A stretch of DNA of 64,000 nt, taken from Telopea speciosissima (taxonomy: Eukaryota; Streptophyta; Magnoliopsida; Proteales; Proteaceae). Under the pieces are notes generated by a model that was not told where the DNA came from, did not search any database, and saw only the letters and a program-made list of their open reading frames with translations. Both the position numbers and the translations under genes were made by a program. The stretch covers positions 19,959,542 to 20,023,541 of the forward strand of contig NC_057924.1 of the NCBI RefSeq assembly GCF_018873765.1, given 5' to 3'. Shown piece by piece: positions 1 to 64,000 of the stretch (position 1 is its first letter; each line of letters begins with the position of its first letter).

Positions 1-410
1 ATTATTGCAAAAAGAAAAGACATTTGATTGAGGAATGTTATGTTAGAAAGAAAATTCCTTAGTTAAACAAATCAAATCCCAAAGGGAAGACTCTTTGGCC
101 AAATATTCCTCAAACTGTTGTATGCAACAATTACAACAAAAAGGGACACACTATTTGGGAATGCTACTATATGAAGCAACCTTTTCGACTTCCTAGAAGA
201 CCCTTCAATGGTCAAAAGAGACCCTTCAATGGTCAAAATAGGAGAAATCCACCAAAGGTGCAAAGACCACCCAACAACCAAGGGTCATATAGAATGTCTC
301 AAAACCAAAGACCTTGGAACCTTCAACCATATACAAATTGGTTTGGAAATCAAAAGGCAAGTGGTCACCAAATGGTGTGGCGACCAAGTAAAACTTCTTG
401 CATTTGTTCC
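1..410 (+). mobile_element. LTR-retrotransposon gag fragment (zinc knuckle)
   Basis: The plus strand reads as a gag-like stretch with a zinc-knuckle-like block at about 125-170 (pattern C-x5-KKGHTIWEC), followed by an Arg/Pro/Asn/Gln-rich tail typical of nucleocapsid. It enters from outside the window and stops making sense by about 410, where a different fossil on the other strand begins. Copia-type gag is my best guess, because the tail is so basic and the knuckle stands alone, but the superfamily is uncertain. It is a broken remnant. Confidence 0.5.
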
Positions 411-419
411 TGTAGTTCT

Positions 420-1370
420 ATTACCCTCTCATTCAGAGCTTGCTCTCCCTTTGCATCTATGATCCAAATTTCTTGTTACCTTCTTGTACGTCTTTTGCTT
501 TTCCACATACCTAATTTACATTATTGTGGTTTATGCTGTGTTTCGAAGACGCGATCCGTTCTCGTTCCGACTCTGGTTGAGGCATCTTCTGAGGGATTCG
601 TTGTAAGATTGTGCGCTGTAAATTCATCATTTCTTCCATTTGATCTTTCCATCTTCCTTGCATTGCCTCGAACTGCTCTACCGTAACATAATGTGGTGGA
701 TCTCCAGTGGTCCTTCTCTGTGAGTTTCCTTTCTCCGAGTTGTTCTCCTCCGAGATCACATCATCCTCTCGTTCCTCACGAACTCTCTTGATTGGTGGAT
801 CTTGTGCGATTGCTTCCATGATAGTTGCGTTGGTCACCTTTGCAGCCTTCGATTGATTTCAATTATTTGTCATTGTGGATCTTCGTAGATCGAAGTTCTC
901 TTCCCACAGACAGCACCAAAAATGTTGTGCAAAGTAAATTACAGGAATCCTTTAACAACACTTCAATTAAAAGATCGAGGATCCAGAGATCTCGATGGAC
1001 TCAATTCATTCGAATTAGAATTGGAATAGACAAAGATTGGTGAAGAGAAAAGAGATCCAAACATTCATGGAGGTGTGAGAGTGAGAGGGAGAGGGAAAAC
1101 AGATTTGGATACTTTTTGAGGAGTGGGAGAAATTTGCGTTCTGGTCTCCTTTTTCTGTTTTCTTTCCTCCTATTTATAGCCTTCTCCCTCATTTCAGTTC
1201 TCATAGTGCGTTTCCAAGAATGCTCCTACTGGGATCTTGATTCCCTACTTGCGGGCTCACCTAATCTTCGTTGTAGTAGATCCTTTGCCCCTTTCTTCTA
1301 TTTATCATTCCTTTCTAGATTCCTTCTTTCCATGTGTCCTCATAGGACTAAATAACGAGAAATTGTTCAT
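420..1370 (-). mobile_element. LTR-retrotransposon fossil: LTR plus gag start
   Basis: On the minus strand a gag-like N-terminal segment (about 511-837, acidic, with a VEQFEAMQ-type region) lies just behind a primer-site-like motif at about 903-922, which reads GGTGCTGTCTGTGGG on the minus strand. That motif is the usual neighbour of an LTR end. The AT/GA-rich stretch from about 923 to about 1370 would then be the LTR; its far edge is approximate. Only the 5' part of the element is present, and it abuts an unrelated gag piece at about 410, so it is an old broken copy. Confidence 0.5.
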
Positions 1371-1720
1371 ATCAATTGTAAATATTTTAAAAAAAAAAAA
1401 CTCCATCTTCTTCCTCACAATGGAAGAAGTGAACCAACGGTAACCCACATGTATGTCGATCGAGAGAACTCTACCATATGGCCTCAAATCAAAGTGAAAT
1501 TTCAGAATTAGGTTGCTATTCCACAATTCTATGAAATCCAACCAATAGCCAGTCAAATCAGTAAGTAGAAATTAATAAATAAATAAAAAACTAAGTAATT
1601 ATTCTTGGTGTTCAACTCAAATCCAGCCTTGGTTGCAGCCTTGGAGGTATGTTTCTCACAACATTAGGGGATTTTGGAAACTAGTACCTAGAGTTTGAAT
1701 CACCCAAGGGAGCTGTTGCA
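1371..1720. other. No gene seen
   Basis: AT-rich spacer with an A-tract at 1388-1400. I see no coding potential and no recognisable repeat end. It is the left flank of the large Tat-type element. The five bases before that element (TTGCA) do not match the five after its far end (GGAGG), so no target-site duplication is visible. Confidence 0.5.
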
Positions 1721-2593
1721 TGTGAAAACCTCCATCACCCGGTTCGCCCACGGATGAGCCTACAAAAACTGAGTGAGAGCAAGAGAGCCGGTGTGGCTCC
1801 GATCGAGGATTCTTCGACGCTCAAGTTAGGTCTCCAGTGCAACAGCGTAATAGCTTAGAAAAAGTGAGATGAGCGTTTGGGCTCCATACCTTAGTATTTA
1901 TAGGATGAGATGAGGCGGTTGGAGGAGTCCTAGTATGGTAAGAGTCCTCTGTTTGTAGGGCTCTTCCACGCGGAGTGGGGTGGAGAGTTATTTTCGGAGT
2001 CGGTCTCTTAATGAGGTAAGAGTCCTTATGGGACTGTGATTCGATTCCGTATGAGATTGCGACCTGATTCATATCCCATGATTGTCAGGACATGCTGACG
2101 TGGCTCCGTGATCTCCGGTACGCCGTTATTGAGGTTTCTAGAGAGGGCTCGGCCTCAGGCGGCCGTGGCCTCCGTGCTCGGCCTCGGGCGGCCGTGGCCT
2201 TAGTGCTCCGCCTCGACCTCAGTGTACGTGGCATGGAGATTGCCTCCGAACATGCGGGAGCTTGGCTGAGCCATGGCGGTCTTCCTATGGCCGACTTGTG
2301 TGGGCCCAGCTCAGGGCTCAGCAGGCCCGATCCTCTGCTATGGAACTTGGTCATGTTGGGGAGATCATTTTCTTGTTCTAGGCTCGGTGTAGCACCGCGC
2401 ATCGGGTGCTCGGCCCGATTCTCGGTGGGCTAAATGCTCAGCCTAGGTACTCGGCTAGGCTAGAAATGAAGTATTACCTTTCTCCGGGTGAACGGTTCAG
2501 TCCGGCCTTAGACGGCTCAGCTTGGTCCTGGGATTTGGTCTCAGCACATCCACGTGGCGACTTTTGGTTGGTTTGGAAATCTATGACTCATCA
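1721..2593 (-). repeat. 3' LTR of the Tat-type element
   Basis: It matches 12421-13322 along its whole length. The 873 versus 902 bp difference comes largely from a GC-rich minisatellite inside the LTR (unit about 30 bp, GGCCGTGGCCT core, near 2150-2210), which has one unit fewer here. A TATA-like ATTTATAGGATGAG lies at about 1897. Confidence 0.9.
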
Positions 2594-2612
2594 CAGGCCC
2601 CCCACTCATAGA
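2594..2612 (-). other. Polypurine tract
   Basis: Directly inside the 3' LTR the minus strand reads GAGTGGGGGGCCTG, a purine-rich tract in the position where plus-strand DNA synthesis is primed in LTR retrotransposons. Its position fits the LTR edge assigned at 2593. Confidence 0.7.
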
Positions 2613-2904
2613 GGGTCAGCTCATCCTTGATGATTATAATCTCTCTGTTTGTTGATGGTTCCGCCCCGAGACCGATTCTGAGCCCTTTTTCTTCGGTGAT
2701 TTGACATTGTATGGACTGAATCATCCTTTGATCTGGACCATTGAATCTTGTTGAATTCTCCTTGGTCGTTGGATCTCGACAACTCAGAGGTTATAAATAG
2801 GCGACCATTCTTCTATTATTCTTCACTATTTTAAATCTTGGAGTGCTCGGCTAGCTCAGAGTCTTTGGATTGTCAACTGCTCGGTGCCCTCAGCCTTCTA
2901 GTCC

Positions 2905-5180
2905 TTGCTCAGCTCGTCTTTCAAGCTTCCTTCAACCAGTAAGTCCTCTTTCCTCGACATGTCAGTTGGTAGTGGTCACGGAGGCGACATGCTTGCTAGG
3001 GTGGGTGAGGGCGCGAGTCTGAGCCGAGATCTCCCCACCCACTCTCCTATTATAGACTTGTTGGGCTCGACCTCGGACGAGCCCGTCGCAGTGCAGCCTC
3101 ATCAGGCTAATGCTGCCGAAGTTCCCCTGCCCATGGAGTTCGGCCATGAGGCCCAGCCAATGATCGAAGAAGCCGAGAGCTCGGGTTTGTCCTCAACAAA
3201 CGACGAAGAGTCAGATGAAGAGAAGTCTTCCCAGGATGGGGTCGGCTCGCTCGACTCTTCCAACGATATTCCCTAGCCGGAAGAGGGAAACATCGGCACA
3301 GTTGAGAGTACGATCACCGAGGTCGACCTCCGACGCCTGAGGGCCACCTATGCCATTCCCGAAGACATCGAACTCCGAGCCCCCAACCCAGGGGAGATGG
3401 CCTGCTTCATTCGGCCCGGTGAGGTGGCCTTATATGAGATTGCGTTCAGATATGCCTTTAGGTTCCCAGTGCTCGAACTGGTGGACCACATTTTAGATCG
3501 TTTCCATTTGTCCCCGAGTCAGCTGATGCCGAATGCATGGTTGCTGATGTATGGCTTCCACGTGTTCTTCCATATGATGGACCGAGCCGCGAGCATAAAT
3601 CTCTTCGCTCGGCTCTGGTACTTGAAGCAATCCACCAAGAAGCGGTGGTATTACTTCACTCGCCAAAAATAGTAGTGCACAGCGCTGAATAAGCACATGT
3701 ACCTAGGCCAAGTGTCGAGCTCCAACAAGTATTGGAAGCCTCGGTTCTTTTTTGCCACCAACCCTGACTGGCCCTTCCACACCGAGTGGAAGGAAATAAA
3801 GCTCAAGTATGTCAATCGGGCGCTGTCGTTGAATGAGAATGAGCAGACCTCGTACAATATGATTCTCCAGCAGCCCCCGTTCGATGTCCAGTAGCTCCTA
3901 CACGACCAGTTTTTGTAGAGGTGGAATCTGACCCCGGGTAAAGGATCTGAGCCGAGCTCTTTACTTGCAATTAATTGATCTTGTGCTAACTTTTCTTTTT
4001 GGCAGTGGTCGGCAACGTTCCTCAGATGGACCAGGCCAGGCTCCGAGCTGAGCTTCCCGAAGAGAGGAGGAGAAAGGCCGCCGAGAAGAAATCCTGAGCC
4101 GAGTCCTCCAAATCTGGGAAGGGCAAGGCCGTATTACCGAGCCTGAAAGATACTGTGGTCGGCCTTGAGGCTGGGAAGGGCAAGGACCCAGCGAGCCCAC
4201 CGAGGAAAGGGAAAGGCAGAAGGGAGAGGGGCGAGATGAGCCCGCCGAGGGATTTGAAACAGTCCAAGATCTTTGTCAACCTTACGGGCAGCAACCCTCC
4301 CGGGTTTCCTCGCCTCTGAAGATTGCTCGGCTGGCCTTGGGGAGGGTCTTGGCTAGCAACAATTCGATCCAGCCGAACTGGCACCTTTTCCCCGGGGACT
4401 CAGCCCTAACTTTTGCCATGCACTCCAAGGACTGGCTCGATGAGGGACGGCTCCCCGCGGACAGGGACATGCTGGAGGGGCTGACCGATCCCGAGCTCCT
4501 CTCCACACTTTTCCAAGACTTTACCATGGCAAGTCTCTACTCGGCTTTCATTGAGTAACACTACCTTTTGGGCTTAGCCCTTCTCATGCTTGGATGAATT
4601 TTCCAAAGGTTCTCTAAGGCGGTGGAGACCCTTCTGCTGTTCGAGCGGCTCCTGACCACGAATGCCTCCCTCGAAGCCCAATGTAAGCAGGCCAGCAAGG
4701 AGGCCAGCACGGCTATCGTGGTGCGCTGCGAGCCGATAGCGAAGCTCGAGACTGCCGAGGTCGAGATCAAGGACCTCAAGGATGCGGCGGCAGAGCACAA
4801 AGAGGAGATGGAGGCCCTGAAGGGTGGGCTGGACCAGGATAAAAAGAGGGCCAAGACCGAGCTGGAATGCGCCAGGGCCGGAGCGGTAAGCGAGTACCTC
4901 GCTTCAAAGGAGTACGCAGAGCTATGCCACAGTCTACAAAAGCCCTCGTACGAGTCTGAGTAAGATGGGGGCCGAGCTGATCTGTTGGTCGAGCTCCGAG
5001 CTGCCTACCCCAACCTCAACCTCTCTCGGTTTGATGATGATGCAGCCACTGTGGTCAAAGAGTTAGGAGACGAGGAAGGGGCTGAGGTTGTGCAGACTCT
5101 GCTGGCTGAGGTCACCCAACTGGCCGACCCCTCCATCTCCGCTGAGGACCCTGAGACCCCCTGCCGAGCATACTACTGAG
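2905..5180 (+). pseudogene. Extra opposite-strand coding block in the Tat-type element
   Basis: Between the 3' LTR and the repeat tract, the strand opposite to gag-pol shows a run of coding-like segments. First comes an acidic Ser/Glu-rich N-terminal part (from 2905). Next is a conserved globular part (about 3397-3894) with the feel of the plant family called putative gypsy-type transposon: RPGEVALYE, then SPSQLMPNAW, then a GFHVFF-like stretch. An Ala/Glu/Lys-rich coiled-coil part follows (about 4622-4963). Such antisense reading frames next to the 3' LTR are known in Tat-type elements; their function is unknown. The block is broken here. Family recognition is from memory of the motif only. 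Confidence 0.6.
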
Positions 5181-5777
5181 GGCGCCGCCGAGGAGATCGC
5201 CCCCTAAAAACTTTTTCCTTTTTCGTCTCTACTGTATATGTCCTCGGGCTTGGGGTTTTGATAATTTTCTTTTTCTTTCTTTTCTCCCCTTTTTTTTTTT
5301 ATTTTTATATTGAGCCGAAAGGCTCCTTTTGTACCACGCCGAGCCATCGGCCTTTAATGAATGAAACTTCTTTTTTCTCCAAATTTGTCTAAGTGTTTGA
5401 GCTCGTTAATTCTCCTTTTTATTTTATGAATGTTATTCTATTCGTCCGAGCGCCGAGGTCGAGCAGTCGGCCTGTTCTATGAGCCAGGGTCAATGACTAG
5501 GCAATTTTTAACCACGTTGTCCTTGGTTGTCGGCTAGGCCTGGGCGGTTGGTCACGCCTTATTTGGGATAGGCCGAGGTTGAGCTTTCGTCCACCTTATT
5601 TGGGATGGGCTCGGCCTAGGCTATCGTTAGTTGTCAGCTTGAGTTGGTTGCCACGTGGTCGACGGTGTGGCCGAGCCGTCTTCATGGTTGACCTCAATAA
5701 GTTGGGAATTTTTTGTTTGACTTTAGTTTTCGTTCTGCTCGGCCGTGATGAAAGTTTGCTTGGGTTGGCCTGCTAGC

Positions 5778-6068
5778 CTATGAGGGCTAGTCTTATGACC
5801 GTGCTACCGGCCTATGAGGGTCGGTCTTAGGGGTCAGCCAATCTACGAGGATTGGTCTTACGACTTAGTTGCCGATCTATGAGGATTGGTCTTTGACGTC
5901 GGCCAGTCTATGAGGACGGGTCTTATGACTAGGCTGCCGACCTATGAGGGTCGATCTTTGACGTCGGCCAATCTATGAGGACTGATTTTACGACTCGACT
6001 ACCGTCCTATAAGGGTCGGTCTTTAACGTCGATCAGTCTATGAGGACTAGTCTTACGACTCAGCATGT
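5778..6068 (-). repeat. Tandem repeat with alternating 34/31-bp monomers (65-bp period)
   Basis: The anchor CTATGAGG (with small variants) occurs at 5778, 5812, 5843, 5877, 5908, 5942, 5973, 6007 and 6038. The spacing alternates 34, 31, 34, 31 and so on, so two related monomers are arranged in a higher-order 65-bp unit, present about 4.5 times. It lies behind integrase in the element's own sense, the hypervariable 3' region where Tat/Ogre-type elements are known to gather tandem repeats. Confidence 0.85.
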
Positions 6069-6304
6069 TATAGATTAAAAATGAACTAAATAATGGAGGA
6101 GAATCTTGATTTATTGGATCATCAAAGTCGAGGCCGAAGCCGAGAACATAGGTTCTCGTCACAAATCGAGCTGAACAGAACACTTTATTGAAAAATTTTC
6201 TTCAAATTTTTTGAGTTCCATGGCCTCGGTACCTTCCTGTTCCCCGGAGTCTGCAAGCGATACGTCCCTGGGAAAATTTGCTTGGAGACTATATACGGTC
6301 CCTC

Positions 6305-7250
6305 CTAATTCGATGCTAGCTTTCCTTGCTGTCTTGGCTGGGACGCACTGAGCTTTCTGAGGATGAGGTATCCTTGGTGAAAATGTCGTTCCTTTACCCT
6401 TGAGTCGTAGTACCTCGCGGTCTTCTGCTGGTATGTCGTATTCCGGAGTAGGGCATTCTCCCTTACTTCATCGAGGAAGTCAAGGTTAGCTCTTAAACCA
6501 TCCTCATAGGTCTTCTCGTCGAAGTTGAGCACTCGGTATGATGAGGCCTTGACCTCTACTGGGGTGAGGGCTTCCGTCCCGTATGCCAGTCGAAATGGGC
6601 TCTCCCCTGTTGGTGTTCTTACTGTCATCCTATACGCCCATAGGACGCTCGGGAGCTCTTCCACCCATCTTCCTTTGGCCTCATCCAACCTTCTTTTGAT
6701 TCCTGTAAGTAGTGTTCGGTTCGACACTTCCACTTGCCCATTGGCTTGTGGATGAGCTACCGAAACCAGGCAAAAGTCGATGTAGAAGTGCTTACAAAAT
6801 TCTCGAAAGCTCGGGTTATTGAATTGTGCACCATTATCTGTGATGAGCACTTTGGGTAGCCCAAATCGATAGATGACCTTATCTCGGAAGAATTTCTCCA
6901 TGTTTTTCTGATGGTAGCCAAGGGCTCAGCCTCAACCCACTTGGTGAAGTAGTCGATGGCTAAGACCACGTATTTTCGATTTTCGGATGCTGGGGTGAAG
7001 TCTTTGAGAATATCCATCCCCCACATAGCGAAAGGGATCGGGCTCAGCATCGAGGTCAGCTTTGTTGCAGGTCGGCTCAAAACCGATGCGAACAGCTGGC
7101 ACTTCTCGCACGTCTTCACGAACTTTATGGCCTCTTCTTGCATTCTCGACCAATAGAAACCTTGCCGAAGTATCTTGTATACTAATGCTCGGCCACCCAT
7201 GTGGCTTCCACATATTCCTTCGTGTACTTCTGCCAAGGCGTATTCGAAAC
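6305..7250 (-). pseudogene. Integrase part of the Tat-type element
   Basis: Minus-strand coding remains show an HHCC-type zinc-binding region (HEGICGSHMGG, then CEKCQ), then the catalytic core with the DYFTKWVEAEP block and the NGAQF block, and a C-terminal part with FRLAYGTEALTPVE and YDSRVKERHF. No chromodomain follows. This is the order and spacing of plant Ty3/gypsy integrases, which insert the element cDNA into the genome. It is a broken fossil. Confidence 0.9.
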
Positions 7251-7479
7251 CTTTTGGTCCTAGACATCAGAGGAGGGGAGCCGAGATGGCTCTCTTGTAC
7301 AATACTCCATCGATCATTGTATACTTTACCACTCAAATCTTGACTTTTTTTGCTTCGTCTCGATTCTCTGGGATTTGATCGTTTTCCAAGTAATTAATGA
7401 TCGGGTCCATCCAGGTCGGCCCATCTCCTTCAATGTGCTTCACACTTTCTTCTTGTAAGGAGGGCTTCTCTAAAATTTC

Positions 7480-8350
7480 AATGTAGACCTACCGGCTCAG
7501 ATTTGGGAGGTCAACTTCGGCTAGCTGTGATAGAGAGTCGGCCACTGCATTCTTTTGTCTCGATACTCGAATCATCTCAAAGTGATCGAGCTCGGAGATC
7601 AATGCTCGGGCTCAGCTCAAGTATGCTATCATTCTTTCATCTTTGGCTTCATACTCATCATTGACTTAGCTGACCACCAATTGTGAGTCGCTTCGTACTT
7701 TTAGCCGATCAACTCCTATGGCTTTGCTGACTCGGAGTCCGGCTAGGAGGGCTTCATACTCGGCCTCGTTGTTGGAGGCGAGAAACTTGAATCTCAGGGC
7801 GTATTATATGCGAAAGCCCTCGGGGATAACTAGCATCAAGCCCTCTCCACACCCGTCAGAATTGCTCGAACTATCAACATTCATGACCCATGACTGTTCG
7901 GCTTTGGGCTCGGCCTCAGCCTCTGGCGTTGATTCGACATCCCGCACCTCGGGGTCGGGTATAGTACATTCCGCTATAAAATCCGCCAGAGCTTGTCCCT
8001 TTATCGCCATCCTCGATTGGTAGCCAATGTCGTACTCGCTCAGCTCTACCACCCACGAGATCAATCGACCTGACACATCCGGCTTGTGTAGTATTTTCTT
8101 GAGGGGTTAGTCGATTAATACTGTGATTGGATGAGCTTGAAAGTAGGGCCTCAACTTCCTAGCGGCCATGACAAGGGCAAACGCTACCTTCTCAAACTTG
8201 GAGTACCTGGTCTTGGCATCGACGAGAACATGGCTAATGTAATATATGGGCTTTTGTGCTCGGCCCTCCTCCTTGATCAATACCGCGCTGACTGCGATCA
8301 GGGTCGCGGTGAGGTAAATTTGGAGCTCTTCTTTCGGCTCGAGTCAGGAG
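7480..8350 (-). pseudogene. Dual RNase H region of the Tat-type element
   Basis: Behind the reverse transcriptase lies the ordinary gypsy RNase H and its C-terminal tether (ending in WVVELSEYDIGY and GQALADFIAEC). A second RNase H follows, recognised by the VDSSSNSDGCGEG strand and an N-E-A-E-Y-E-A-like context downstream. A second, archaeal-like RNase H is the known hallmark of the Tat lineage and decides the classification. It is a broken fossil. Confidence 0.8.
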
Positions 8351-9549
8351 AGGAGAGGTAATTTCTCCAGGTATTTCTTCAAGTCCTCGAAAGCTTGCTG
8401 GCATTCTTCGGTCCACTTAAAATCCTTCGGGCTTCGAATGTTTTTCAAGGTTTTGAAGAATGGGAGACACTTGTCGCCCGATCTCAACATGAACCATGCT
8501 AACGCCGTGACTCTTTTGTTTAGCCTTTGTACTTCTCGGATCATCCATGGAGGGCTCATCTCTTGAATTGCTTTGATTTTTGTCGGGTTGGCCTCGATAC
8601 CCCGTATGGAGACCATGAAGCTGAAGAATTTTCCCGAGGTTATGCCAAAAGCGCACTTGGCAGGGTTCAGTTTCATTTGGTTCTTCCTCAGCACACCGAA
8701 AGCCTCTTCTAGGTCAGCCAAGTGGTGCTCGGCCTTCAAGCTCTTCACTAACATATTGTCCACATAGACTTCCATGTTCCTGCTGATTTGCTCACGGAAT
8801 ATATGGTTCACCAATCGTTGGTACGTCGCCCCGACGTTTTTCAATCCGAACGACATGACCTTGTAGCAAAAATTTTCTTAGTCTGTTCTGAAAGCCGTTT
8901 AGGACTCATCATCTTCATGCATTAGAATTCGATTATAGCCAGAGTACGCATCCATAAAGTTCAACATTTCGTGCCCGACAGTGGCGTCTATCAACAGGTC
9001 GATCAGGGGAAGCGGGTATTCATCTTTCGGGCACTCCTTGTTGAGGTCAGTATAATTGACGTACATTCTCCACTTCCCATTCAGCTTGGGAACCATGATG
9101 ACATTCGCCAACCAAGTCGGGAACTTTTCTTCTTCGGATGAACCCTATCGTTGGAGCTTCTCCACTTCCTCTCTGATCAAGGCTTCCACTTCCTCTCTGA
9201 TCAAGGCTTCCACTTCCTCTCTGATCAAGGCTTGTAGATCGAGGGCGTAGTTCCTTCTCTTCTGTTGGATCAGATTTTGGCTTGGATCCACATGGAGTTG
9301 GTGCTTGGCTATGTGCCTCGGTATGCCCGGCATGTCTGCAGTTGATCGGGCAAAAACGTCGGCATTCACCTTCAAGAAGTTTTCGAGCCGATTCCTTTGT
9401 TCTTCGCTCAGCAATGATCCGAGTTGTACCGTCTTTGTTGGATCTTCATCGCTGAGGGAGAATGGGATGAGGTCTTCCATGGGTCTTCCGCGCCTTTTAG
9501 TGAGCTCATCCCACTGGTCTTCAGGGAGGTGCTCGATGCATATTGCCAT
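8344..9549 (-). pseudogene. Reverse transcriptase part of the Tat-type element
   Basis: Minus-strand blocks of Ty3/gypsy reverse transcriptase are seen in order: KLNGKWRMYVNYTDLN, the DAYSGYN palm block, MSFGLKNVGATYQR, then VYVDNMLVKS, which is the YVDD-type catalytic region with D-N in place of D-D. The Y-V-D motif and the KCAFGI block leave no doubt about the family. A 24-bp unit is repeated three times at about 9158-9236. It is a broken fossil. Confidence 0.9.
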
Positions 9550-10129
9550 TCCTCGGACATTTCCTTGAGCACTCTCGGGCCTTCCACGAGTCTTTCGCGC
9601 CTTTCAGTGAGCACTCTCGGGCCTTCTTTTGATCACCTCGGATTTCTTCGATGCCATTCTCCGTGGGGAACTTCATCTTTAAATACATTGGCGAGACTAT
9701 GGCTTGGAGAGCGGTCAGCGATGGGCGGCCGAGTATGGCATTGAAAGCCACTACCGACCGTACTACCATGAATTTGACTTGTATCATCGCTTGACATGGA
9801 GCCTATCCAAACGTGACCAGTAGGTTAATTGAGCCCTTGATTATGGCGGCGGCCCCCGAGAACCCATGGAGGGAAGTTCCTTTTGGCTTGAGTGCATCAT
9901 CGCCTAAGCTGAATTGTCGATACACGTCTAGCAACATAAGGTCCACGGATGAGCCCGTGTCGACCAATACTCGATGAACGAGTCTCCTCACAATTTTTAT
10001 CTGCAGCACCAATGCATCATCATGAGGCAAACTTATACCTTCGAGGTCGGCCTCGGTGAAGGAGATTGTTGCTTCGGACTTCGGCCTTTTGCTCGTCATC
10101 TTCGTAACTCCAATGAACCGTGCATTCAC
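9521..10129 (-). pseudogene. Protease region of the Tat-type element
   Basis: Minus-strand segment with VHRVLVDTGSSVDLM, whose DTGSS is the retropepsin-type aspartic protease active-site motif, and with FMVVRSVVAFNAILGRP about 100 codons later, the usual second conserved strand before reverse transcriptase. It would cleave the Gag-Pol polyprotein. It is a broken fossil. Confidence 0.85.
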
Positions 10130-10149
10130 CCTTGCCTTCCGAGTAGACT

Positions 10150-12345
10150 CCTACCCAGGTCCTCCCAGGATGGTGTCTATGGGAGCTCCTTTGTCATTGC
10201 TCGGCCAGAATCCGTCATCTTTTTTTCTAGCTCGGGCCTTCTCCTCGTCGCGCTCGGCCCTTCGACTCTCGGACCTCGGCTCAGCTTTCTTCTGGTCGCG
10301 GCCTTTGGGCCATCGACCTCCACGTTCTTCCCGGCCCCCCTTGATGTTTCGCTTCAAGTGCCCTGCCTTGATCAGCTCTTCGATTTCTCTTTTCAACTGA
10401 TAACAGTCCTTGGTGTCATGTCCGCTGTCCTTGTGGAATAAATAGTACTTGTTGGGGTTCGGGGATGACCCGGCTTGCATCGGCCGAGGTCGGCGGATGT
10501 ATCCATCGTCTTGAATTTGCATTAAGATCTCCTTCCATGACGTGTTCAAGGGAGTGTACTCGGGGCTCCAAGCTCGAGCTGTCCTCTCGGTTGGGCGGTC
10601 AGTCCTGGTCCTCTTCTCATCTTTTCGATCATCAGTTGCTGACCTTTTCTTCTCCGTCTTGCTTTCGCTTGTCTTATGTGCTTGGAGTACCTCTACCATG
10701 TTTACGAACTCGTTGCACCTTTCCAAGAGCTCGATCGTGTTTTTAGTTGGTTTTCGGGCCAAGTCCTTGATGAGGTCCATATCTGTGAGTCCGTTGCTCA
10801 TCGCCGTATGATCCGTGGCCTGGTCCAAATCCTTGATGTCTAAGGATTCCTTGGTGAAGTGGGAGACGAATGCTCAGATCAACTCGTCAGGCCTTTGCTT
10901 TACGCTGAGGAGGTTAACCGTCGTCTTCTTGTGCTAGATGCTACTCTGGAAGAGGGTCACAAAGGCCTTGTAGAGTTGAGTATAGCTTGTGATGGAGTTT
11001 GACGGCAGCCACGACAACCATGAGGTCGCTGCACCTTTGAGGGATGATGGGAAAGCTCGGTAGGAGACAATTTTAGTCCCCCCGTACATGGTCATCATTG
11101 TATTAAAGTAGTTAATATGATCCGTCGGGTCGATCATCCCGTCATACCGGTCGAAGGGAGGTGGCTTGAACCTAGCCAGGTAGTGGCGCACTCATTATCT
11201 TAGGAGGATAAGGGTGTCGTTCGACCAGGGAGTAGGCGTCTGGAGTAGCCTGTTTCTTTAATCCCTCAACCTGCTCGGCCAACTCTCGTAGCCTCTTTTC
11301 TAGCTCAGACTCAGGGGCTCGGCCGTTCTGATCCCCAGCTCGGTATTGGTCCTCTACTTCCTCCGGCTGAGGTCGACCATTTTGGCCTTTAGCTTGGTGC
11401 AAGTTATCCTGTTCATTCGGCCAAGGCCGGCCAATCTGCTCTTCTGGTCGGGATCTGCTTGTGCTTTCGTCCCATCGAGGTCGACCGTTGTGGTCGGCTC
11501 AGTCAGCATCACTCCTTGCTCTTCTTTCTATTTGGAAGTTTGACCCACGGGGGCTTCTCTGTTGCTCTTCTCGGAGAGGCGGGCTTTGGCGTCAGGGGCT
11601 ATGGTGAGATCTTTCTCCATTCATCGCGTCCTATCTCCCACGGAGCTATTCCCCCCGTTCTCGGCTCGGCTGTCCGTCTACCCCGAGCCGGCCAAAAAAT
11701 ACAGATCTTCTCGCGGCTGACGCCGCTGGTTCAATCTCTCGCCCCACTCTAGGGCTCCGACAATGCTCCAGCTCATCCCGTCGAGCACTCCTATTGGGGT
11801 GCGGGGGAGGTGTTTTCCAAAGGGGTAGATGAGACAATGTTGTCCGGCTCGGCTTGGCTCGACGCCGACTCCCATTTGGCTTCAGATTCCCCTCAACGAG
11901 TACTGGGGCCAAGGGGGTGCTGTCGACGGCTGGCCCACAACCCACCCTGGGCCATCTGTCCCATGAGAGTCCGCAGCATCTCATTAGTGCGAAGCACTTG
12001 TAGCTGAAGGTCCATAACTTGTCGATTGTTTGCTGGAGCCTTGGGATCCAAATTCTCCGATAAGGGCGGTGGCGGTGGCAGGTTCAGCCCATTTGGCTTG
12101 GCCTGATTTTGGTCCATTGCCACCGTGTCTAGCACATTTCCACCATTTCCTCCCTCCGGCGGTGGAACCAGGTTGGCGGCTACGCCCGTGCTGCGCTGAG
12201 TTACTCCCCCTCGTGGGGGTCTTCTGGCTGCACCTTCCCATGACGCCTCAAGGGGTGGCGAGTATCTCGCCTGTTTATCAGGTTGTGGCTCATCCCTGCG
12301 TGAGGCTAAGCTATGTTGCTTTGACCTTGTTTGCGCAACCATCAT
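10150..12345 (-). pseudogene. gag region of the Tat-type element
   Basis: The retrotransposon-gag fold is recognised at about 10934-11191 (FDRYDGMIDPTDHINYF, then RAFPSSLKGAA). A CCHC-like knuckle region and a Lys/Arg/Glu-rich linker follow (about 10151-10828, with YYLFHKDSGHDTKDC). The N-terminal part towards 12345 is Pro/Gln-rich. The same gag signature (DHINY, RAFPSSLKGA) recurs in the fossil at 34.6-36.4 kb, so the two belong to related lineages. It is a broken fossil. Confidence 0.85.
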
Positions 12346-12394
12346 TCTTGCTCTTGCAATTGGTAGAAACGACGTTGACTAGCCGATGTCGTTC

Positions 12395-12420
12395 CCATAG
12401 ATGGCGCTAAATCTATTGCG
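12395..12420 (-). other. Primer-binding-site region
   Basis: Just inside the 5' LTR the minus strand reads TTTAGCGCCATCTATGGG, a form of the GGCGCC-TCTGTGGG signature that follows the LTR in many plant Ty3/gypsy elements. Related forms sit beside the LTRs at about 903-922 and 35138. The tRNA used cannot be fixed by eye. Confidence 0.6.
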
Positions 12421-13322
12421 TGTGAAAACCTCCATCGCCTGGCTTGCCCACGGATGAGCATGCAAAAACTGAGTGAGCGCAAGAGAGCAGGTGTGGCTTC
12501 GACCGAGGATTCTCCGACGCTCAAGTCAGGTCTCCAGTGCAACTGTGTAACAGCTTAGAAAAAGTAAGATGAGCGTTTGGACTCCATACCTTAGTATTTA
12601 TAGGATGAGATGAGGCGGTTGGAGGAGTCCTAGTACGGTAAGAGTCATCTATTTGTAGGGCTCTTCCACGTGGAGCGGAGTGGAGAGTTATTTTCGGAGT
12701 TGGTCTCTTAATGAGGTAAGAGTCCTTATGGGAGTGTGAGCAGATTCCATGCGGGATTGCGACCCGATTCGTATCCCATGATTTTTGGGACACGCTGGCG
12801 TGGCTCTGTGATCTCCTGTATGCCGTTATTGAGGTTTCTGGAGAGGGCTTGGCCTCCAGCGGCCGTGGCCTCGGTGCTCGGCCTCGGACGACCGTGGCCT
12901 CAGTGTTCGGCCTTAGGCAGCCATGGCCTGAGTGCTCGACCTCGGCCTCGGTGTACATGGCATGGAGATTACCTCCGAACATGCGGGAGCTCGACTGAGC
13001 CATAGCGCTCTGCCTATGGCCGACTTATGTGGGCCTGGCTCAGGGCTCAGCAGGCCCGATCCTTGGCTATGGAACATGGTCATGTTGGGAAGATTGTTTT
13101 CTTGTTCTGCGCTTGGTGTAGCACCACGCACCTAGTGCTCGGCCCGATTCTCGGCGGGCTAAATGCTCTGCCTAGGTGCTCGGCCAGGCAAGAAATGAAG
13201 TGCTGCCTTTCTCCGGGTGAACGGTTCAGCCCGGTCTTGGACGGCTCGGCTTGGTCCTGGGATTTGGTCTCAACACATCCACGTGGCGACCTCTGGTTGG
13301 TTGGGAAATCTATGACTCATCA
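12421..13322 (-). repeat. 5' LTR of the Tat-type element
   Basis: 902-bp copy of 1721-2593. On the element strand it begins TGATGAGTCATAG and ends GGTTTTCACA. It carries one more unit of the GC-rich internal minisatellite (about 12850-12960) than the 3' copy. As the upstream LTR it would have driven transcription towards lower coordinates. Confidence 0.9.
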
Positions 13323-13860
13323 GGAGGAGAAACACACCCCCAAATCTCAACCTCATTTGTGAGGATTAAGCTGAGTAGAGCAAAACATGACAGCGATGAG
13401 AAGGATAGAGGAAGAAATTAAAGAAAAGAGGGTAGATTGTTCCTAAGTTATGAGGAGGATAGGAAGAAAGAGCATGAGAAAAGCAATGGTCATCGAAGAT
13501 GCACAGGACGTTAGCGGGAGCTGCAATGGTTGCCGGAGGTGCAAGGGACGCATCGCCAAGTTGCTCTAGGAACTGGATATGCTACTGTAACCAGGATGAG
13601 GTATGAGTGGACCTAGGGTTAGTTTGGGGGTTAAAAAAATTACTACGGTAGGGTTATCTTTATAATGGTATTATGGGTATTTAGATTATATTTGGGTGAT
13701 GACATCATCATTTAATAGTTCTCATCTAGCAGTAGGGGTACGTTTGTGAGAATCTTTCAAAATACAGGGGAGGTTTATGAAATAGATGAAATTCTAGGGG
13801 TGGTAGACGTAATTGTTTGAAACCTCAGAGGTGTTAACCATAAATTTCCCTTTATTTTAT
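13323..13860. mobile_element. Possible MULE end (remnant)
   Basis: Read on the minus strand from 13852, the sequence starts GGGAAATTTATGG and continues ACACCTCTGAGGTTT and ACCCCTAG. This is the same style of terminus as the Pack-MULE at 48.7-50.1 kb and the end at 30.14 kb: GGGnAAnTTA followed by runs of ACCCCCTGAGGTTT. Its partner end is not visible; the Tat-type element may have landed inside it, or the partner lies outside the window. The inner part (13323-13600) has no recognisable coding content. Confidence 0.4.
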
Positions 13861-13928
13861 TATATGTTGCACCTATATTGTTATACCTGTGACCCAATCC
13901 ATACTAATTAAACCTATGTGTGTTGTAG

Positions 13929-14219
13929 TGTAGTTTGGGAGGCTCCCTACATCAGTGAACTATTTAAGCTGACAATTAAGCCCACACATAAGATCCTTGA
14001 TCCAGAATCAGGGGAGCCCGTTGAAGAGAGATTCCTCAACCAAGAGTGGGGAAGATTTATTGATAGGAAGTTCGTCGATTATCCTTTGAGCATTATCCCC
14101 AGAAGTGAGGAGTATCGAAAAAGGAGCCCAATGTCTTGTAACATCGACACCTAGTGTCTTTGCAAAGTGTGCATCGAGATGAGGAAGTTCTTCGTGGTTC
14201 TGGAGAAAGACTTTGATTA
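13929..14219 (+). pseudogene. Exon-like piece of an unrecognised host gene
   Basis: An open, protein-like stretch (VVWEAPYISELFKL..., with KPTHKILDPESGEP and RFIDRKFVDYPLSII) of normal composition runs from an AG acceptor-like site (TGTGTTGTAG before 13929) to a good donor-like AA/GTGAGC at about 14219. One in-frame stop at about 14152 interrupts it. I do not recognise the family. A lone exon between repeats with a stop suggests a gene fragment or a decayed gene; no second exon was found. Confidence 0.3.
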
Positions 14220-14995
14220 AGTGAGCTGCTAATTATACAAGTGTGTATTTTATGTTTTAAACATGATTAGTAGATTTTAAAGTACATTAGTTAGTTGTGG
14301 GCCTTACCTATTGTCACTTTACACTAAAATGGCCCTAGGGCTTTAGAACCTTTTTTCTTAAATTGGAATTTGGACAGTGGGCCTAATTTGTGTTAAAAGG
14401 CCCAACAACTTATTAGAACCTAAGGATTTGGATTTGCGTCCATCCAAACATGCCCTAGTGGCAAAGATGAGTAAAGTAAATAAGGGGCTAAAATCGCTAT
14501 TCAATCCATAAATCGATTTGGAGAGAAGAAGAAGGGGAAGAGAGGAGGTGGAGCTCAATCCACTCTCACCATCAAATTGGTGAGTATCTCATCTCCCATT
14601 TCCATCTCTCTCTCCCTCCATTAATTTCATTTTGAGTTAGGTTTGGGAATGTCCTACCATTAATGCAGCTTTACCCACCTGAGTGAGGAAGCCATTAATG
14701 GAAGGTACAAATGCCATTATGTTGCAGCTAAATGAACCCATACAACCTCCATTTTCTTTCCTATTTGAAACCCCAACTCATATGAGTAAACCCTAGTTTT
14801 AGAACTAGTAATTTTAGGGATTTCTCAAGGGGTTTGGGAATGCTCTCATATGGTTGTTTATCAAACAACATTGTGGGCTTTAAATGAGCCCTTACACCGA
14901 TATGTACATCCCCATGTACTCATCCCTCCATGTTGTGTTGAGAAATCTATTTAAAACCCTAGGGTTTATGAACCACTACTATAGGGCCTGGGAGG
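14220..14995. other. No gene seen
   Basis: AT-rich spacer containing a purine-rich tract (14520-14560) and a CT-rich tract (about 14600-14630). No convincing coding or repeat structure was seen. Confidence 0.5.
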
Positions 14996-15725
14996 TAAGG
15001 GTGTCAATTGGTTCGATTTTGGGCTATTAGTTCGGTTCTTTAACGGTTCCAGTCCTAAGAGGTTAGGATCATCACTTGACCAATAAGCTAACCGGTTCTA
15101 AGCCTAAATTTTTTATTTAAAAAAAAAATATTTAGCACATACTACTATAGTTGGAAAACCATGTTTTGACTCGGCCGAGTTACCCGAGTCGGGTCAAAAT
15201 TTTGGAAAACCTGGTCAAGAGTCATGTAGACTTGGCCAAGGTGAAAAATGACGCGACTCGGTATTGACTCGCTCAAGTCAAGCAAGACTCAATTTTTTAA
15301 CCCGAGTCACTTTTAACTAGGCGAGTCTTGTCAATTTTTAAATACATAAATGCTACTTGACTTTTTTTTGGTAATATAAATACTACTTGATTATGAATGA
15401 ATATATCAATAAATATAATAAGTAACAACCAATAAATGTAAGTCTAAATGTGTAAAACCATGAAGACCAAAAATGCTTATCATAACAAACGTTTTGGAAC
15501 TCTCTCTCTCTCTCTCTCTCTTCTTGGAAATTGCCATGTAGCATTTATAATTCTGTATTTAAATGAAAAGAAGCCATCTCTCTCTCTCTCTCTCTTCTTG
15601 GAAATTGTCATGTAGCATTTATAATTATGTATTTAAATGAAAAGAAGCCATCTCTCTCTCTCTCTCCACATTGCAGTCTTCATCATCCAAGCCATAACAA
15701 TGTAGCATTTATTCTTATTTTTTAA

Positions 15726-15759
<34 letters not shown>

Positions 15760-16353
15760 ACTCGGCTTGACAGGGTTTAACCGGGCCGAGTCACTAGGTT
15801 TTCTAAAAGGCAAGTCGAGTCAGAAAACCTGGTTTTCCAATTATGCATACTACATATATTCAATAATAATATAAATAAGATTAATTTCAATCAAATGAGA
15901 TGTGTAGCCCACCATCATTTTTTCTCAAAACTCAACTAGTCTATATTACCTCTTGTTTTATATTCAATTAATAAGTTGGAACACCACAACCCCCATAAAG
16001 AAAGATTATTGTAAGACATGTTCTTAAGTTAGCATTCCCAAAAGAACCTTTAGATTAATAGTTGAATCTTTAGTAAAATAGTGTATGGGATAACAGGTAT
16101 CAGTCAAAATTTATTGGTAACCCTTAGTCTTAAGAATTACATATATAATATATAAGGTTAGGATGTGTATTTGTACCAATTTCATCGGTTCCTAGTTTGT
16201 TGTTGGTCTATCAGTTCTAGAACCATTGGGAAACCAATAACTTAATTGCTAATTTAAGTACCGAACCGATAAACTATTGGGTGGGTCAATTTTGGTTCTT
16301 AACGGGTCGATTTCAATCCGGTTCCAATTTCTGATCCAAAATTGACACCCTTA
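14996..16353. mobile_element. Non-autonomous TIR element (TAAGGGTGTCAA ends) with a nested insertion
   Basis: The ends are inverted copies: TAAGGGTGTCAATT at 14996 and AATTGACACCCTTA ending at 16353. Similarity continues inward (a GTTCGGTT / CCGATAAACTATTGG-type region seen in both). Without the 700-bp element nested at 15146-15845 the length is about 650 bp. There is no coding content. In the right arm the same element starts at 47260 and runs outward, but its far end is missing, so the edge of the inverted duplication falls inside this element. No clear target duplication is visible. Confidence 0.65.
15146..15845. mobile_element. 700-bp MITE-like element with 8-bp target duplication
   Basis: The ends are inverted: TATAGTTGGAAAACC at the left and, as reverse complement, CATAATTGGAAAACC at the right. 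The similarity continues through GTTTT and ACTCGG. It is flanked by the direct repeat CATACTAC (15138-15145 and 15846-15853). The right arm holds the empty site, reading ACACATACTACATATATT on the matching strand near 47755. Inside are CT microsatellites, two copies of an about 70-bp block and an A-tract. It has no coding capacity. An 8-bp duplication suggests the hAT group, but the termini are not typical, and a 9-bp duplication with one mismatch (Mutator-like) is also possible. Confidence 0.85.
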
Positions 16354-16450
16354 TTGAGAGTGGAAAATGTATGCAACATTACCCCTGCTTCACAGGAAAG
16401 ACTGTTTCCAAGTTTTGAACATGCAACCAACAGGTTTAATAGACCATCAA
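16354..16450 (-). repeat. Au-type SINE fragment (left-arm copy)
   Basis: On the minus strand a GGTTnnAAACTTGG-like promoter B box is followed by GGAAACAGTCTTTCC and GCAGGGGTAATGTTGCATACAT. The latter is close to the 3' body of the angiosperm Au SINE, which is known to carry an AGGGGTAAGGCTGCGTACA-type segment. The mirror copy is at 47140-47258, so this insertion is older than the inverted duplication. Confidence 0.65.
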
Positions 16451-16484
16451 AATTTATTATTTTTGTTATCTATTACAGGCCGAT

Positions 16485-16632
16485 CTTTATCCTCTCAAGT
16501 GTTGTGCACTGCCCAGTGCACCTAACTATGTGCATTCAACGATGCACTAGGCAGTGTACCTTTAAAGTTAACCTCTCAATCTCATGGTCACTGTCAGATG
16601 CTCAAGTGTGGTGCACTGGCTGTGCACTATCA
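16485..16632. repeat. Hairpin repeat, CACTTGAGAGGAT family (left-arm copy)
   Basis: It begins TTATCCTCTCAAGTG and contains internally complementary runs around GTGCACTGCC / GGCAGTGTACC. The right-arm partner at 46946-47084 keeps both ends (TTATCCTCTCAAGTG ... CACTTGAGAGGATAA); this copy has lost the second end. It has no coding content. It is present in both arms, so it predates the duplication. Confidence 0.75.
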
Positions 16633-17052
16633 TTACAAAAGGCCCATCTAAAACACTGATTTGTTTACACTCACCAACCACTTTTTCCATCTTGATATTC
16701 CTATCCGTTGTAGCATTATGCTAATCTAACGCGCAGAAACAATGGATATTATTTTTACAACACAGATAAAGAATACTGTATGTCTCAAAAGTTTTGTTTG
16801 AGGGAACTAATCTTGTAAGGAGAAATGCAGAGTTAAAGTTTAAACTAAGAATATATGGTTATTGGCATTATAATCCTACTGTCATGGGTTAACATTTTGT
16901 ATAACCAAGTCTGCCACATGCCCCAATGATACGTTGTGAATTATTGGGAAAAGGTGACTAACCTCGAAAAACATGAACCCTGGAAGAAACAGAGAAGAAT
17001 ACAGACATAGTACTGCACGAAATTACTGCCTCATTCCTCTTAAAATAAAAAA

Positions 17053-19089
17053 TCCCACTACCTAGGACTGCAGATAGAGAACTATTTCACCCAGAACCTG
17101 AGTTTTGGGAAGACGGGGCTTCCAATTCGCTACCTAGGAGTCCCGTTGGCTCCCAAGTCTCTTCGACCTGCGGATTTTACACCCCTGATTACTCGGTTGG
17201 AGGGGAGGTTAACATCTTGGAAGGCTCGGTCCTCGTCGTATGCGGGGAGATTGGTACTCATTAAGGCTGTCCTCATAGGTACTATTTCTTATTGGTTGAA
17301 TTTCTTCCGCATCCCTCGATGTGTTATCCACAGCTTGGAAAGGACCCTGGCTAAGTTCCTCTGGTGGGGGAATGCACAGAAGGGTATGTACAAGGTTGTT
17401 TGGGATTCGGTTTGCAAGCCAAGGGATGGGGGGGGGGGGGGGGGGGGTTGGCTGGGCCTAAGGAGATTGTCTGAGTGGAACTCAGCGGCTTTAATGAGAC
17501 ATGTTTGGTCTATTGCGACAAACGCTCCATCCTGCTGGGTCGCTTTTATACGCCATCGTTGGTTGCGACGTCACTCTGTTTGGTCGCTGGGCATCCCCTC
17601 CCAGTGCTCAACAACCCTCAAACACATCCTTCTTCTAAGGGGGGCAGCGATTGGAATGTCAAGATACCTGGTTCGATCAGGTGAGCAGACTCTTCTGTGG
17701 TTTGATCCTTGACTCCCACATGGCCCTTTGGCCCAGCCAGGTTTGCTAATCTCTGAAGCTCCGGGAAGGCAACCCTTTGAAAAAGTGGCTGCAATTCGGT
17801 CTGCGGAGGGTTTATGGATGGCACCTGTAAGTGATGACATACTAAAGGATTGGTGGGGTGAGATATCTAATACAAAAGTTTATAAAAGAATTCCCTACGA
17901 TACGTTGATATGGACTGCAGAACCCAGTGGGAGGTTTAGCTTGAGATCAGCATGGGAGTCTCTACGTACAAGGAGTCAGAAGGTGGCATGGCACAAGTTG
18001 GTCTGGTTCCCCACGGCTCAACCTCGGTTTGCATTTATCACTTGGCTGGCATGTAAGGAATAGCTACCCACCAAGTCTCGCCTTGCTGCTTGGGGGGTGC
18101 AAGTGGACATATCTTGTGTGCTTTGTGGTGCTTCGGTCGAAACATTGGACCACGTCTTTTTCCAATGTCCTTTCTCTTCAGTTATTTGGAGCGGCCTTCT
18201 TCTCATTCATCAATATAATCGGTGTCCTCTTGCAACATGGTATTGTGAGGTGACATGGCTCATGAAGCACTTTCATGGGACTTCTCTGATGAGCAGGGTT
18301 AAGTGCTTCAGCTTCATCATAGCGACCTATAGAATCTGGGAAGAAAGGAACAACCGCTTGTTTAACAGCAAGATGTGTGACGCGGAGGGGGGTGCTTCGT
18401 AGAGTGGTCATTGACACGAGAGCTCGCTACTCTCACAACACTGGTGTGGTTATCGACTCTCCGGCAACGAGGACCTTCTTTAGTAGATGGGAGGTGCAGG
18501 TGCAGTTCAAGCACACCTCGGCGACCTTTCATCGCTGCCCCCCCCCCCCTCGGGATGGCTGGAAGTTAACTGCGATGGGTCAGTGCATGATCGCCGGGGT
18601 GGCTTTGGCGCAATTTGCAGGGACGTTACTGGTCGGGTTCTATTTGCGTTGGCTGGTGGTGCTGAAGAAGAGAGTGTTTTAGGTGCTGAGTTGCTCACCA
18701 TTCGCTATGGCCTGTAGAAAGCTCGATCTTTGCAGCTTCCCCGTGTGCAGGTCTGTTCTGATTCAAGCTTTGCAATTGGGATTATTGGAGGGGGCTTTGA
18801 GGTACCTTGGTACCGCAGGGCGCTTCTGGAGGAGATCCACCAGCTTCGTGATGAGTTCCTGGGTTGCTTTTTTGTGCACCACCTTAGGGAGATCAATAGA
18901 TGTGCTGACCATCTGGCAGGCTTGGTCAATGTGAACCGGGTCCTCCACCTGGATGTTAACAATCTCTCCACGACTCTCGCTAACCTTGTGAGCGATAATG
19001 TTTGTGTGAGGGCATTTGTAAGACTGTAATTCCCCTCTTATATTTCTTCAATAATATTATCACTGCCCTTTCTATCCAAAAAAAAACAA
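17053..19089 (+). mobile_element. L1-type LINE, 5'-truncated ORF2 (zf-RVT and RNase H)
   Basis: Plus-strand remains of a plant L1 ORF2. The C-terminal reverse-transcriptase region (RYLGVPLAPK, SWKARSSSYAGRLVLIK, GTISYWLNFF) runs from about 17115. The zf-RVT region (PSGRFSLRSAWE, then C-V-L-C and H-V-F-F-Q-C) is at about 17920-18210. An RNase H domain (VNCDGSVHDRRGGFGAI, later SDSSFAI and INRCADHLA) is at about 18550-18930. A short A-tail is at 19077-19089. Stops at about 17710 and 18061 and a frame slip near the G-tract at 17428-17447 kill it. The right arm runs straight from the 17052 side to the 19090 side, so the insertion is later than the duplication. RNase H at the end of ORF2 is a known trait of plant L1 elements. 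Confidence 0.9.
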
Positions 19090-19463
19090 AATGTCATTCA
19101 TATTGATGTTACTACGTGTACTCTCATTGGCCACCACACTAGTACAAGGATTAGACGACCAGGCAGCAATCTCTTGCTCCAAGAATATATATTTAAAAAA
19201 AAGGGAAAAGCTCTCTGAGCCCATTGGAGGATACTCTCTCTCTCTCTCTCTCTCTCCATATGAAATGGCCTTGCTTACAAAATCATTCTTTCGCATCTCA
19301 TTGGTGCGCTCCACTGTATCGCTTGCTAGGCAACCTTCTCCCAAGATATAAATAGAAAGAGAAGAGCCACATATACTTATGATGTGGCAAAAAGAGAGCA
19401 TTATCAATCCCTATTTAGTGATAGTGGTGTCAAAAGAACCCGACAAACCCGAACCTGGAATTT

Positions 19464-19610
19464 TTATCCTCTCCTGTTACAACACGGTGCTGTAACGCAT
19501 TGTGCGGCGACTGCAGAGGCCATGTGCACCATGTGGGGCCCACTGTGCCACATGGCCTCGGCAGCGCCGCACGATCCGTTACAGCACCGTGGTGTAACAG
19601 GAGAGGATAA
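19464..19610. repeat. Hairpin repeat, GTTACAGCACCGTG family
   Basis: Near-perfect palindrome: TTATCCTCTCCTGTTACA at the left answers TGTAACAGGAGAGGATAA at the right. Inner arms are GGTGCTGTAACG / CGTTACAGCACC, and the loop itself is self-complementary (GAGGCCATGTG / CACATGGCCTC). It is followed by GATTCTCC. The right arm lacks it: near 45790 the flanks join directly. It therefore inserted into this arm, or left the other, after the duplication. Confidence 0.85.
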
Positions 19611-19737
19611 TGATTCTCCAAACCAGTCCTGAGCCCGGATAGGATTGAGCCAGGGCCTGTGTTTAATATAGGGTCGGATTGGATTTAGTGTTTTCCTAGC
19701 CCTGGGTTGAGGCCTCGACCCTGTATTATATAATATA

Positions 19738-19870
19738 TAGCGAGTGGGCATTGGTGTAATGATAGTTTTTTTTTTTTTTTTTTTTTTTTTGTATTCTGAC
19801 CAAGTGGGTCAGGGGTTCAAATCTGAGAACAGCCTCTTTGTGAAAAATGTGTTGTTTTTGTGACCTTGGC
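19738..19870 (+). repeat. tRNA-derived SINE, Au-like (left-arm copy)
   Basis: TGGTGTAATGATAG gives a tRNA A-box-like start and GGGGTTCAAATCTG a B box. AACAGCCTCTTTGTGAAA follows, as in Au SINEs (GGAAACAGCCTCTTTGC). A run of about 30 T (19767-19795) has replaced the middle. The mirror copy is at 45545-45660, so it is older than the duplication. Confidence 0.65.
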
Positions 19871-20099
19871 TTTATTAAGTGTGTTGTGATTGGGCTTTGT
19901 TAGTTCTGCAATTAGTGGACCAACATATTAGGATCAATCAAGGTCAATCAGATCCGGGCCGGACTTAGGAAAACACTTCAAGGGTGAGGCTGAGTTGAGT
20001 GAATGATTGGCCCTAAAAGGGCTGGGCTGGGCTTGGTTTAAGTTAAGGCTCCTAAGATTAGGCTAGAGTTTAGGGCAAGCCCGGCCTAGCCTGGCCCGT

Positions 20100-21000
20100 T
20101 GACACACCTAATTGAGCACTAATTTTAGTGCTCAATTATGTTTTGCAATAAGTTTCTCATCTCTAATTGTATTCATCCACATCTTCTCATATTTCTACCT
20201 CTACCGGACTTCATATTTTGTCCATCTTCATTTTCTTTATTGGATTACATTAACATGTCAATTGAGGATCATGTTACGTTAATGCTCGATGGTGTGTTTG
20301 ATCAATCTTCTTGCCAGGCTGGATGAGCCCTATTGTATTAAAATCCATAATCAGTTTGCTTTTTGTAGCTTCGAATCATGGTGAAACATGTGTGCGGATA
20401 TCCCTCGTAAAAAAAAGAAAAATCATGGTTGAACAGGAGGTAGGGTTGAGTCTTTGAATCAAAGTCCAGCTCAAGTCCTCGTACGAGGTCAATCCTTGGG
20501 ACTTGCGCACCACTCTAATGAAATCTAGAGGGGGCAGTGGATTCCATTAGAGTGGTGCTCAAGTCCCAAGAACCGTCCTCATATGAGGACCTGAACCATC
20601 GGAGAACATAAGATTGAATTGAGACAAAGGCTAAAGGATTGCTCCAAGGTCTCTAAGGAAAAGTGTTGTTGGGGTGCAAATCCTTAGAAGTGTGGACAAA
20701 TTCTCAAGAGTTGATCGCTATCTTGAGCATGCATATAGGGGGTGGAGATTACTCTTTTAATGCTGTGGGTTGGAAGGTACAATCGGATAACTCTATACAA
20801 TAGGCAAACATGTTGGCAATTAAAGGTCGGACCTATAGGCTGAGTTAGGATTATTAATAATAGGGATGTGATGGATATTTTATATGTTTTTCTTTTAATT
20901 TAATTTATTTTTATTTTATTTTATTTCCATAAAAAATATTCCTCTCTCGAAGAAAAGAAAAGTTGTACAAAACTACCGTTAGCAGTGTTGTACACCCAAT
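20100..21000. other. No gene seen; small inverted repeat at 20505-20575
   Basis: Spacer shared in part with 45010-45480. It includes a palindromic piece in which CACCACTCTAATGAAATC (20511) is answered by ATTCCATTAGAGTGGTG (20547-20563). The right-arm version is at about 45384-45438. No coding potential was found. A T-rich stretch lies at 20880-20940. Confidence 0.5.
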
Positions 21001-21006
21001 ACCGGA

Positions 21007-21323
21007 TTTTTATCTCGTCAAGTATAGTTCACTTTCAAGTGCACCAAAAAGGTACATCTGACGGTGCACATACACTTGGGAGAGTGTTTTGAACAAAATC
21101 ACTTTAAGGTACCCAAGGGATTAGCTCAGTTGGCAAAAGACCAACTTCTCAAATAAGTTGTCATGAGTTCAAATCACCTTAATTGGGGCCTATCTCCATC
21201 CCCTAATCCCACCCGCCCCCCCTCCCTCTCTCCCTCCTTATCATACAAACTCTTAATCCCAAAAAACAAAAAATCACTTTAAAGTGACGATGTACCTTTT
21301 TTATGCACTTGAGGTGATAAAAA
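21007..21323. repeat. Hairpin repeat, CACTTGAGGTGAT family, split by a SINE
   Basis: The outer arms are TTTTTATCTCGTCAAGT (21007) and ACTTGAGGTGATAAAAA (21307-21323), with inner arms around AAAAAGGTACATC / GATGTACCTTTTTT. The loop is interrupted by a SINE at 21108-21269. Without the SINE the hairpin is about 145 bp. It is absent from the matching place in the right arm (near 45010), so hairpin and SINE both arrived after the duplication. Confidence 0.75.
21108..21269 (+). repeat. tRNA-derived SINE with 13-bp target duplication
   Basis: It opens with a tRNA-like head: TTAGCTCAGTTGG fits the RNA polymerase III A box and GAGTTCAAATCACC the B box, about 30 bases apart. A C/T-rich body and an A-rich end (CCCAAAAAACAAA) follow. 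It is flanked by perfect 13-bp repeats AAAATCACTTTAA at 21095-21107 and 21270-21282, the hallmark of target-primed insertion. Total length is about 162 bp. The SINE family is not identified. Confidence 0.85.
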
Positions 21324-21380
21324 TTCTCTAATCCTGCACTCGAAATGGAAATTTTAATTTTACTATCGGATATATATATA

Positions 21381-21620
21381 TATAGAGAGAGAGAAGGGGG
21401 TATTTTGGTCAATACGACTTACTCATTTGAATTTACCACACAGCCCCTCTGATCCTTTATCGTCCTCGTGACGTAATGAACATGGAGGGGGTAATTTTAC
21501 CACCAGTTATATATAGAGAGAAGGGGGTATTTTGGTCAATACGACTTACTCATTTGAATTTTCCACACAGCCCCTCTGATCCTTTATCGCCCTCGTGACG
21601 TAATGAACATGGCTGGGGTT
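21381..21620 (+). repeat. Tandem duplication (126-bp period) upstream of the agenet gene
   Basis: GAGAAGGGGGTATTTTGG occurs at 21391 and again at 21517, and the following about 95 bases (through GACGTAATGAACATGG) are repeated almost exactly. The right arm (44870-44970) has a single copy, so the doubling is confined to this arm. It lies 160-400 bases before the TATA-like box of the agenet gene and so doubles a stretch of its upstream region, including a GACGTAA motif. Confidence 0.85.
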
Positions 21621-21781
21621 ACCCACGGTTTCGGTTGGATGGGATTTGACCTGGTCAACCTTTTCACATTCCTAATACAGAAAGGAAAGAAGTCTGGTTT
21701 CCTTTTTCTAATTTTCTCTCAATCCAATCCACTAAACTTTCTAATTCCTACATCAAATAGGAAAACAACCCAGAAATCTAC

Positions 21782-21790
21782 ATATAAAGT
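21782..21790 (+). promoter_or_regulatory. TATA-like box of the left agenet gene
   Basis: ATATAAAGT about 145 bases before the ATG, conserved in the right arm as CTTATAAAGT (44661-44670, minus strand). The implied transcript start near 21815 places the CTT-repeat (21841-21869) in the 5' leader. Confidence 0.6.
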
Positions 21791-21931
21791 CATAACCCCT
21801 CCTACTCTCACGAAACTGAAAAACCAGCAGCAAACACTTTTCTTCTTCTTCTTCTTCTTCTTCTTCTTCATTCTTCTTCTCACTATTCTCATTAATACCT
21901 AATCCCCTGCTAAAACCCAAACTCCTTAACA

Positions 21932-22486
21932 ATGAAAAAATCATCAAAAAATCTGAATTATCGGATTGGTGATTCAGTTGAGGTTCATAGCAATGAAGAA
22001 GGCTACGTTGGTTCATTCTACGAAGCAAAAGTGCTTGATGTCTCAAAAAATCATGTATTAATGGTAGAATACAAAACACTTGTAACTCCTGATGAATCAA
22101 AATGGCTTAGAGAAAGAGTTCATGTGAGTCAAGGACGGCCTCGTCCTCCTCAACTTCAAGTTTCTAATTTCAATCTCTCCGACGAAGTAGATGCTTATGA
22201 TAATGAAGGTTGGTGGGTTGGAAGAATCACTAGGATTTGTGAATCAAAGTATTACGCATGCTTCGATGGAAATAGTAGCAGCTGCAAAGGATCATCATCA
22301 TCATCAGATGATGATGATGATGATGAGATTAATAATAATCCTCAGAAAAGAAGATTGATAGATGAATCTAAATACTATGTTTATTTCTCAACTACTCAAG
22401 ATTTGATTGCTTACCCTCTCTCTCGTCTCAGACTTCATCAGGAATGGAAGAATGGCAAATGGTTTCCTTACAGTTCCGGCCTTTGA
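21932..22486 (+). CDS. Small agenet-domain protein (left copy)
   Basis: 184-residue open frame without introns. It has two agenet (Tudor-like) repeats. The first spans about residues 10-70 (YRIGDSVEVHSNEEGYVGSFYEAKV ... LVEYKTL-like strand). The second starts at about 78 (FNLSDEVDAYDNEGWWVGRITRI) and ends LHQEWKNGKW. The second repeat is split by a Ser- and Asp-rich insert (about residues 112-140), after which ESKYYVYF echoes the earlier ESKYYACF, as if a piece was doubled. Agenet domains bind modified histone tails or act in chromatin- and RNA-linked roles; a protein this small probably works as a reader or adaptor, which is inference. The ATG at 21932 is the first after the CTT-rich leader and is conserved in the mirror copy (about 90% alike). 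AATAAA follows at 22593. The frame is intact, so it is probably functional. Confidence 0.8.
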   Translation: MKKSSKNLNYRIGDSVEVHSNEEGYVGSFYEAKVLDVSKNHVLMVEYKTLVTPDESKWLRERVHVSQGRPRPPQLQVSNFNLSDEVDAYDNEGWWVGRITRICESKYYACFDGNSSSCKGSSSSSDDDDDDEINNNPQKRRLIDESKYYVYFSTTQDLIAYPLSRLRLHQEWKNGKWFPYSSGL

Positions 22487-22592
22487 AAGTTTTCTCTTTT
22501 TTTTTAGAAGAAATTTTAGTTTTCAGAAGGTTTTGGATTAATTCTGTTTCATAATTTGTCTGAAGTGTTTCTCCATCTCTTGTTAAATTTAG

Positions 22593-22598
22593 AATAAA
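22593..22598 (+). terminator. Poly(A) signal of the left agenet gene
   Basis: AATAAA 107 bases after the stop. The mirror copy has the same signal at 43892-43897. Confidence 0.6.
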
Positions 22599-22659
22599 GG
22601 GAAAAGGATTGAAAAAACATAGGTGTAAATTTTTTTTTTGGTAGAACAATAGCTGCAAC

Positions 22660-23107
22660 TGTTACAATTTAATTCGAATGTTTTTGCTACTAATGAGTCG
22701 GCCAGGTTATCAAGAATCGAAAATTGAATCGGTTGAATTAGAATCGTTACTGTCTGAATCGGACTGGATTAATCGTTTCTGAATCAATCAATTCCTAGTC
22801 ACTTTCTTTGTAATCCATCTTGAATTGGACCGATTCATGGGCCAATTCGCAATTCTTAAGCCGATTATATTTTCACCACAAAACAGTTTACAACCAGTTG
22901 GATTGAACCAGTTCAGGCCAATTCAAAACAAAATTGGCTCTGAACGATTCCATCCCCAATTGTGATTTTTAAAAATTACAGTTCCAAATTACGGATACTG
23001 TGTTTCTGCCGGTGACATGTTACATTAATCAAAATTTTACTTAAAAAAACATTTTTTTTAAAAAGAAAATTTTCCTTCACCACATCATGAAACCCTTATA
23101 GAATTTG
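22660..23107. other. Repeat-like spacer rich in GAATCGG / CCGATTC
   Basis: Many short GAATCGG and CCGATTC words run in both directions between about 22690 and 22960. This looks like a decayed TIR-type repeat. It is shared with 43490-43800, so it predates the duplication. No coding sequence was seen. Confidence 0.5.
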
Positions 23108-24251
23108 TAACCTGACATTTTTGCCCATCATATGTAGATGTGGCATTAAATTAGAAGCCTAATATTGTAATTTTAGAATTTGGTACAACCTCTCCCTCTC
23201 CCTCTCCATCTCCCTCTTCCCCGGTTCCGATAGCACCCACCTCACCACCATCTCTGGCTCCCTCTCCCTCTCCCTTCCTCTCAACCTCTGGATTTACCGA
23301 ACCGAACGCTCTGTATTCTTCTGCGGTGTCAACAAATGCCTCTGGTTCCGGATTTCAACTGTTGTTTTCGGTCCACAATCCACTGCAAAGTGCTACAAAT
23401 AATGCTTAGGGTTTTACTGGTCCTTGTATATCACAATGAATTTCGAAATGATGAGGAAATCAAATCGGAATCCCAGAATTAATTAGAGAAATCCCACTCT
23501 CCACTCTCCCCGTTGGAGCTTGCAATTCCACTCTGCATCTCCTCGATCATGGTGATGGTAGTGGCTGCGGCGGTGGTGCCCGCTTGTTCCACTTTAATGG
23601 TTATGCTAATGCTAATGCCTCATAATGAATTTCCATTGCATCAATCACTTCATCGAAGCTTATCAAAACCACGTTTGCATCCGGTGCTTCCTCATCCGTC
23701 ACCGCCGCAGCTCAGCTGCGATTCAATTGATAAAATTGAAAATTAGAAGAACAAGAGAAAGCACCAAATACAAACGTCTGAATTTAATAACAAAGATTTC
23801 CGGATTCGTACATGAGATTTTGGTGCTTTGAAAGCTCATTCTTCATATTTTGTGAGCATTGGATCACTCTACAACTTCTGATTTTCATAAACAAATATTT
23901 TTGGTTTGTGAGGAGTTTGGGCTAGGTACCTAAAGTCTAGCAATTTCTTTTTCAGGGTTTTAAAGATCTGATTTAGCTGAAATGGTATCGAGATGGAAAC
24001 GGTGGGTTGCTGCCTCTGATAACTGTGAGAAGTGGGCTGGGAGGGGGTGTTGCGGGGAATAGGGGCAAGGCTGAGCGCAGGGAGTGGTAGTGGAGGGGAG
24101 ACCGAGACGGAGAAGAAGGGGGAGATTGGGAGAAGGAGAGGGAGGAGGGGGAAATTACGAAAATTACCCTGCCTTTAAAAGGTGGCAAGTGATATGGGGT
24201 GGACAAATAAGTCCGGTTACAAAACATTGTTGTAGCCGGACTGGTTACAAA
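23108..24251. mobile_element. Left-arm-specific insertion with TTTGTAACC ends, carrying gene-like pieces
   Basis: The right arm runs directly from the 23105 side to the 24256 side. The ends are inverted: TTTGTAACCTGAC at 23108 and GGACTGGTTACAAA ending at 24251; a second inner GTCCGGTTACAAAA lies near 24211. The interior is GC- and CT-rich and holds gene-like stretches on the plus strand: about 23220-23400, reading LWIYRTERSVFFCGVNKCLW, and about 23610-23740. I do not recognise the proteins. A non-autonomous DNA transposon that picked up host exons is the best reading. Terminal repeats are short and no target duplication is clear. Confidence 0.5.
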
Positions 24252-24425
24252 TAGCTTTACCCTTCTTAAAATACCCTTCTATGTCTCTCACCATAGGTTT
24301 TTTTAAAGAGAAAATTTTCCTTCACAACAAGGTGAAAGTTCACCACACCATATAAGGATTCAGAAACCCTTATTCACCACACCATATAAGGAAAATTCAA
24401 TCCTCGTTTAAATATAAAAATAATG

Positions 24426-24610
24426 GGAGAAAGAACTCTACCCAGTCACACCAGACATGCCGCCCTTGCGTGCTGACATAGGGCCACTTGAAATGATCAC
24501 CGCACCTCTAGTCATTTCTAGGGATCCAAGGGGTGCGGCAATCATTTTACGCACCCCTATGTCAGGGCGCAAGGGCGGCATGCGTTGGGTGACCCGGTCG
24601 CGTTCTCTTT
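24426..24610. repeat. Hairpin repeat, GCCGCCCTTGCG family
   Basis: The outer ends are GGAGAAAGAAC and GTTCTC, with strong inner arms GCCGCCCTTGCG / CGCAAGGGCGGC and CTGACATAGGG / CCCTATGTCAG, and a CACCGCACC / GGTGCGGC pair. Sisters are at 48462-48647 and 57348-57534. It is absent from the matching place in the right arm. Confidence 0.8.
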
Positions 24611-24641
24611 GTTGTAATTGGAAGCAGTTTTATGTCCGAGA

Positions 24642-24764
24642 GTGTGGCTTATGCCAACACTCCCATGTGTCTATTTCTCTCCTCCTCAAAATAAGGGGGC
24701 AAAAGTGTCTTTTCATATGGAGAGGAGAGAGATAAACTCATGGGAGTATTGGTGTAGGCCACAC
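24642..24764. repeat. Short hairpin repeat, CCAACACTCCCATG family
   Basis: GTGTGGCTTATGCCAACACTCCCATG-type left arm (24642-24667) answers CATGGGAGTATTGGTGTAGGCCACAC-type right arm (24739-24764). The centre also folds (CTCTCCTCCTC / GAGGAGAGAG). It sits immediately beside the preceding hairpin and is not seen in the right arm. Confidence 0.7.
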
Positions 24765-24829
24765 TGTTGGACAGAGCTCTTTTTCCCAAAACTTTTACTT
24801 AGAAAGTAGAGACCATTACTCTTGTTGGT

Positions 24830-25905
24830 ATGAGTCATACAATCTCCAAATTAAAACTAGCAGCCTTTGAATTTTTGTCCACCTCTAGAAACACTAATTT
24901 CTTTATCACCTCTTGGTGGAAGTTCTTTTGGAAACTCAAAATTCATCCAAAATTTAAGATCTTTTTTTGTTGTGTTCTGAATGCAGGACTACCTATCAAG
25001 GCTTCCCTTTCAAGATGGACTCAGATCGACTCTTCCTGTGCCTTTTGTGGAATCTGTGCCGAATCTTACTACCATCTATTTTTATCTTGTGATTGGGTTA
25101 AGCACATATGGGTGGCACGCCCATTGGGGCTGAGAAACGAACACCTGGTCTTTCCCAATTTGTCTGATCTTTGTCTTTCCTTGGTTTTAAACCGCCTGCT
25201 TGATAAACAATCTCTTAATTGGTTTTTTAGTGTTTTTATTATTACATGTTATTTTATATGGGATACAAGGAACAAGGTCATTTTTAGAGGCGAAAAACCC
25301 AACCCCATGTGGGTTTTAAATCAAATAAGACATTGGTTAAATGATTTACATTTAACCCCCCCCCCCCCCCACATTTCCATCCTATGATGTACCTGCTGCT
25401 ACAGAGGAGATTCTATCCGTCCCACCATGTATTATCTTACCAACTTTGGATTTTCTTGTTTTGATCTGTGCATGATACTGTATTCCTGGATTAACTGTGA
25501 CAGGATGGTCTTACATCTTTTTGATTAAGGGACGGCTTAAGCTTTTGGTTGCATGATTTGTTCATACATCTCTTGCGATGGAACCTGACTTAGTTAGTAT
25601 TCGCATAGGACTGGATCAAACGTCCTCACTGGGGTTGAAGATAAAAGAAATATGGTGCTCAAATCCAATGATAACTGTAGTTCTTCCATCTCCAACCACA
25701 TCCACCTGGCCGTAGGAACTTATTAAGGACTTATTTTATATATCTACCAAGTATCCTGATAGATGTATTACAAACAATGGTAACCGTTTTTGTATAGCCC
25801 TAGCTGTGAACTTAGTGAAATATGGCCAAACCAAAAAAGCCTGTATATCATTTGGTTTCTTAGCAATATAATTCTTTTTTATTATAAAAAAAAAAAAAAA
25901 TACAA
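24830..25905 (+). mobile_element. LINE fragment: zf-RVT region plus 3' tail
   Basis: A long frame (24830-25387) reads like the zinc-binding region at the end of LINE ORF2: SWWKFFWKLKIHPKFKIFFC, then C-A-F-C-G, then H-L-F-L-S-C-D-W-V-KHIW, and later NWFFSVFIITCYFIWDTRNKVIF. It has no reverse-transcriptase core and no RNase H. A C-tract (25358-25371) ends the frame, and an A-tract follows near 25887-25900. The right arm is continuous where this lies, so it is a 5'-truncated insertion made after the duplication. Confidence 0.75.
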
Positions 25906-26064
25906 ATAAAAGAGAAAGAAGCAAAGCTCTTCGACATTTATATCTAGGCCACATGACACGTATTTGAGACTTTAGTAAGCGCGTGTCAAGTACTGTAGAA
26001 GACAAGCACTTCAACGACTCTTCCCAAAAAAAAGCCCAAGCAGGCAAGCATCCACGAATCAGGG

Positions 26065-26290
26065 TTTTAGTACTCCGTATCGGTATCGATATTGATTCCA
26101 CACCGATATGGATCGGTCTGTATCAGTCTGATTTACCTCTGTATTCTTTTAAAAAATTGGATTTGTTTTTACATTTGTACGCTTGTTCTGTACTGATCTA
26201 TCGATATGGATCGATCAGTTATCGATATCAGTAGAGACCGATATCGATACAAATCAGCCGATCTGACTGATCCGATACTAATTCCTCAAA
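26065..26290. repeat. TATCGG-rich MITE-like repeat (left-arm copy)
   Basis: GGTTTTAGTA followed by CGTATCGGTATCGATA at the left, and CCGATACTAATTCC followed by TCAAACC at the right, are inverted versions of one another. The core is made of CGATATCGAT-like words. The mirror copy is at about 42700-42880, and a related element is at 33327-33580. It has no coding capacity. Confidence 0.6.
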
Positions 26291-26299
26291 CCATCCCCA

Positions 26300-28345
26300 C
26301 AATCCAACTGGTTACACTTTGTCTTTGCACCAAGGTTTAAAACCCTGGAATCGGATCCAGATGAGTCCCTCACGAGTTCTTGATGGGTTAATCAGATGTA
26401 ACGAGTCTCTTTCCTTTCTTGGTCTTTTTCTGCCGTGAATCTTGAGTCTTTGTCGTCAGTCTTCTTTCTTTGGGTTAAGTCTAAGTCTTTTCTTTTCTAA
26501 TATGGGATACAAAGGGCAGTCAAGAGTCAGACTTTGTCTATCGAGAGGGAACCTAGTAATCAAGGTGCATATTATCATATAGAAATAAGCAAGACGTAAA
26601 TACAATTCCAATATGGGTCAGCTTGAATCAAGCCTATTTGGGAATGATTTGGAATCGGGCTTGAATCAGTTTGGAAAGAAAAAAAACACGAAAAAATGGA
26701 GAATTTTCAAACTATTACCCTGTCCCTCCTGCTACAACACCCCTCCTCTTGCCATCACCGCTCTGCCCTCTACAACCCCATCGGTGCCCCTTGTTGGACC
26801 GATAAGCAACCTAAGAGGAGTGAATTGGGTATGATACCACCCAAAACAAAAGATAAATGCAATGTTGTAAAGCAATACAGTACACAATTGAGAGAAGAAG
26901 GAAAGAGAAAATGATTACACAATAAGATTTCGAATGGTTCTACATCTTATCTACATCCACTAATAAATGATACCCACACATTCCACTATGACCAACTTTC
27001 AAATGACATTGATCATGTCTTCTCACAATTGTTTTCCGGGTTCAAAATTAATCCATGTTTTTTTTTCAAAGTCACACTTAAGCCCAAGTGTTTATTCGGG
27101 TTCACAATCAAATCCAAGTAGTTTTTTAGACTACTATTCACAACTCTTACAACATCGAAGATTCCCCAATCTCTTACTATAACTCTTTCTTTGAAGAGGT
27201 TACAACATGTTAAAAAAACAGATTTGAGAATTGTGCTTAAGTGAATCGATATGATTCCCTAAGCCCTTTATTTATATCAATAATTAAAACAGAATTACAT
27301 GGACATATATACCATTACATAGCCGACATTATATGAACCACAGAAAAAGAAAGAAAAAACATAAGAGGGAAAGGTCCAGAATACCCCTACGGTATTCTGG
27401 CCCATATTCTAACACAACACAATGCATAAAAGCTAGATATATAAATTAAGAATAAAATAAAAAACCTCAAAAGGTAGAATATACAAGTTTAAAGCTCAAT
27501 ACTATGATTCTCAAAAACCTTTTAAACCAAAACTAAAAATGTGCAAGAGTCTTAGTTGAAACTCCCTTAAACCTTTCTTAAATAGAGAGAAGATGTGACC
27601 AATAGTCTCAAACGGATCTATTTTTTACAATGTCAATCAATCGCCTTGATGGCCGATCAACCCCTTAGAAATAGCGGTTATAAAATGGCAGTTTTATAAT
27701 CGTTGGGGTTTAAAGGTTGATCTCCAATCAATCAGTACATAGACCAGGGACAACTAGGGTTTGTGAACAATTAATTCGACCGCCCCTCGGTCCACCTAAA
27801 CACATGGTTAGTAAGAAGGCTATAAATTTCTCTCTCAAGCTCTGATTGACTTGATTGTTAAACAATATGAAAGATAACTCAGAGAGATACAATTTTTATA
27901 TTTTGAGCATCTACCAATTACGAATGCACGACCTCATAAATTTTCCTTGAAGTTTCTAGTTTTGCAGAAGCAATGTTATAGAAAGCACTGGCCAAGGATA
28001 ACACTGACCGGTTTCAAGCCCGTCGATCAGTACACCTACCGGTTAGATTTTTTTTGGCTGAACTTCCCGACTCGTTGGCATTTAACATCCCATAGGTTTT
28101 TGGTGAACATTCCTAGACAAATGTACCAATATAAGTCCAAAATGTTCCCCTATCATCATAGACAAAGTCACCCAATTAAGCTTAAACCATTAAGTCATGT
28201 TTGGGTACCTCTGTGAGGCTAAATCCTATAGGTCTAAGAGATATGAGAATCACTTTACAACAAAAGAAAATAAAATGCATTACGTGTCTGTATGAATCCA
28301 ACATACATTTTTTTTTTATGTATTTATCCATAGTTACGGTAAAGC
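26300..28345. other. No gene seen; shared arm sequence with one solo LTR
   Basis: AT-rich spacer repeated in the right arm (41270-42470 covers 26900-28345). 26545-26900 is present here only. No believable coding frame was found. The only clear later insertion is the solo LTR at 27208-27414. Confidence 0.5.
27208..27414. mobile_element. Solo LTR, 207 bp, with 5-bp target duplication
   Basis: It starts TGTTAAAAAAACAG, ends CATATTCTAACA and is flanked by the direct repeat CAACA (27203-27207 and 27415-27419). The right arm has the empty site (GATGCAACACAATGC on the matching strand, near 42150). The short length suggests a TRIM or a small copia-type LTR. A solo LTR is what remains after recombination between the two ends of a full element. 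It inserted after the inverted duplication. Confidence 0.85.
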
Positions 28346-28379
28346 ACATTTAAAAGATGTTGTTTGATTAAATGAAAAA

Positions 28380-28616
28380 ATGATAAAACCCCAAACCACC
28401 GAAATCGCGATTTCATTCACCCATCCCATTCGCCCTTCTTCTTCTTCTCTGGAGGTAATTTTAAACCCTAATCACGATTCTACATTTCCATCTTCCCTTG
28501 TGTTGCGCAAGCAAAGTTTCAGCAGAGAGTGTTTCTTCTCCGACACTTCGTTGACATTCGAATCCAGATTTTGTTCTTCGTTTCATCCTGCAGCTTTTGC
28601 AGCAGCAAGGGATTGA
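28380..28616 (+). pseudogene. Captured N-terminal gene piece (unrecognised)
   Basis: A 78-codon frame rich in Ser, Phe and Arg and poor in acidic residues (for example SLVLRKQSFSRECFF and FCSSFHPAAFAAARD), resembling an organelle-targeting N-terminus. A CT-rich, non-coding tail follows. The family is not recognised. It lies inside the left-arm-specific insertion and has no visible remaining exons. Confidence 0.3.
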
Positions 28617-29010
28617 TTCAACCCCTTCTCCTCTGTCCAACAGTACCTTGGATCTCTCTCTCTCTCTCTCTCTCCATTACCTTGTAGTTTTATTGGACCG
28701 CGGCACTTACACCAACTTTGCCCTCTTCTATTCAATTCAAACCTATTCTCTAGCTTCTTCTCCTTCGCTGCCGTCGTTGCTTTCATCGAAGGAGCACCAC
28801 CACTGCCACCGCCGGAGAAGATGAGATTGGAGCGGGAGAGAAGAGAATGATCAACTATACAGAATTTGGTATACACATTTATGCTCGCCAACTCTTTATG
28901 AGGAACAAGAACAACATAGAAAAAACTTATAAATTTGAGATAGAGAGAGGGAATTAATGGGAATATGAAACTTGAAACCTTTAGATCTCCTGAGTTTTCT
29001 TATATCTCTT

Positions 29011-29760
29011 CTAAGAGCCAAGGGCTTTGGCAATGGAATCCAAGATCCGTCGTTGTGATTTGATAATCATCTCCATCTTCATATTCTCTACCCGAACAAA
29101 CCCTTTCCCAAATGTTCTAACCACCGAAGCAAATTTTGAAATCGGGTCAACTCCCTCTTCCTCCTCCACCACCTCATCCATCTCGAACGACTTTCTCTTG
29201 CGAAACACCGGATTTCTCAAAACCCTACAAATCCCAGGAGACCCTGCTACTCCACCACCACCACCACCACCATCATTCCACTGCGGAGGATACAGTGAGG
29301 CCATTGGTGGTCGGCGAAGTATGTGATTGATGCTTCGAGATTTATTAATTTCATCATCATCGTCGTAGTCTTCATCGTCATCGACTCTAATACTATGCAG
29401 ATCGATGGTGGAGATGAGAATGACAGCAATGGGGAATGGCCCAAGTTCCATCCGATCCATGAGGTTGAAGTAAGGCCAAAGGGCGAGAGACGAGCGTTTC
29501 TTGTCTGAGCGGTAGTGCTGCGAAGCTTCTCCATCTTGTGGCGGCATTGAGTAGCAGTCTTTGAGAGCTCATCGTAGCTGCACCGACCAACGACGGAGAT
29601 GGTGACTTCTTCCCATTGACTGGCCTGAGCTGACCTCGTTTCCGAGAGTACCATTTTTCCTGGTCGGCTTGGATGAGGTGTACGGTCTCCATGTGAGGCC
29701 ATGGCGGAGGAGAGATTTTCTTCGGTTAATAAGTGGAAAGTAGTGAGGGTTGGGGCCCTG
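29011..29760 (-). pseudogene. Trihelix transcription-factor pseudogene (ASIL-like)
   Basis: On the minus strand the trihelix DNA-binding region is recognisable: EKWYSRKRGQL, then SQWEEVTISVVGRCSYDE, SKTATQCRHKMEKLR and WPYFNLMDRMELGPF. An Asp/Gly-rich linker follows, then a C-terminal helix (SKFASVVRTFGKGFVRVENMKMEM ending ILDSIAKAL). This is the build of intronless ASIL/GT-type trihelix factors. It is spread over three frames: one slip lies just before the SQWEEV block and a single-base loss lies directly after EKLR (near 29527), and the C-terminal helix is shorter than usual. The copy is therefore dead. It sits in a DNA insertion found only in this arm. Confidence 0.8.
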
Positions 29761-30519
29761 GGGCTCATGTGTAGAGGGTTCATTCTCCGTCCTATCGCCT
29801 ACCACCGCAACTCCCATGGTCATTGCACCTTCCTGTTGCGGCCTCTCTGTCGCAGGTAAGTTCAGTAGCTCGGGAGGGGAAGGGAAGGGAAGGGGGTGTG
29901 AAGTTTGGGCTTCCCTAAGGGTAAAATGGTAAGCTCACACATCCCATTAGGGGTATATTTATCATTTAAGGGCATCAATGGCCAACACATCAGCAACTAA
30001 CAGAAATACTCTAACGGATGGGGGCTGAATGTAACAACTACCCCAAACTCAAGGGGTGCGGTATAATTTAGAAACACGTACAGGGGGTTACTCTGTATTT
30101 AGTACAAACTTCAGAGGGTGGCAATGTAATTTCCCCCCTTTTTTTTTTTTTTAACCGTAGCCGAACTTACCAACTGTGCATGGGACACGTACATAACAGA
30201 CACCATAGGTCAAAAGATTCTTCCTTGACCAGGATGTGGGGAAACTATATCATAAATTGAAAAAGTTTTTTTTTGGGTACATAATCACACAATCCAAACG
30301 CCACCCAAAAGATTAACCAACTTTTGGACCCACAAAATGGCGGATATACACAACACACACCACACTCTCACACTCGATGTGAGACTAAACTTTCGCACCC
30401 AGCCCAATGTTTTTTTGGCTAATCACACAAATTAACCACATCCAAAATTGAATATTGGGCTATTCTCTAAGAATGAGTTTTTAGTTGTTTTTCAAAATTT
30501 CATTTAGCCAACAACTGCT

Positions 30520-30675
30520 TAGCCAGTTAGTTATGGTGCTGCTTGTTGAGGGAGTGACCGCTGGCTTGTCTCGTGTTCAAGACCTTCCCCTAGTTGCCTT
30601 ATGGGCCTTCCCTCCCCCCTCTATCTGATTGGCCCATGGGCCCTTGATTAGGATAGACAAAAAGAAAATTAAAAC
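30520..30675 (+). repeat. tRNA-derived SINE (left-arm copy)
   Basis: TTAGCCAGTTAGTTATGGTG fits an A box and GTGTTCAAGACC a B box about 45 bases on. A pyrimidine-rich body ending GGCCCATGGGCCCTTGATTAGG follows, then an A-rich tail. The mirror copy is at 40075-40215, so it predates the duplication. The family is uncertain. Confidence 0.55.
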
Positions 30676-30797
30676 TCATAGTGAAAAGGGGAAAAAGAAC
30701 TTCTGTTAGAGGCTTAGAGCTCTTCTTTATTACAAAGATAACAAACTCCTTCAATTTAATACATTCTTTTTTTTCCCCATAACAGAGAAAAGACGAA

Positions 30798-30803
30798 TTT
30801 ATT
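30798..30803 (-). terminator. Poly(A) signal of the left EP1-like gene
   Basis: AATAAA on the minus strand, 68 bases after the stop, in the same context (TAGTTGAATAAATT) as the right copy at 39944-39949. Confidence 0.65.
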
Positions 30804-30870
30804 CAACTAAAGTAGGAAGGGGTACAAGAAACCAATACAAAAGAAAACTAAAAGGGAAAGAAACCGAAGC

Positions 30871-32220
30871 TTATTTAGAGAACTTAATGAAAGCAACATG
30901 AGTGGTGTTGGAGACTTTTTCGAGAGTGCCAAGCTCAGGAGCCAGCAAACACTTAGAGGATTCTTCCCTGTAAAAGAAACCCAAACATCCACAATCTTTA
31001 CTACACTTATCCCTACACTCAACCACCTTCATAGGCCCATCTCCCTCTGTATACCCATTCATAAAGTGCTCCACACCCACAACTTTATAATAATCCACCT
31101 TGGCCCCACCCTTACCCTTGTTACAAGAAGGCAACACAGGTGTTGCACAGCTCTTGCTCCACCCCACCATGCCCTTTTGAGTAGGACAAGCCACACATTG
31201 ATCATCTTCACAAACTCCCAATGACCCACATCTTGTAGGTAACTGGCATTCACTCTCCCTCCCTCTCTCCCTCCCTTTCCTTTCAAAGAGACTAAAGGTG
31301 GTCTCCCATGCACCCCAATCAACTTTGTCATAGTAAGTGTAGATATTTAAATTACCATCATATCCCAATCTTAGCATAGAAAGAGTCCCGTTATACTTTG
31401 GCCGGGCTAAGAAAGAACTCCCGGACGACACATTATTGATCTCCAACTCCAACATCAAATCAAAAGCATTGTTTTCTTTCGTATCAGGTTCACTATTGAA
31501 GCGCAAACGTGTCAACGTTGCACCCTTTTCATATGTAAACTTAGGGTGAGGATAATAAAGTAAGGGCTTAACAGAATTCTTACTCTTCATGTACATGGCC
31601 CACCGTATCTTCTCCAATTCAAACCTGAAAGTTCCTTCTGAGCCATCAACGGCAGAGAGACGACTAATAAGCTTGTTGGGTCCCCCTGGACGAAGTGATT
31701 GGCCCACTAAGAGTGTATCAGTTGGGTGATCAAAGCTTTCCCAAACAAACCTTCCCTTCTGATCGTATAATACCAAGTTGCCGTTGGAGAAGAGTCTTAG
31801 CCCAACGACACCCTTGTTGGCGGTGCCGGTTTGCCACGCGACACTACCGTCGACGTCGGCCAGGACGAGATTGCCGTCGGTGCCGAAGGTTAGAGTGGCG
31901 TTTTCGTGAACTGGGTTTCCACGGTTGGCATCCCAAACCCAACGCATGATTGACTCGGAATGACGGTTGCCCATTCGAAGGCCAAGAGTGAAGGCATTGG
32001 GAGTGGTATTGTAGAAACAGAGAGCGAAGGGAAATGTTTGGAGATCTGTGACACGGTAATCTGCGCCGTATTCTACAATGTATTGGCCAATTTCGCCTTG
32101 GTTTATGAATTTGAAGGTCTTGGAAGCAGGGACAGTGGCTTGAGCTGTGAACAATGAGATGATTAAGAAAAAGACGGCGAGGAGCCCTAGTGCAAGACGA
32201 GAAGAAGAAGAAGAAGACAT
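30871..32220 (-). CDS. EP1-like secreted bulb-lectin glycoprotein (left copy)
   Basis: 449-residue intact frame without introns. The N-terminus is a signal peptide (LALGLLAVFFLIISLFTAQA, cut near residue 28). A bulb-type (D-mannose-binding-like) lectin domain lies at about 75-190 (WVWDANRGNPV, GNLVLADVDGSVAWQTGT, NGNLVLYDQKGRFVWESFDHPTDTL), then a Cys-rich EGF/S-locus-like patch (C-x5-CGSLGVCEDDQCVACP) and a C-terminal PAN/apple-type domain with paired Cys (VECRDKCSKDCGCLGFFY). There are about five N-glycosylation sites (NTT, NAT, NVS, NGT, NTT). The family is named after carrot EP1, an abundant glycoprotein of the epidermal wall and cuticle; there is no kinase domain, so it is not a receptor. 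It has four extra residues (RERG) versus the right copy, arising in a CTCCCTCC microsatellite near 31260. TATA-like box, leader and poly(A) signal are all present. Confidence 0.92.
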   Translation of the reverse strand: MSSSSSSRLALGLLAVFFLIISLFTAQATVPASKTFKFINQGEIGQYIVEYGADYRVTDLQTFPFALCFYNTTPNAFTLGLRMGNRHSESIMRWVWDANRGNPVHENATLTFGTDGNLVLADVDGSVAWQTGTANKGVVGLRLFSNGNLVLYDQKGRFVWESFDHPTDTLLVGQSLRPGGPNKLISRLSAVDGSEGTFRFELEKIRWAMYMKSKNSVKPLLYYPHPKFTYEKGATLTRLRFNSEPDTKENNAFDLMLELEINNVSSGSSFLARPKYNGTLSMLRLGYDGNLNIYTYYDKVDWGAWETTFSLFERKGRERGRESECQLPTRCGSLGVCEDDQCVACPTQKGMVGWSKSCATPVLPSCNKGKGGAKVDYYKVVGVEHFMNGYTEGDGPMKVVECRDKCSKDCGCLGFFYREESSKCLLAPELGTLEKVSNTTHVAFIKFSK

Positions 32221-32257
32221 TTTGGTGGTTCTTGAAAAATGGAAGAGGAAGGTTAGT

Positions 32258-32268
32258 ATTTATAAAGG
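32258..32268 (-). promoter_or_regulatory. TATA box of the left EP1-like gene
   Basis: CCTTTATAAAT on the minus strand, about 40 bases before the ATG at 32220. The identical word stands before the right copy (38478-38488), so the core promoter was duplicated with the gene. Confidence 0.75.
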
Positions 32269-32999
32269 ATAAGCAGATAAGGTAAAGGGGTTCTCAATCC
32301 TGAAAAACTAGTGTGTCGGTGTGTATCGATCGGTTTGGTATGAGAAATTGGAAAGGCAAGAAGTAGTCGTAGTCATCCATCAGTGACAAGTTGTGGTTGT
32401 TTGGCTGTGGCCTCGAGTATGTGGGGACAAACCGGTGCAATGCTGAGTCTATCGACGGCATATTTGACTTTGACCAGTCTTCCATTCCACTGCACCTGGC
32501 CTGGCGAGCTTGTGCGGTTCCCTTTACAACAAAAAAGCTTGTGCGGTTCCGCTGCACACGATCACACACATGACACATGTCCATTTTATGTCTAAAATTT
32601 ATCTGTTTTATATCTCTTTATGCCTTAAATATAACGAACGGGTTCCACCAAAAAAACAAAAAAACATAAAAGATAATGAATGGGTTCTTATCCAAAAAAA
32701 GATAATGAATGGGTCCTTGTAAAAAATAATAATAATAATAATAAATAAGACATCACATTTGTGCACAGCTGTACGTACATAACGTACGCGCAACCGAACC
32801 GGACTGATAAGAGTAAAGGCATGGGACTTAATAGCGAAGTAGTCAATTAAACACATGATGGATTGCTGTTGGACTTTGCATTGATGGATGATAGCTAAAT
32901 ATATCCCCAATAGTGATATTCTTTTTTTTTTTTTTTGTGGTAGAAAATAGTGACATTCTAGGGCTCTAATAGGGTTGGGTTGAGCTAGATTGTTTACAA

Positions 33000-33926
33000 G
33001 GGGCAATTACTATCACTATTTTATGAAAAAAAAAAAAGGCAATTATTATCACCATCCTACATTTACCTATACTTACTAAAACTACTGTGCTTTTGAACTT
33101 TTACATCTCTTTCTACCCTCATGTTTTAAATACCCAGATTACTCTTCTTTTTCACCTAGTAACTTGCTAATCTATTTAACCTATCATTCTTCTTCTATTT
33201 TTTACTATTTTTATCATTAAAATAGTAAAAAATGAAAGCATCCACCCGCTTTTTCTCTCTCCCATATTTTATTCCGTTCGCTTTTTTTTTTATTTAATTA
33301 AGTTTTTAAAAAAAGTCGATCTATTCCATGGTTTTAGTGCATGGTATCGGAATGGGAATTGGTATCCTGCAAAACCGATACAATACTCATACAGTATCGG
33401 TCTGGATCGACTGTATCAGACGAAATTACCCCCTGAATCTCCTTAAAAATGAGTTTTCTGACCATTTTACCCCTTGTTCGTACCGTGCTATCGATACGGT
33501 ATTGACACGGTATTGGTGACAAGCAAAACTGGTATGTATTGCTTGATACGGGCAATACGATACTGATACTTACAACCATGATTTGTTCAAAGACGAACGA
33601 TGAGGATAAAATGTTGAATAAAAATTAATTAAATAGAAAATTTAAGAAAAAATGGATTAAAAAATGGGAGAGAGAAGAAGCGGGGTGAGTGCTTTCAATT
33701 TTTACTATTTTAATGACAAAAATAGTAAAAAATAGAACAGTGGTAGGCTAAATAGATTAGCAGATTACTAGGTGAAAAGGAAGGGCAATGTGGGTATTTA
33801 AAAACATGAGGGTAGAAGGAGATGTAAAAGTTAAAAAATAGGGTAGTTTTAGAAAAGAAGTTTAAGGTATGGTAGTTTTAGTAAATATAGGCTAAGTGTA
33901 GGCCGGGTAGTGATAGTAATTGCCCC
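33000..33926. mobile_element. Long-inverted-repeat element (about 300-bp arms) with a MITE in its loop
   Basis: The left arm (33000-33320) and right arm (33590-33926) are inverted copies, about 85% alike. Both begin GGGGCAATTACTATCAC and pass through TTTTACATCTC, CTACCCTCATGTTTT, AATACCC and TAATCTATTTA. The whole would fold into one hairpin. The left arm has its own small doubling of the terminal GGCAATTATTATCAC after an A-tract. There is no coding content. Such long-arm, empty elements are known among Mutator-like foldback elements, but no 9-bp flanking repeat was found. Confidence 0.8.
33327..33580. mobile_element. TATCGG-type MITE nested in the hairpin loop
   Basis: The ends are inverted: CATGGTTTTAGT with TATCGG following at the left, and GATACTTACAACCATG at the right. 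Inner CGATACGGTATTG-like words mirror TATCGGTCTGGATCG. It resembles the repeat at 26065-26290. It lies exactly between the two arms of the surrounding element. Confidence 0.7.
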
Positions 33927-33930
33927 TTTT

Positions 33931-34146
33931 TAAAGCGGATAAAATTCCTCTGCAATGCTTAATCTTGTTGTGCCTTTGAAGTTTGGGTCTGTGAGCTCGA
34001 CACGTGAAAGATGCTTCATCCAACGGTGTGATCTTGAGAATACCCAGTTGTTATTATTATTATTTTTTCCTTTCTATTCGAGCTCGCAAACCTGAATGCA
34101 AACCACAAGATTAAGCATTGCAGAGGATTTTTTATCCTTTTAAAAC
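33931..34146. repeat. Hairpin repeat, CTCTGCAATGCTTAATCTTG family
   Basis: AAAATTCCTCTGCAATGCTT at 33941-33960 is answered by AAGCATTGCAGAGGATTTT ending near 34131, with further pairing TTTGGGTCTGTGAGCTCG / CGAGCTCGCAAACC inside. It stands directly against the preceding long-inverted-repeat element. A microsatellite (ATT)n marks the loop side. Confidence 0.7.
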
Positions 34147-34566
34147 GAATCAAAATCCTCTCCAATTTCTTGATCGCTGAGTGCATTGCAGTTCGTGGTT
34201 GAAAGGTCCACACCTAACAGAGCAACATCCAATAGTCTGAAGTTCATTGAGTCAGCTTATTTATTTATTTATTTAATTTTGTTTCTTCTCAAACTTGGCA
34301 CCGTTGGATGTTCCCATTTGCATTCTCTTTCCATCCTTTTGTTTTTGTTTGTTGAATGTTCTACTCATCTTCTGTTGACTAAAAAAGAAAGCCCGGGACA
34401 TTCTTTGTACATTTCCAACCTAAACCAACCATTCAAATCGAATTTCCCACCAGTTCAGCTGTGGATAGGACCTAAAACCCAATTGAAAGCTTACGAATGC
34501 AGACAAATAGACATACCAAGTAAGGGGTATCTTGTTGGCCCAAGGATATCTACCACTTGGCAAGTG
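34147..34566. other. No gene seen
   Basis: AT-rich spacer at the inner end of the left arm. It includes AATCCTCTCCAATT (about 34150), the same kind of word that ends many of the hairpin repeats, and a TTTA microsatellite at 34258-34276. No supported coding frame was found. Confidence 0.5.
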
Positions 34567-36430
34567 TGATGGGACCCAAATTTAAGAAAGGGTCATAATT
34601 ATGTATATCAATATACAAAGACACCTGATATACCTAAATCTAGCCACCCAATAAGATCACGCCATGTCATCAGAATTTGGAACGGCCTAACGGCTGTAGG
34701 CCCATCAGGCCATACCCATACCCACTCCAACAGGGAGTTAGATTCAGCGCAATCTACTACATAAGGATGGCTCAATCCATCCTTGACAGTGACTCACTCC
34801 CATAAGGGAACTACAAGAGTGCTGCCCACGGTTCCTATCAATCAGGGATCTTACTCCTAAAAGGACTCCATTGTGGATTCCCTACCAAAAATAGGAAACT
34901 TGCTAAAACGGGACTCTCCACAACTATCTCTATCTATACCCCTCGCTATATATACTCAGGTATAACCCTTCACAAAGGTATCTAGACTACTCATATTCTT
35001 AACTGTTGCTAAGAGAGATTTGACTTAAGCATCAAAGAGTCCCCTGTCGGAACAAATCGGCTCTCTTGTGCTTAATTTGTTCTTCTGTGCAGGCCATCTT
35101 GCAAGAAGACCATCCTTGACAGTTTCTTGACGCCACAGTTTGGCGCTATCTGTGGAAATGATTATCAAATAACCAAACCCACTAGAATTCTCTGCCCATG
35201 GCAGGAGCAAACCTCTCCTCCAGCAATGCACGAAGGAATTCTCCCTTGCTAGAAACCTTGCATAGGGGGACGAACAAGCGCGTAGAGGGGAGGAGTGACC
35301 ACTACGTCGTGGTGGCAGAACCAATCATGGGCACCCTTGCTGACAGGATCCACAGTAGAACAAGAATTAGCAATTACAGAGGTCAACCCCGCAACAGCGG
35401 TAGCTCCTAACCCTCGCACGGAGGAAGTAATACCAACAAAGCAGTTGCCACCACCACCACCTCTGCCGCAATCTCTCAACCCTAATGCACCAACTACCAA
35501 CGCTCAAGTAAGAGATCTACAGCTGCAGATGCTACAGACTTGGTCTGAGGATTTATCTGACAGCATATGTCAACTGCCACCGCGCTTCCACCGCAACAAC
35601 AGTCGACCGCCATACCGATTCCACACCCAACACTCGTGCAGCAACAACCAGAACTGGTGCTCGTTCAAAACCAGCAAGTGTTACCACCTCTACCGCCTGC
35701 AGCAGTTGAAGAAAGGGCAGAAATCTGAGCAGGCTCATCTCATCCCTGAGGCCACGGATCGACACTTATCCCAGTGGCTAAAATCGGGGTTTTGCCTACC
35801 AGAGCTTGGGGAGATCGAACGGCAGCCAAGGGCTAACTCGTGTCCTTTCTGGGGCAAAAGAACTCAACGGACCGACCAACACATCGAGATCTTGCCTGAA
35901 GCCAATCACACCCACCACTAGGAAAGAAATGCAGCACAAACACAACAAGGTTCTCGCCAAGCGGGTGATCGCATAGAAGATGCAAATTGGGTACGACGAT
36001 TCGCAGATGACGAACTCCCTCCTAGGCGGAATGGGAATCGGGTTCAACGATCCATCAATCAGGGTGGCCCCAAGGTTTAGGTTGGGGATTGGGTTCAACG
36101 ATTACCCAACCCAGCAGAAATAAGCCGAGTAGTGGAAAGCGACCTTGATAAGAAGCTGAAAGAGATCAATGAAAAGCTGAAAAGTCTGGATTGATGATCG
36201 CTCACTAAATCACAATCCGTACCGGACGGTCACCCATACATAGCAGCTATCATGAACGCTGATCTCCCCCACAACATTCAAGCGACCAAGTTTCGAGAGG
36301 TATGGCGGGAAGACAGACCCGCACGACCACATCAACTATGTCAATGTGGTTATGACATTGTATGAAGGTTCAGAGGAAGTAATCTGCCGAGCGTTCCCAA
36401 GTTCTCTCAAGGGAGCAAACCAGATCTTGA
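34567..36430 (+). mobile_element. Ty3/gypsy fossil at the centre of the inverted duplication
   Basis: The LTR runs from about 34567 (TGATGGGACCC) to 35137 (CGCCACA), followed by the primer-site-like GTTTGGCGCTATCTGTGG at 35138. Gag remains run from about 35198 to 36420 on the plus strand, with DHINYVNVV and RAFPSSLKGA near 36330-36420, the same gag signature as the Tat-type element at 1.7-13.3 kb. No pol and no second LTR are seen. It is broken and truncated. It separates the two arms, so it inserted at, or helped create, the junction. Confidence 0.75.
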
Positions 36431-36721
36431 CGGTGAAATCGTTTCTTCCACTCTGAACACAAGAACAAATCGCAGTGAGAGAACCACTAGAGAAGATAGC
36501 TAGTCTTCAACCAAGAACATATTACAGAGTAGAGAAGGGCGCATAAGAGCTTGGTCGATTTACTCTCGTCTCTGGAGATATGAAAGAGGGGCTCGAGCAG
36601 GTTATTGTCCTACCCAATCCAAAAATGGATTTTCATCTCAAATATGATGCAACGTTCTTACAACCGTTGAATTATAAAAATTCACGTATTGTCCTCCTAG
36701 ACCCTCACTGCACCAAAAAAA
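36431..36721. other. No gene seen; possible extra gag remains
   Basis: It may still belong to the fossil on its left: a plus-strand, protein-like stretch is visible at about 36480-36640, but no motif was recognised. No other feature was seen. Confidence 0.35.
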
Positions 36722-36883
36722 TATCTCCTGCAATCCCCTGGCCAGTACAGTTCCCCTAGTGCCTCTAATAAGAGGGGATTGAACCCCACCCAGCCTGAGT
36801 GTTTGGTCAAGAGTGGAATGGTCATTACGCCCCCTTGTTAGGGGCACTAGGGAACTCTACCGAGCAGAGAATTGCAGGGGATA
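36722..36883. repeat. Hairpin repeat, GTTCCCTAGTGCCTCT family
   Basis: The outer arms are TATCTCCTGCAATCC and the answering AATTGCAGGGGATA, with inner arms GTTCCCCTAGTGCC / GGCACTAGGGAAC. The loop carries TGTTTGGTCAAG. Two sisters occur at 59142-59303 and 59327-59490. Confidence 0.8.
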
Positions 36884-37451
36884 AAGATCCCACTGCACCT
36901 AGATCTAAGAATTGGAGAGGATTTTTATGCAATCCGGATGCTTGAACAAACACTACGTACATCACTATTGAGGTATATTTAGCTGTCATCACTTTATCAA
37001 AAAGTATTTAGTTGTCATCCATCAGACGAAAGTCCAACTGCAATCCATTATGTGTTTACTTCAATCTTCTTTACCAAAAAAAAAAAGTGTTTACTTCGAT
37101 CTTCGCACCATTCTTTTTATCAAATTAAGTCCATGCCTTTACTCTTAGTCAGGTTCCGTTGAGCGTATGTATGTGTACGTTCAGTTGTGGACGCTCCATT
37201 CTAGGGGTGCAAGTTTGGCCATGTCGGCCCGAACCCACCCTGCCCACCCTGAGCCTGAACAGGGCTTAGGCTGAGATATTTGGCCCTGAGGATGAGTCAG
37301 GGTTGGAAATTTCTGGCCCGGAGGCAGGGTCGGGTTGGGCCAAGGTTGAGGCCTTGGGCTAAGCCTGACCCGACCCGACCCTGTTTTAAGTTATACTATA
37401 AAATATATATTTATATATATTATAAACAGTAAATGTCACCCACATTTTGTT

Positions 37452-37610
37452 GGATTTGGATCATCTACGGCGCGGCTGCCCGTCCTACCTGTGCTTCGTA
37501 GACACAGGGCCACGCACTAAGACCGCCTTACCCCTACCCGGGTGGAGGTAAGGCAGTCTTTGCACATAGCCTTGTGTCTGCGCAGCAGAGGCAGGAGAGG
37601 ATCTGGATCC
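37452..37610. repeat. Hairpin repeat, GTCCTACCTGTGC family (nested in the hAT element)
   Basis: GGATCATCTACGGCGC with CCTACCTGTGCTTCG opposes GCGCAGCAGAGGCAGGAGAGGATC. The inner stem is CCGCCTTACCCC / GGAGGTAAGGC. Its sister is at 40938-41127. Confidence 0.75.
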
Positions 37611-37817
37611 CATTTTGTTAAATATAATATATTATACATGAAGACATAATACATTTTATTACAATGTTATTTTACGTAAAATTGATAATTTTCTCCCCAA
37701 CCCATTCCAGCCCATGCATTTCCTTCCCCCTCCCCATGATCAGGGTCAATCAGGGTCTATCTGGTCCAACCCTGAGGGCGGGTCAAGGTTAGGTTTTTCT
37801 GGCCCTAAGTCGGACCC

Positions 37818-37986
37818 TGATCCTCTACTGCCGAGCTGCTCGACAGGACCCTAGCTACTGCCAAGACACAGTAAGGCGATAAATTACCGCCTTACCCCTA
37901 CCCGATTGGGGGGAAGGCAATCATTTACCGCTTTGCTGTGTCTTGACAGTAGGGTCATGCCGGGCAGCTCGGCAGTAGAGGATCCA
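37818..37986. repeat. Hairpin repeat, ACTGCCGAGCTGC family (nested in the hAT element)
   Basis: GATCCTCTACTGCCGAGCTG at the left is answered by CAGCTCGGCAGTAGAGGATC at the right, with inner stems GACCCTA-like / TAGGGTC and CAAGACACAG / CTGTGTCTTG, and a CCGCCTTACCCC centre shared with the GTCCTACCTGTGC family. It is almost a perfect palindrome. Confidence 0.85.
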
Positions 37987-38091
37987 ATTGCCCTACGTCA
38001 GGGTCGGGTTGGGCCTGAACCCAGCTAAGGGGACTTAGGGTTGGACTAGGGTTCTATAAAGCCGGCCCAACCCGACCTTCTTGCAGCCCTA

Positions 38092-38477
38092 CTCCATTCA
38101 TTATCTTTTAAAGCCAGATATTTTTTGAAAAAAGAAAAGCATAGAAGACATAAGGCAGTTTTAGACATAAAATTATAAAAAACACAAATACATTTGTATG
38201 ATCATGTCTAGCGGAACCATAGAAGTCCGCCAGACCAGGTGCAGTGGAATGAAAGACTGATCTTTTTTATTCTTACTTTCCCATAGTAAAGCCGCGCGCC
38301 AATAGAGACTTCAAGCACCCGTTTGTCCCACATACACGCGGCCATGCAGACCATGAACTTTAAGGGCGCACAGCCAAACAACAACTTGACAGTCTCAAGA
38401 GAAGGCCGCCACGAGGTGCAAAGACTACGAACCCCCTTATCTGCTTTTTTTGTTTTGATAAAGAACCCCCTGCTCAT
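38092..38477. promoter_or_regulatory. Upstream region of the right EP1-like gene
   Basis: About 380 bases between the hAT-like element and the TATA box. Parts (AGCGGAACC, CCAGGTGCAGTGGAATG, CTTTTAGACATAAAAT-like) match the upstream region of the left EP1 gene at 32470-32600, in reverse. The hAT insertion lies only about 400 bases before this promoter and has no counterpart at the left gene. Confidence 0.5.
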
Positions 38478-38488
38478 CCTTTATAAAT
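38478..38488 (+). promoter_or_regulatory. TATA box of the right EP1-like gene
   Basis: CCTTTATAAAT, identical to the left copy. It stands only 3 bases before an upstream ATG (38491) and 51 bases before the ATG at 38539. Transcription should start near 38510, so the downstream ATG is the real start. Confidence 0.75.
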
Positions 38489-38538
38489 AGATGCTTTCGT
38501 CCTCGAGTTTTCAAGCACCCCCAAAAGAAGCAGATAAG

Positions 38539-39876
38539 ATGTCTTCTTCTTCTTCTTCTCCACTTGCACTAAGGCTCTTCGCCTTCTTCTTCCTAACCAT
38601 CTTATCGGTCACGGCTCAAGTAACTGTCCCTGCTTCCAAGACCTTCAGATTCATAAACCAAGGCGAATTTGGAGAATACATTGTCGAATACGGCGCAGAT
38701 TACCGTGTCACAGATCTCCAAACATTTCCCTTCGCTCTCTGTTTTTACAATACCACTCCCAATGCCTTCACTCTTGGCCTTCGAATGGGCAACCGTCATT
38801 CCGAGTCAATCATGCGTTGGGTTTGGGACGCCAACCGTGGAAACCCAGTTCATGAAAACGCCACTCTAATCTTTGGTACCGATGGCAACCTCGTCCTCGC
38901 CGATGTCGGCCGTAGTATCGCGTGGCAAACCGGCACCGCCAACGTGGGTGTCGTTGGGCTAACACTCTTATCCAACGGCAACTTGGTGTTATACGATCAG
39001 AAGGGAAGGTTTGTTTGGCAAAGCTTTGATCACCCAACTGACACGCTCTTAGTGGGCCAATCACTTCTTCCAGGGGGACCCAAGAAGCTTGTTAGTCGTC
39101 TTTCTGCCGTTGATGGCTCCGAAGGTACTTTCAGCTTTGAATTGGAGAAGATGCGGTGGGCCATGTACATGAAGAGCAAGAATTCTGTAAACCCCATACT
39201 TTATTTTCCAAACCGTAATTATGGAGCTGAAGAGGGTGCAACGTTGACACGTTTGCGCTTCAATAGTGCACCTGATACGAAAGAAAACAATGCTTTTGAT
39301 TTGATGTTCGAGTTGGAGATCAGTAATGTGTCGTCCGGGAGTTCTTTCTTAGCCCGGCCAAAGTATAACGGGACTCTTTCTATGTTAAGAGTGGAATATG
39401 ATGGTAATTTAAAGATCTACACTTACTATGACAAAGTTGATTGGGGTGCATGGGAGACCACCTTTAGTCTCTTTGACAGGAAAGGGAGGGAGAGTGAATG
39501 CAATTTACCTACAAGATGTGGGTCATTGGGAGTTTGTGAAGATGATCAATGTGTGGCTTGTCCTACTCGAAAGGGCATGGTGGGGTGGAGCAAGAGCTGT
39601 GCATCACCTGTGCTGCCTGCTTGTAACAAGGGTAAGGGTGGGGCAAAGGTGGATTATTACAAAGTTGTGGGTGTGGAGCACTTTATGAATGTGTATACAG
39701 ACGGAGATGGGCCTATGAAGGTGGTTGAGTGTAGGGATAAGTGTAGTAAGGATTGTGGATGTTTGGGTTTCTTTTACAGGGAAGAATCCTCTAAGTGCTT
39801 GCTGGCTCCTGAGCTTGGCACTCTCGAAAAAGTCTACAACACCACTCATGTTGCTTTCATTAAGTTCTCTAAATAA
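38539..39876 (+). CDS. EP1-like secreted bulb-lectin glycoprotein (right copy)
   Basis: 445-residue intact, intronless frame, about 90% identical by eye to the left copy and with the same layout: signal peptide (LALRLFAFFFLTILSVTAQ), bulb-lectin domain at about 75-190 (GNLVLADVGRSIAWQTGT, NGNLVLYDQKGRFVWQSFDHPTDTL), Cys-rich patch (CGSLGVCEDDQCVACP) and PAN-type domain (VECRDKCSKDCGCLGFFY). An in-frame ATG at 38491 would add 16 residues before the signal peptide, but it lies against the TATA box and is absent from the paralogue, so I chose 38539. The frame stays open and substitutions look mild, which suggests both copies are kept by selection (inference). The lectin residues differ from the classic mannose-binding set, so sugar binding is not assured. 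The likely location is the epidermal wall or cuticle, as for carrot EP1. Confidence 0.92.
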   Translation: MSSSSSSPLALRLFAFFFLTILSVTAQVTVPASKTFRFINQGEFGEYIVEYGADYRVTDLQTFPFALCFYNTTPNAFTLGLRMGNRHSESIMRWVWDANRGNPVHENATLIFGTDGNLVLADVGRSIAWQTGTANVGVVGLTLLSNGNLVLYDQKGRFVWQSFDHPTDTLLVGQSLLPGGPKKLVSRLSAVDGSEGTFSFELEKMRWAMYMKSKNSVNPILYFPNRNYGAEEGATLTRLRFNSAPDTKENNAFDLMFELEISNVSSGSSFLARPKYNGTLSMLRVEYDGNLKIYTYYDKVDWGAWETTFSLFDRKGRESECNLPTRCGSLGVCEDDQCVACPTRKGMVGWSKSCASPVLPACNKGKGGAKVDYYKVVGVEHFMNVYTDGDGPMKVVECRDKCSKDCGCLGFFYREESSKCLLAPELGTLEKVYNTTHVAFIKFSK

Positions 39877-39943
39877 GCTTTGATTTCTTATCTTTTTAGT
39901 TTTCTTTGGTATTGGCTTCTTGTGTCCCTTCCTACTTTAGTTG

Positions 39944-39949
39944 AATAAA
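39944..39949 (+). terminator. Poly(A) signal of the right EP1-like gene
   Basis: AATAAA 67 bases after the stop codon, in the same context as at the left gene. Confidence 0.65.
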
Positions 39950-40074
39950 TTTGTCTTTTCTCTGTTATGGGAAAAAAAATGTATTTAAATTGAAGGAGTT
40001 TGTTATCGAGTAGTAAGTCTAATGGAAGTTTTTTTTGCCCTTTTCACTCTGCGGTTTAAATGATTTTTATTTTG

Positions 40075-40215
40075 TCTATCCTAATTAAATGCCCATGGGC
40101 CAATTAGACAGAGAGGGGAAGGAAGGCCCATAGGGCAACTAGGGAGAGATCTTGAACACAAGACATGGCCAGCGGTCACTCCCTCGGCAAGCAACACCAT
40201 AACCAACTACACAAA
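40075..40215 (-). repeat. tRNA-derived SINE (right-arm copy)
   Basis: Mirror of 30520-30675: the minus strand carries GTTGGTTATGGTGTTGCTTG and, further on, GTGTTCAAGATC as B box. It is shared by both arms and so older than the duplication. Confidence 0.55.
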
Positions 40216-40428
40216 GTATTGTTGGCTAAATGAAATTTTGACAAAAAAAGCCACTAAAAACCCATTATTAGAGAATAACCCAATATTCAATTTTGGATGC
40301 GGTTCGTGTGATTACTCAAAAAAAAAAAAAAAAAAAAAACATTGCGTTGGGTGTGTGGGTTTAGTCTCACATCTGATATGTGAGTATGGTGTGCGTTGTG
40401 TATATCCACCATTCTGTGAGTGAGCAGG

Positions 40429-40553
40429 GAATGTTCACGTACGTGAGCGTTCGTGAATGACTCACAGCTGTTTAAATGGAATCCAATTTGTGAAAGTGTT
40501 CCATTTGAACGGCTGTGAGTCATTCACGTACGCTCATGTACTTGAACATTCAC
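40429..40553. repeat. Hairpin repeat, GTTCACGTACGTGAGCG family
   Basis: GAATGTTCACGTACGTGAGCG with ATTCACAGCTGTTTAAATGGA-like continuation opposes GAACGGCTGTGAGTCATTC followed by ACGTACGCTCATGTAC and TGAACATTC. Arms are about 55 bp with a very short loop (about 40485-40495). It is present only in this arm. Confidence 0.8.
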
Positions 40554-40937
40554 CGGACTTATTCTGTGATCCCAACTCGACTGCTCTATGTGACAAACAT
40601 GTACTCCACCATTCACTATGTGACAAACATGTACTACACCAGCTCCATACATCTTTCCAAACAGATCTCACCCAAAATCCCCTCAAATGCTTGACGCAAG
40701 CAAGAAGCATTAATCCTTTTTCCACCATTAGAATTTACAAGCTGAGTCTTGGTCCTCTTAGCATACATCATCTTAATTTAGCATCAATTCTCATTCATCC
40801 ATTAACAACCCACTCCAAAGAAAGAAGCATACACATACACATACAAAAATAAATAAATAATTAAAATCAAATAAAGAGACTAGTAGAAAAGGTATATTAA
40901 TTTGTTCCTTCTCGGCATAAGGAACTAGACCCTGTCA

Positions 40938-41127
40938 GATTTGGATCCTCTACGGCATAGTTGCCTATCCTACCTGTGCTACGCAGATACAAGGTCATGC
41001 GCAAAGACCACCTTACCCCTACCCGAACACCTTGCCAGAGTGGGGGTAAGGCGGTCTTTACGCTTGGCCCTGTGTCTGCACAGCACAGGTAGGACGGGCA
41101 GCTGTGCCATAGAAGATCTCAATCCAA
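40938..41127. repeat. Hairpin repeat, GTCCTACCTGTGC family
   Basis: GATTTGGATCCTCTACGGCA and CCTATCCTACCTGTGCT oppose AGCACAGGTAGGACGGGC and TGCCATAGAAGATC. The inner stem GACCACCTTACCCC / GGGGTAAGGCGGTC flanks a loop. It is a sister of 37452-37610 and is absent from the left arm. Confidence 0.85.
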
Positions 41128-42975
41128 ACCCCCTCCCCAATTTTTTGTGGGAGAGTAAGAGAGAAACTAAGGGTCAAAACATCCAATTACCAAAACAAAA
41201 AAGGAAAGATTCACATGTCACAATCTGGCAAACACTACAGAAGGTTATCCAAACCAGTTTAGTGTCATTTATCGTAACTATGGATTAATACGTAAAAGAA
41301 TGTTTTTTGGATTAGTGTAATGCATTTTATTTTCTTAAGTTGTAAAGTTATTCTCATATCTCTTAGAACTATAGGATTTAAGTGCCCAAACATGACTTAA
41401 TGGTTTAACCTTAATTTGGTGACTTTGTCTATGATCATAGGGGAACATTTTGGACTTATATTGGTATATTTGATTAGGAATGTTCACGAAAAACCTATGG
41501 GATATCAAATGCCAAAGAGTCAGGAAGTTTAGGCCTAAAAATTCTAACCAGTAGGTGTACTGATTGATCGGCTTGAAGCCGGTCAGTGTTATCCTAGGCC
41601 AGTGCTTTCTAGAACATTGTTTCTGCACCACTAGAAACTTCAAGGAAAATTTATGAAGTCGTGCACTCATAATTGGTAGATGCTCAAAACATAAAAGTTG
41701 TATCTCTCTAAGTTATCTTTCGTATGGTTTAAAAATCAAGTCAATTAGAGTTTGGGAGAGAAAGTTATAGCCTTCTTACTGACCATGTGTTTAGGTGGAC
41801 CGAGGGGCAGTCGAATTGTTCACAAATCCTAGTTGTCCCTAGTCTGTGTACTGATCGATTGGAGATCAACCTTCAAACCCCAACGATTATAAAACTTTCA
41901 TTTTATAACCACTTTTTGAATTTGTAAAAAATAGATCCGTTTGAGATTATTTTTGTCACATCTTTTTGCCATTCTTTCTCCTCTATTTAAGAAAGGTTTA
42001 AGGGAGTTTCAACTAAGACTCTTGCACATTTTTTAGTTTTGGTTTAAAAGATTTTTGAGAATCATAGTATTGAGATTTCAACTTGCATATTTTACCCTTT
42101 GAGGTTTTTAATTTTATTCTTAAGTTATATATGTGGCTTTTATGCATTGTGTTGCATCCTCTTCAAAGAAAGAGTTGTAGTAAGAGATTGGGGAATCTTC
42201 GCTGTTGTAAGAGTACGTTGTGAATAGTAGCTTGAAAAACTACTTGGATCTGAGTGTGAGCCCGAAGAAACACTTGGGATTAAGTGTGAGCCCAAAAAAA
42301 CATTTGGGTTAATTTTGAGCCCGGAAATACAATTGTGAGAAGACATCATCAATGTCATTTTGAAGTTGATCATAGTGGAAAGTTTAAGTGTCTGGGTATC
42401 ACTTATTAATTAGTGGATGTAGATAAGACTAGGAACCATTCTAAATCTTATTGTATCACTTATTAGTCTGACCCTTGACGCCCTTAGTGGCCGATATTAG
42501 AGAAGAAAAGACTTAGGCTTAATCCAAAAAAAACAAGACGACAAAACGACAAAGAGTCGAGACTCATGGCAGACAAAGACCGAGAAAGGAAAGAGATTCG
42601 TTACCTCCGATTAACCCGTCAAGAACTCGGCAGGGACTCATCTGGATCTAGGGTTTTAAACCTTGGTGCAAAGACATATTGTAACCAGCTGGATCGTAGG
42701 CATGGCTTGAGGAATTGGTATCGAATTGGCCAGATCAGCTGATTTGCTCCTGATTTATCCGTATCGATAGATCTATACAGAACAAGTGTACAAATCTAAA
42801 ATAAAATTAATTTTTTCAAAAAATACAAGGGTAAATCAAAACGAAACAGATCGATCCATAATCGACTACTAAAACCTTGATTCGGGGATGCTTGGGCTAT
42901 TTTTTGAGAAGAGTCATCGAAATGCTTGCCTTCTCCCTTACTTTACATACTCACTAAAGTCTGAAACACCTCTCA
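41128..42975. other. No gene seen; shared arm sequence
   Basis: It mirrors 25920-26540 and 26900-28345 of the left arm (minus the solo LTR) and includes the mirror copy of the TATCGG-type repeat at about 42700-42880. No believable host gene was found. Confidence 0.5.
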
Positions 42976-43100
42976 TGTTATCGCCTCTAATTCGCTGTCT
43001 GCTCTAATTCCTCACATAGGAGCAAAAATGACCACCCTACCCCTTTTTGAACAGTGAATTGGAAGAAATTGGAGCGGACAGTGAATTGGAGGGGATAACG
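42976..43100. repeat. Hairpin repeat, CTAATTCGCTGTCTGCTC family
   Basis: GTTATCGCCTCTAATTCGC and GTCTGCTCTAATTCC oppose GAAATTGGAGCGGAC and AGTGAATTGGAGGGGATAAC. The right end is followed by GATTCTCTACCC, the same kind of phrase that follows the hairpin at 19464-19610. The left arm has the empty site near 25950. It is specific to this arm. Confidence 0.8.
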
Positions 43101-43891
43101 ATTCTCTACCCTAGATATTGATGTCTAAAAGAGCTTTGCTTTATCAACAAGAGCAGTGGGCTCTAATTTCTTAAGTAAATTTTTTTATATTAAAAAGAGG
43201 ATTGAATTTTCTTTAAACAACGGTGTGTGATTGAGAGGCATGGAAAGGGTATTTTGAGAAATATATTAAAATACTATAAGGGTTTCTGAATCCTTATATG
43301 GTGTAGTGAAAGAAAATTTTCTCTTTAGAAAAAGCCACGGTGAGAGGTTTCGGAAGGCTATTTTGGAAAATATATTAAAATCTTATAAGGGTTTCTGAAT
43401 CCTAATAATATGGTGTGTCGTTGGAAAAATTTCTGTTATAAAAAAAGTTTCAAGTAAAATTCTGATTAATGTAACGTGCCACCGGCTGAAACACAGTATC
43501 GTAATTTGGAACTGTAATTTAAAAAATCACAATTGGGGATCAAATCGATCAGACCGATTTTGATTCAAATCGGCCTGAATTGGTCCCATCCAAATGGTTC
43601 AAAACTGTTTTGTGGTGAAAATAGAATCGGCCCATGAATCGGTCTGATTCAAGATGAATTACAAAGAAAGTGACTGGGTCTAGGAATTGACTGATTCGGA
43701 AACGATTTAGTTGGTCCGATTCTGATTCAGACTATGACGATTCTAATTCAACCAATTCCAATTCCCGATTCTTGAAACCTTGGTCGACTCACGTATAGCA
43801 AAAACATTCCATCAATTAAATTGTAACAGTTGCAGCGATTGTTCACTAAAAAACAAAAAAATTACACCAATTTTTTTTCAATCTTTTTCCA

Positions 43892-43897
43892 TTTATT
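43892..43897 (-). terminator. Poly(A) signal of the right agenet gene
   Basis: AATAAA on the minus strand, 83 bases after the stop, matching the left gene's signal. Confidence 0.6.
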
Positions 43898-43979
43898 CTA
43901 AATTTAACAAGAGATGAACAGAATTAATCCAAAACCTTCTGAAAACTAAAATTTCTTCTAAAAACAAAAGACAAAAGTT

Positions 43980-44531
43980 TCAAAGGCCGGAACTGTAAGG
44001 AACCCATTTGCCATTCTTCCATTCCTGATGAAGTCTGAGACGAGTGAAAGGGTAAGCAATCAAATCTTGAGTAGTTGAGAAGTAAACATAGTATTTAGAT
44101 TCATCTATCAATCTTCTTTTCTGAGGATTATTATTAATCTCATCATCATCATCATCTGATGATGATGATGATCCTTTGCTGCTGCTGCTTCTATTTCCAT
44201 CGAAGCACGCGTAATACTTTGATTCACAAATCCTAGTGATTCTTCCAACCCACCAACCTTCATTATCATAAGCATCTACTTCGTCGGAGAGATTGAAATT
44301 AGAAATTTGAAGTTGAGGAGGACGAGGCCTTACTTCACTGACATGAACTCTTTCTCTAAGCCATTTTGATTCATCAGGAGTTACAAGTGTTTTGTATTCT
44401 ACCAATACATGATTTTTTAAGACATCAAGCACTTTTGCTTCGTAGAATGAACCAAAGTAGCCTTCTTCATTGCTATGAACCTCAACTGAATCACCAATTC
44501 GATAATTCAGATTTTTTGATGATTTTTTCAT
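43980..44531 (-). CDS. Small agenet-domain protein (right copy)
   Basis: 183-residue intact frame, mirror paralogue of 21932-22486. The two agenet repeats are preserved (NYRIGDSVEVHSNEEGYFG and NLSDEVDAYDNEGWWVG), as is the Ser/Asp-rich insert in the second repeat (RSSSSKGSSSSSDDDDDEIN) followed by ESKYYVYF and LHQEWKNGKWVPYSSGL. An upstream in-frame TTG at 44538-44540 is not a start; the ATG at 44531 matches the left gene. There is one residue less in the KNHVLVEYK region and one Asp fewer in the acidic run. The 5' leader lacks the long CTT repeat of the left copy. The changes look conservative. The predicted role is chromatin-reader or adaptor-like, by family only. Confidence 0.8.
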   Translation of the reverse strand: MKKSSKNLNYRIGDSVEVHSNEEGYFGSFYEAKVLDVLKNHVLVEYKTLVTPDESKWLRERVHVSEVRPRPPQLQISNFNLSDEVDAYDNEGWWVGRITRICESKYYACFDGNRSSSSKGSSSSSDDDDDEINNNPQKRRLIDESKYYVYFSTTQDLIAYPFTRLRLHQEWKNGKWVPYSSGL

Positions 44532-44660
44532 TGTTAACAAAGTTTGGGTTTTAGCAGGGGATTAGGAATTAATGAGAATAGTGAGCAGAAGAAGATTAAG
44601 AGAAAAGGGTGTTTGATGCTGGTTTTGCAGTTTCGTGAGTGAAGGAGGCCAAGGGTTATG

Positions 44661-44670
44661 ACTTTATAAG
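44661..44670 (-). promoter_or_regulatory. TATA-like box of the right agenet gene
   Basis: CTTATAAAGT on the minus strand, about 130 bases before the ATG, at the same relative place as in the left copy. Upstream, the block doubled in the left arm is single here (44870-44970). Confidence 0.6.
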
Positions 44671-45010
44671 TAGATTTCTGGGTTGTTTTCCTACTTGATG
44701 TAGGAATTGGAAAGTTTAGTGGATTGGGTTTTGAGAGAAAATTAGAAAAAGGAAACCAGACTTCTTTTCCTTTCTGTATTAGGAATGTGAAAAGGTTGAC
44801 CAGGTCAAATCGTCTCCTTTATTTAGTCCTTCCTGTGCTAGGAATGTTTTTCAAGCCGTGTTCATTACGTCATGACTCATGAGGGCGATAAAAGGACCAG
44901 AGGGGCTGTGTGGTAAATTCGAATGAGTAGTTCGTATTGACCAAAGTACCACCCTCTCTCTTTATATATCTGGTTGTAAAATTAAACTTGAATCCCTAGT
45001 ATAACGTCCT

Positions 45011-45165
45011 AAGCCTATGGGTAATGGGTCCTACCTTTAAGTGCCAACATTTTTGCCAAATGTATTAGAGTTATACGATTGTACCTTAACTTCCTAAGCC
45101 TATGGGTCCTACATTTAATTGCCAACATTTTTACCAAATGTATAGAGTTATCCCATTGTACCTTC
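45011..45165. repeat. Tandem duplication in the right arm (about 87-bp period)
   Basis: CCTAAGCCTATGGG... with GCCAACATTTTTGCCAAATGTAT occurs at 45010-45090 and again, slightly changed, at 45096-45165. The left arm (20800-20860) has one copy, so this doubling is specific to the right arm. Confidence 0.75.
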
Positions 45166-45544
45166 CAAGCGATAGCATTAAAAGAGCAATCTCCATCCCC
45201 TATTTGCATTCTCAAGATAGCGATCAACTCTTGAGAATTTGTCTACATTTCTAAGGATTTGCACCCCAATAACACTTTTCCTTAGAGACCTTGGAGCAAT
45301 CCTTTAGCCTTTGTCTCAACCCTACCTCCTGTTCCCCCATGGCTTAGGTCCTCGTCTAAGGAGGGTTCTTAGGATTTGAGCACCACTATGAGGGAATCCA
45401 TTGCCCCGTCTAGATTTCATTAGAGTGGTGCTCAAGTCCGGCCTTGCCAAGGCCAAACATACACTCAATTGAGCCTGCCCTTGGTAGTGTTTTTCCAAGC
45501 TCTGCTTGGCCTGGCCCAGATACAGCCCACCTAACAAAGCCCAG

Positions 45545-45660
45545 GTTACAAAGACAACATTTTTTTAGTAAAAAGGCTGTTCTCAAATTTGAACCCATGA
45601 CAACTTGGTCAGAATAAAGCAAACTTGACCGTTGCACTAAGCCCACTAACTATATATTGT
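45545..45660 (-). repeat. tRNA-derived SINE, Au-like (right-arm copy)
   Basis: The minus strand reads TTAGTGCAACGGTCAAG (A box), then GTCATGGGTTCAAATTTG (B box), then AGAACAGCCTTTTTACTAAAA, matching the Au SINE order. It keeps the middle part that a T-run replaced in the left copy (19738-19870). Confidence 0.7.
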
Positions 45661-46242
45661 ATAAATATATATTATATAATACAGGGTCGGGCTGGCCCTG
45701 TCAGAGCAGAGGCCTCAACCCAGGGCCAGGAAAACACTAAATCCAGCTTGATCCTATATTAAACACAGGCCCGGCCTAATCCTATCCAGGCTTAGGTGGA
45801 TTCGGGTTGGTCGGATTTTTTTGACACCCCTAGCACTAAATAGGGATTGACAATGCTCTCTTTTTGCCACATCATAGTATATATTTCTCTTCTCTTTTTA
45901 TTTATATCTTGGAAGAAGGTTGTCTGAGCAAGCGGCATAGTGGAGTGAACCAATGAGATGCGGAAGAATGATTTTGTACATAGAAGGGTACCCTCCAATG
46001 GGCTCATAAAGCTTTTCCCTTATTTTTAAATAAATATTCTTGGAGCAAGAGATTGATGCTTGGTCATCTAGTCTCTGCTAATGTGGTGGTCAATGAGAGT
46101 ACACATAGGAACATCAACATGAACAAAAATTTTAAGTTTAAGAAGACTGAGGCAGGAATTTCATACGCTTCTATGTTTGGGTGCAAAGGGCATGCAACGA
46201 GGCAGTGTTGTGTTTCCCTTTTCTTCTCTCCTTTTCTTTAAG

Positions 46243-46585
46243 GCTTCGTTTGGTTGCAAGGGGAATTAAAGGGAAAAGAATGAAAAATTTTCAAACCTAA
46301 AAAAGAAACTTTTGTAATCATTACCCCATGTGATTGTATAAACTACTTAAAATTCTTACCATATCTAGTAAAGATATATTTTACATGTAATATTTATTTT
46401 ACATTTTAAACCAAAGGAAAATGGATGCAAAGTAAAGTGAAATTTAATAACCAAATATGGAATGATTTAGAATTAGATATATTGTCACATGGTATCACAT
46501 GGGGTAATGATTAAAAAAGTTCATTTTTTAAGTATGAAAATTTCACTTCCCTTCCCTTTAACTCCCCTTAAAACCAAACGGAGCC
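46243..46585. mobile_element. Tourist-like MITE, 343 bp, TAA target duplication
   Basis: The termini are GGCTTCGTTTGGTTGC and, inverted, GGCTCCGTTTGGTTTTAAGG. They are flanked by TAA on both sides (46240-46242 and 46586-46588), as for PIF/Harbinger MITEs. The second half is an inverted echo of the first (GGGGAATTAAAGGGAA / TTCCCTTTAACTCCCC). The matching place in the left arm (about 16982) has no insert. Confidence 0.85.
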
Positions 46586-46945
46586 TAAGGGTTCATGTTT
46601 TTCGAGTTTAATCGACTTTTCCCAATAATTCACAACGTATCATTGGGGCATGTGGCAGACTTGATTAGACACAGAATATTAACCCATGATAGTAAGATTA
46701 TTATATCAATAACCATAGATTCTTAGTTTGAACTTCAACTCTGCATTTCTCCTTACAAGATTAGTTCCCTCAAACAAAACTTTTGAGATATACAATATTC
46801 TTTATCTTTGTTGCAAAAATAATATCCATTGTTTCTGCGCGTTAGATTAGCATAATGCTCCAACGGATAGGAATTTCAATATGGAAAAAGCGGTTAATGA
46901 GCGTAAACAAATCAGTGTTTTGGATGGGCCTTTTGTAATGAAGTT

Positions 46946-47084
46946 TTTATCCTCTCAAGTGCGGTAAACTGTCAGTGCACCACACTTGGGCATCCGATGA
47001 TGGTCATGAGACCGAGAGGATTAACTACTGTTAGACGGACAAGTTAGGTGCACTTGGCAGTGCACAACACTTGAGAGGATAAAG
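46946..47084. repeat. Hairpin repeat, CACTTGAGAGGAT family (right-arm copy)
   Basis: TTATCCTCTCAAGTGCGG at the left end and CACTTGAGAGGATAA at the right, with a second internal TCGGTCTCATG-like fold (GGTCATGAGACC). It is more complete than the left-arm copy at 16485-16632. Confidence 0.8.
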
Positions 47085-47139
47085 ATCAGTTTGTAATATA
47101 CATCAAAACAAAAAATTTTGATGTCTAGATATAAGTAGT

Positions 47140-47258
47140 CAAACTAGTGGGTGAGCCTTGCGCTATTTAACCTGTTGGTTGCAGGTTCAAAACTTGGAGA
47201 CAGTTTTTCCTCTAAAGCAGGGGTAACACTGCATACATTTGCCCCTCTCAGTAAGGGT
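47140..47258 (+). repeat. Au-type SINE fragment (right-arm copy)
   Basis: TGCAGGTTCAAAACTTGG (B box), then AGACAGTTTTTCCTC, AGCAGGGGTAACACTGCATACATT and CCCCTCTC, close to the Au SINE body and end. It lies directly against the TAAGGGTGTCAA element at 47260, the same arrangement as in the left arm. Confidence 0.7.
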
Positions 47259-47775
47259 GTCAATACTGGATCAGAACTGGGAACTACATCGAAGCCGACC
47301 CGTTAAGAACTGGAAATGACCCACCCAATAGTTTATTGGTCCAGTTCTTGAATTACCAATTAAGTTATTGGTCTCCCAATCGATCTAGAACGGATAGACC
47401 AACTAGGAACCGTTGGAACAGGTACCGATGGAACTAGTACAAATATACTTCCTAACCTTATATATTATGTAATTCTTAAGACTAAGGGTTACCAATCAAT
47501 TTTGACTGATATCTCTTATCCCATACTATTTTACTAAAGAATTTGATTATTAATTTAAATGTTCATTTGAGAATGTTAACTTAAGAACATGCCTTACAAT
47601 AATTTTTCTTTATGAGGGTGGTGGTGTTCCTACTTATTAATTGAATATAAAACAAGAGGTAATATAGACTAGTTTTGTGATTTGAGAAAAAATTGATGGT
47701 GGGCTGCACATCTCATTTGATTGAAATTAATCTTATTATATTATTATTCAATATATGTAGTATGTGTTCCTACTA

Positions 47776-48461
47776 TACATATAATTGATTAGTATTAGGT
47801 GACAAACCCAGAAAAAAAAATCAAAATATTTCAGACGAGGACAATGAAAGCGCACATAGGGGCATAAATATAGATGCGATTTTTGAATTCATAGAGTGGG
47901 GGGGGGAGAGGGCAAGACTTTCACGTGCTTCTGTGTGTGGGTATAGGACCCACACGACTAGATAGCGTTCTTTTTATCATCATCACTATGCCACATGGAA
48001 TGATGTGGTAATTCTGACAGTTGAACATAATATTAAATGGTTTAATTAATCACGTGTTAAAATACAAAAATTAATATCAATGAATTAAATATATAACCTC
48101 CCTCTCATATATTGGTATATATCCCAATGTATGTCCATGCACATCTTCAAAACTCTAATCATTACAAAACCCTTTACTACATTTTGAGTCTTTAAAGCTC
48201 TAACTGACCAATTGTTTGTACTGAAATTTTAAATGTGAACAGAGACCTTGGAGTCTACTTATCTGCAAAATATAAACCCCATCCAATTTTCTATGTGCCA
48301 GATATTTGGCGGCATTGATGCCTGTTATAAAAAGTTTTGCCACTTTTTGATAAACCACTTTTATCCTCATTGAATTGCTAAAAGATGTTCCTAGCTGCAG
48401 CACAAGCCAAAAGATCATTCGAGTGAGAATTATTAGTCTGAATTATATTATAAAAAAATAT
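47776..48461. other. No gene seen
   Basis: AT-rich DNA outside the right arm with a short G-tract at 47899-47907. Minus-strand frames here are low in complexity and unsupported. Confidence 0.5.
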
Positions 48462-48647
48462 GAGAAAGAGAATGCCACCCGGTCGAGTAGCGTACGCCGC
48501 CTTTGCATCCTGACACAAGGGCATGTGAAATGACCGCCACACACCCTGGAACCCCCAAAACCAAAGGTACGATGTTCATTTCACCCACCCTTGTGTCAAG
48601 GCACAGAGACGACGTGTCTGGTTCGACCAGGTGGCGTTCGTTCTCCC
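48462..48647. repeat. Hairpin repeat, GCCGCCCTTGCG family
   Basis: GAGAAAGAGAATGCCACCCGGTCG-type left end (48462-48485) opposes CGACCAGGTGGCGTTCGTTCTC (48624-48645), with inner arms CGCCTTTGCATCCTGACACAAGG / CCTTGTGTCAAGGCACAG and ATGTGAAATGACCG / TTCATTTCAC. Sisters are at 24426-24610 and 57348-57534. Confidence 0.8.
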
Positions 48648-48676
48648 AAAACATATTTAATAGCTATTTTAAATAA

Positions 48677-48885
48677 GGGTAATTTACATATACCACCCCT
48701 AAGGTTTGACGAAAGGATAATTTTACCCCCCAGTTTTGAAAAATTCTGTGTACCCCCTGAGGTTTGCAAACAGTAACAAATAAACTTATTCCGTTAGTTC
48801 ACGACTAACAGTGTTATAAATAAGAGGTGAGCTGACAAAATTACCCTTGCAAAAGAAAAAAAAAAAAAAAAACCTGCAACTCATC
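48677..48885 (+). repeat. Left terminal inverted repeat of the Pack-MULE
   Basis: It pairs with 49885-50085. Shared landmarks are GGTTTGACGAAAGG, CCCCCTGAGGTTTGCAAAC, ATTCCGT, GACTAACAGTGTTA and ACAAAATTACCCTTG. An A-run (48855-48872) separates it from the cargo. Confidence 0.88.
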
Positions 48886-49176
48886 TTCCCCAAATCGATT
48901 GGAGAAGATGAGTTGCATGTTTCAAAACCCTTTCTGCATTCTACAGCTCCACCTCCTTCATTCCTCTCTATCTCTGCTGTGGAACCAAACAGTTTCAGGG
49001 GCCTGAGAGAAGAGATACCAGATCAAGAACAAATTAGCAATGACGAGGCAATCAGTCTTGCAAACTAATGAATTGAAAAACTTTGTTACGGAAAAGCACA
49101 AGATGAAGTATCAAAATCCAAAGAACCCTTGATGCATCGATGCGATTCAAGAAGCCAAAAGAATGTGCCAAAGAAG

Positions 49177-49627
49177 CTAAAATACGAAGGGGGTGAAGAA
49201 AGACAAAATGACCAACAACCATACTTTATCGAGAAGATACCCATCTGCCATTTTTCTACTCCTGATGAACTCTCTATTGAGAAACTGAGTAGGCAATTTC
49301 TTCTCCAGTGATTTCGAAGTACACATGATACCCGGACTTGTTTTTTCTAGTGATCCTTCCAACCCACCATCCATCTTTGTCGTAGGTATCCACTCTGTCG
49401 AACAGACCAAACTTAGAAACTTGAATTGCAGGAGGATAAGGCCTTACTTCATCAGTACGGACGATCTCTCTCAACAATCGATTCCCATCTTGGGCTAAAA
49501 GATTCTTATATTCTACCAGGAAATGAGTCTTTTCGACTGGAAAGATAATCTCTGCAGAGTAGTAAGAACCCACGAACCCCTCTTCTTTGCTGCAGATTTC
49601 AACCGGGCCACCAATTCGGAATGCCAT
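49177..49627 (-). pseudogene. Captured agenet-domain gene copy (third copy)
   Basis: From the ATG at 49627 the frame reads MAFRIGGPVEICSKEEGFVG through FLVEYKNLL, then SKFGLFDRVDTYDKDGWWVG and YHVYFEITGEEIAYSVSQ, stopping at 49274. This covers two agenet repeats, as in 21932-22486. The C-terminal LHQEWKNGKW part continues only in another frame and has Trp changed to stop (about 49249), so the end is lost. Unlike the two arm copies it has no Ser/Asp-rich insert in the second repeat, which looks like the older state. The upstream AGATTTCTGGGTAGTCTTC resembles the leader of the arm genes (AGATTTCTGGGTTGTTTTC, 44667), so leader and coding were captured together from a related locus. Confidence 0.8.
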
Positions 49628-49884
49628 TGTTGTTTCTTTGATCTTTCTTCGAATTTCGATCCCTACACAAGAGAAGTAGGAAGAAGGAGAAAGGCCATAG
49701 AGTGAGTTCTTCAGGAATCTGAGCAGATTTCTGGGTAGTCTTCTTTGCAGAGAGAGAGTGTGTGATTCCTGCCGTTTCCTTCGGCAAAGAAGACTACCCT
49801 GATTTGGGATTTTTTTCCAATTTGAAAGACTAAATTTTTTAAAGGTTGAAGGGGTTTGAAACCTACAATACAACTCATAGAAGA

Positions 49885-50085
49885 AGAGTTGCAGGTTTTT
49901 TGGGTTTTTTACAAGGGTAATTTTGTCAGTTCATCTCTTATTTTTAACACTGTTAGTCATAAACTGACGGAATGGGCTTATTTGTTATTGTTTGCAAACC
50001 TCAGGGGGTATGCAGAATTTTTCAAAATTGGGAGGTAAAATTATCCTTTCGTCAAACCTCAGGGGGTGGTATGTGTAAATTACCC
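49885..50085 (-). repeat. Right terminal inverted repeat of the Pack-MULE
   Basis: Inverted partner of 48677-48885, ending CCTCAGGGGGTGGTATGTG then TAAATTACCC at 50085. Confidence 0.88.
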
Positions 50086-50094
50086 TTTAAATAA

Positions 50095-51600
50095 AGATAC
50101 AGGTTTGGCTTGATTTTTGGCTTTTAGGTGAGCCCAAAACAAGGTTGAATTGGGTAATTAGGTTAGGCTCAGGCTACCCTCCCTGTCAGCCTTGGACGCC
50201 CAATGCCTAAATTGGGCGATAAGAGAACATCTTACAAAACATATGGGAGGGATGAAGGACCATGGCTGATATGAAAGACCAAAACATTCTAAAGTACAAG
50301 AGAAAGGAGAAGTACGAAGAAATTGAATACCCCATGTTGAGATGTTGGGAGTTATGAGGTATAGTTTCACATAGGTTAAGGTCGATCATTGGTGCCTTCA
50401 TATGCTTAAAGAACTATTTGCACCTAACGCCTTAAGGTTTTAGATTGGACCCTTAGACATCCTCAAAGTAGCGCGACGTGCATCAATCGGAAACCCAAAA
50501 TAGGGCTGCTAAACAACGCCAATATGGATACTATATCCCTAAATGGACTATGGTATCCATGGGCTATGGGCCTAGTTTAAATCATGGACTTAAATCTTTT
50601 TTTTTTTTTGGTAAACAATCATGGACTTAAATCCAATGAATAAAAATATATTATTGTCTATACTCTATATTGCTAATATCTAAGGTTTAAAGTATGATTA
50701 GCATCGCCTTTCGCTTGGTAATTGTATTCTCTATTGGCCGCATCCAAGGTTAAAAAGCATGATTAGAACAAAATAAGTTTAAAGGGTATCATACATTAAT
50801 ATCCATTTTTCAGCCTTATCCAATAAAATATTAACAAATTGAGAATCTAATATTAACCCAAAAAATATTAACAAATTGAGAATCTAATATTAACCCAAAA
50901 AACCCTTTTCTCAATTTTTTTTTCTCTTTGAGGTCTCTAACCATTTTTTTTATTGGGCAATCCTGAGTGGGCACGCATCATCTCGATCAGGGCATCCGAT
51001 CACTAATCCCAATTTTTAAATCCTCGATTTAATCTTTACCATCAGTTAAGGCCAGATTTGGTATGATTTTTATTTCAATTTTTGGATTGATTTCATAAAA
51101 TAGTCAACAAATAGATTTTTGGTCAAGAAATTGAAATTTCTATTTCATTTGATTTCTATTTCACAGAAATAAGATACAAAAAATAAACCAAACAATTTTT
51201 AAAATAGCTATTAACCCATGAAATTGACATAGAAATCTTACCGGTCAGGCCTAAATTAAGAGAGAAAAATCTACTAAAATCTTCTACTAAGTAACCTTTA
51301 TTCGTGGTTAAAGTTACATTTATTGCTCTACCTGAAGCATTCATATCTTCCCTCTTACCAGTTACCACTCATTCGCTGTGAATCATATCTTCAAATCTTA
51401 GATATCTTTTTTAACAAAAATCCTAAATTATTAGAAAATCTGAACTCGAATAATCCAAACCCAGCTTTGTAGTACTTTTCTTGTATGTCCCTCTCCATTG
51501 GGCCGCAGAGGCACCTTCCATCTAGGGAACTTTCCTTATTGGTCTCTATTCTCTCGTTTCCGTGGAACAGAACTGATTCTTGAGGAACTCTCCCAAAAGA
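50095..51600. other. No gene seen; two small sequence scars
   Basis: AT-rich spacer. At 50597-50616 a 20-base piece (T13 then GGTAAAC) is flanked by a perfect 17-bp repeat, AATCATGGACTTAAATC (50580-50596 and 50617-50633). At 50827-50900 a 37-bp unit (ATATTAACAAATTGAG...) stands twice in tandem. No believable coding frame was found. Confidence 0.6.
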
Positions 51601-51776
51601 GGATCGGGCTCCTCTAGCATTAGAGTGTCCAATGAGGCATTCGACGGCTGGGCTGTGTTGCACATGTCTCCATGTGTGCCCAATCAGCTGTCGGGATATA
51701 TGCAGCATAGACTATCCATCGGATGCTTCATTGGGCACTCATTGGACGATGCCCTTTAAGGAGAAGAGCCAGATCC
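51601..51776. repeat. Hairpin repeat, TGTCCAATGAGGCATTCGACGG family, copy 1
   Basis: GGATCGGGCTCCTCTAGC at the left opposes GGAGAAGAGCCAGATCC at the right. Inner arms are GAGTGTCCAATGAGGCAT / ATTGGGCACTC and ATTGGACGATGCC, and GCACATGTCTCCATG-like pieces pair in the loop. Ends of the GATCC...GGATC type recur here too. Confidence 0.7.
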
Positions 51777-51786
51777 CCCAAAACAT

Positions 51787-51988
51787 GGATCCGATTCCTC
51801 TCCAAGGAGCCCAACACCTACAGAATGCCCAGGGGGTATTTAAGGGTTGGATTGTGCCACGCATAGTCCAGTGCATGCCTAGTCAACCATCGAGATGTGT
51901 ATGGTATAGCCCAACGGCTGAATGCCCCCTACTCCCTACCCCCTAGCACTCTTTGGGTGTTGGGCTCCATGGAAAGGAGCTCAATCCT
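51787..51988. repeat. Hairpin repeat, CCAACACC family (adjacent, copy 2)
   Basis: GGATCCGATTCCTCTCCAAGG and AGCCCAACACC oppose GGTGTTGGGCT and CCATGGAAAGGAGCTCAATCC. The middle shares the GTGCCACGCATAGTCCAGTGC / CAACGGCTGAATGCC style of its neighbour. It starts 10 bases after copy 1, a head-to-tail pair. Confidence 0.7.
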
Positions 51989-53058
51989 ACGAACATACAA
52001 CACTGAACAGATGTCAGACGACAACCTTAGATTCTACAAGGCTATCTCCCTTTCATAGGTCCGTGAAACTTTTTTTTTTCCCTTTCCTCAACGAAAAGAT
52101 TATGAAAGTGAAAGGATGAGAATAGTTTATACGAAAAGAGAAAAAGAATGAATGATTGAATGAATGAACAGTGAACAAAGCCACCCACTTAAGGGTTCCA
52201 CTCTCAAGTCTCAATAGAAAACTGAGCTGTCTCAGGATGGAGAACGGGAGGATGAAAATGCATCTTCCTTAGAGTGACATGGAACATCTCACACAGCTTA
52301 ATCGCTTGTTTGCACAAATTTTTTTTTTCTTCTTGTGTGTGTTTTAATTAAGGGAAAATTAAAATGACATATAATTACAAAAATCAAATATCACCAATAA
52401 GATGCTGACATCTGACAACAAATATTTTTGGGTGAATAAAAGTATATTAAAAAAAAGAAAAACAAGAACAAAGCCAAGAGGCTTAGTCAAGGGGTGAGAC
52501 CCTCACAAAAGAAGATACAACAAATTCAAGGAAAGGAAGAAAACAAGTTAAATCCTTTTAAATAATTAACAATTGTGATCATATTACACTAAAGAGTGGG
52601 TGTCTAATGTGAAAACACTGATTCTACCTTCGTGATGGTGATGGTGATGGTGATGGTGACAGTGACGGTGACGGTGATAGTGATAGTGATGATGATGATG
52701 ATGATAATGACGTGAAAGAAGTGGAACCCATAAATGACGGGCACATCACGTGCGTTGCTAACTTGTTGCTTATTAAGTTGACACACTTTAATTAAGAGAC
52801 ACCTTATAAGGTGGGACCGTTATCTAAGTTTCTGATTTGGGATATTAAATGGGTCCCACTTTATAGTGATGGAATTCTATACCAAAATTTATAAGATTCT
52901 AGCACTTGATTTTTTCAAATTTTTTAAATGAAAAGATGGGCCCTAAGGTTAGTTGAACACTTGAACTTATTACATTTATATTGCGCTGTGTTGACCTTTA
53001 TCAATTGAACTACCCTACTGGGGTAAATTTTTTTTTTAATTAAAAATAAAATTTTAAA
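51989..53058. other. No gene seen; GATGGT/GTGATG microsatellite at 52634-52710
   Basis: AT-rich spacer. 52634-52710 is a trinucleotide- and hexanucleotide-type microsatellite (GGTGAT, GGTGAC, AGTGAT, GAT units). No gene was seen. Confidence 0.6.
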
Positions 53059-53097
53059 ATGGCATCCAAAGGTTTTACAGCAACCTTTGGATGCCAT
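53059..53097. repeat. Inverted repeat at the LINE 5' junction
   Basis: ATGGCATCCAAAGGTT (53059-53074) is followed after seven bases (TTACAGC) by AACCTTTGGATGCCAT (53082-53097), a perfect 16-bp arm on each side. The right arm is the first LINE coding sequence, so the left arm is an inverted copy of the LINE start. Confidence 0.85.
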
Positions 53098-56000
53098 TTA
53101 GTTCGTCAGCGCCTAAAGGGATGGAGTCGCTCCTCTTTCCAGTGGCTGACTGCAGGGTGTCTCTTGAAGCTACGCAGACTAGGGTGGCCCTCTCTCCGTC
53201 TGATTCGGTGTTCCAACAAGAGGAGAAAGAGTGTCGTTTTTGGCTAAGGCAGGTCTCTTTGGTTAGAGAGGGGGAGATACGACAGAAGTCTAGGGCAACG
53301 TGGCTACACCAGGGCGATAACTGCACTGCATTTTTTCACCGTACCCTTACCTCTCGCCGCAACCTTAATCGCATCAACACCATCCAGAACTCTCATGGTC
53401 TTTGGTTGCAAGCTGAGGATGATATCCGTGATGAGGCAGCAAATTTTTTCTACCTTCCCTTTGGGGGCTCCCCGCCCTTGGTGTGCTCTGCTTTCAACCT
53501 TCCCGTCGATCGCTCCCTCACTCATGAAGAGGGTCTATGGCTTGGTCGCCCTTTTTCGTCGGACGAGATTAAACAGATGGTCTTCTCCTATGATGAAAAC
53601 TCGGCGCCAGGCACTGATGGTTTTAACTCCAGATTTTTCACGGCCACCTGGGATATCACTGGTCCGGCTCTCTGTACAGCTATATAGGATTTTTTTTGTG
53701 AATAAGCGGCTGCTTTCGGAGATTAAGCTTTCCAAGCTGGTTATCATCCCCAAAGGCGACAATCCGTCCTCCTTTTCTGATTATCGGCCAATTGCGGTTA
53801 GCTCTATTTTGTATCGATTTGTTGCTAAGCCTATAGCAAATCGGCTCAAGAGGGTTATCCATCGGCTGGTAGGGAAAAACCAGACGGCTTTTATGACTGG
53901 TGGACACATCTCGGACAATGTTCTTCTATGCCAAGACTTACTCCATGACTACCATAACCCTCTCGGTATGCTGCGGTTTGCTGCGAAGTTGGATCTCAAG
54001 AAGGCGTATGATTCCGTCCATTAGAGTTTTTTGTTCTCGCTTCTCCTACGATTAAACTTTTCGACGAATGTTATTGGGTGGATTGTAGAATGTGTGATAA
54101 ACCCAAGTTTTGTTGTGGTTGTTAATGGCCAACAGTCGCGGATGTTCTCTGGTACACGAGGTCTTAGACAGGGGTGCTCCCTTTCCTTTGCTCTGTTCTC
54201 CATCGTGTTGTAAGTCTTCTCCGATTCGTTAGGAGTGCTTGCTGATTCTGGGCAATTTCAGTTTCATTCTCTATGCGCTCGGCTGGGCATCACTTCCTTG
54301 TGTTTCACTGACGACCTTTTTGTGTTTGGCAAGGCTACGGTGCAAAATGGTGAAGTTCTGCAGCGATGTTTTGATGACTTTTTGCTGCTATCCGGCCTGT
54401 CGCTCAACCACGCCAAGTCTCATGTGTACTATGCCAACTGTGATCCGAATCTCCAGATGCAGATCACTTCAGTGCTTGGTGTTCAGCTGGGCTCCTTTCC
54501 GATTACCTATTTAGGGGTCCCTATCTCATCCAAGAAATTGTGGCCCAATGATTTTGAGGTGCTTACGAAGCGGGTAGAGCGCCGGTTATCATCGTGGATA
54601 GGCTGTGTCTTATCCTTTGCCGGCCATCTGCAGCTAATCCGCTCTGTCCTGTATGGTACTATTTCTTATTGGCTTCAGGTTTTCAAGCTCCCCTCTCGCA
54701 CGGTTTCCCTCCTTGGGCGCCTCATGGCCCGGTTCCTGTGGTTGAGACATTCTGATCATGGCTCGCATAAGGTGGTGTGGCGAACGGTGTGTCTCCCTAA
54801 GGCTGAGGGGGGCCTGGGTCTTCGCCGCCTCGCTGACTTGAATCAGACTTCCTTGATGCATCTTATTTGGAAGACCTCTTCTAACACTGAATCTCGTTGG
54901 GTGGATTTTGTGTCTTCGCGATGGCTGCGGCATCATTCCATATGGTCTCTACCGAGGCCTTTGACTTGTTCTGCTACTTGGAAGGCCATCTTGGACACTC
55001 GGCCTGTTGCCTTGCGTTGCTCTCGGGTCCTCCTCCATGATGGGCACAGGACGCTGCTATGGCATGATCCTTGGCTCGATGGGGGCCTTTTGTCTCAGCT
55101 GGGTCTGCTGCTTGCCCCTGCTGTTGGCCGTGATTTTTTTGCCCCTGTCTGTTCCATACCACAACGTCTTCCCTACCCTCCGACTGATCCTGCTATGTTC
55201 TCTCGATGGCCTGAGATATCTGCAGCTAGAACCTTCACCTGTCTGCAGGAAGACACTATGGTGTGGACAACAACCCCCTCAGGCCGGTTCTCGATCCAGT
55301 TTGCGTGGAATGCCGTTCACTCCTCCCAGCCTGAAGTTCCTTGGCATCAACTAATCTGGGCAGCTTCAAATCACCCACGGTTTGCCTTTATTACTCGGCT
55401 GGCAGCCAAGGAAGCGCTCACTCTTTGGACCAGGGCTGCAAATTGGGGGATTACTACCGAGCGAGCTTGCTACCTATGCAATAGGGTGATGAGACTTTTG
55501 ACCATTTGTTCTTTAGGTGCTCCTATACGAGGGCGATCTGGCAAGCGCTCCTCAAGCTGTGCGGCTACAACCGTGCACCCCTTGATTCGTGGCCGGGCGA
55601 ACTCGGCTGGGTTAGTGCTCATTTCATTGGCAGAACACTTGTGGATCATATTAAGAAGTTCTGTTTTTGTGCTACCATCTATCGCATCTGGGCTGAGCGC
55701 AACAGCCGCGCCTTCCAAAATGTGGCACACCATTTCACGGTTGTTGTCTCCTTTGTGGTAGAGGATGCCAAGGGTAAGTTCTCTATCCATGACCAGGCGA
55801 CGCCTGATACCCCCTCCTCTCGTGCCTTCCTCGAGAGGTGGCGCATTTCATCCTCTTTCACCCTCGCCACTGGTACCCCCCATGCTTGGCTGGCCCTGCC
55901 GGCTGGTTGGTTAGCCATTAACTACGATGGATCCGTCCGTGCATAGGGCAGTGGGTTTGGAGCTATCGGCCGTAATCACCTGGGCCAGCAGGTTTTTGCT

Positions 56001-56455
56001 ATTGCCGGCGGGGCCACAGATCGAAGCATTCTACAGATGGAGTTATGGGCTGTTCGTGCTGGTCTTCGAAAGGCCCTGAACCTTGGATCGAGCTACATTG
56101 TGTGCATTTCAAACTCTCTCCTGGCCATACAGATTATTAATGGGTCTGTGGCAGTGCCGTGGGGCGTCTTCCATGTTGTGCATGATATCTGGGACCTCTG
56201 CCACTCTTTCACCTCTATTAGGTTCCAGTTTCATGTCAGGGAAACCAACTTTTGTGCTGACTATCTTGCCAGCTTCCTTCACACCCCCCAGGAAATTCAT
56301 TTTTGTGTGCATAGCTTACCTTCGGATCTTGTGAATCTTGTGCAGAAGGATGCTCAAGGGCATCGGTATTTTAGGATGTAATCTCTTAAGGTAGGATGCA
56401 AGTCCTACCCTCTAGTATCTTCTAATATATTCCTTTCCTTTCTCCCCAAAAAAAA
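53082..56455 (+). mobile_element. L1-type LINE, long 5'-truncated ORF2 with RNase H
   Basis: Plus-strand plant L1 ORF2 lacking the endonuclease. Present in order: the region before the RT (QKSRATWLHQGDNCTAFFH, 53290), RT fingers and palm (SAPGTDGFN; KLSKLVIIPKGDNPSSFSDYRPI; LVGKNQTAFM; LDLKKAYDSV; GTRGLRQGCSLS), the catalytic block as LCFTDDLFVF (F-T-D-D where F-A-D-D is usual), the thumb region (GCVLSFAGHLQLIRSVL), zf-RVT (about 55260-55530), RNase H (INYDGSVRA, later ETNFCADYLASF, to 56381), and an A-tail at 56449-56460. Stops at about 53685, 54022, 54211 and 55944 and a frame slip near 55490 inactivate it. It is the same type as the LINE at 17053-19089, and the two share the zf-RVT and RNase H order. 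Confidence 0.92.
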
Positions 56456-56599
56456 AAAAGAGAGTAAATCATTTTTATGTTAATACACTTAATATTTAAG
56501 GAAGCTTAAATCGGGTCAGCAATTATGGTTGCAACCGTTACTATTGTTTTAAGGGCCATTATCTTATTTCCTTTTCCCGTTTGTTTCCTCCTAAGATGT

Positions 56600-57120
56600 C
56601 TTAAAAATGAAAAATTTATCATAATCAGTTTTTATGATAAATTTGTTTCTGGCTCTCTTAGTCAATTTGAATCAAATCACTCTTTCATATTGGAGCATCC
56701 AAAGGCCTCTGTTGAACATGGCCATGACACCTCAAACGACTTTCTCGTAGCTTATCATGTATTGGAGCTACCTTCAAATTAACTCTAATATAATCATATT
56801 TTACTTTAACCTTCCTAGTTTTGGCACTCATCAATCTCAACAGTCCACATCATACATCATATATAGTTGGTCGTATGATTGTCTTATAAAATTTTTCTTT
56901 AAGTTTTAAAAGAATAACGCCGATCAAACAGTACTCCAGACACACCTCTCCACTTCATCCATCCTAATTCAATTCTTTGTGAAACCTCGTCCTCTATATC
57001 ACCCACCTTATCTATGATTGAAACCATATACCTAAAATAATTATTTTGCAGAATCTCTCTTTCATCAATTTTCACCATCTCATTATCCATCCTAGTGCGG
57101 GGAAGTGTAGGAGATTTCAT
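56600..57120 (-). mobile_element. RTE-type LINE fragment
   Basis: The minus strand reads NYFRYMVSIIDKVGDIEDEVSQRI, then GWMKWRGVSGVLFDRR and, after a frame change, KEKFYKTIIRPT, LRESRLRCHGHVQ and RPLDAPI. This is the C-terminal part of RTE-like reverse transcriptases of plants, known from memory as FRYLGSII...GWxKWR...GVLCDR and RLRWFGHVQRRP. Only the end of the reading frame is present, and it is broken by stops. Confidence 0.8.
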
Positions 57121-57347
57121 TCTACCCTAGCGACTGAGAACCTTTTCCCTTGATTAAATTAGATTTTAAAATTTTATATGTGACTAATCTAGATGATGTG
57201 CTATCTATCAAACGGTTAGAATTGTCATATCATTTTTCCACTTGGCACAATGAGGATGTCGTTCATATATACATGTAAGAAAATCTTAAACTTATACTTT
57301 ATATAAGATATCTCTCTAGCATATTTTATGTCTTATTATTGAACATG

Positions 57348-57534
57348 GAAAGAGAATGCCACCCGGTCGTGCAGGGCATGCTGCCCTTGCACCCTGAGAT
57401 AGAGGCACATGAAATGACCGTCGCACCCCCTGAAACCCTAGAAATGATTAGGGGTGCGACAGTCATTTCACGTGCCCCTATGTAACGGCGAAGGGGAGGC
57501 GTGTCTGGTGCGATCGGGTGGCGTTCTTTCTCCC
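57348..57534. repeat. Hairpin repeat, GCCGCCCTTGCG family
   Basis: GAAAGAGAATGCCACCCGGTCG-type left end opposes CGATCGGGTGGCGTTC, with inner arms GAGGCACATGAAATGACCGTCGC / GCGACAGTCATTTCACGTGCCCC. It is the closest sister of 48462-48647, sharing the same outer GAGAATGCCACCCGGTCG. Confidence 0.8.
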
Positions 57535-57724
57535 TATTGAATATTAAAATTCTTTCCCCTCCTATAAAATTCTAATTGCATCATTTTTAACTAGGAAAAA
57601 AAAAAGAATTGAGCAAATATAACAATGGGCAAGGGGGTAAAAAAACCAAACACAATTGATGAGGTTGGGGGAGGATGTTGTATGATGGCCTTGATCTTGA
57701 TTTTTTATTTTTGTTTGAGGAAAA

Positions 57725-57882
57725 GAAGGCTGCTAGGCTGTGTGGTGCTTGCACCTAGACGCAGAAAGAGCAAAATGTCTGCACTGTCCCCATGAAATGA
57801 AAAATTCTACCCTTGTTGGATGCCTCCGCATACTCTCGTTGGCCCCTGCACTGTTGCAAAAAACATACAGCCTAGCAGCGAT
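57725..57882. repeat. Hairpin repeat, GGCTGCTAGGCTGT family, copy 1
   Basis: GAAGGCTGCTAGGCTGTGTGG opposes CATACAGCCTAGCAGCGATC. The inner pairing is weak and the middle holds TGTTGGATGCCTCCGCAT. A second member with the same ends and the TGTTGGATGCGCCCGCAT middle is at 58208-58375. Confidence 0.7.
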
Positions 57883-58207
57883 CCCCTCTATAATCTACTA
57901 CTTGATATGCAAGCTTCTTGTGGAAGATTTGTATCCATGGCAACCTCAACAATAAGCATTTTCTTACCTGTGGCGTAGTTATGTAGGGAGGGATAAGTAT
58001 CTCTCCACCACCTTTGCCCATAGACCATGGTTTCTCTGCCATGTGGATGCTAATTCGGAGGTTAAAGTTCTGAATATTGGATGGCTGGATTAAAGTCTGA
58101 TCCAACATGTCTCTATTTTCAATGGTGAATCATTTACCTTGTTGAGTTTTTTACTTTTCAGTTTTCTACTCTTACAATATCACAAATAATATAAAATTAA
58201 GAAAAAA
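57883..58207. other. No gene seen
   Basis: Spacer between the two hairpin sisters. Short frames on both strands have no support. Confidence 0.5.
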
Positions 58208-58375
58208 GAAGGCTGCTAGGTTATTAGGCCACGTCACACAGTAACGAGTGCCCATACATAGGAAGGGAGAAATGACGGCCCTACTTCTTGTGAAATAAAA
58301 AAAATCTTGTTCTTGTTGGATGCGCCCGCATTGAACCCCATGCTGATGCAAGGGTCATGTAGCCTGACAGCAATC
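58208..58375. repeat. Hairpin repeat, GGCTGCTAGGCTGT family, copy 2
   Basis: GAAGGCTGCTAGGTTATTAGGCC opposes TCATGTAGCCTGACAGCAATC. The middle TGTTGGATGCGCCCGCATTG matches copy 1. The copies are about 480 bp apart in the same orientation. Confidence 0.7.
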
Positions 58376-59141
58376 ATTTCTCATAAAAATAAGTCCTGAA
58401 AGTGTATTTGTCTTCATATAAAGGACCTTGGGTTGTCTAATGTTGTGCCAGACTCCTTAGCCTAGAAGACCCTGTCAATACCGTGTATGATAGTGTGGTT
58501 AAATTCCATTTCGTGACCAATCGAAAATTTTGATCGAATCTCACCTTGCCTTTACTCTAATCCTCCAATCATATACTAAAAAAAATGAATAATTGTTAAC
58601 ATGCTGCAAGAGAAATTTATAAAAAAAAAAAAAACCAATAGCATTGTGTAACAAAAATATATTTTATTGGGTTGGACCACACAATAAGCTAGCCCAACAC
58701 CCCACATGAGAATCCACACTAAAATAAAATTTAAATATTTAAAGTAAACAAAAATCCTTGCACATTATTGGTTGTAGTTAGAACTGTCCTACTATCAAGT
58801 TAACATTTTCATATCTTCCCATGAAAAAGACCATTTCAGAAAAATCTTACCAAAAAAAAATCCAGAAAAATCAAACCAAAAAAAATTAATAATAATAAAT
58901 TTTAACTTGATATCTCAGTGTGGCTATTTTTCTTGCACGGAACTTAGCGCTTACTAAAGGCCGATGGGCTATCGATCCACACGACTCACTAGGGTTGGGT
59001 GTCAGTGAATTATCATAAGGCATGCTGAGCCAAATCCACGCTTCAACGAGACTTTTAGTGCGACCCTAGTAAATGGAGCTGAAAGATGTACGGTCAAGCC
59101 GTCAAGAGGAATCCGACTGCGGGACCTCCTCTTCCTAGGAT
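58376..59141. other. No gene seen
   Basis: AT-rich spacer with several A-tracts (58581-58587, 58620-58634, 58850-58860). No coding or repeat structure was recognised. Confidence 0.5.
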
Positions 59142-59303
59142 CTTTATCTCCTGTGGTTTTTTGTTTGGTATAGTTCCCATAATTCCTCTCATAGGAGATG
59201 AAAATGACTACTTTACCCCTTGAACATACTGTCTGAGTGGGGTCCATCCCTTCTTATTAGAGGTACTAGGGAACTATATCAGGTAGAGAATCGCAGGAGA
59301 TAA
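59142..59303. repeat. Hairpin repeat, GTTCCCTAGTGCCTCT family, copy A
   Basis: TTATCTCCTGTGGTT with TATAGTTCCCATAATTCCTCT opposes AGAGGTACTAGGGAACTATA with ATCGCAGGAGATAA. It is a sister of 36722-36883 and of the copy that follows 24 bases later. Confidence 0.8.
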
Positions 59304-59326
59304 TTTTTCCTCTCCCTGATCGAATT

Positions 59327-59490
59327 TTTATTGTATGCGGTTCCCTGACCAGTGTGGTTCCCTAGTACCTCTCACAAGAGAGGGGTGGACCCCACCCGGG
59401 TAGAGTGTTTGGTCAGGTGTCTTAGGTGGGTCCCACCCCCTCTTGTGAGAGGCACTAGGGAACCGCACCAATCAAGAACCGTAAACAATA
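59327..59490. repeat. Hairpin repeat, GTTCCCTAGTGCCTCT family, copy B
   Basis: TATTGTATGCGGTTCCCTGACC and GTGGTTCCCTAGTACCTCTCAC, then AAGAGAGGGGTGG, oppose CCACCCCCTCTTGTGAGAGGC, ACTAGGGAACCGCACC and GAACCGTAAACAATA. The stem is almost continuous. The right end is followed by ACGATTCCTCCC. Confidence 0.85.
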
Positions 59491-59519
59491 ACGATTCCTC
59501 CCTGACCCTTTTTATCCTA

Positions 59520-59905
59520 TGCTCCCAAGACCTCAGTGGTATAGGCAACCAGGGAGAGAACGATAGTACATTCAATGGCATCAAGATCAGGAATAGATCA
59601 ATGTCCCTATCTCACCTCCTTTTTGTGGATGACTCCCTCTTGTTTTCGGAAGTTAAACTTCAAGAGATCTTTAATTTGAAGCAATGCATGGATATATATT
59701 TTAGGGTGCGTGGGCAAGCCATTAATTTGAAGAAATCTAGCTTGTGTATTAGCCCCAACACAGCTCCTCGACTAGAGCACTGGTTCTAAAAAATCCTCAA
59801 AATTTCATATGGGGATGGACCTTCCAAGTACCTTGGTCTCCCAACTGACTTTGGGGTGTCAAAAGCGGATCTCTTTCATTCCATCAGTGACAAAATATTG
59901 GGTAA
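59520..59905 (+). mobile_element. LINE fragment, reverse-transcriptase palm
   Basis: The plus strand reads GIKIRNRSMSLSHLLFVDDSLLF (59577-59645; F-V-D-D is the catalytic block), then INLKKSSLCISPNT and, after a stop near 59788 and a frame change, SKYLGLPTDFGVSKADLFHSISDKILG. This is the palm-to-thumb part of an L1-type reverse transcriptase, of a lineage different from the two longer LINEs in the window. Both flanks end abruptly. Confidence 0.8.
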
Positions 59906-60357
59906 TTGTATTACAATTTCTTACAAACAATTCCAATTACACAAATTGTAATAGAATAGCTCACGCAGTAGAAACTAGGCTGTTGTTATTTGACCTTTGG
60001 CTGAAATGAGAAGAAAAAATTTTGAATTCGATGTTGAGTCACACCCATAATAACTTGAACAAATTGCGAATAGAATTGAGGTTGAGTCATACTTGTGGTG
60101 CTGTCTTTAAGGTAATTGATGCCCCCTACTGCCAAGGATTGTTCTGCACCACTATTTCCAAGATAAAACAACCTCCAACTAGAAGACAAATAAGTTCTTC
60201 TAGTCCCTAGTAGGAGCCAAAAGCTTCAGCACCGCAAACCTCTAACCTTATACAGACTTAGAAGAAAAGAGGGGAATGAAAAATAAACCTCATATCCTTG
60301 CAATGTATAGGCATAGATATATATCAAAGATATATATTTTGTAATGTATTTGGCTGG
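59906..60357. other. No gene seen
   Basis: Left flank of the LTR element. Short frames only, with an AT-rich run (ATATATATCAAAGATATATATTT-like, about 60317-60339) shortly before the LTR. Confidence 0.5.
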
Positions 60358-61568
60358 TGTAGACACCAATTTTTATTACCCCCTGATTGGCAATGATGAC
60401 AACAGGACATGGACGATGGACCACGTACTTTCCCTCTTTCTTGACCTAAGATACCTGACCCATAAGCCCAAGAACCATTATGAACACAAAATGACCTATT
60501 TTAGGCCCAAAAACAAGGGAAAAGTGGTATTGCGCTCCCACGACACCGTGTGCTCCTTGCTACGGCACCGTGGGGACGTGTATTTGATTTCTAAGGTGCC
60601 ATGAAGGGGTGTGACATCATCCTACTGACGTCATACACGATGCTGTGGAAAAGTCTCCCACGGCACCGTGGAGGACTTATTTGACCAGTGGTGAGAGTCC
60701 CCCTCCCTTATTTTTCAAGGATTTTCGGGTAGAGAGACCCTCCCCAAGTGATTTCTACCCCTCCTTTCTCCATCGTCACCCTCCTTTCTCCTCTTTCTTT
60801 TATGAGAGTGTGAGTGAGTGAAGCCTTCTCTGGTGTGGATAGATCCTTTGATTATCCCTCCAAGCATAGAGCATTTCCGCTCCTAGGCGTTGTTATCCCG
60901 TCAGTGTACAGCTAACAGTTAAAACCCCTTTATTATAGACATTATTCTTTCTGTTTGCTCCCCACCAAATCACTTGAAAGAACCGTTGCTCTACCCAGAA
61001 GGAATTGGTGTCAGCCCATTCGTCCATCTCCCCTGAGCCAAGGGAATATAATCGTACAGGTATAATTACTGCATTCTCATCATTCCAATGTAGTCCTTTC
61101 GTATTTCATCGTTTTAGTATACATTTTTCATATATGTAATATAGTTTATTATGTTCTAATTTAATTTACAACGCCTGAATGTAGTTCATAATATCCTCCA
61201 TCCCCGTAATAAAAGAAAGAGAACATTCGTCCTTATGTAGCATCTAATACAGTGAGACCGGCTTCGGCCGAGTGAGGTGGGTGCCTAGCACCTTCCCACA
61301 CTCGTAACCTGACCCCTTATCCGAACCTTTGGTCAGACCATATGGAGTCACGTAGTCCGATTCCATTCACAACGGATAGGGCTACACTTAATGGGTCCTA
61401 GGCCCTAACCCTAGGTGGCGACTTCACATTATGTTAGCATATTTTAATGCATGATCCCAATCCCCATTTATCAATATTATACATTGACAACATCATCCAT
61501 ACCAATATAAACGGTCCCCAAGAAGGCTGCGGAAACCTCGTTAGAGACCGAGGACCATGGTACTTACA
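60358..61568 (+). repeat. 5' LTR of the element at the right edge
   Basis: It starts TGTAGACACCAATTTTTATT, a common plant Ty3/gypsy LTR beginning, and ends GGTACTTACA. It is followed by GTGGCGACTTCACTAGGGAG, the usual leader start for this group. It is 1211 bp long. The segment around 60535-60680 has CACGGCACCGTG-type inverted words (CACGACACCGTG, CACGGCACCGTGG). Confidence 0.85.
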
Positions 61569-62979
61569 GTGGCGACTTCACTAGGGAGATGGGTTGACAA
61601 ACGTCCACTCGAGGTCAAACTTTCTAAATAGATGCTACCAATAAATGATAGAATGTTCTCTCCAAATTATTGTGTAAAAAAAAATAATAATAATAATAAT
61701 AAATACTATAATATGTTTTTCTGGCTAACCCCTGTGTGTACTAACCGCATCATGCATAGTGCTCAAAGTGAAATCAAACGGCGAGGGTACTCCCTGTCGT
61801 TCCTTTACCCCCGGGGAGGTGAGACATGTCATACTAAGTACTATGAGATCGGATGATAACCGCTTCCTATACTACTTTCTTGCACACACACACATACACA
61901 CACACCGCATGGGAACCCCTTTTACCCCCGTAGTTAGTCGTTGGACCCCATGAGTAGTCATGGGTAATTCGCGGCGAAGCTACAGCCCTTGATATTTACT
62001 GTACGAGTTTAGCATCACCAGCGAGGGTTTTCGCTAGTGTGCTGTGGAGTGCTTTCGCCACTCAAAAAAAGCACTAGCTCGATTACTCTAAGTTTGTGTG
62101 ACCTATTCTCCAGGTATATCAAAAGAGCCACATGCCTACAATTCACGATCACGAGTGATAGGTATATCGGTTCTGTCAAGGGTGACCTTGTTCTGTCCTA
62201 AGGAAGCCTACCTATTGCATGCATCATGTAGGAAAATAGACCATACATGATTAAGATATGTCACAAACTAACCCTTGTTAGTTGTAAGGAGAACCGAGTT
62301 TAGGGTTGTTCGATGATTAATCTGGGTTCAATACGAGATGCCATCCAAAGTAAGGGATTCCATAGTCCCGCGATGGTCCCTCAGAGAGAAAAATGGAAGC
62401 CCGCTTCCATACGATGGAACCTTACATGTCCCTCGAAATAAAGGCGTCTCATGTTGACTCCAGGCATAATCTTCAATAATCCGACAACTAGGGTTTTTCT
62501 TTTAATTGTTATTTCTGTTTGCAAAAAAATAAAATAATAAGAAAATAAAAAAAAATTATGAAAATATATATACTTGGGCAATGACGGCATTCGAAACCTG
62601 CATTCAGAAAGGTCCAACTGAGGTTCTGATAATGGTTTTGATTACTTGAACCAAACAAAAAAAAAGGAGGAAATGTTGTTAATAAGAAGATAATAATAAC
62701 AAAAAAAAAAAGAAAATGATAAAATACAAAGAAAAATAATGATAAAAAAATAAAAAAAATAAAAAAGAGTTAAAACAGAAAAAAATTGTTGAATAAGATT
62801 TATTCCTTCTTAGGATCTGAACTAGATCTTCTTTTCTTTTTCGTAGAAGCACAATTCCGTCCTCTCCCATCTGGATCCGACGCGATGGAAAGCTGACTCA
62901 AGCCGGCCCATCATTTTCCCCAAGCTCCCCATTCTCCTCTCATTCCTTTAGTTCATCGTCTGAGATATCGTTTGTAAAC

Positions 62980-63845
62980 AACATGGATCCTACGGAGGAT
63001 CACTTGTCTGAAAGTCATGTCGAACATCGAGTAGATAGGCTGCAGGCAGACATGACCAAAATGCGGTAGCTCATGGAACAACTAGTGCAGTCAGTCAATG
63101 AACTCTCTAAGGGCAGATCCGTATCCAGACCAATGGAGTAGGAGGTCCGGAAAACCAACTCTGCAACCCCCAAGACTCCAATCACCATATTGGTGGAGGA
63201 AGGGGATGATAGTTGTCCTACGGAGCCTCCCGAAACAGAAAGAGAGAAGAAGATGAGAGAAAAGGTAGCCGAACTGGAAGTGGTTGTCAAAGGAAAAGTC
63301 AAAGAAAAAGATGAAGAGGACCTAGTGTTCTTTCCCGAAGGAAAAATTCCTGAAGATTTCAAGTGAAAATTGGACAAGTTCGATGGGTCAGGAGATCCTA
63401 GAGCTCATCTCAAGATTTTCGCCACCATTGTCAGATCGTGGGGACTTTCTGAAAACCAAATGGGTCAGGCGTTCTTGTATTCTTTGCCTGGATCTGCTTT
63501 GAGGTGATTAACACAGCTCGATCACACTCAAACCCAATCATGGACCTCTATGGTTAAAGCATTCAATAAGAAATACTCATACAATACCGAGATGGATATT
63601 ACTCAAAGAGAATTGGAGACCTTGAGGCAAGAACCAAGTGAAGAGTTTTCAACTACATCATGAGGTTCAGAGAAAAGGCTACAAAGATGTGGAATTGCCC
63701 TACTGAAGAGGAACAGGTCGAGATATTGTTAGAAAATCTATACGGAGAGTACCGTGAGAAGATATACTACCAGCATATCAAGACATTTGATGCCCTTATG
63801 ACAATTGGGAAGAAGATTGAAGACAAGATCTTCAAAGAAAGGTAG
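62980..63845 (+). pseudogene. gag region of the element at the right edge
   Basis: A plus-strand acidic and Lys-rich N-terminal part is followed by the retrotransposon-gag fold: KLDKFDGSGDPRAHLKIF, then SENQMGQAFLYSLPGSALR, then DITQRELETLRQEP and PTEEEQVEILLENLYGEYREKI. It differs clearly from the DHINY/RAFPSSLKGA gag of the Tat-type elements, so this is another lineage. It is a broken fossil. Confidence 0.8.
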
Positions 63846-64000
63846 AATCAGAGTATGACCCGTGAGGCCTTAGGAAGCTATTTGACAAGGAAGAGTCCAA
63901 GAGCCAAATGAGGAAATGCGGCAGGGACGAGCAACCAAGCGGCAGAAGTCCAGGTGGTAACCGTAGGATCCACCCCTCTTGTGATCCAAACTGAACCTGA

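Follow-up and report, generated by a model that had tools for sequence, protein, structure and literature searches.

Several Families of Mutator-Like Hairpin MITEs in the Genome of Telopea speciosissima

Introduction

The target site duplications of Mutator transposons are 8-11 bp long, typically 9 bp; those of hAT elements are 8 bp, those of Tourist are TAA, and those of Stowaway are TA. Stowaway MITEs include many palindromic families with a common short terminus, and the hairpins described here resemble them in both respects. However, the TA duplication and the mariner transposases belong to Stowaway and set the two apart.

Among the matches listed, the only close one in the literature was Tm1, a Phantom-type Mutator/Foldback transposon with FLYWCH plus MULE transposase. 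The excerpted text of PMC3169594 describes Tm1-ML as a Mutator/Foldback family of root-knot nematodes with MITE-like inverted-repeat elements. According to the same text, Tm1 has mostly 9-bp (8-10) duplications, its inverted repeats include a GGA motif and tandem units of about 14 bp, and beyond these repeats lie asymmetric 7-bp outer motifs, of which most copies have one of each kind (PMC3169594). Tm1 is thus an earlier example of a Mutator-type inverted repeat flanked by asymmetric outer motifs. The Telopea elements also carry unlike outer motifs of about 7 bp, one of each per element, but the motif letters differ. In addition, they are short plant hairpins that start with GATCCTCT or TTATCC and include several body families. 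Neither a GGA motif nor tandem repeats of about 14 bp were seen in the consensus arms when these were read by eye.

In a survey of 207 plant genomes, Mutator elements made up 41.5% of the MITEs (PMC12550479). The Telopea hairpins resemble such plant MITEs, which are short, non-coding, bounded by inverted repeats, and abundant in plants. The available portion of that survey describes no shared-end or unlike-end rule, and the strings 'telopea', 'macadamia', and 'palindrom' are absent from its main text. Furthermore, the excerpts of two other studies show that TIR-MULE duplications of 8-11 bp were accepted (PMC3903597) and that Pack-MULEs carry gene fragments inside common ends (PMC3903597, PMC3310237). 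The present elements share with them Mutator-type ends, and common ends around differing interiors. However, TIR-MULEs have long inverted repeats (100-500 bp) and a non-palindromic interior that is often coding or gene-derived (PMC3903597, PMC3310237). The hairpin families reported here are new and of an already known kind, and their pattern of unlike ends is clean.

Hairpins in the Window

The window analyzed in this study is a 64,000-nt stretch of NC_057924.1 from Telopea speciosissima, in which a first-pass annotation had named 21 sites as near-perfect palindromic hairpins. A gapped self-complement scan found 20 peaks with a score of at least 20 in the window, versus 0, 0, and 0 in three second-order shuffles. 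At a score of at least 24, hairpins beyond chance were present at 17 of the 21 sites and missing at 16485, 21007, 57725, and 58208. Two further hairpins, absent from the earlier list, were found at 20471-20594 and 46261-46566, and the latter is a different element. The term "near-perfect" was overstated, and the arms of 12 ungapped pairs in the window were 75-91% complementary. The elements of the window are about 136-201 bp long. ORFs overlap some of these hairpins.

Body Families and Palindromic Founders

After 18 nt had been trimmed from either end, the bodies of 21 window elements and 7 other elements formed 13 clusters at E 1e-3. Ten unrelated families had been proposed; 6 of the clusters found here are single elements, and some clusters are held together by partial matches only. 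In the five families searched (A to E), there were 111 to 1483 first-look candidates per family.

Family A is represented in the window by a plus-strand hairpin MITE at 37812..37990 (ends GGACCCTGATCC / CAATTGGATCC; flanks ccctaagtc/ccctacgtc). The hairpin MITE at 37452..37610 has a partly A-like body, with 40 nt in common at 85%, and a 9/9 duplication (cattttgtt). The body of the one at 40937..41125 resembles that of 37452, and its duplication is ambiguous. Family B lies at 19458..19616 on the plus strand (ends GAATTTTTATCC / GAATCATTATCC), and the duplication of this copy is 7/10. Meanwhile, family E is found at 46941..47088 on the plus strand (family ends GAATTTTTATCC / GGATCTTTATCC; flanks ttttgtaat/gtttgtaat). 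A degraded copy of family E without a clear hairpin lies at 16480..16640 on the minus strand, and the fragment at 21003..21060, which has an E-like left end (CGGATTTTTATCTCGTCAAGTA) and no body match at E 1e-3, is a candidate copy only.

One cluster joins the elements that start at 36715-36716, 42969, 59136-59141, and 59322. It includes the family D hairpin MITE at 59322..59497 on the plus strand (ends GAATTTTTATTG / GAATCGTTATTG; flanks ctccctgatc/ctccctgacc), a hairpin MITE with a D-like body at 36715..36890 (9/9 duplication cactgcacc), and one at 59136..59307 with a body partly like D and 42969 (flanks tcctcttcc/tcctctccc). The hairpin MITE at 42969..43104 is of the CCTCCAATTC type, with the right end GAATCGTTATCC and a decayed left end, and its duplication was not found.

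Family C has plus-strand hairpin MITEs at 57346..57534 (ends (T)GGAAAGAG / GGGAGAAAG; flanks tattgaaca/tattgaata) and 48462..48647 (flanks aaaaaatat/aaaacatat). A third family C hairpin, at 24425..24609 on the minus strand, lies within a larger dispersed repeat that is also present at locus L080. It is adjoined by a second hairpin at 24620..24786, the first part of which also occurs 3' of the hairpin in L080. The other elements are hairpin MITEs at 33937..34137 (ends GGATAAAATTCCTCTG / GGATAAAAAATCCTCT; flanks ttttaaagc/ttttaaaac), 51601..51776 (ends GGATCGGGCTCCTCT / GGATCTGGCTCTTCT; duplication 8/9), and, adjoining the latter, 51787..51987 (ends GGATCCGATTCCTCTC / GGATTGAGCTCCTTTC; duplication weak), and a hairpin at 40420..40560 with the unlike outer ends GTGAGCAGGGAATG / AAGTCCGGTGAATG and a 9/9 duplication (attctgtga).

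The two arms of the majority consensus are identical over 65 nt in family A and 62 nt in family B, and 90-93% identical in families C, D, and E (measured without the centre and the last 8 nt at the element ends, gaps uncounted, and A redone with end-based orientation). The copies are 5-15% away from their family consensus. The bodies of the founders are palindromic, either perfectly or nearly so. Under body-only orientation, family A showed mixed polarity, which might be read as flipped bodies. We rejected this reading: over 65 nt the founder of A is a mismatch-free palindrome, and the orientation of its body is thus nearly uninformative.

It is quite possible, if somewhat doubtful, that all of these hairpins belong to one ancient lineage, whose bodies diverged past recognition from a single founder instead of being replaced, and whose ends were kept by selection. 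The cross-family body matches, namely the cluster of four elements around family D and the segment common to A and 37452, would be expected from such a history. However, mismatch-free founders over the aligned nt of A and B are unexpected after long divergence unless the arms were homogenised.

Target Site Duplications

The hairpins had been reported to lack obvious target duplications and not to fit ordinary MITEs. Our results contradict both statements. From the 80 copies that were fetched from the five families, 10 were dropped for unclear ends, and 45 of the 70 scorable copies had a 9- or 10-bp flanking duplication with at most one mismatch, versus 0/982 mispaired controls at k=9 and 0/982 at k=10. 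By family, such duplications were found in 16/20 copies of B, 10/16 of A (20 fetched), and 12/14 of C (20 fetched), but in only 4/10 of D and 3/10 of E. In the window, the best 9-mer duplication near the ends reached at least 8/9 in 11/22 elements versus 13/462 mispaired controls; some of these boundaries were set after the duplications had been seen, and the test of 70 copies is the cleaner one.

Because 45 of the 70 copies carry 9/10-bp duplications, the hairpins are Mutator-like MITEs. They have duplications within the 8-11 bp range of such elements and terminal or sub-terminal inverted repeats, their length leaves no room for a transposase gene, and they occur in many copies. Elements of hAT, Tourist, Stowaway, Helitron, or SINE type are likewise short, non-coding, and high-copy. 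However, inverted repeats and duplications are both present here, and the duplications are of 9/10 bp, not of 8, 3 (TAA), or 2 (TA). A hAT MITE was rejected since 0/70 scorable copies had an 8-bp duplication with at most one mismatch, and a Stowaway or Tourist MITE since the 9/10-bp duplications are of varied sequence and are not TA or TAA. A SINE, which would have an RNA-gene head and an A-tail or simple-repeat tail, was also rejected: the fetched copies end in an inverted repeat with no A-tail seen, the window has no tRNA match, and no Rfam match in it exceeds the gathering score. An origin from any of these types is scarcely credible.

In addition, the predicted RNA stems are strong (z -7.8 to -18.7 for 14 elements, 30 mononucleotide shuffles each), as would suit microRNA-like precursors or other functional stem-loops that are not transposons. 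Target duplications, dispersed copies, and the lack of Rfam matches in the window all argue against this explanation, and we consider it very improbable. It is possible that small RNAs are derived from the stems as a by-product.

Shared Terminal Sequences

Common ATCCTCT-type ends had been proposed for the hairpins, and we found them on several families with dissimilar bodies. Across 256.5 kb of non-N letters, from the window and 20 sampled loci, GRATYNNNATCCTCT had 7 exact matches versus 0 in one shuffle, and 29 versus 8 at one mismatch or fewer; the excess was small at two or fewer (126 versus 98). The genome-wide end search that had been suggested upheld the pattern. GAATNNTTATC...GATAANNATTC at 147-177 bp occurred 832 times versus 1 for the reversed pattern, a further end-pattern count gave 158/170 versus 0 in the reversed control, and the end of one family, with at most one mismatch, gave 244/218 versus 0 in the control. 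ATCCTCT motif pairs in tandem showed no clear excess (34 versus 28 in the control).

The end pairs of the hairpin MITEs include GAATTTTTATC/GAATCGTTATC, CAATTTG/GGACCCT, and GGGAAAGAG/GGGAGAAAG. The last type, not ATCCTCT, is found in similar form at the family C hairpins 24425, 48462, and 57346, and the sites 24620, 40420, 57725, and 58208 carry still other ends. A GATAAYGATTCTC-like phrase had been noted 3' of several hairpins. It is no separate feature: its first letters, GATAACGATTC or GATAATGATTC, are the opposite end of the element itself.

Given the common ends on dissimilar bodies and the genome-wide end pattern, we infer that many hairpins are acted on by a single type of transposase or by a small number of related types. 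The earlier suggestion of a single mobilising mechanism holds to this extent, but family C, 24620, 40420, 57725, and 58208 are without the ATCCTCT end. The observed ends could also be a convergent mixture, in which distinct MITE lineages, Mutator-type or other, each have a transposase of their own and a short pyrimidine-rich ATCCTCT end that is alike by chance. The differing ends of family C and 40420, the single-element clusters (6/13), and the small excess at two mismatches would agree with this. However, all five sampled families have the same 9/10-bp duplication class and the reversed-pattern controls gave 0-1, and such a mixture is unlikely.

It is very probable that the hairpins are several high-copy families of Mutator-like MITEs, short DNA transposons without coding sequence, and that a single Mutator-type transposase or a small number of them moves these in trans. 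In the mechanism that we propose, the putative transposase would recognise a terminus of about 15 nt, which takes the form GRAYNNNNATCCTCT or GAATNNTTATC in the main group, and would cut the target with a stagger of 9-10 bp. One enzyme may serve all ATCCTCT-type families. The palindromic body varies by family and can probably be replaced freely, and new bodies might arise via inverted duplication or arm-to-arm copying that halts short of the unlike terminal nt.

Unlike Ends

The outermost 7-8 nt or so differ between the two ends of an element, for example CAATTTG versus GGACCCT and GAATTTTT versus GAATCGTT. Among the 832 elements, like-ended ones are rare (6 YR/YR and 12 WW/WW). The YG/WW combination was found in 45 of the first 50 listed of the 832, and 20,000 random pairings averaged 22.7, with 36 at most; related copies are not independent, and the YG/WW binomial probabilities are not taken as evidence of selection. 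By inspection, with point variants allowed, the ends were unlike in 20/20 copies of family B, 10/10 of D, 10/10 of E, and 20/20 of C. With end-based orientation, exactly one AATTTG-type end was present in 18/20 copies of family A, and 2 copies were unclassified.

We tentatively suggest a two-ended rule, which is possible rather than probable: a Mutator-type transposase would pair a left end (GAATTTTT, GAATAATT, or CAATTTG) with a right end (GAATCGTT, GGATCTTT, or GGACCCT) and rarely move like-ended copies, while the palindromic body is repeatedly replaced. If this is true, hairpin bodies with unlike ends are the selected form rather than a chance legacy of a single founder. Two differing outer motifs are retained in hundreds of copies, across several dissimilar bodies, though a palindromic body could easily turn symmetric. 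The families are therefore a large natural experiment on the end requirements of a Mutator-type transposase. They may reveal the turnover of palindromic MITE bodies under constant termini, which is relevant to how new MITE families and hairpin-derived small RNAs originate in plants. In practice, they are extra families for the repeat annotation of this genome.

Transposase and Donor Search

The Mutator transposase domain PF10551 is common in the genome, with 827 candidates, and all of the 150 that were scored were over the cut-off. A matching pair of element ends was found at 0/6 of the transposase loci examined around open PF10551 frames among these 150 hits. A 20-bp repeat pair at locus L110 is A-rich, and the repeat pair at L113 (13/20 nt, with taatttttt on its flanks) appears fortuitous. 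At another locus, L109, a 51787-type hairpin MITE adjoins the transposase domain.

Target duplications of the hairpin families

All results come from one genome, an assembly of 823 Mb in 1287 contigs with chromosome-sized contigs (C1-C11) of 57-88 Mb; the window corresponds to C9:19959542-20023541. The first-pass annotation described the window's hairpins as lacking obvious target duplications. However, duplications of 9 or 10 bp were present in fetched copies of five hairpin families, A (window copy at 37812), B (19458), C (57346, 48462 and 24425), D (59322) and E (46941). From 40 scored places per family, 80 copies were fetched (20 each of A, B and C, 10 each of D and E); the ends were set by motif, which left 70 scorable copies (4 of A and 6 of C were dropped). 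With each copy entered once at most, a 9- or 10-bp duplication with at most one mismatch was found in 16 of 20 copies of B, 10 of 16 of A, 12 of 14 of C, 4 of 10 of D and 3 of 10 of E. Mispaired controls gave 0/982 at 9 bp and 0/982 at 10 bp. Furthermore, none of the 70 scorable copies had an 8-bp duplication. In the window, duplications of at least 8/9 flanked 11 of 22 elements against 13 of 462 mispaired controls, with some element boundaries chosen after the duplication was seen; perfect ones occur at 36715 (cactgcacc), 37452 (cattttgtt) and 40420 (attctgtga). The duplications of these families are of the Mutator class, for which 8-11 bp is accepted in the available text of one study (PMC3903597).

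Abundance of the hairpins

A gapped self-complement scan of the 64 kb gave 20 peaks with a score of at least 20, and three second-order shuffles gave none. Hairpins were recovered at 17 of the 21 positions first listed (score at least 24), but not at 16485, 21007, 57725 and 58208. The element at 16485 belongs to the family of the 46946 hairpin but has degraded, and the likeness of 21007 to this family is limited to the left end. Two weakly palindromic elements, 57725-57899 and 58208-58375, have a common start, GAAGGCTGCTAGG, and no convincing target duplication was found for them. In addition, a 124-bp hairpin absent from the first list lies at 20471-20594 (start TCAAGTCCTCGTACGAGG); no clear target duplication was found there.

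Outside the window, in 20 loci of 10 kb (192.5 kb without N), five elements matched the ATCCTCT motif at both ends with no more than two mismatches each and were flanked by a duplication of 9 or 10 bp that reached 7/9 or better (L009:8420, L010:7926, L012:2713, L015:5518 and L017:8234). The end pairs at L009:584 and L023:5587 also match the motif to this degree, with weaker duplications (0.60 and 0.67). Extrapolated from this sample, the genome would hold very roughly 20,000 elements, with a wide error. Two sampled loci (L024:7105-7418 and L026:1421-1727) contained a further family of inverted repeats, whose ends resemble GGGTAAATTACATGTCACCCC.

Shared ends and unlike end pairs

The common ATCCTCT terminus proposed in the first-pass annotation holds within one group of hairpins, but not for family C (ends GGGAAAGAG/GGGAGAAAG) or the elements at 24620, 40420 and 57725/58208, which have other ends. 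In the window and the 20 sampled loci together, GRATYNNNATCCTCT occurred exactly 7 times vs 0 in one shuffle, 29 vs 8 times with at most one mismatch, and 126 vs only 98 with at most two. Genome-wide, GAATNNTTATC-N(125-155)-GATAANNATTC occurred 832 times vs once for the reversed pattern, and GGATNNNNATCCTCT-N(120-150)-AGAGGATNNNNATYC 158 and 170 times on the two strands vs 0 for the control. When 18 nt were cut off each end and the bodies of 28 elements were compared at E 1e-3, they formed 13 clusters, six of them single. Thus, the bodies are mostly dissimilar where the ends are similar.

Copies of B, C, D and E were oriented by body, and end types were assigned by eye. All copies of B (20/20) and D (10/10) had the left end AATTTTTA and an AATCG-type right end (including AATCA, AATTG and single point variants). 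All E copies (10/10) had AATTTTTATCC and GGATC(T or C)TTATCC, and all C copies (20/20) had one GGGAAAGAG-type and one GGGAGAAAG-type end, point variants included. Family A, oriented by its ends, has CAATTTG vs GGACCCT outside a palindrome starting GATCCTCTACTGCC. The two arms of the majority consensus were compared without the centre and without the 8 nt at either extremity of the element, and gaps were disregarded. They showed no difference in B (62 nt) and A (65 nt) and an identity of 90-93% in C, D and E; copies diverged from the consensus by 5-15%.

Among 832 GAAT-type elements, 6 were YR/YR and 12 WW/WW (classes overlapping in TA), and the other 814 had unlike ends or other dinucleotides. 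The first 50 listed included 45 YG/WW, 1 WW/WW, no YG/YG and 4 others, vs a mean of 22.7 YG/WW under random pairing; since the copies are related by descent, this pairing shows retention and not by itself selection. What does suggest function is that one and the same right end has been kept on the different bodies of B, D and the CCTCCAATTC family. It is possible that pairing of unlike ends is obligatory and the palindromic bodies are exchangeable.

Proposed mechanism and known relatives

Most likely, a Mutator-type transposase would bind the ends of about 15 nt in trans, the bound element would be excised or copied, and insertion would follow with a 9-10 bp stagger. This genome is rich in Mutator transposase domains (827 candidates, 150 scored). 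A matching pair of ends was found at none of six transposase loci examined. At one of these loci, a GCTCCTCTCC-type hairpin MITE (L109:5422-5590) with near-identical 9-bp flanks (gttaattac/gtaaattac) adjoins the transposase domain.

According to the available text of its description (PMC3169594), Tm1 of root-knot nematodes belongs to the Mutator/Foldback type. Most of its duplications are of 9 bp, and its outer motifs of 7 bp are asymmetric, with one of each present in 24/39 and 20/22 elements of two species; its authors considered non-inverted outer ends unusual, yet known from other Mutator-like elements. As far as that text describes Tm1, the Telopea families are similarly built, unlike outer ends included. 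However, the GGA motif and 14-bp tandem units of Tm1 are absent from their consensus arms, as read by eye. In addition, Mutator MITEs are common in plants, at 41.5% of MITEs in 207 genomes in the available part of a survey (PMC12550479). Thus, the Telopea families are new, and their kind is already known.

Other elements nearby

A 344-bp hairpin element absent from the first list (46242-46585) has ends GGCTTCGTTTGGTT/GGCTCCGTTTGGTT with TAA on either side and resembles a Tourist-type (PIF/Harbinger) MITE. The family C hairpin at 24400-24830 recurs at C9:21.28 Mb, again joined by the first part of a second hairpin, and the two places have similar flanks; a MITE thus seems to be embedded in a larger dispersed repeat. 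The stretch 21117-21185 (GGGATTAGCTCAGTTGG ... GTTCAAATC), adjoining a family E-like fragment, resembles a tRNA-derived SINE head; ARAGORN and Rfam gave no match there. Finally, the ORFs at 30871-32220 (-, 449 aa) and 38491-39876 (+, 461 aa) closely resemble each other, lie in opposite orientation and presumably encode bulb-type (mannose-binding) lectin domain proteins.
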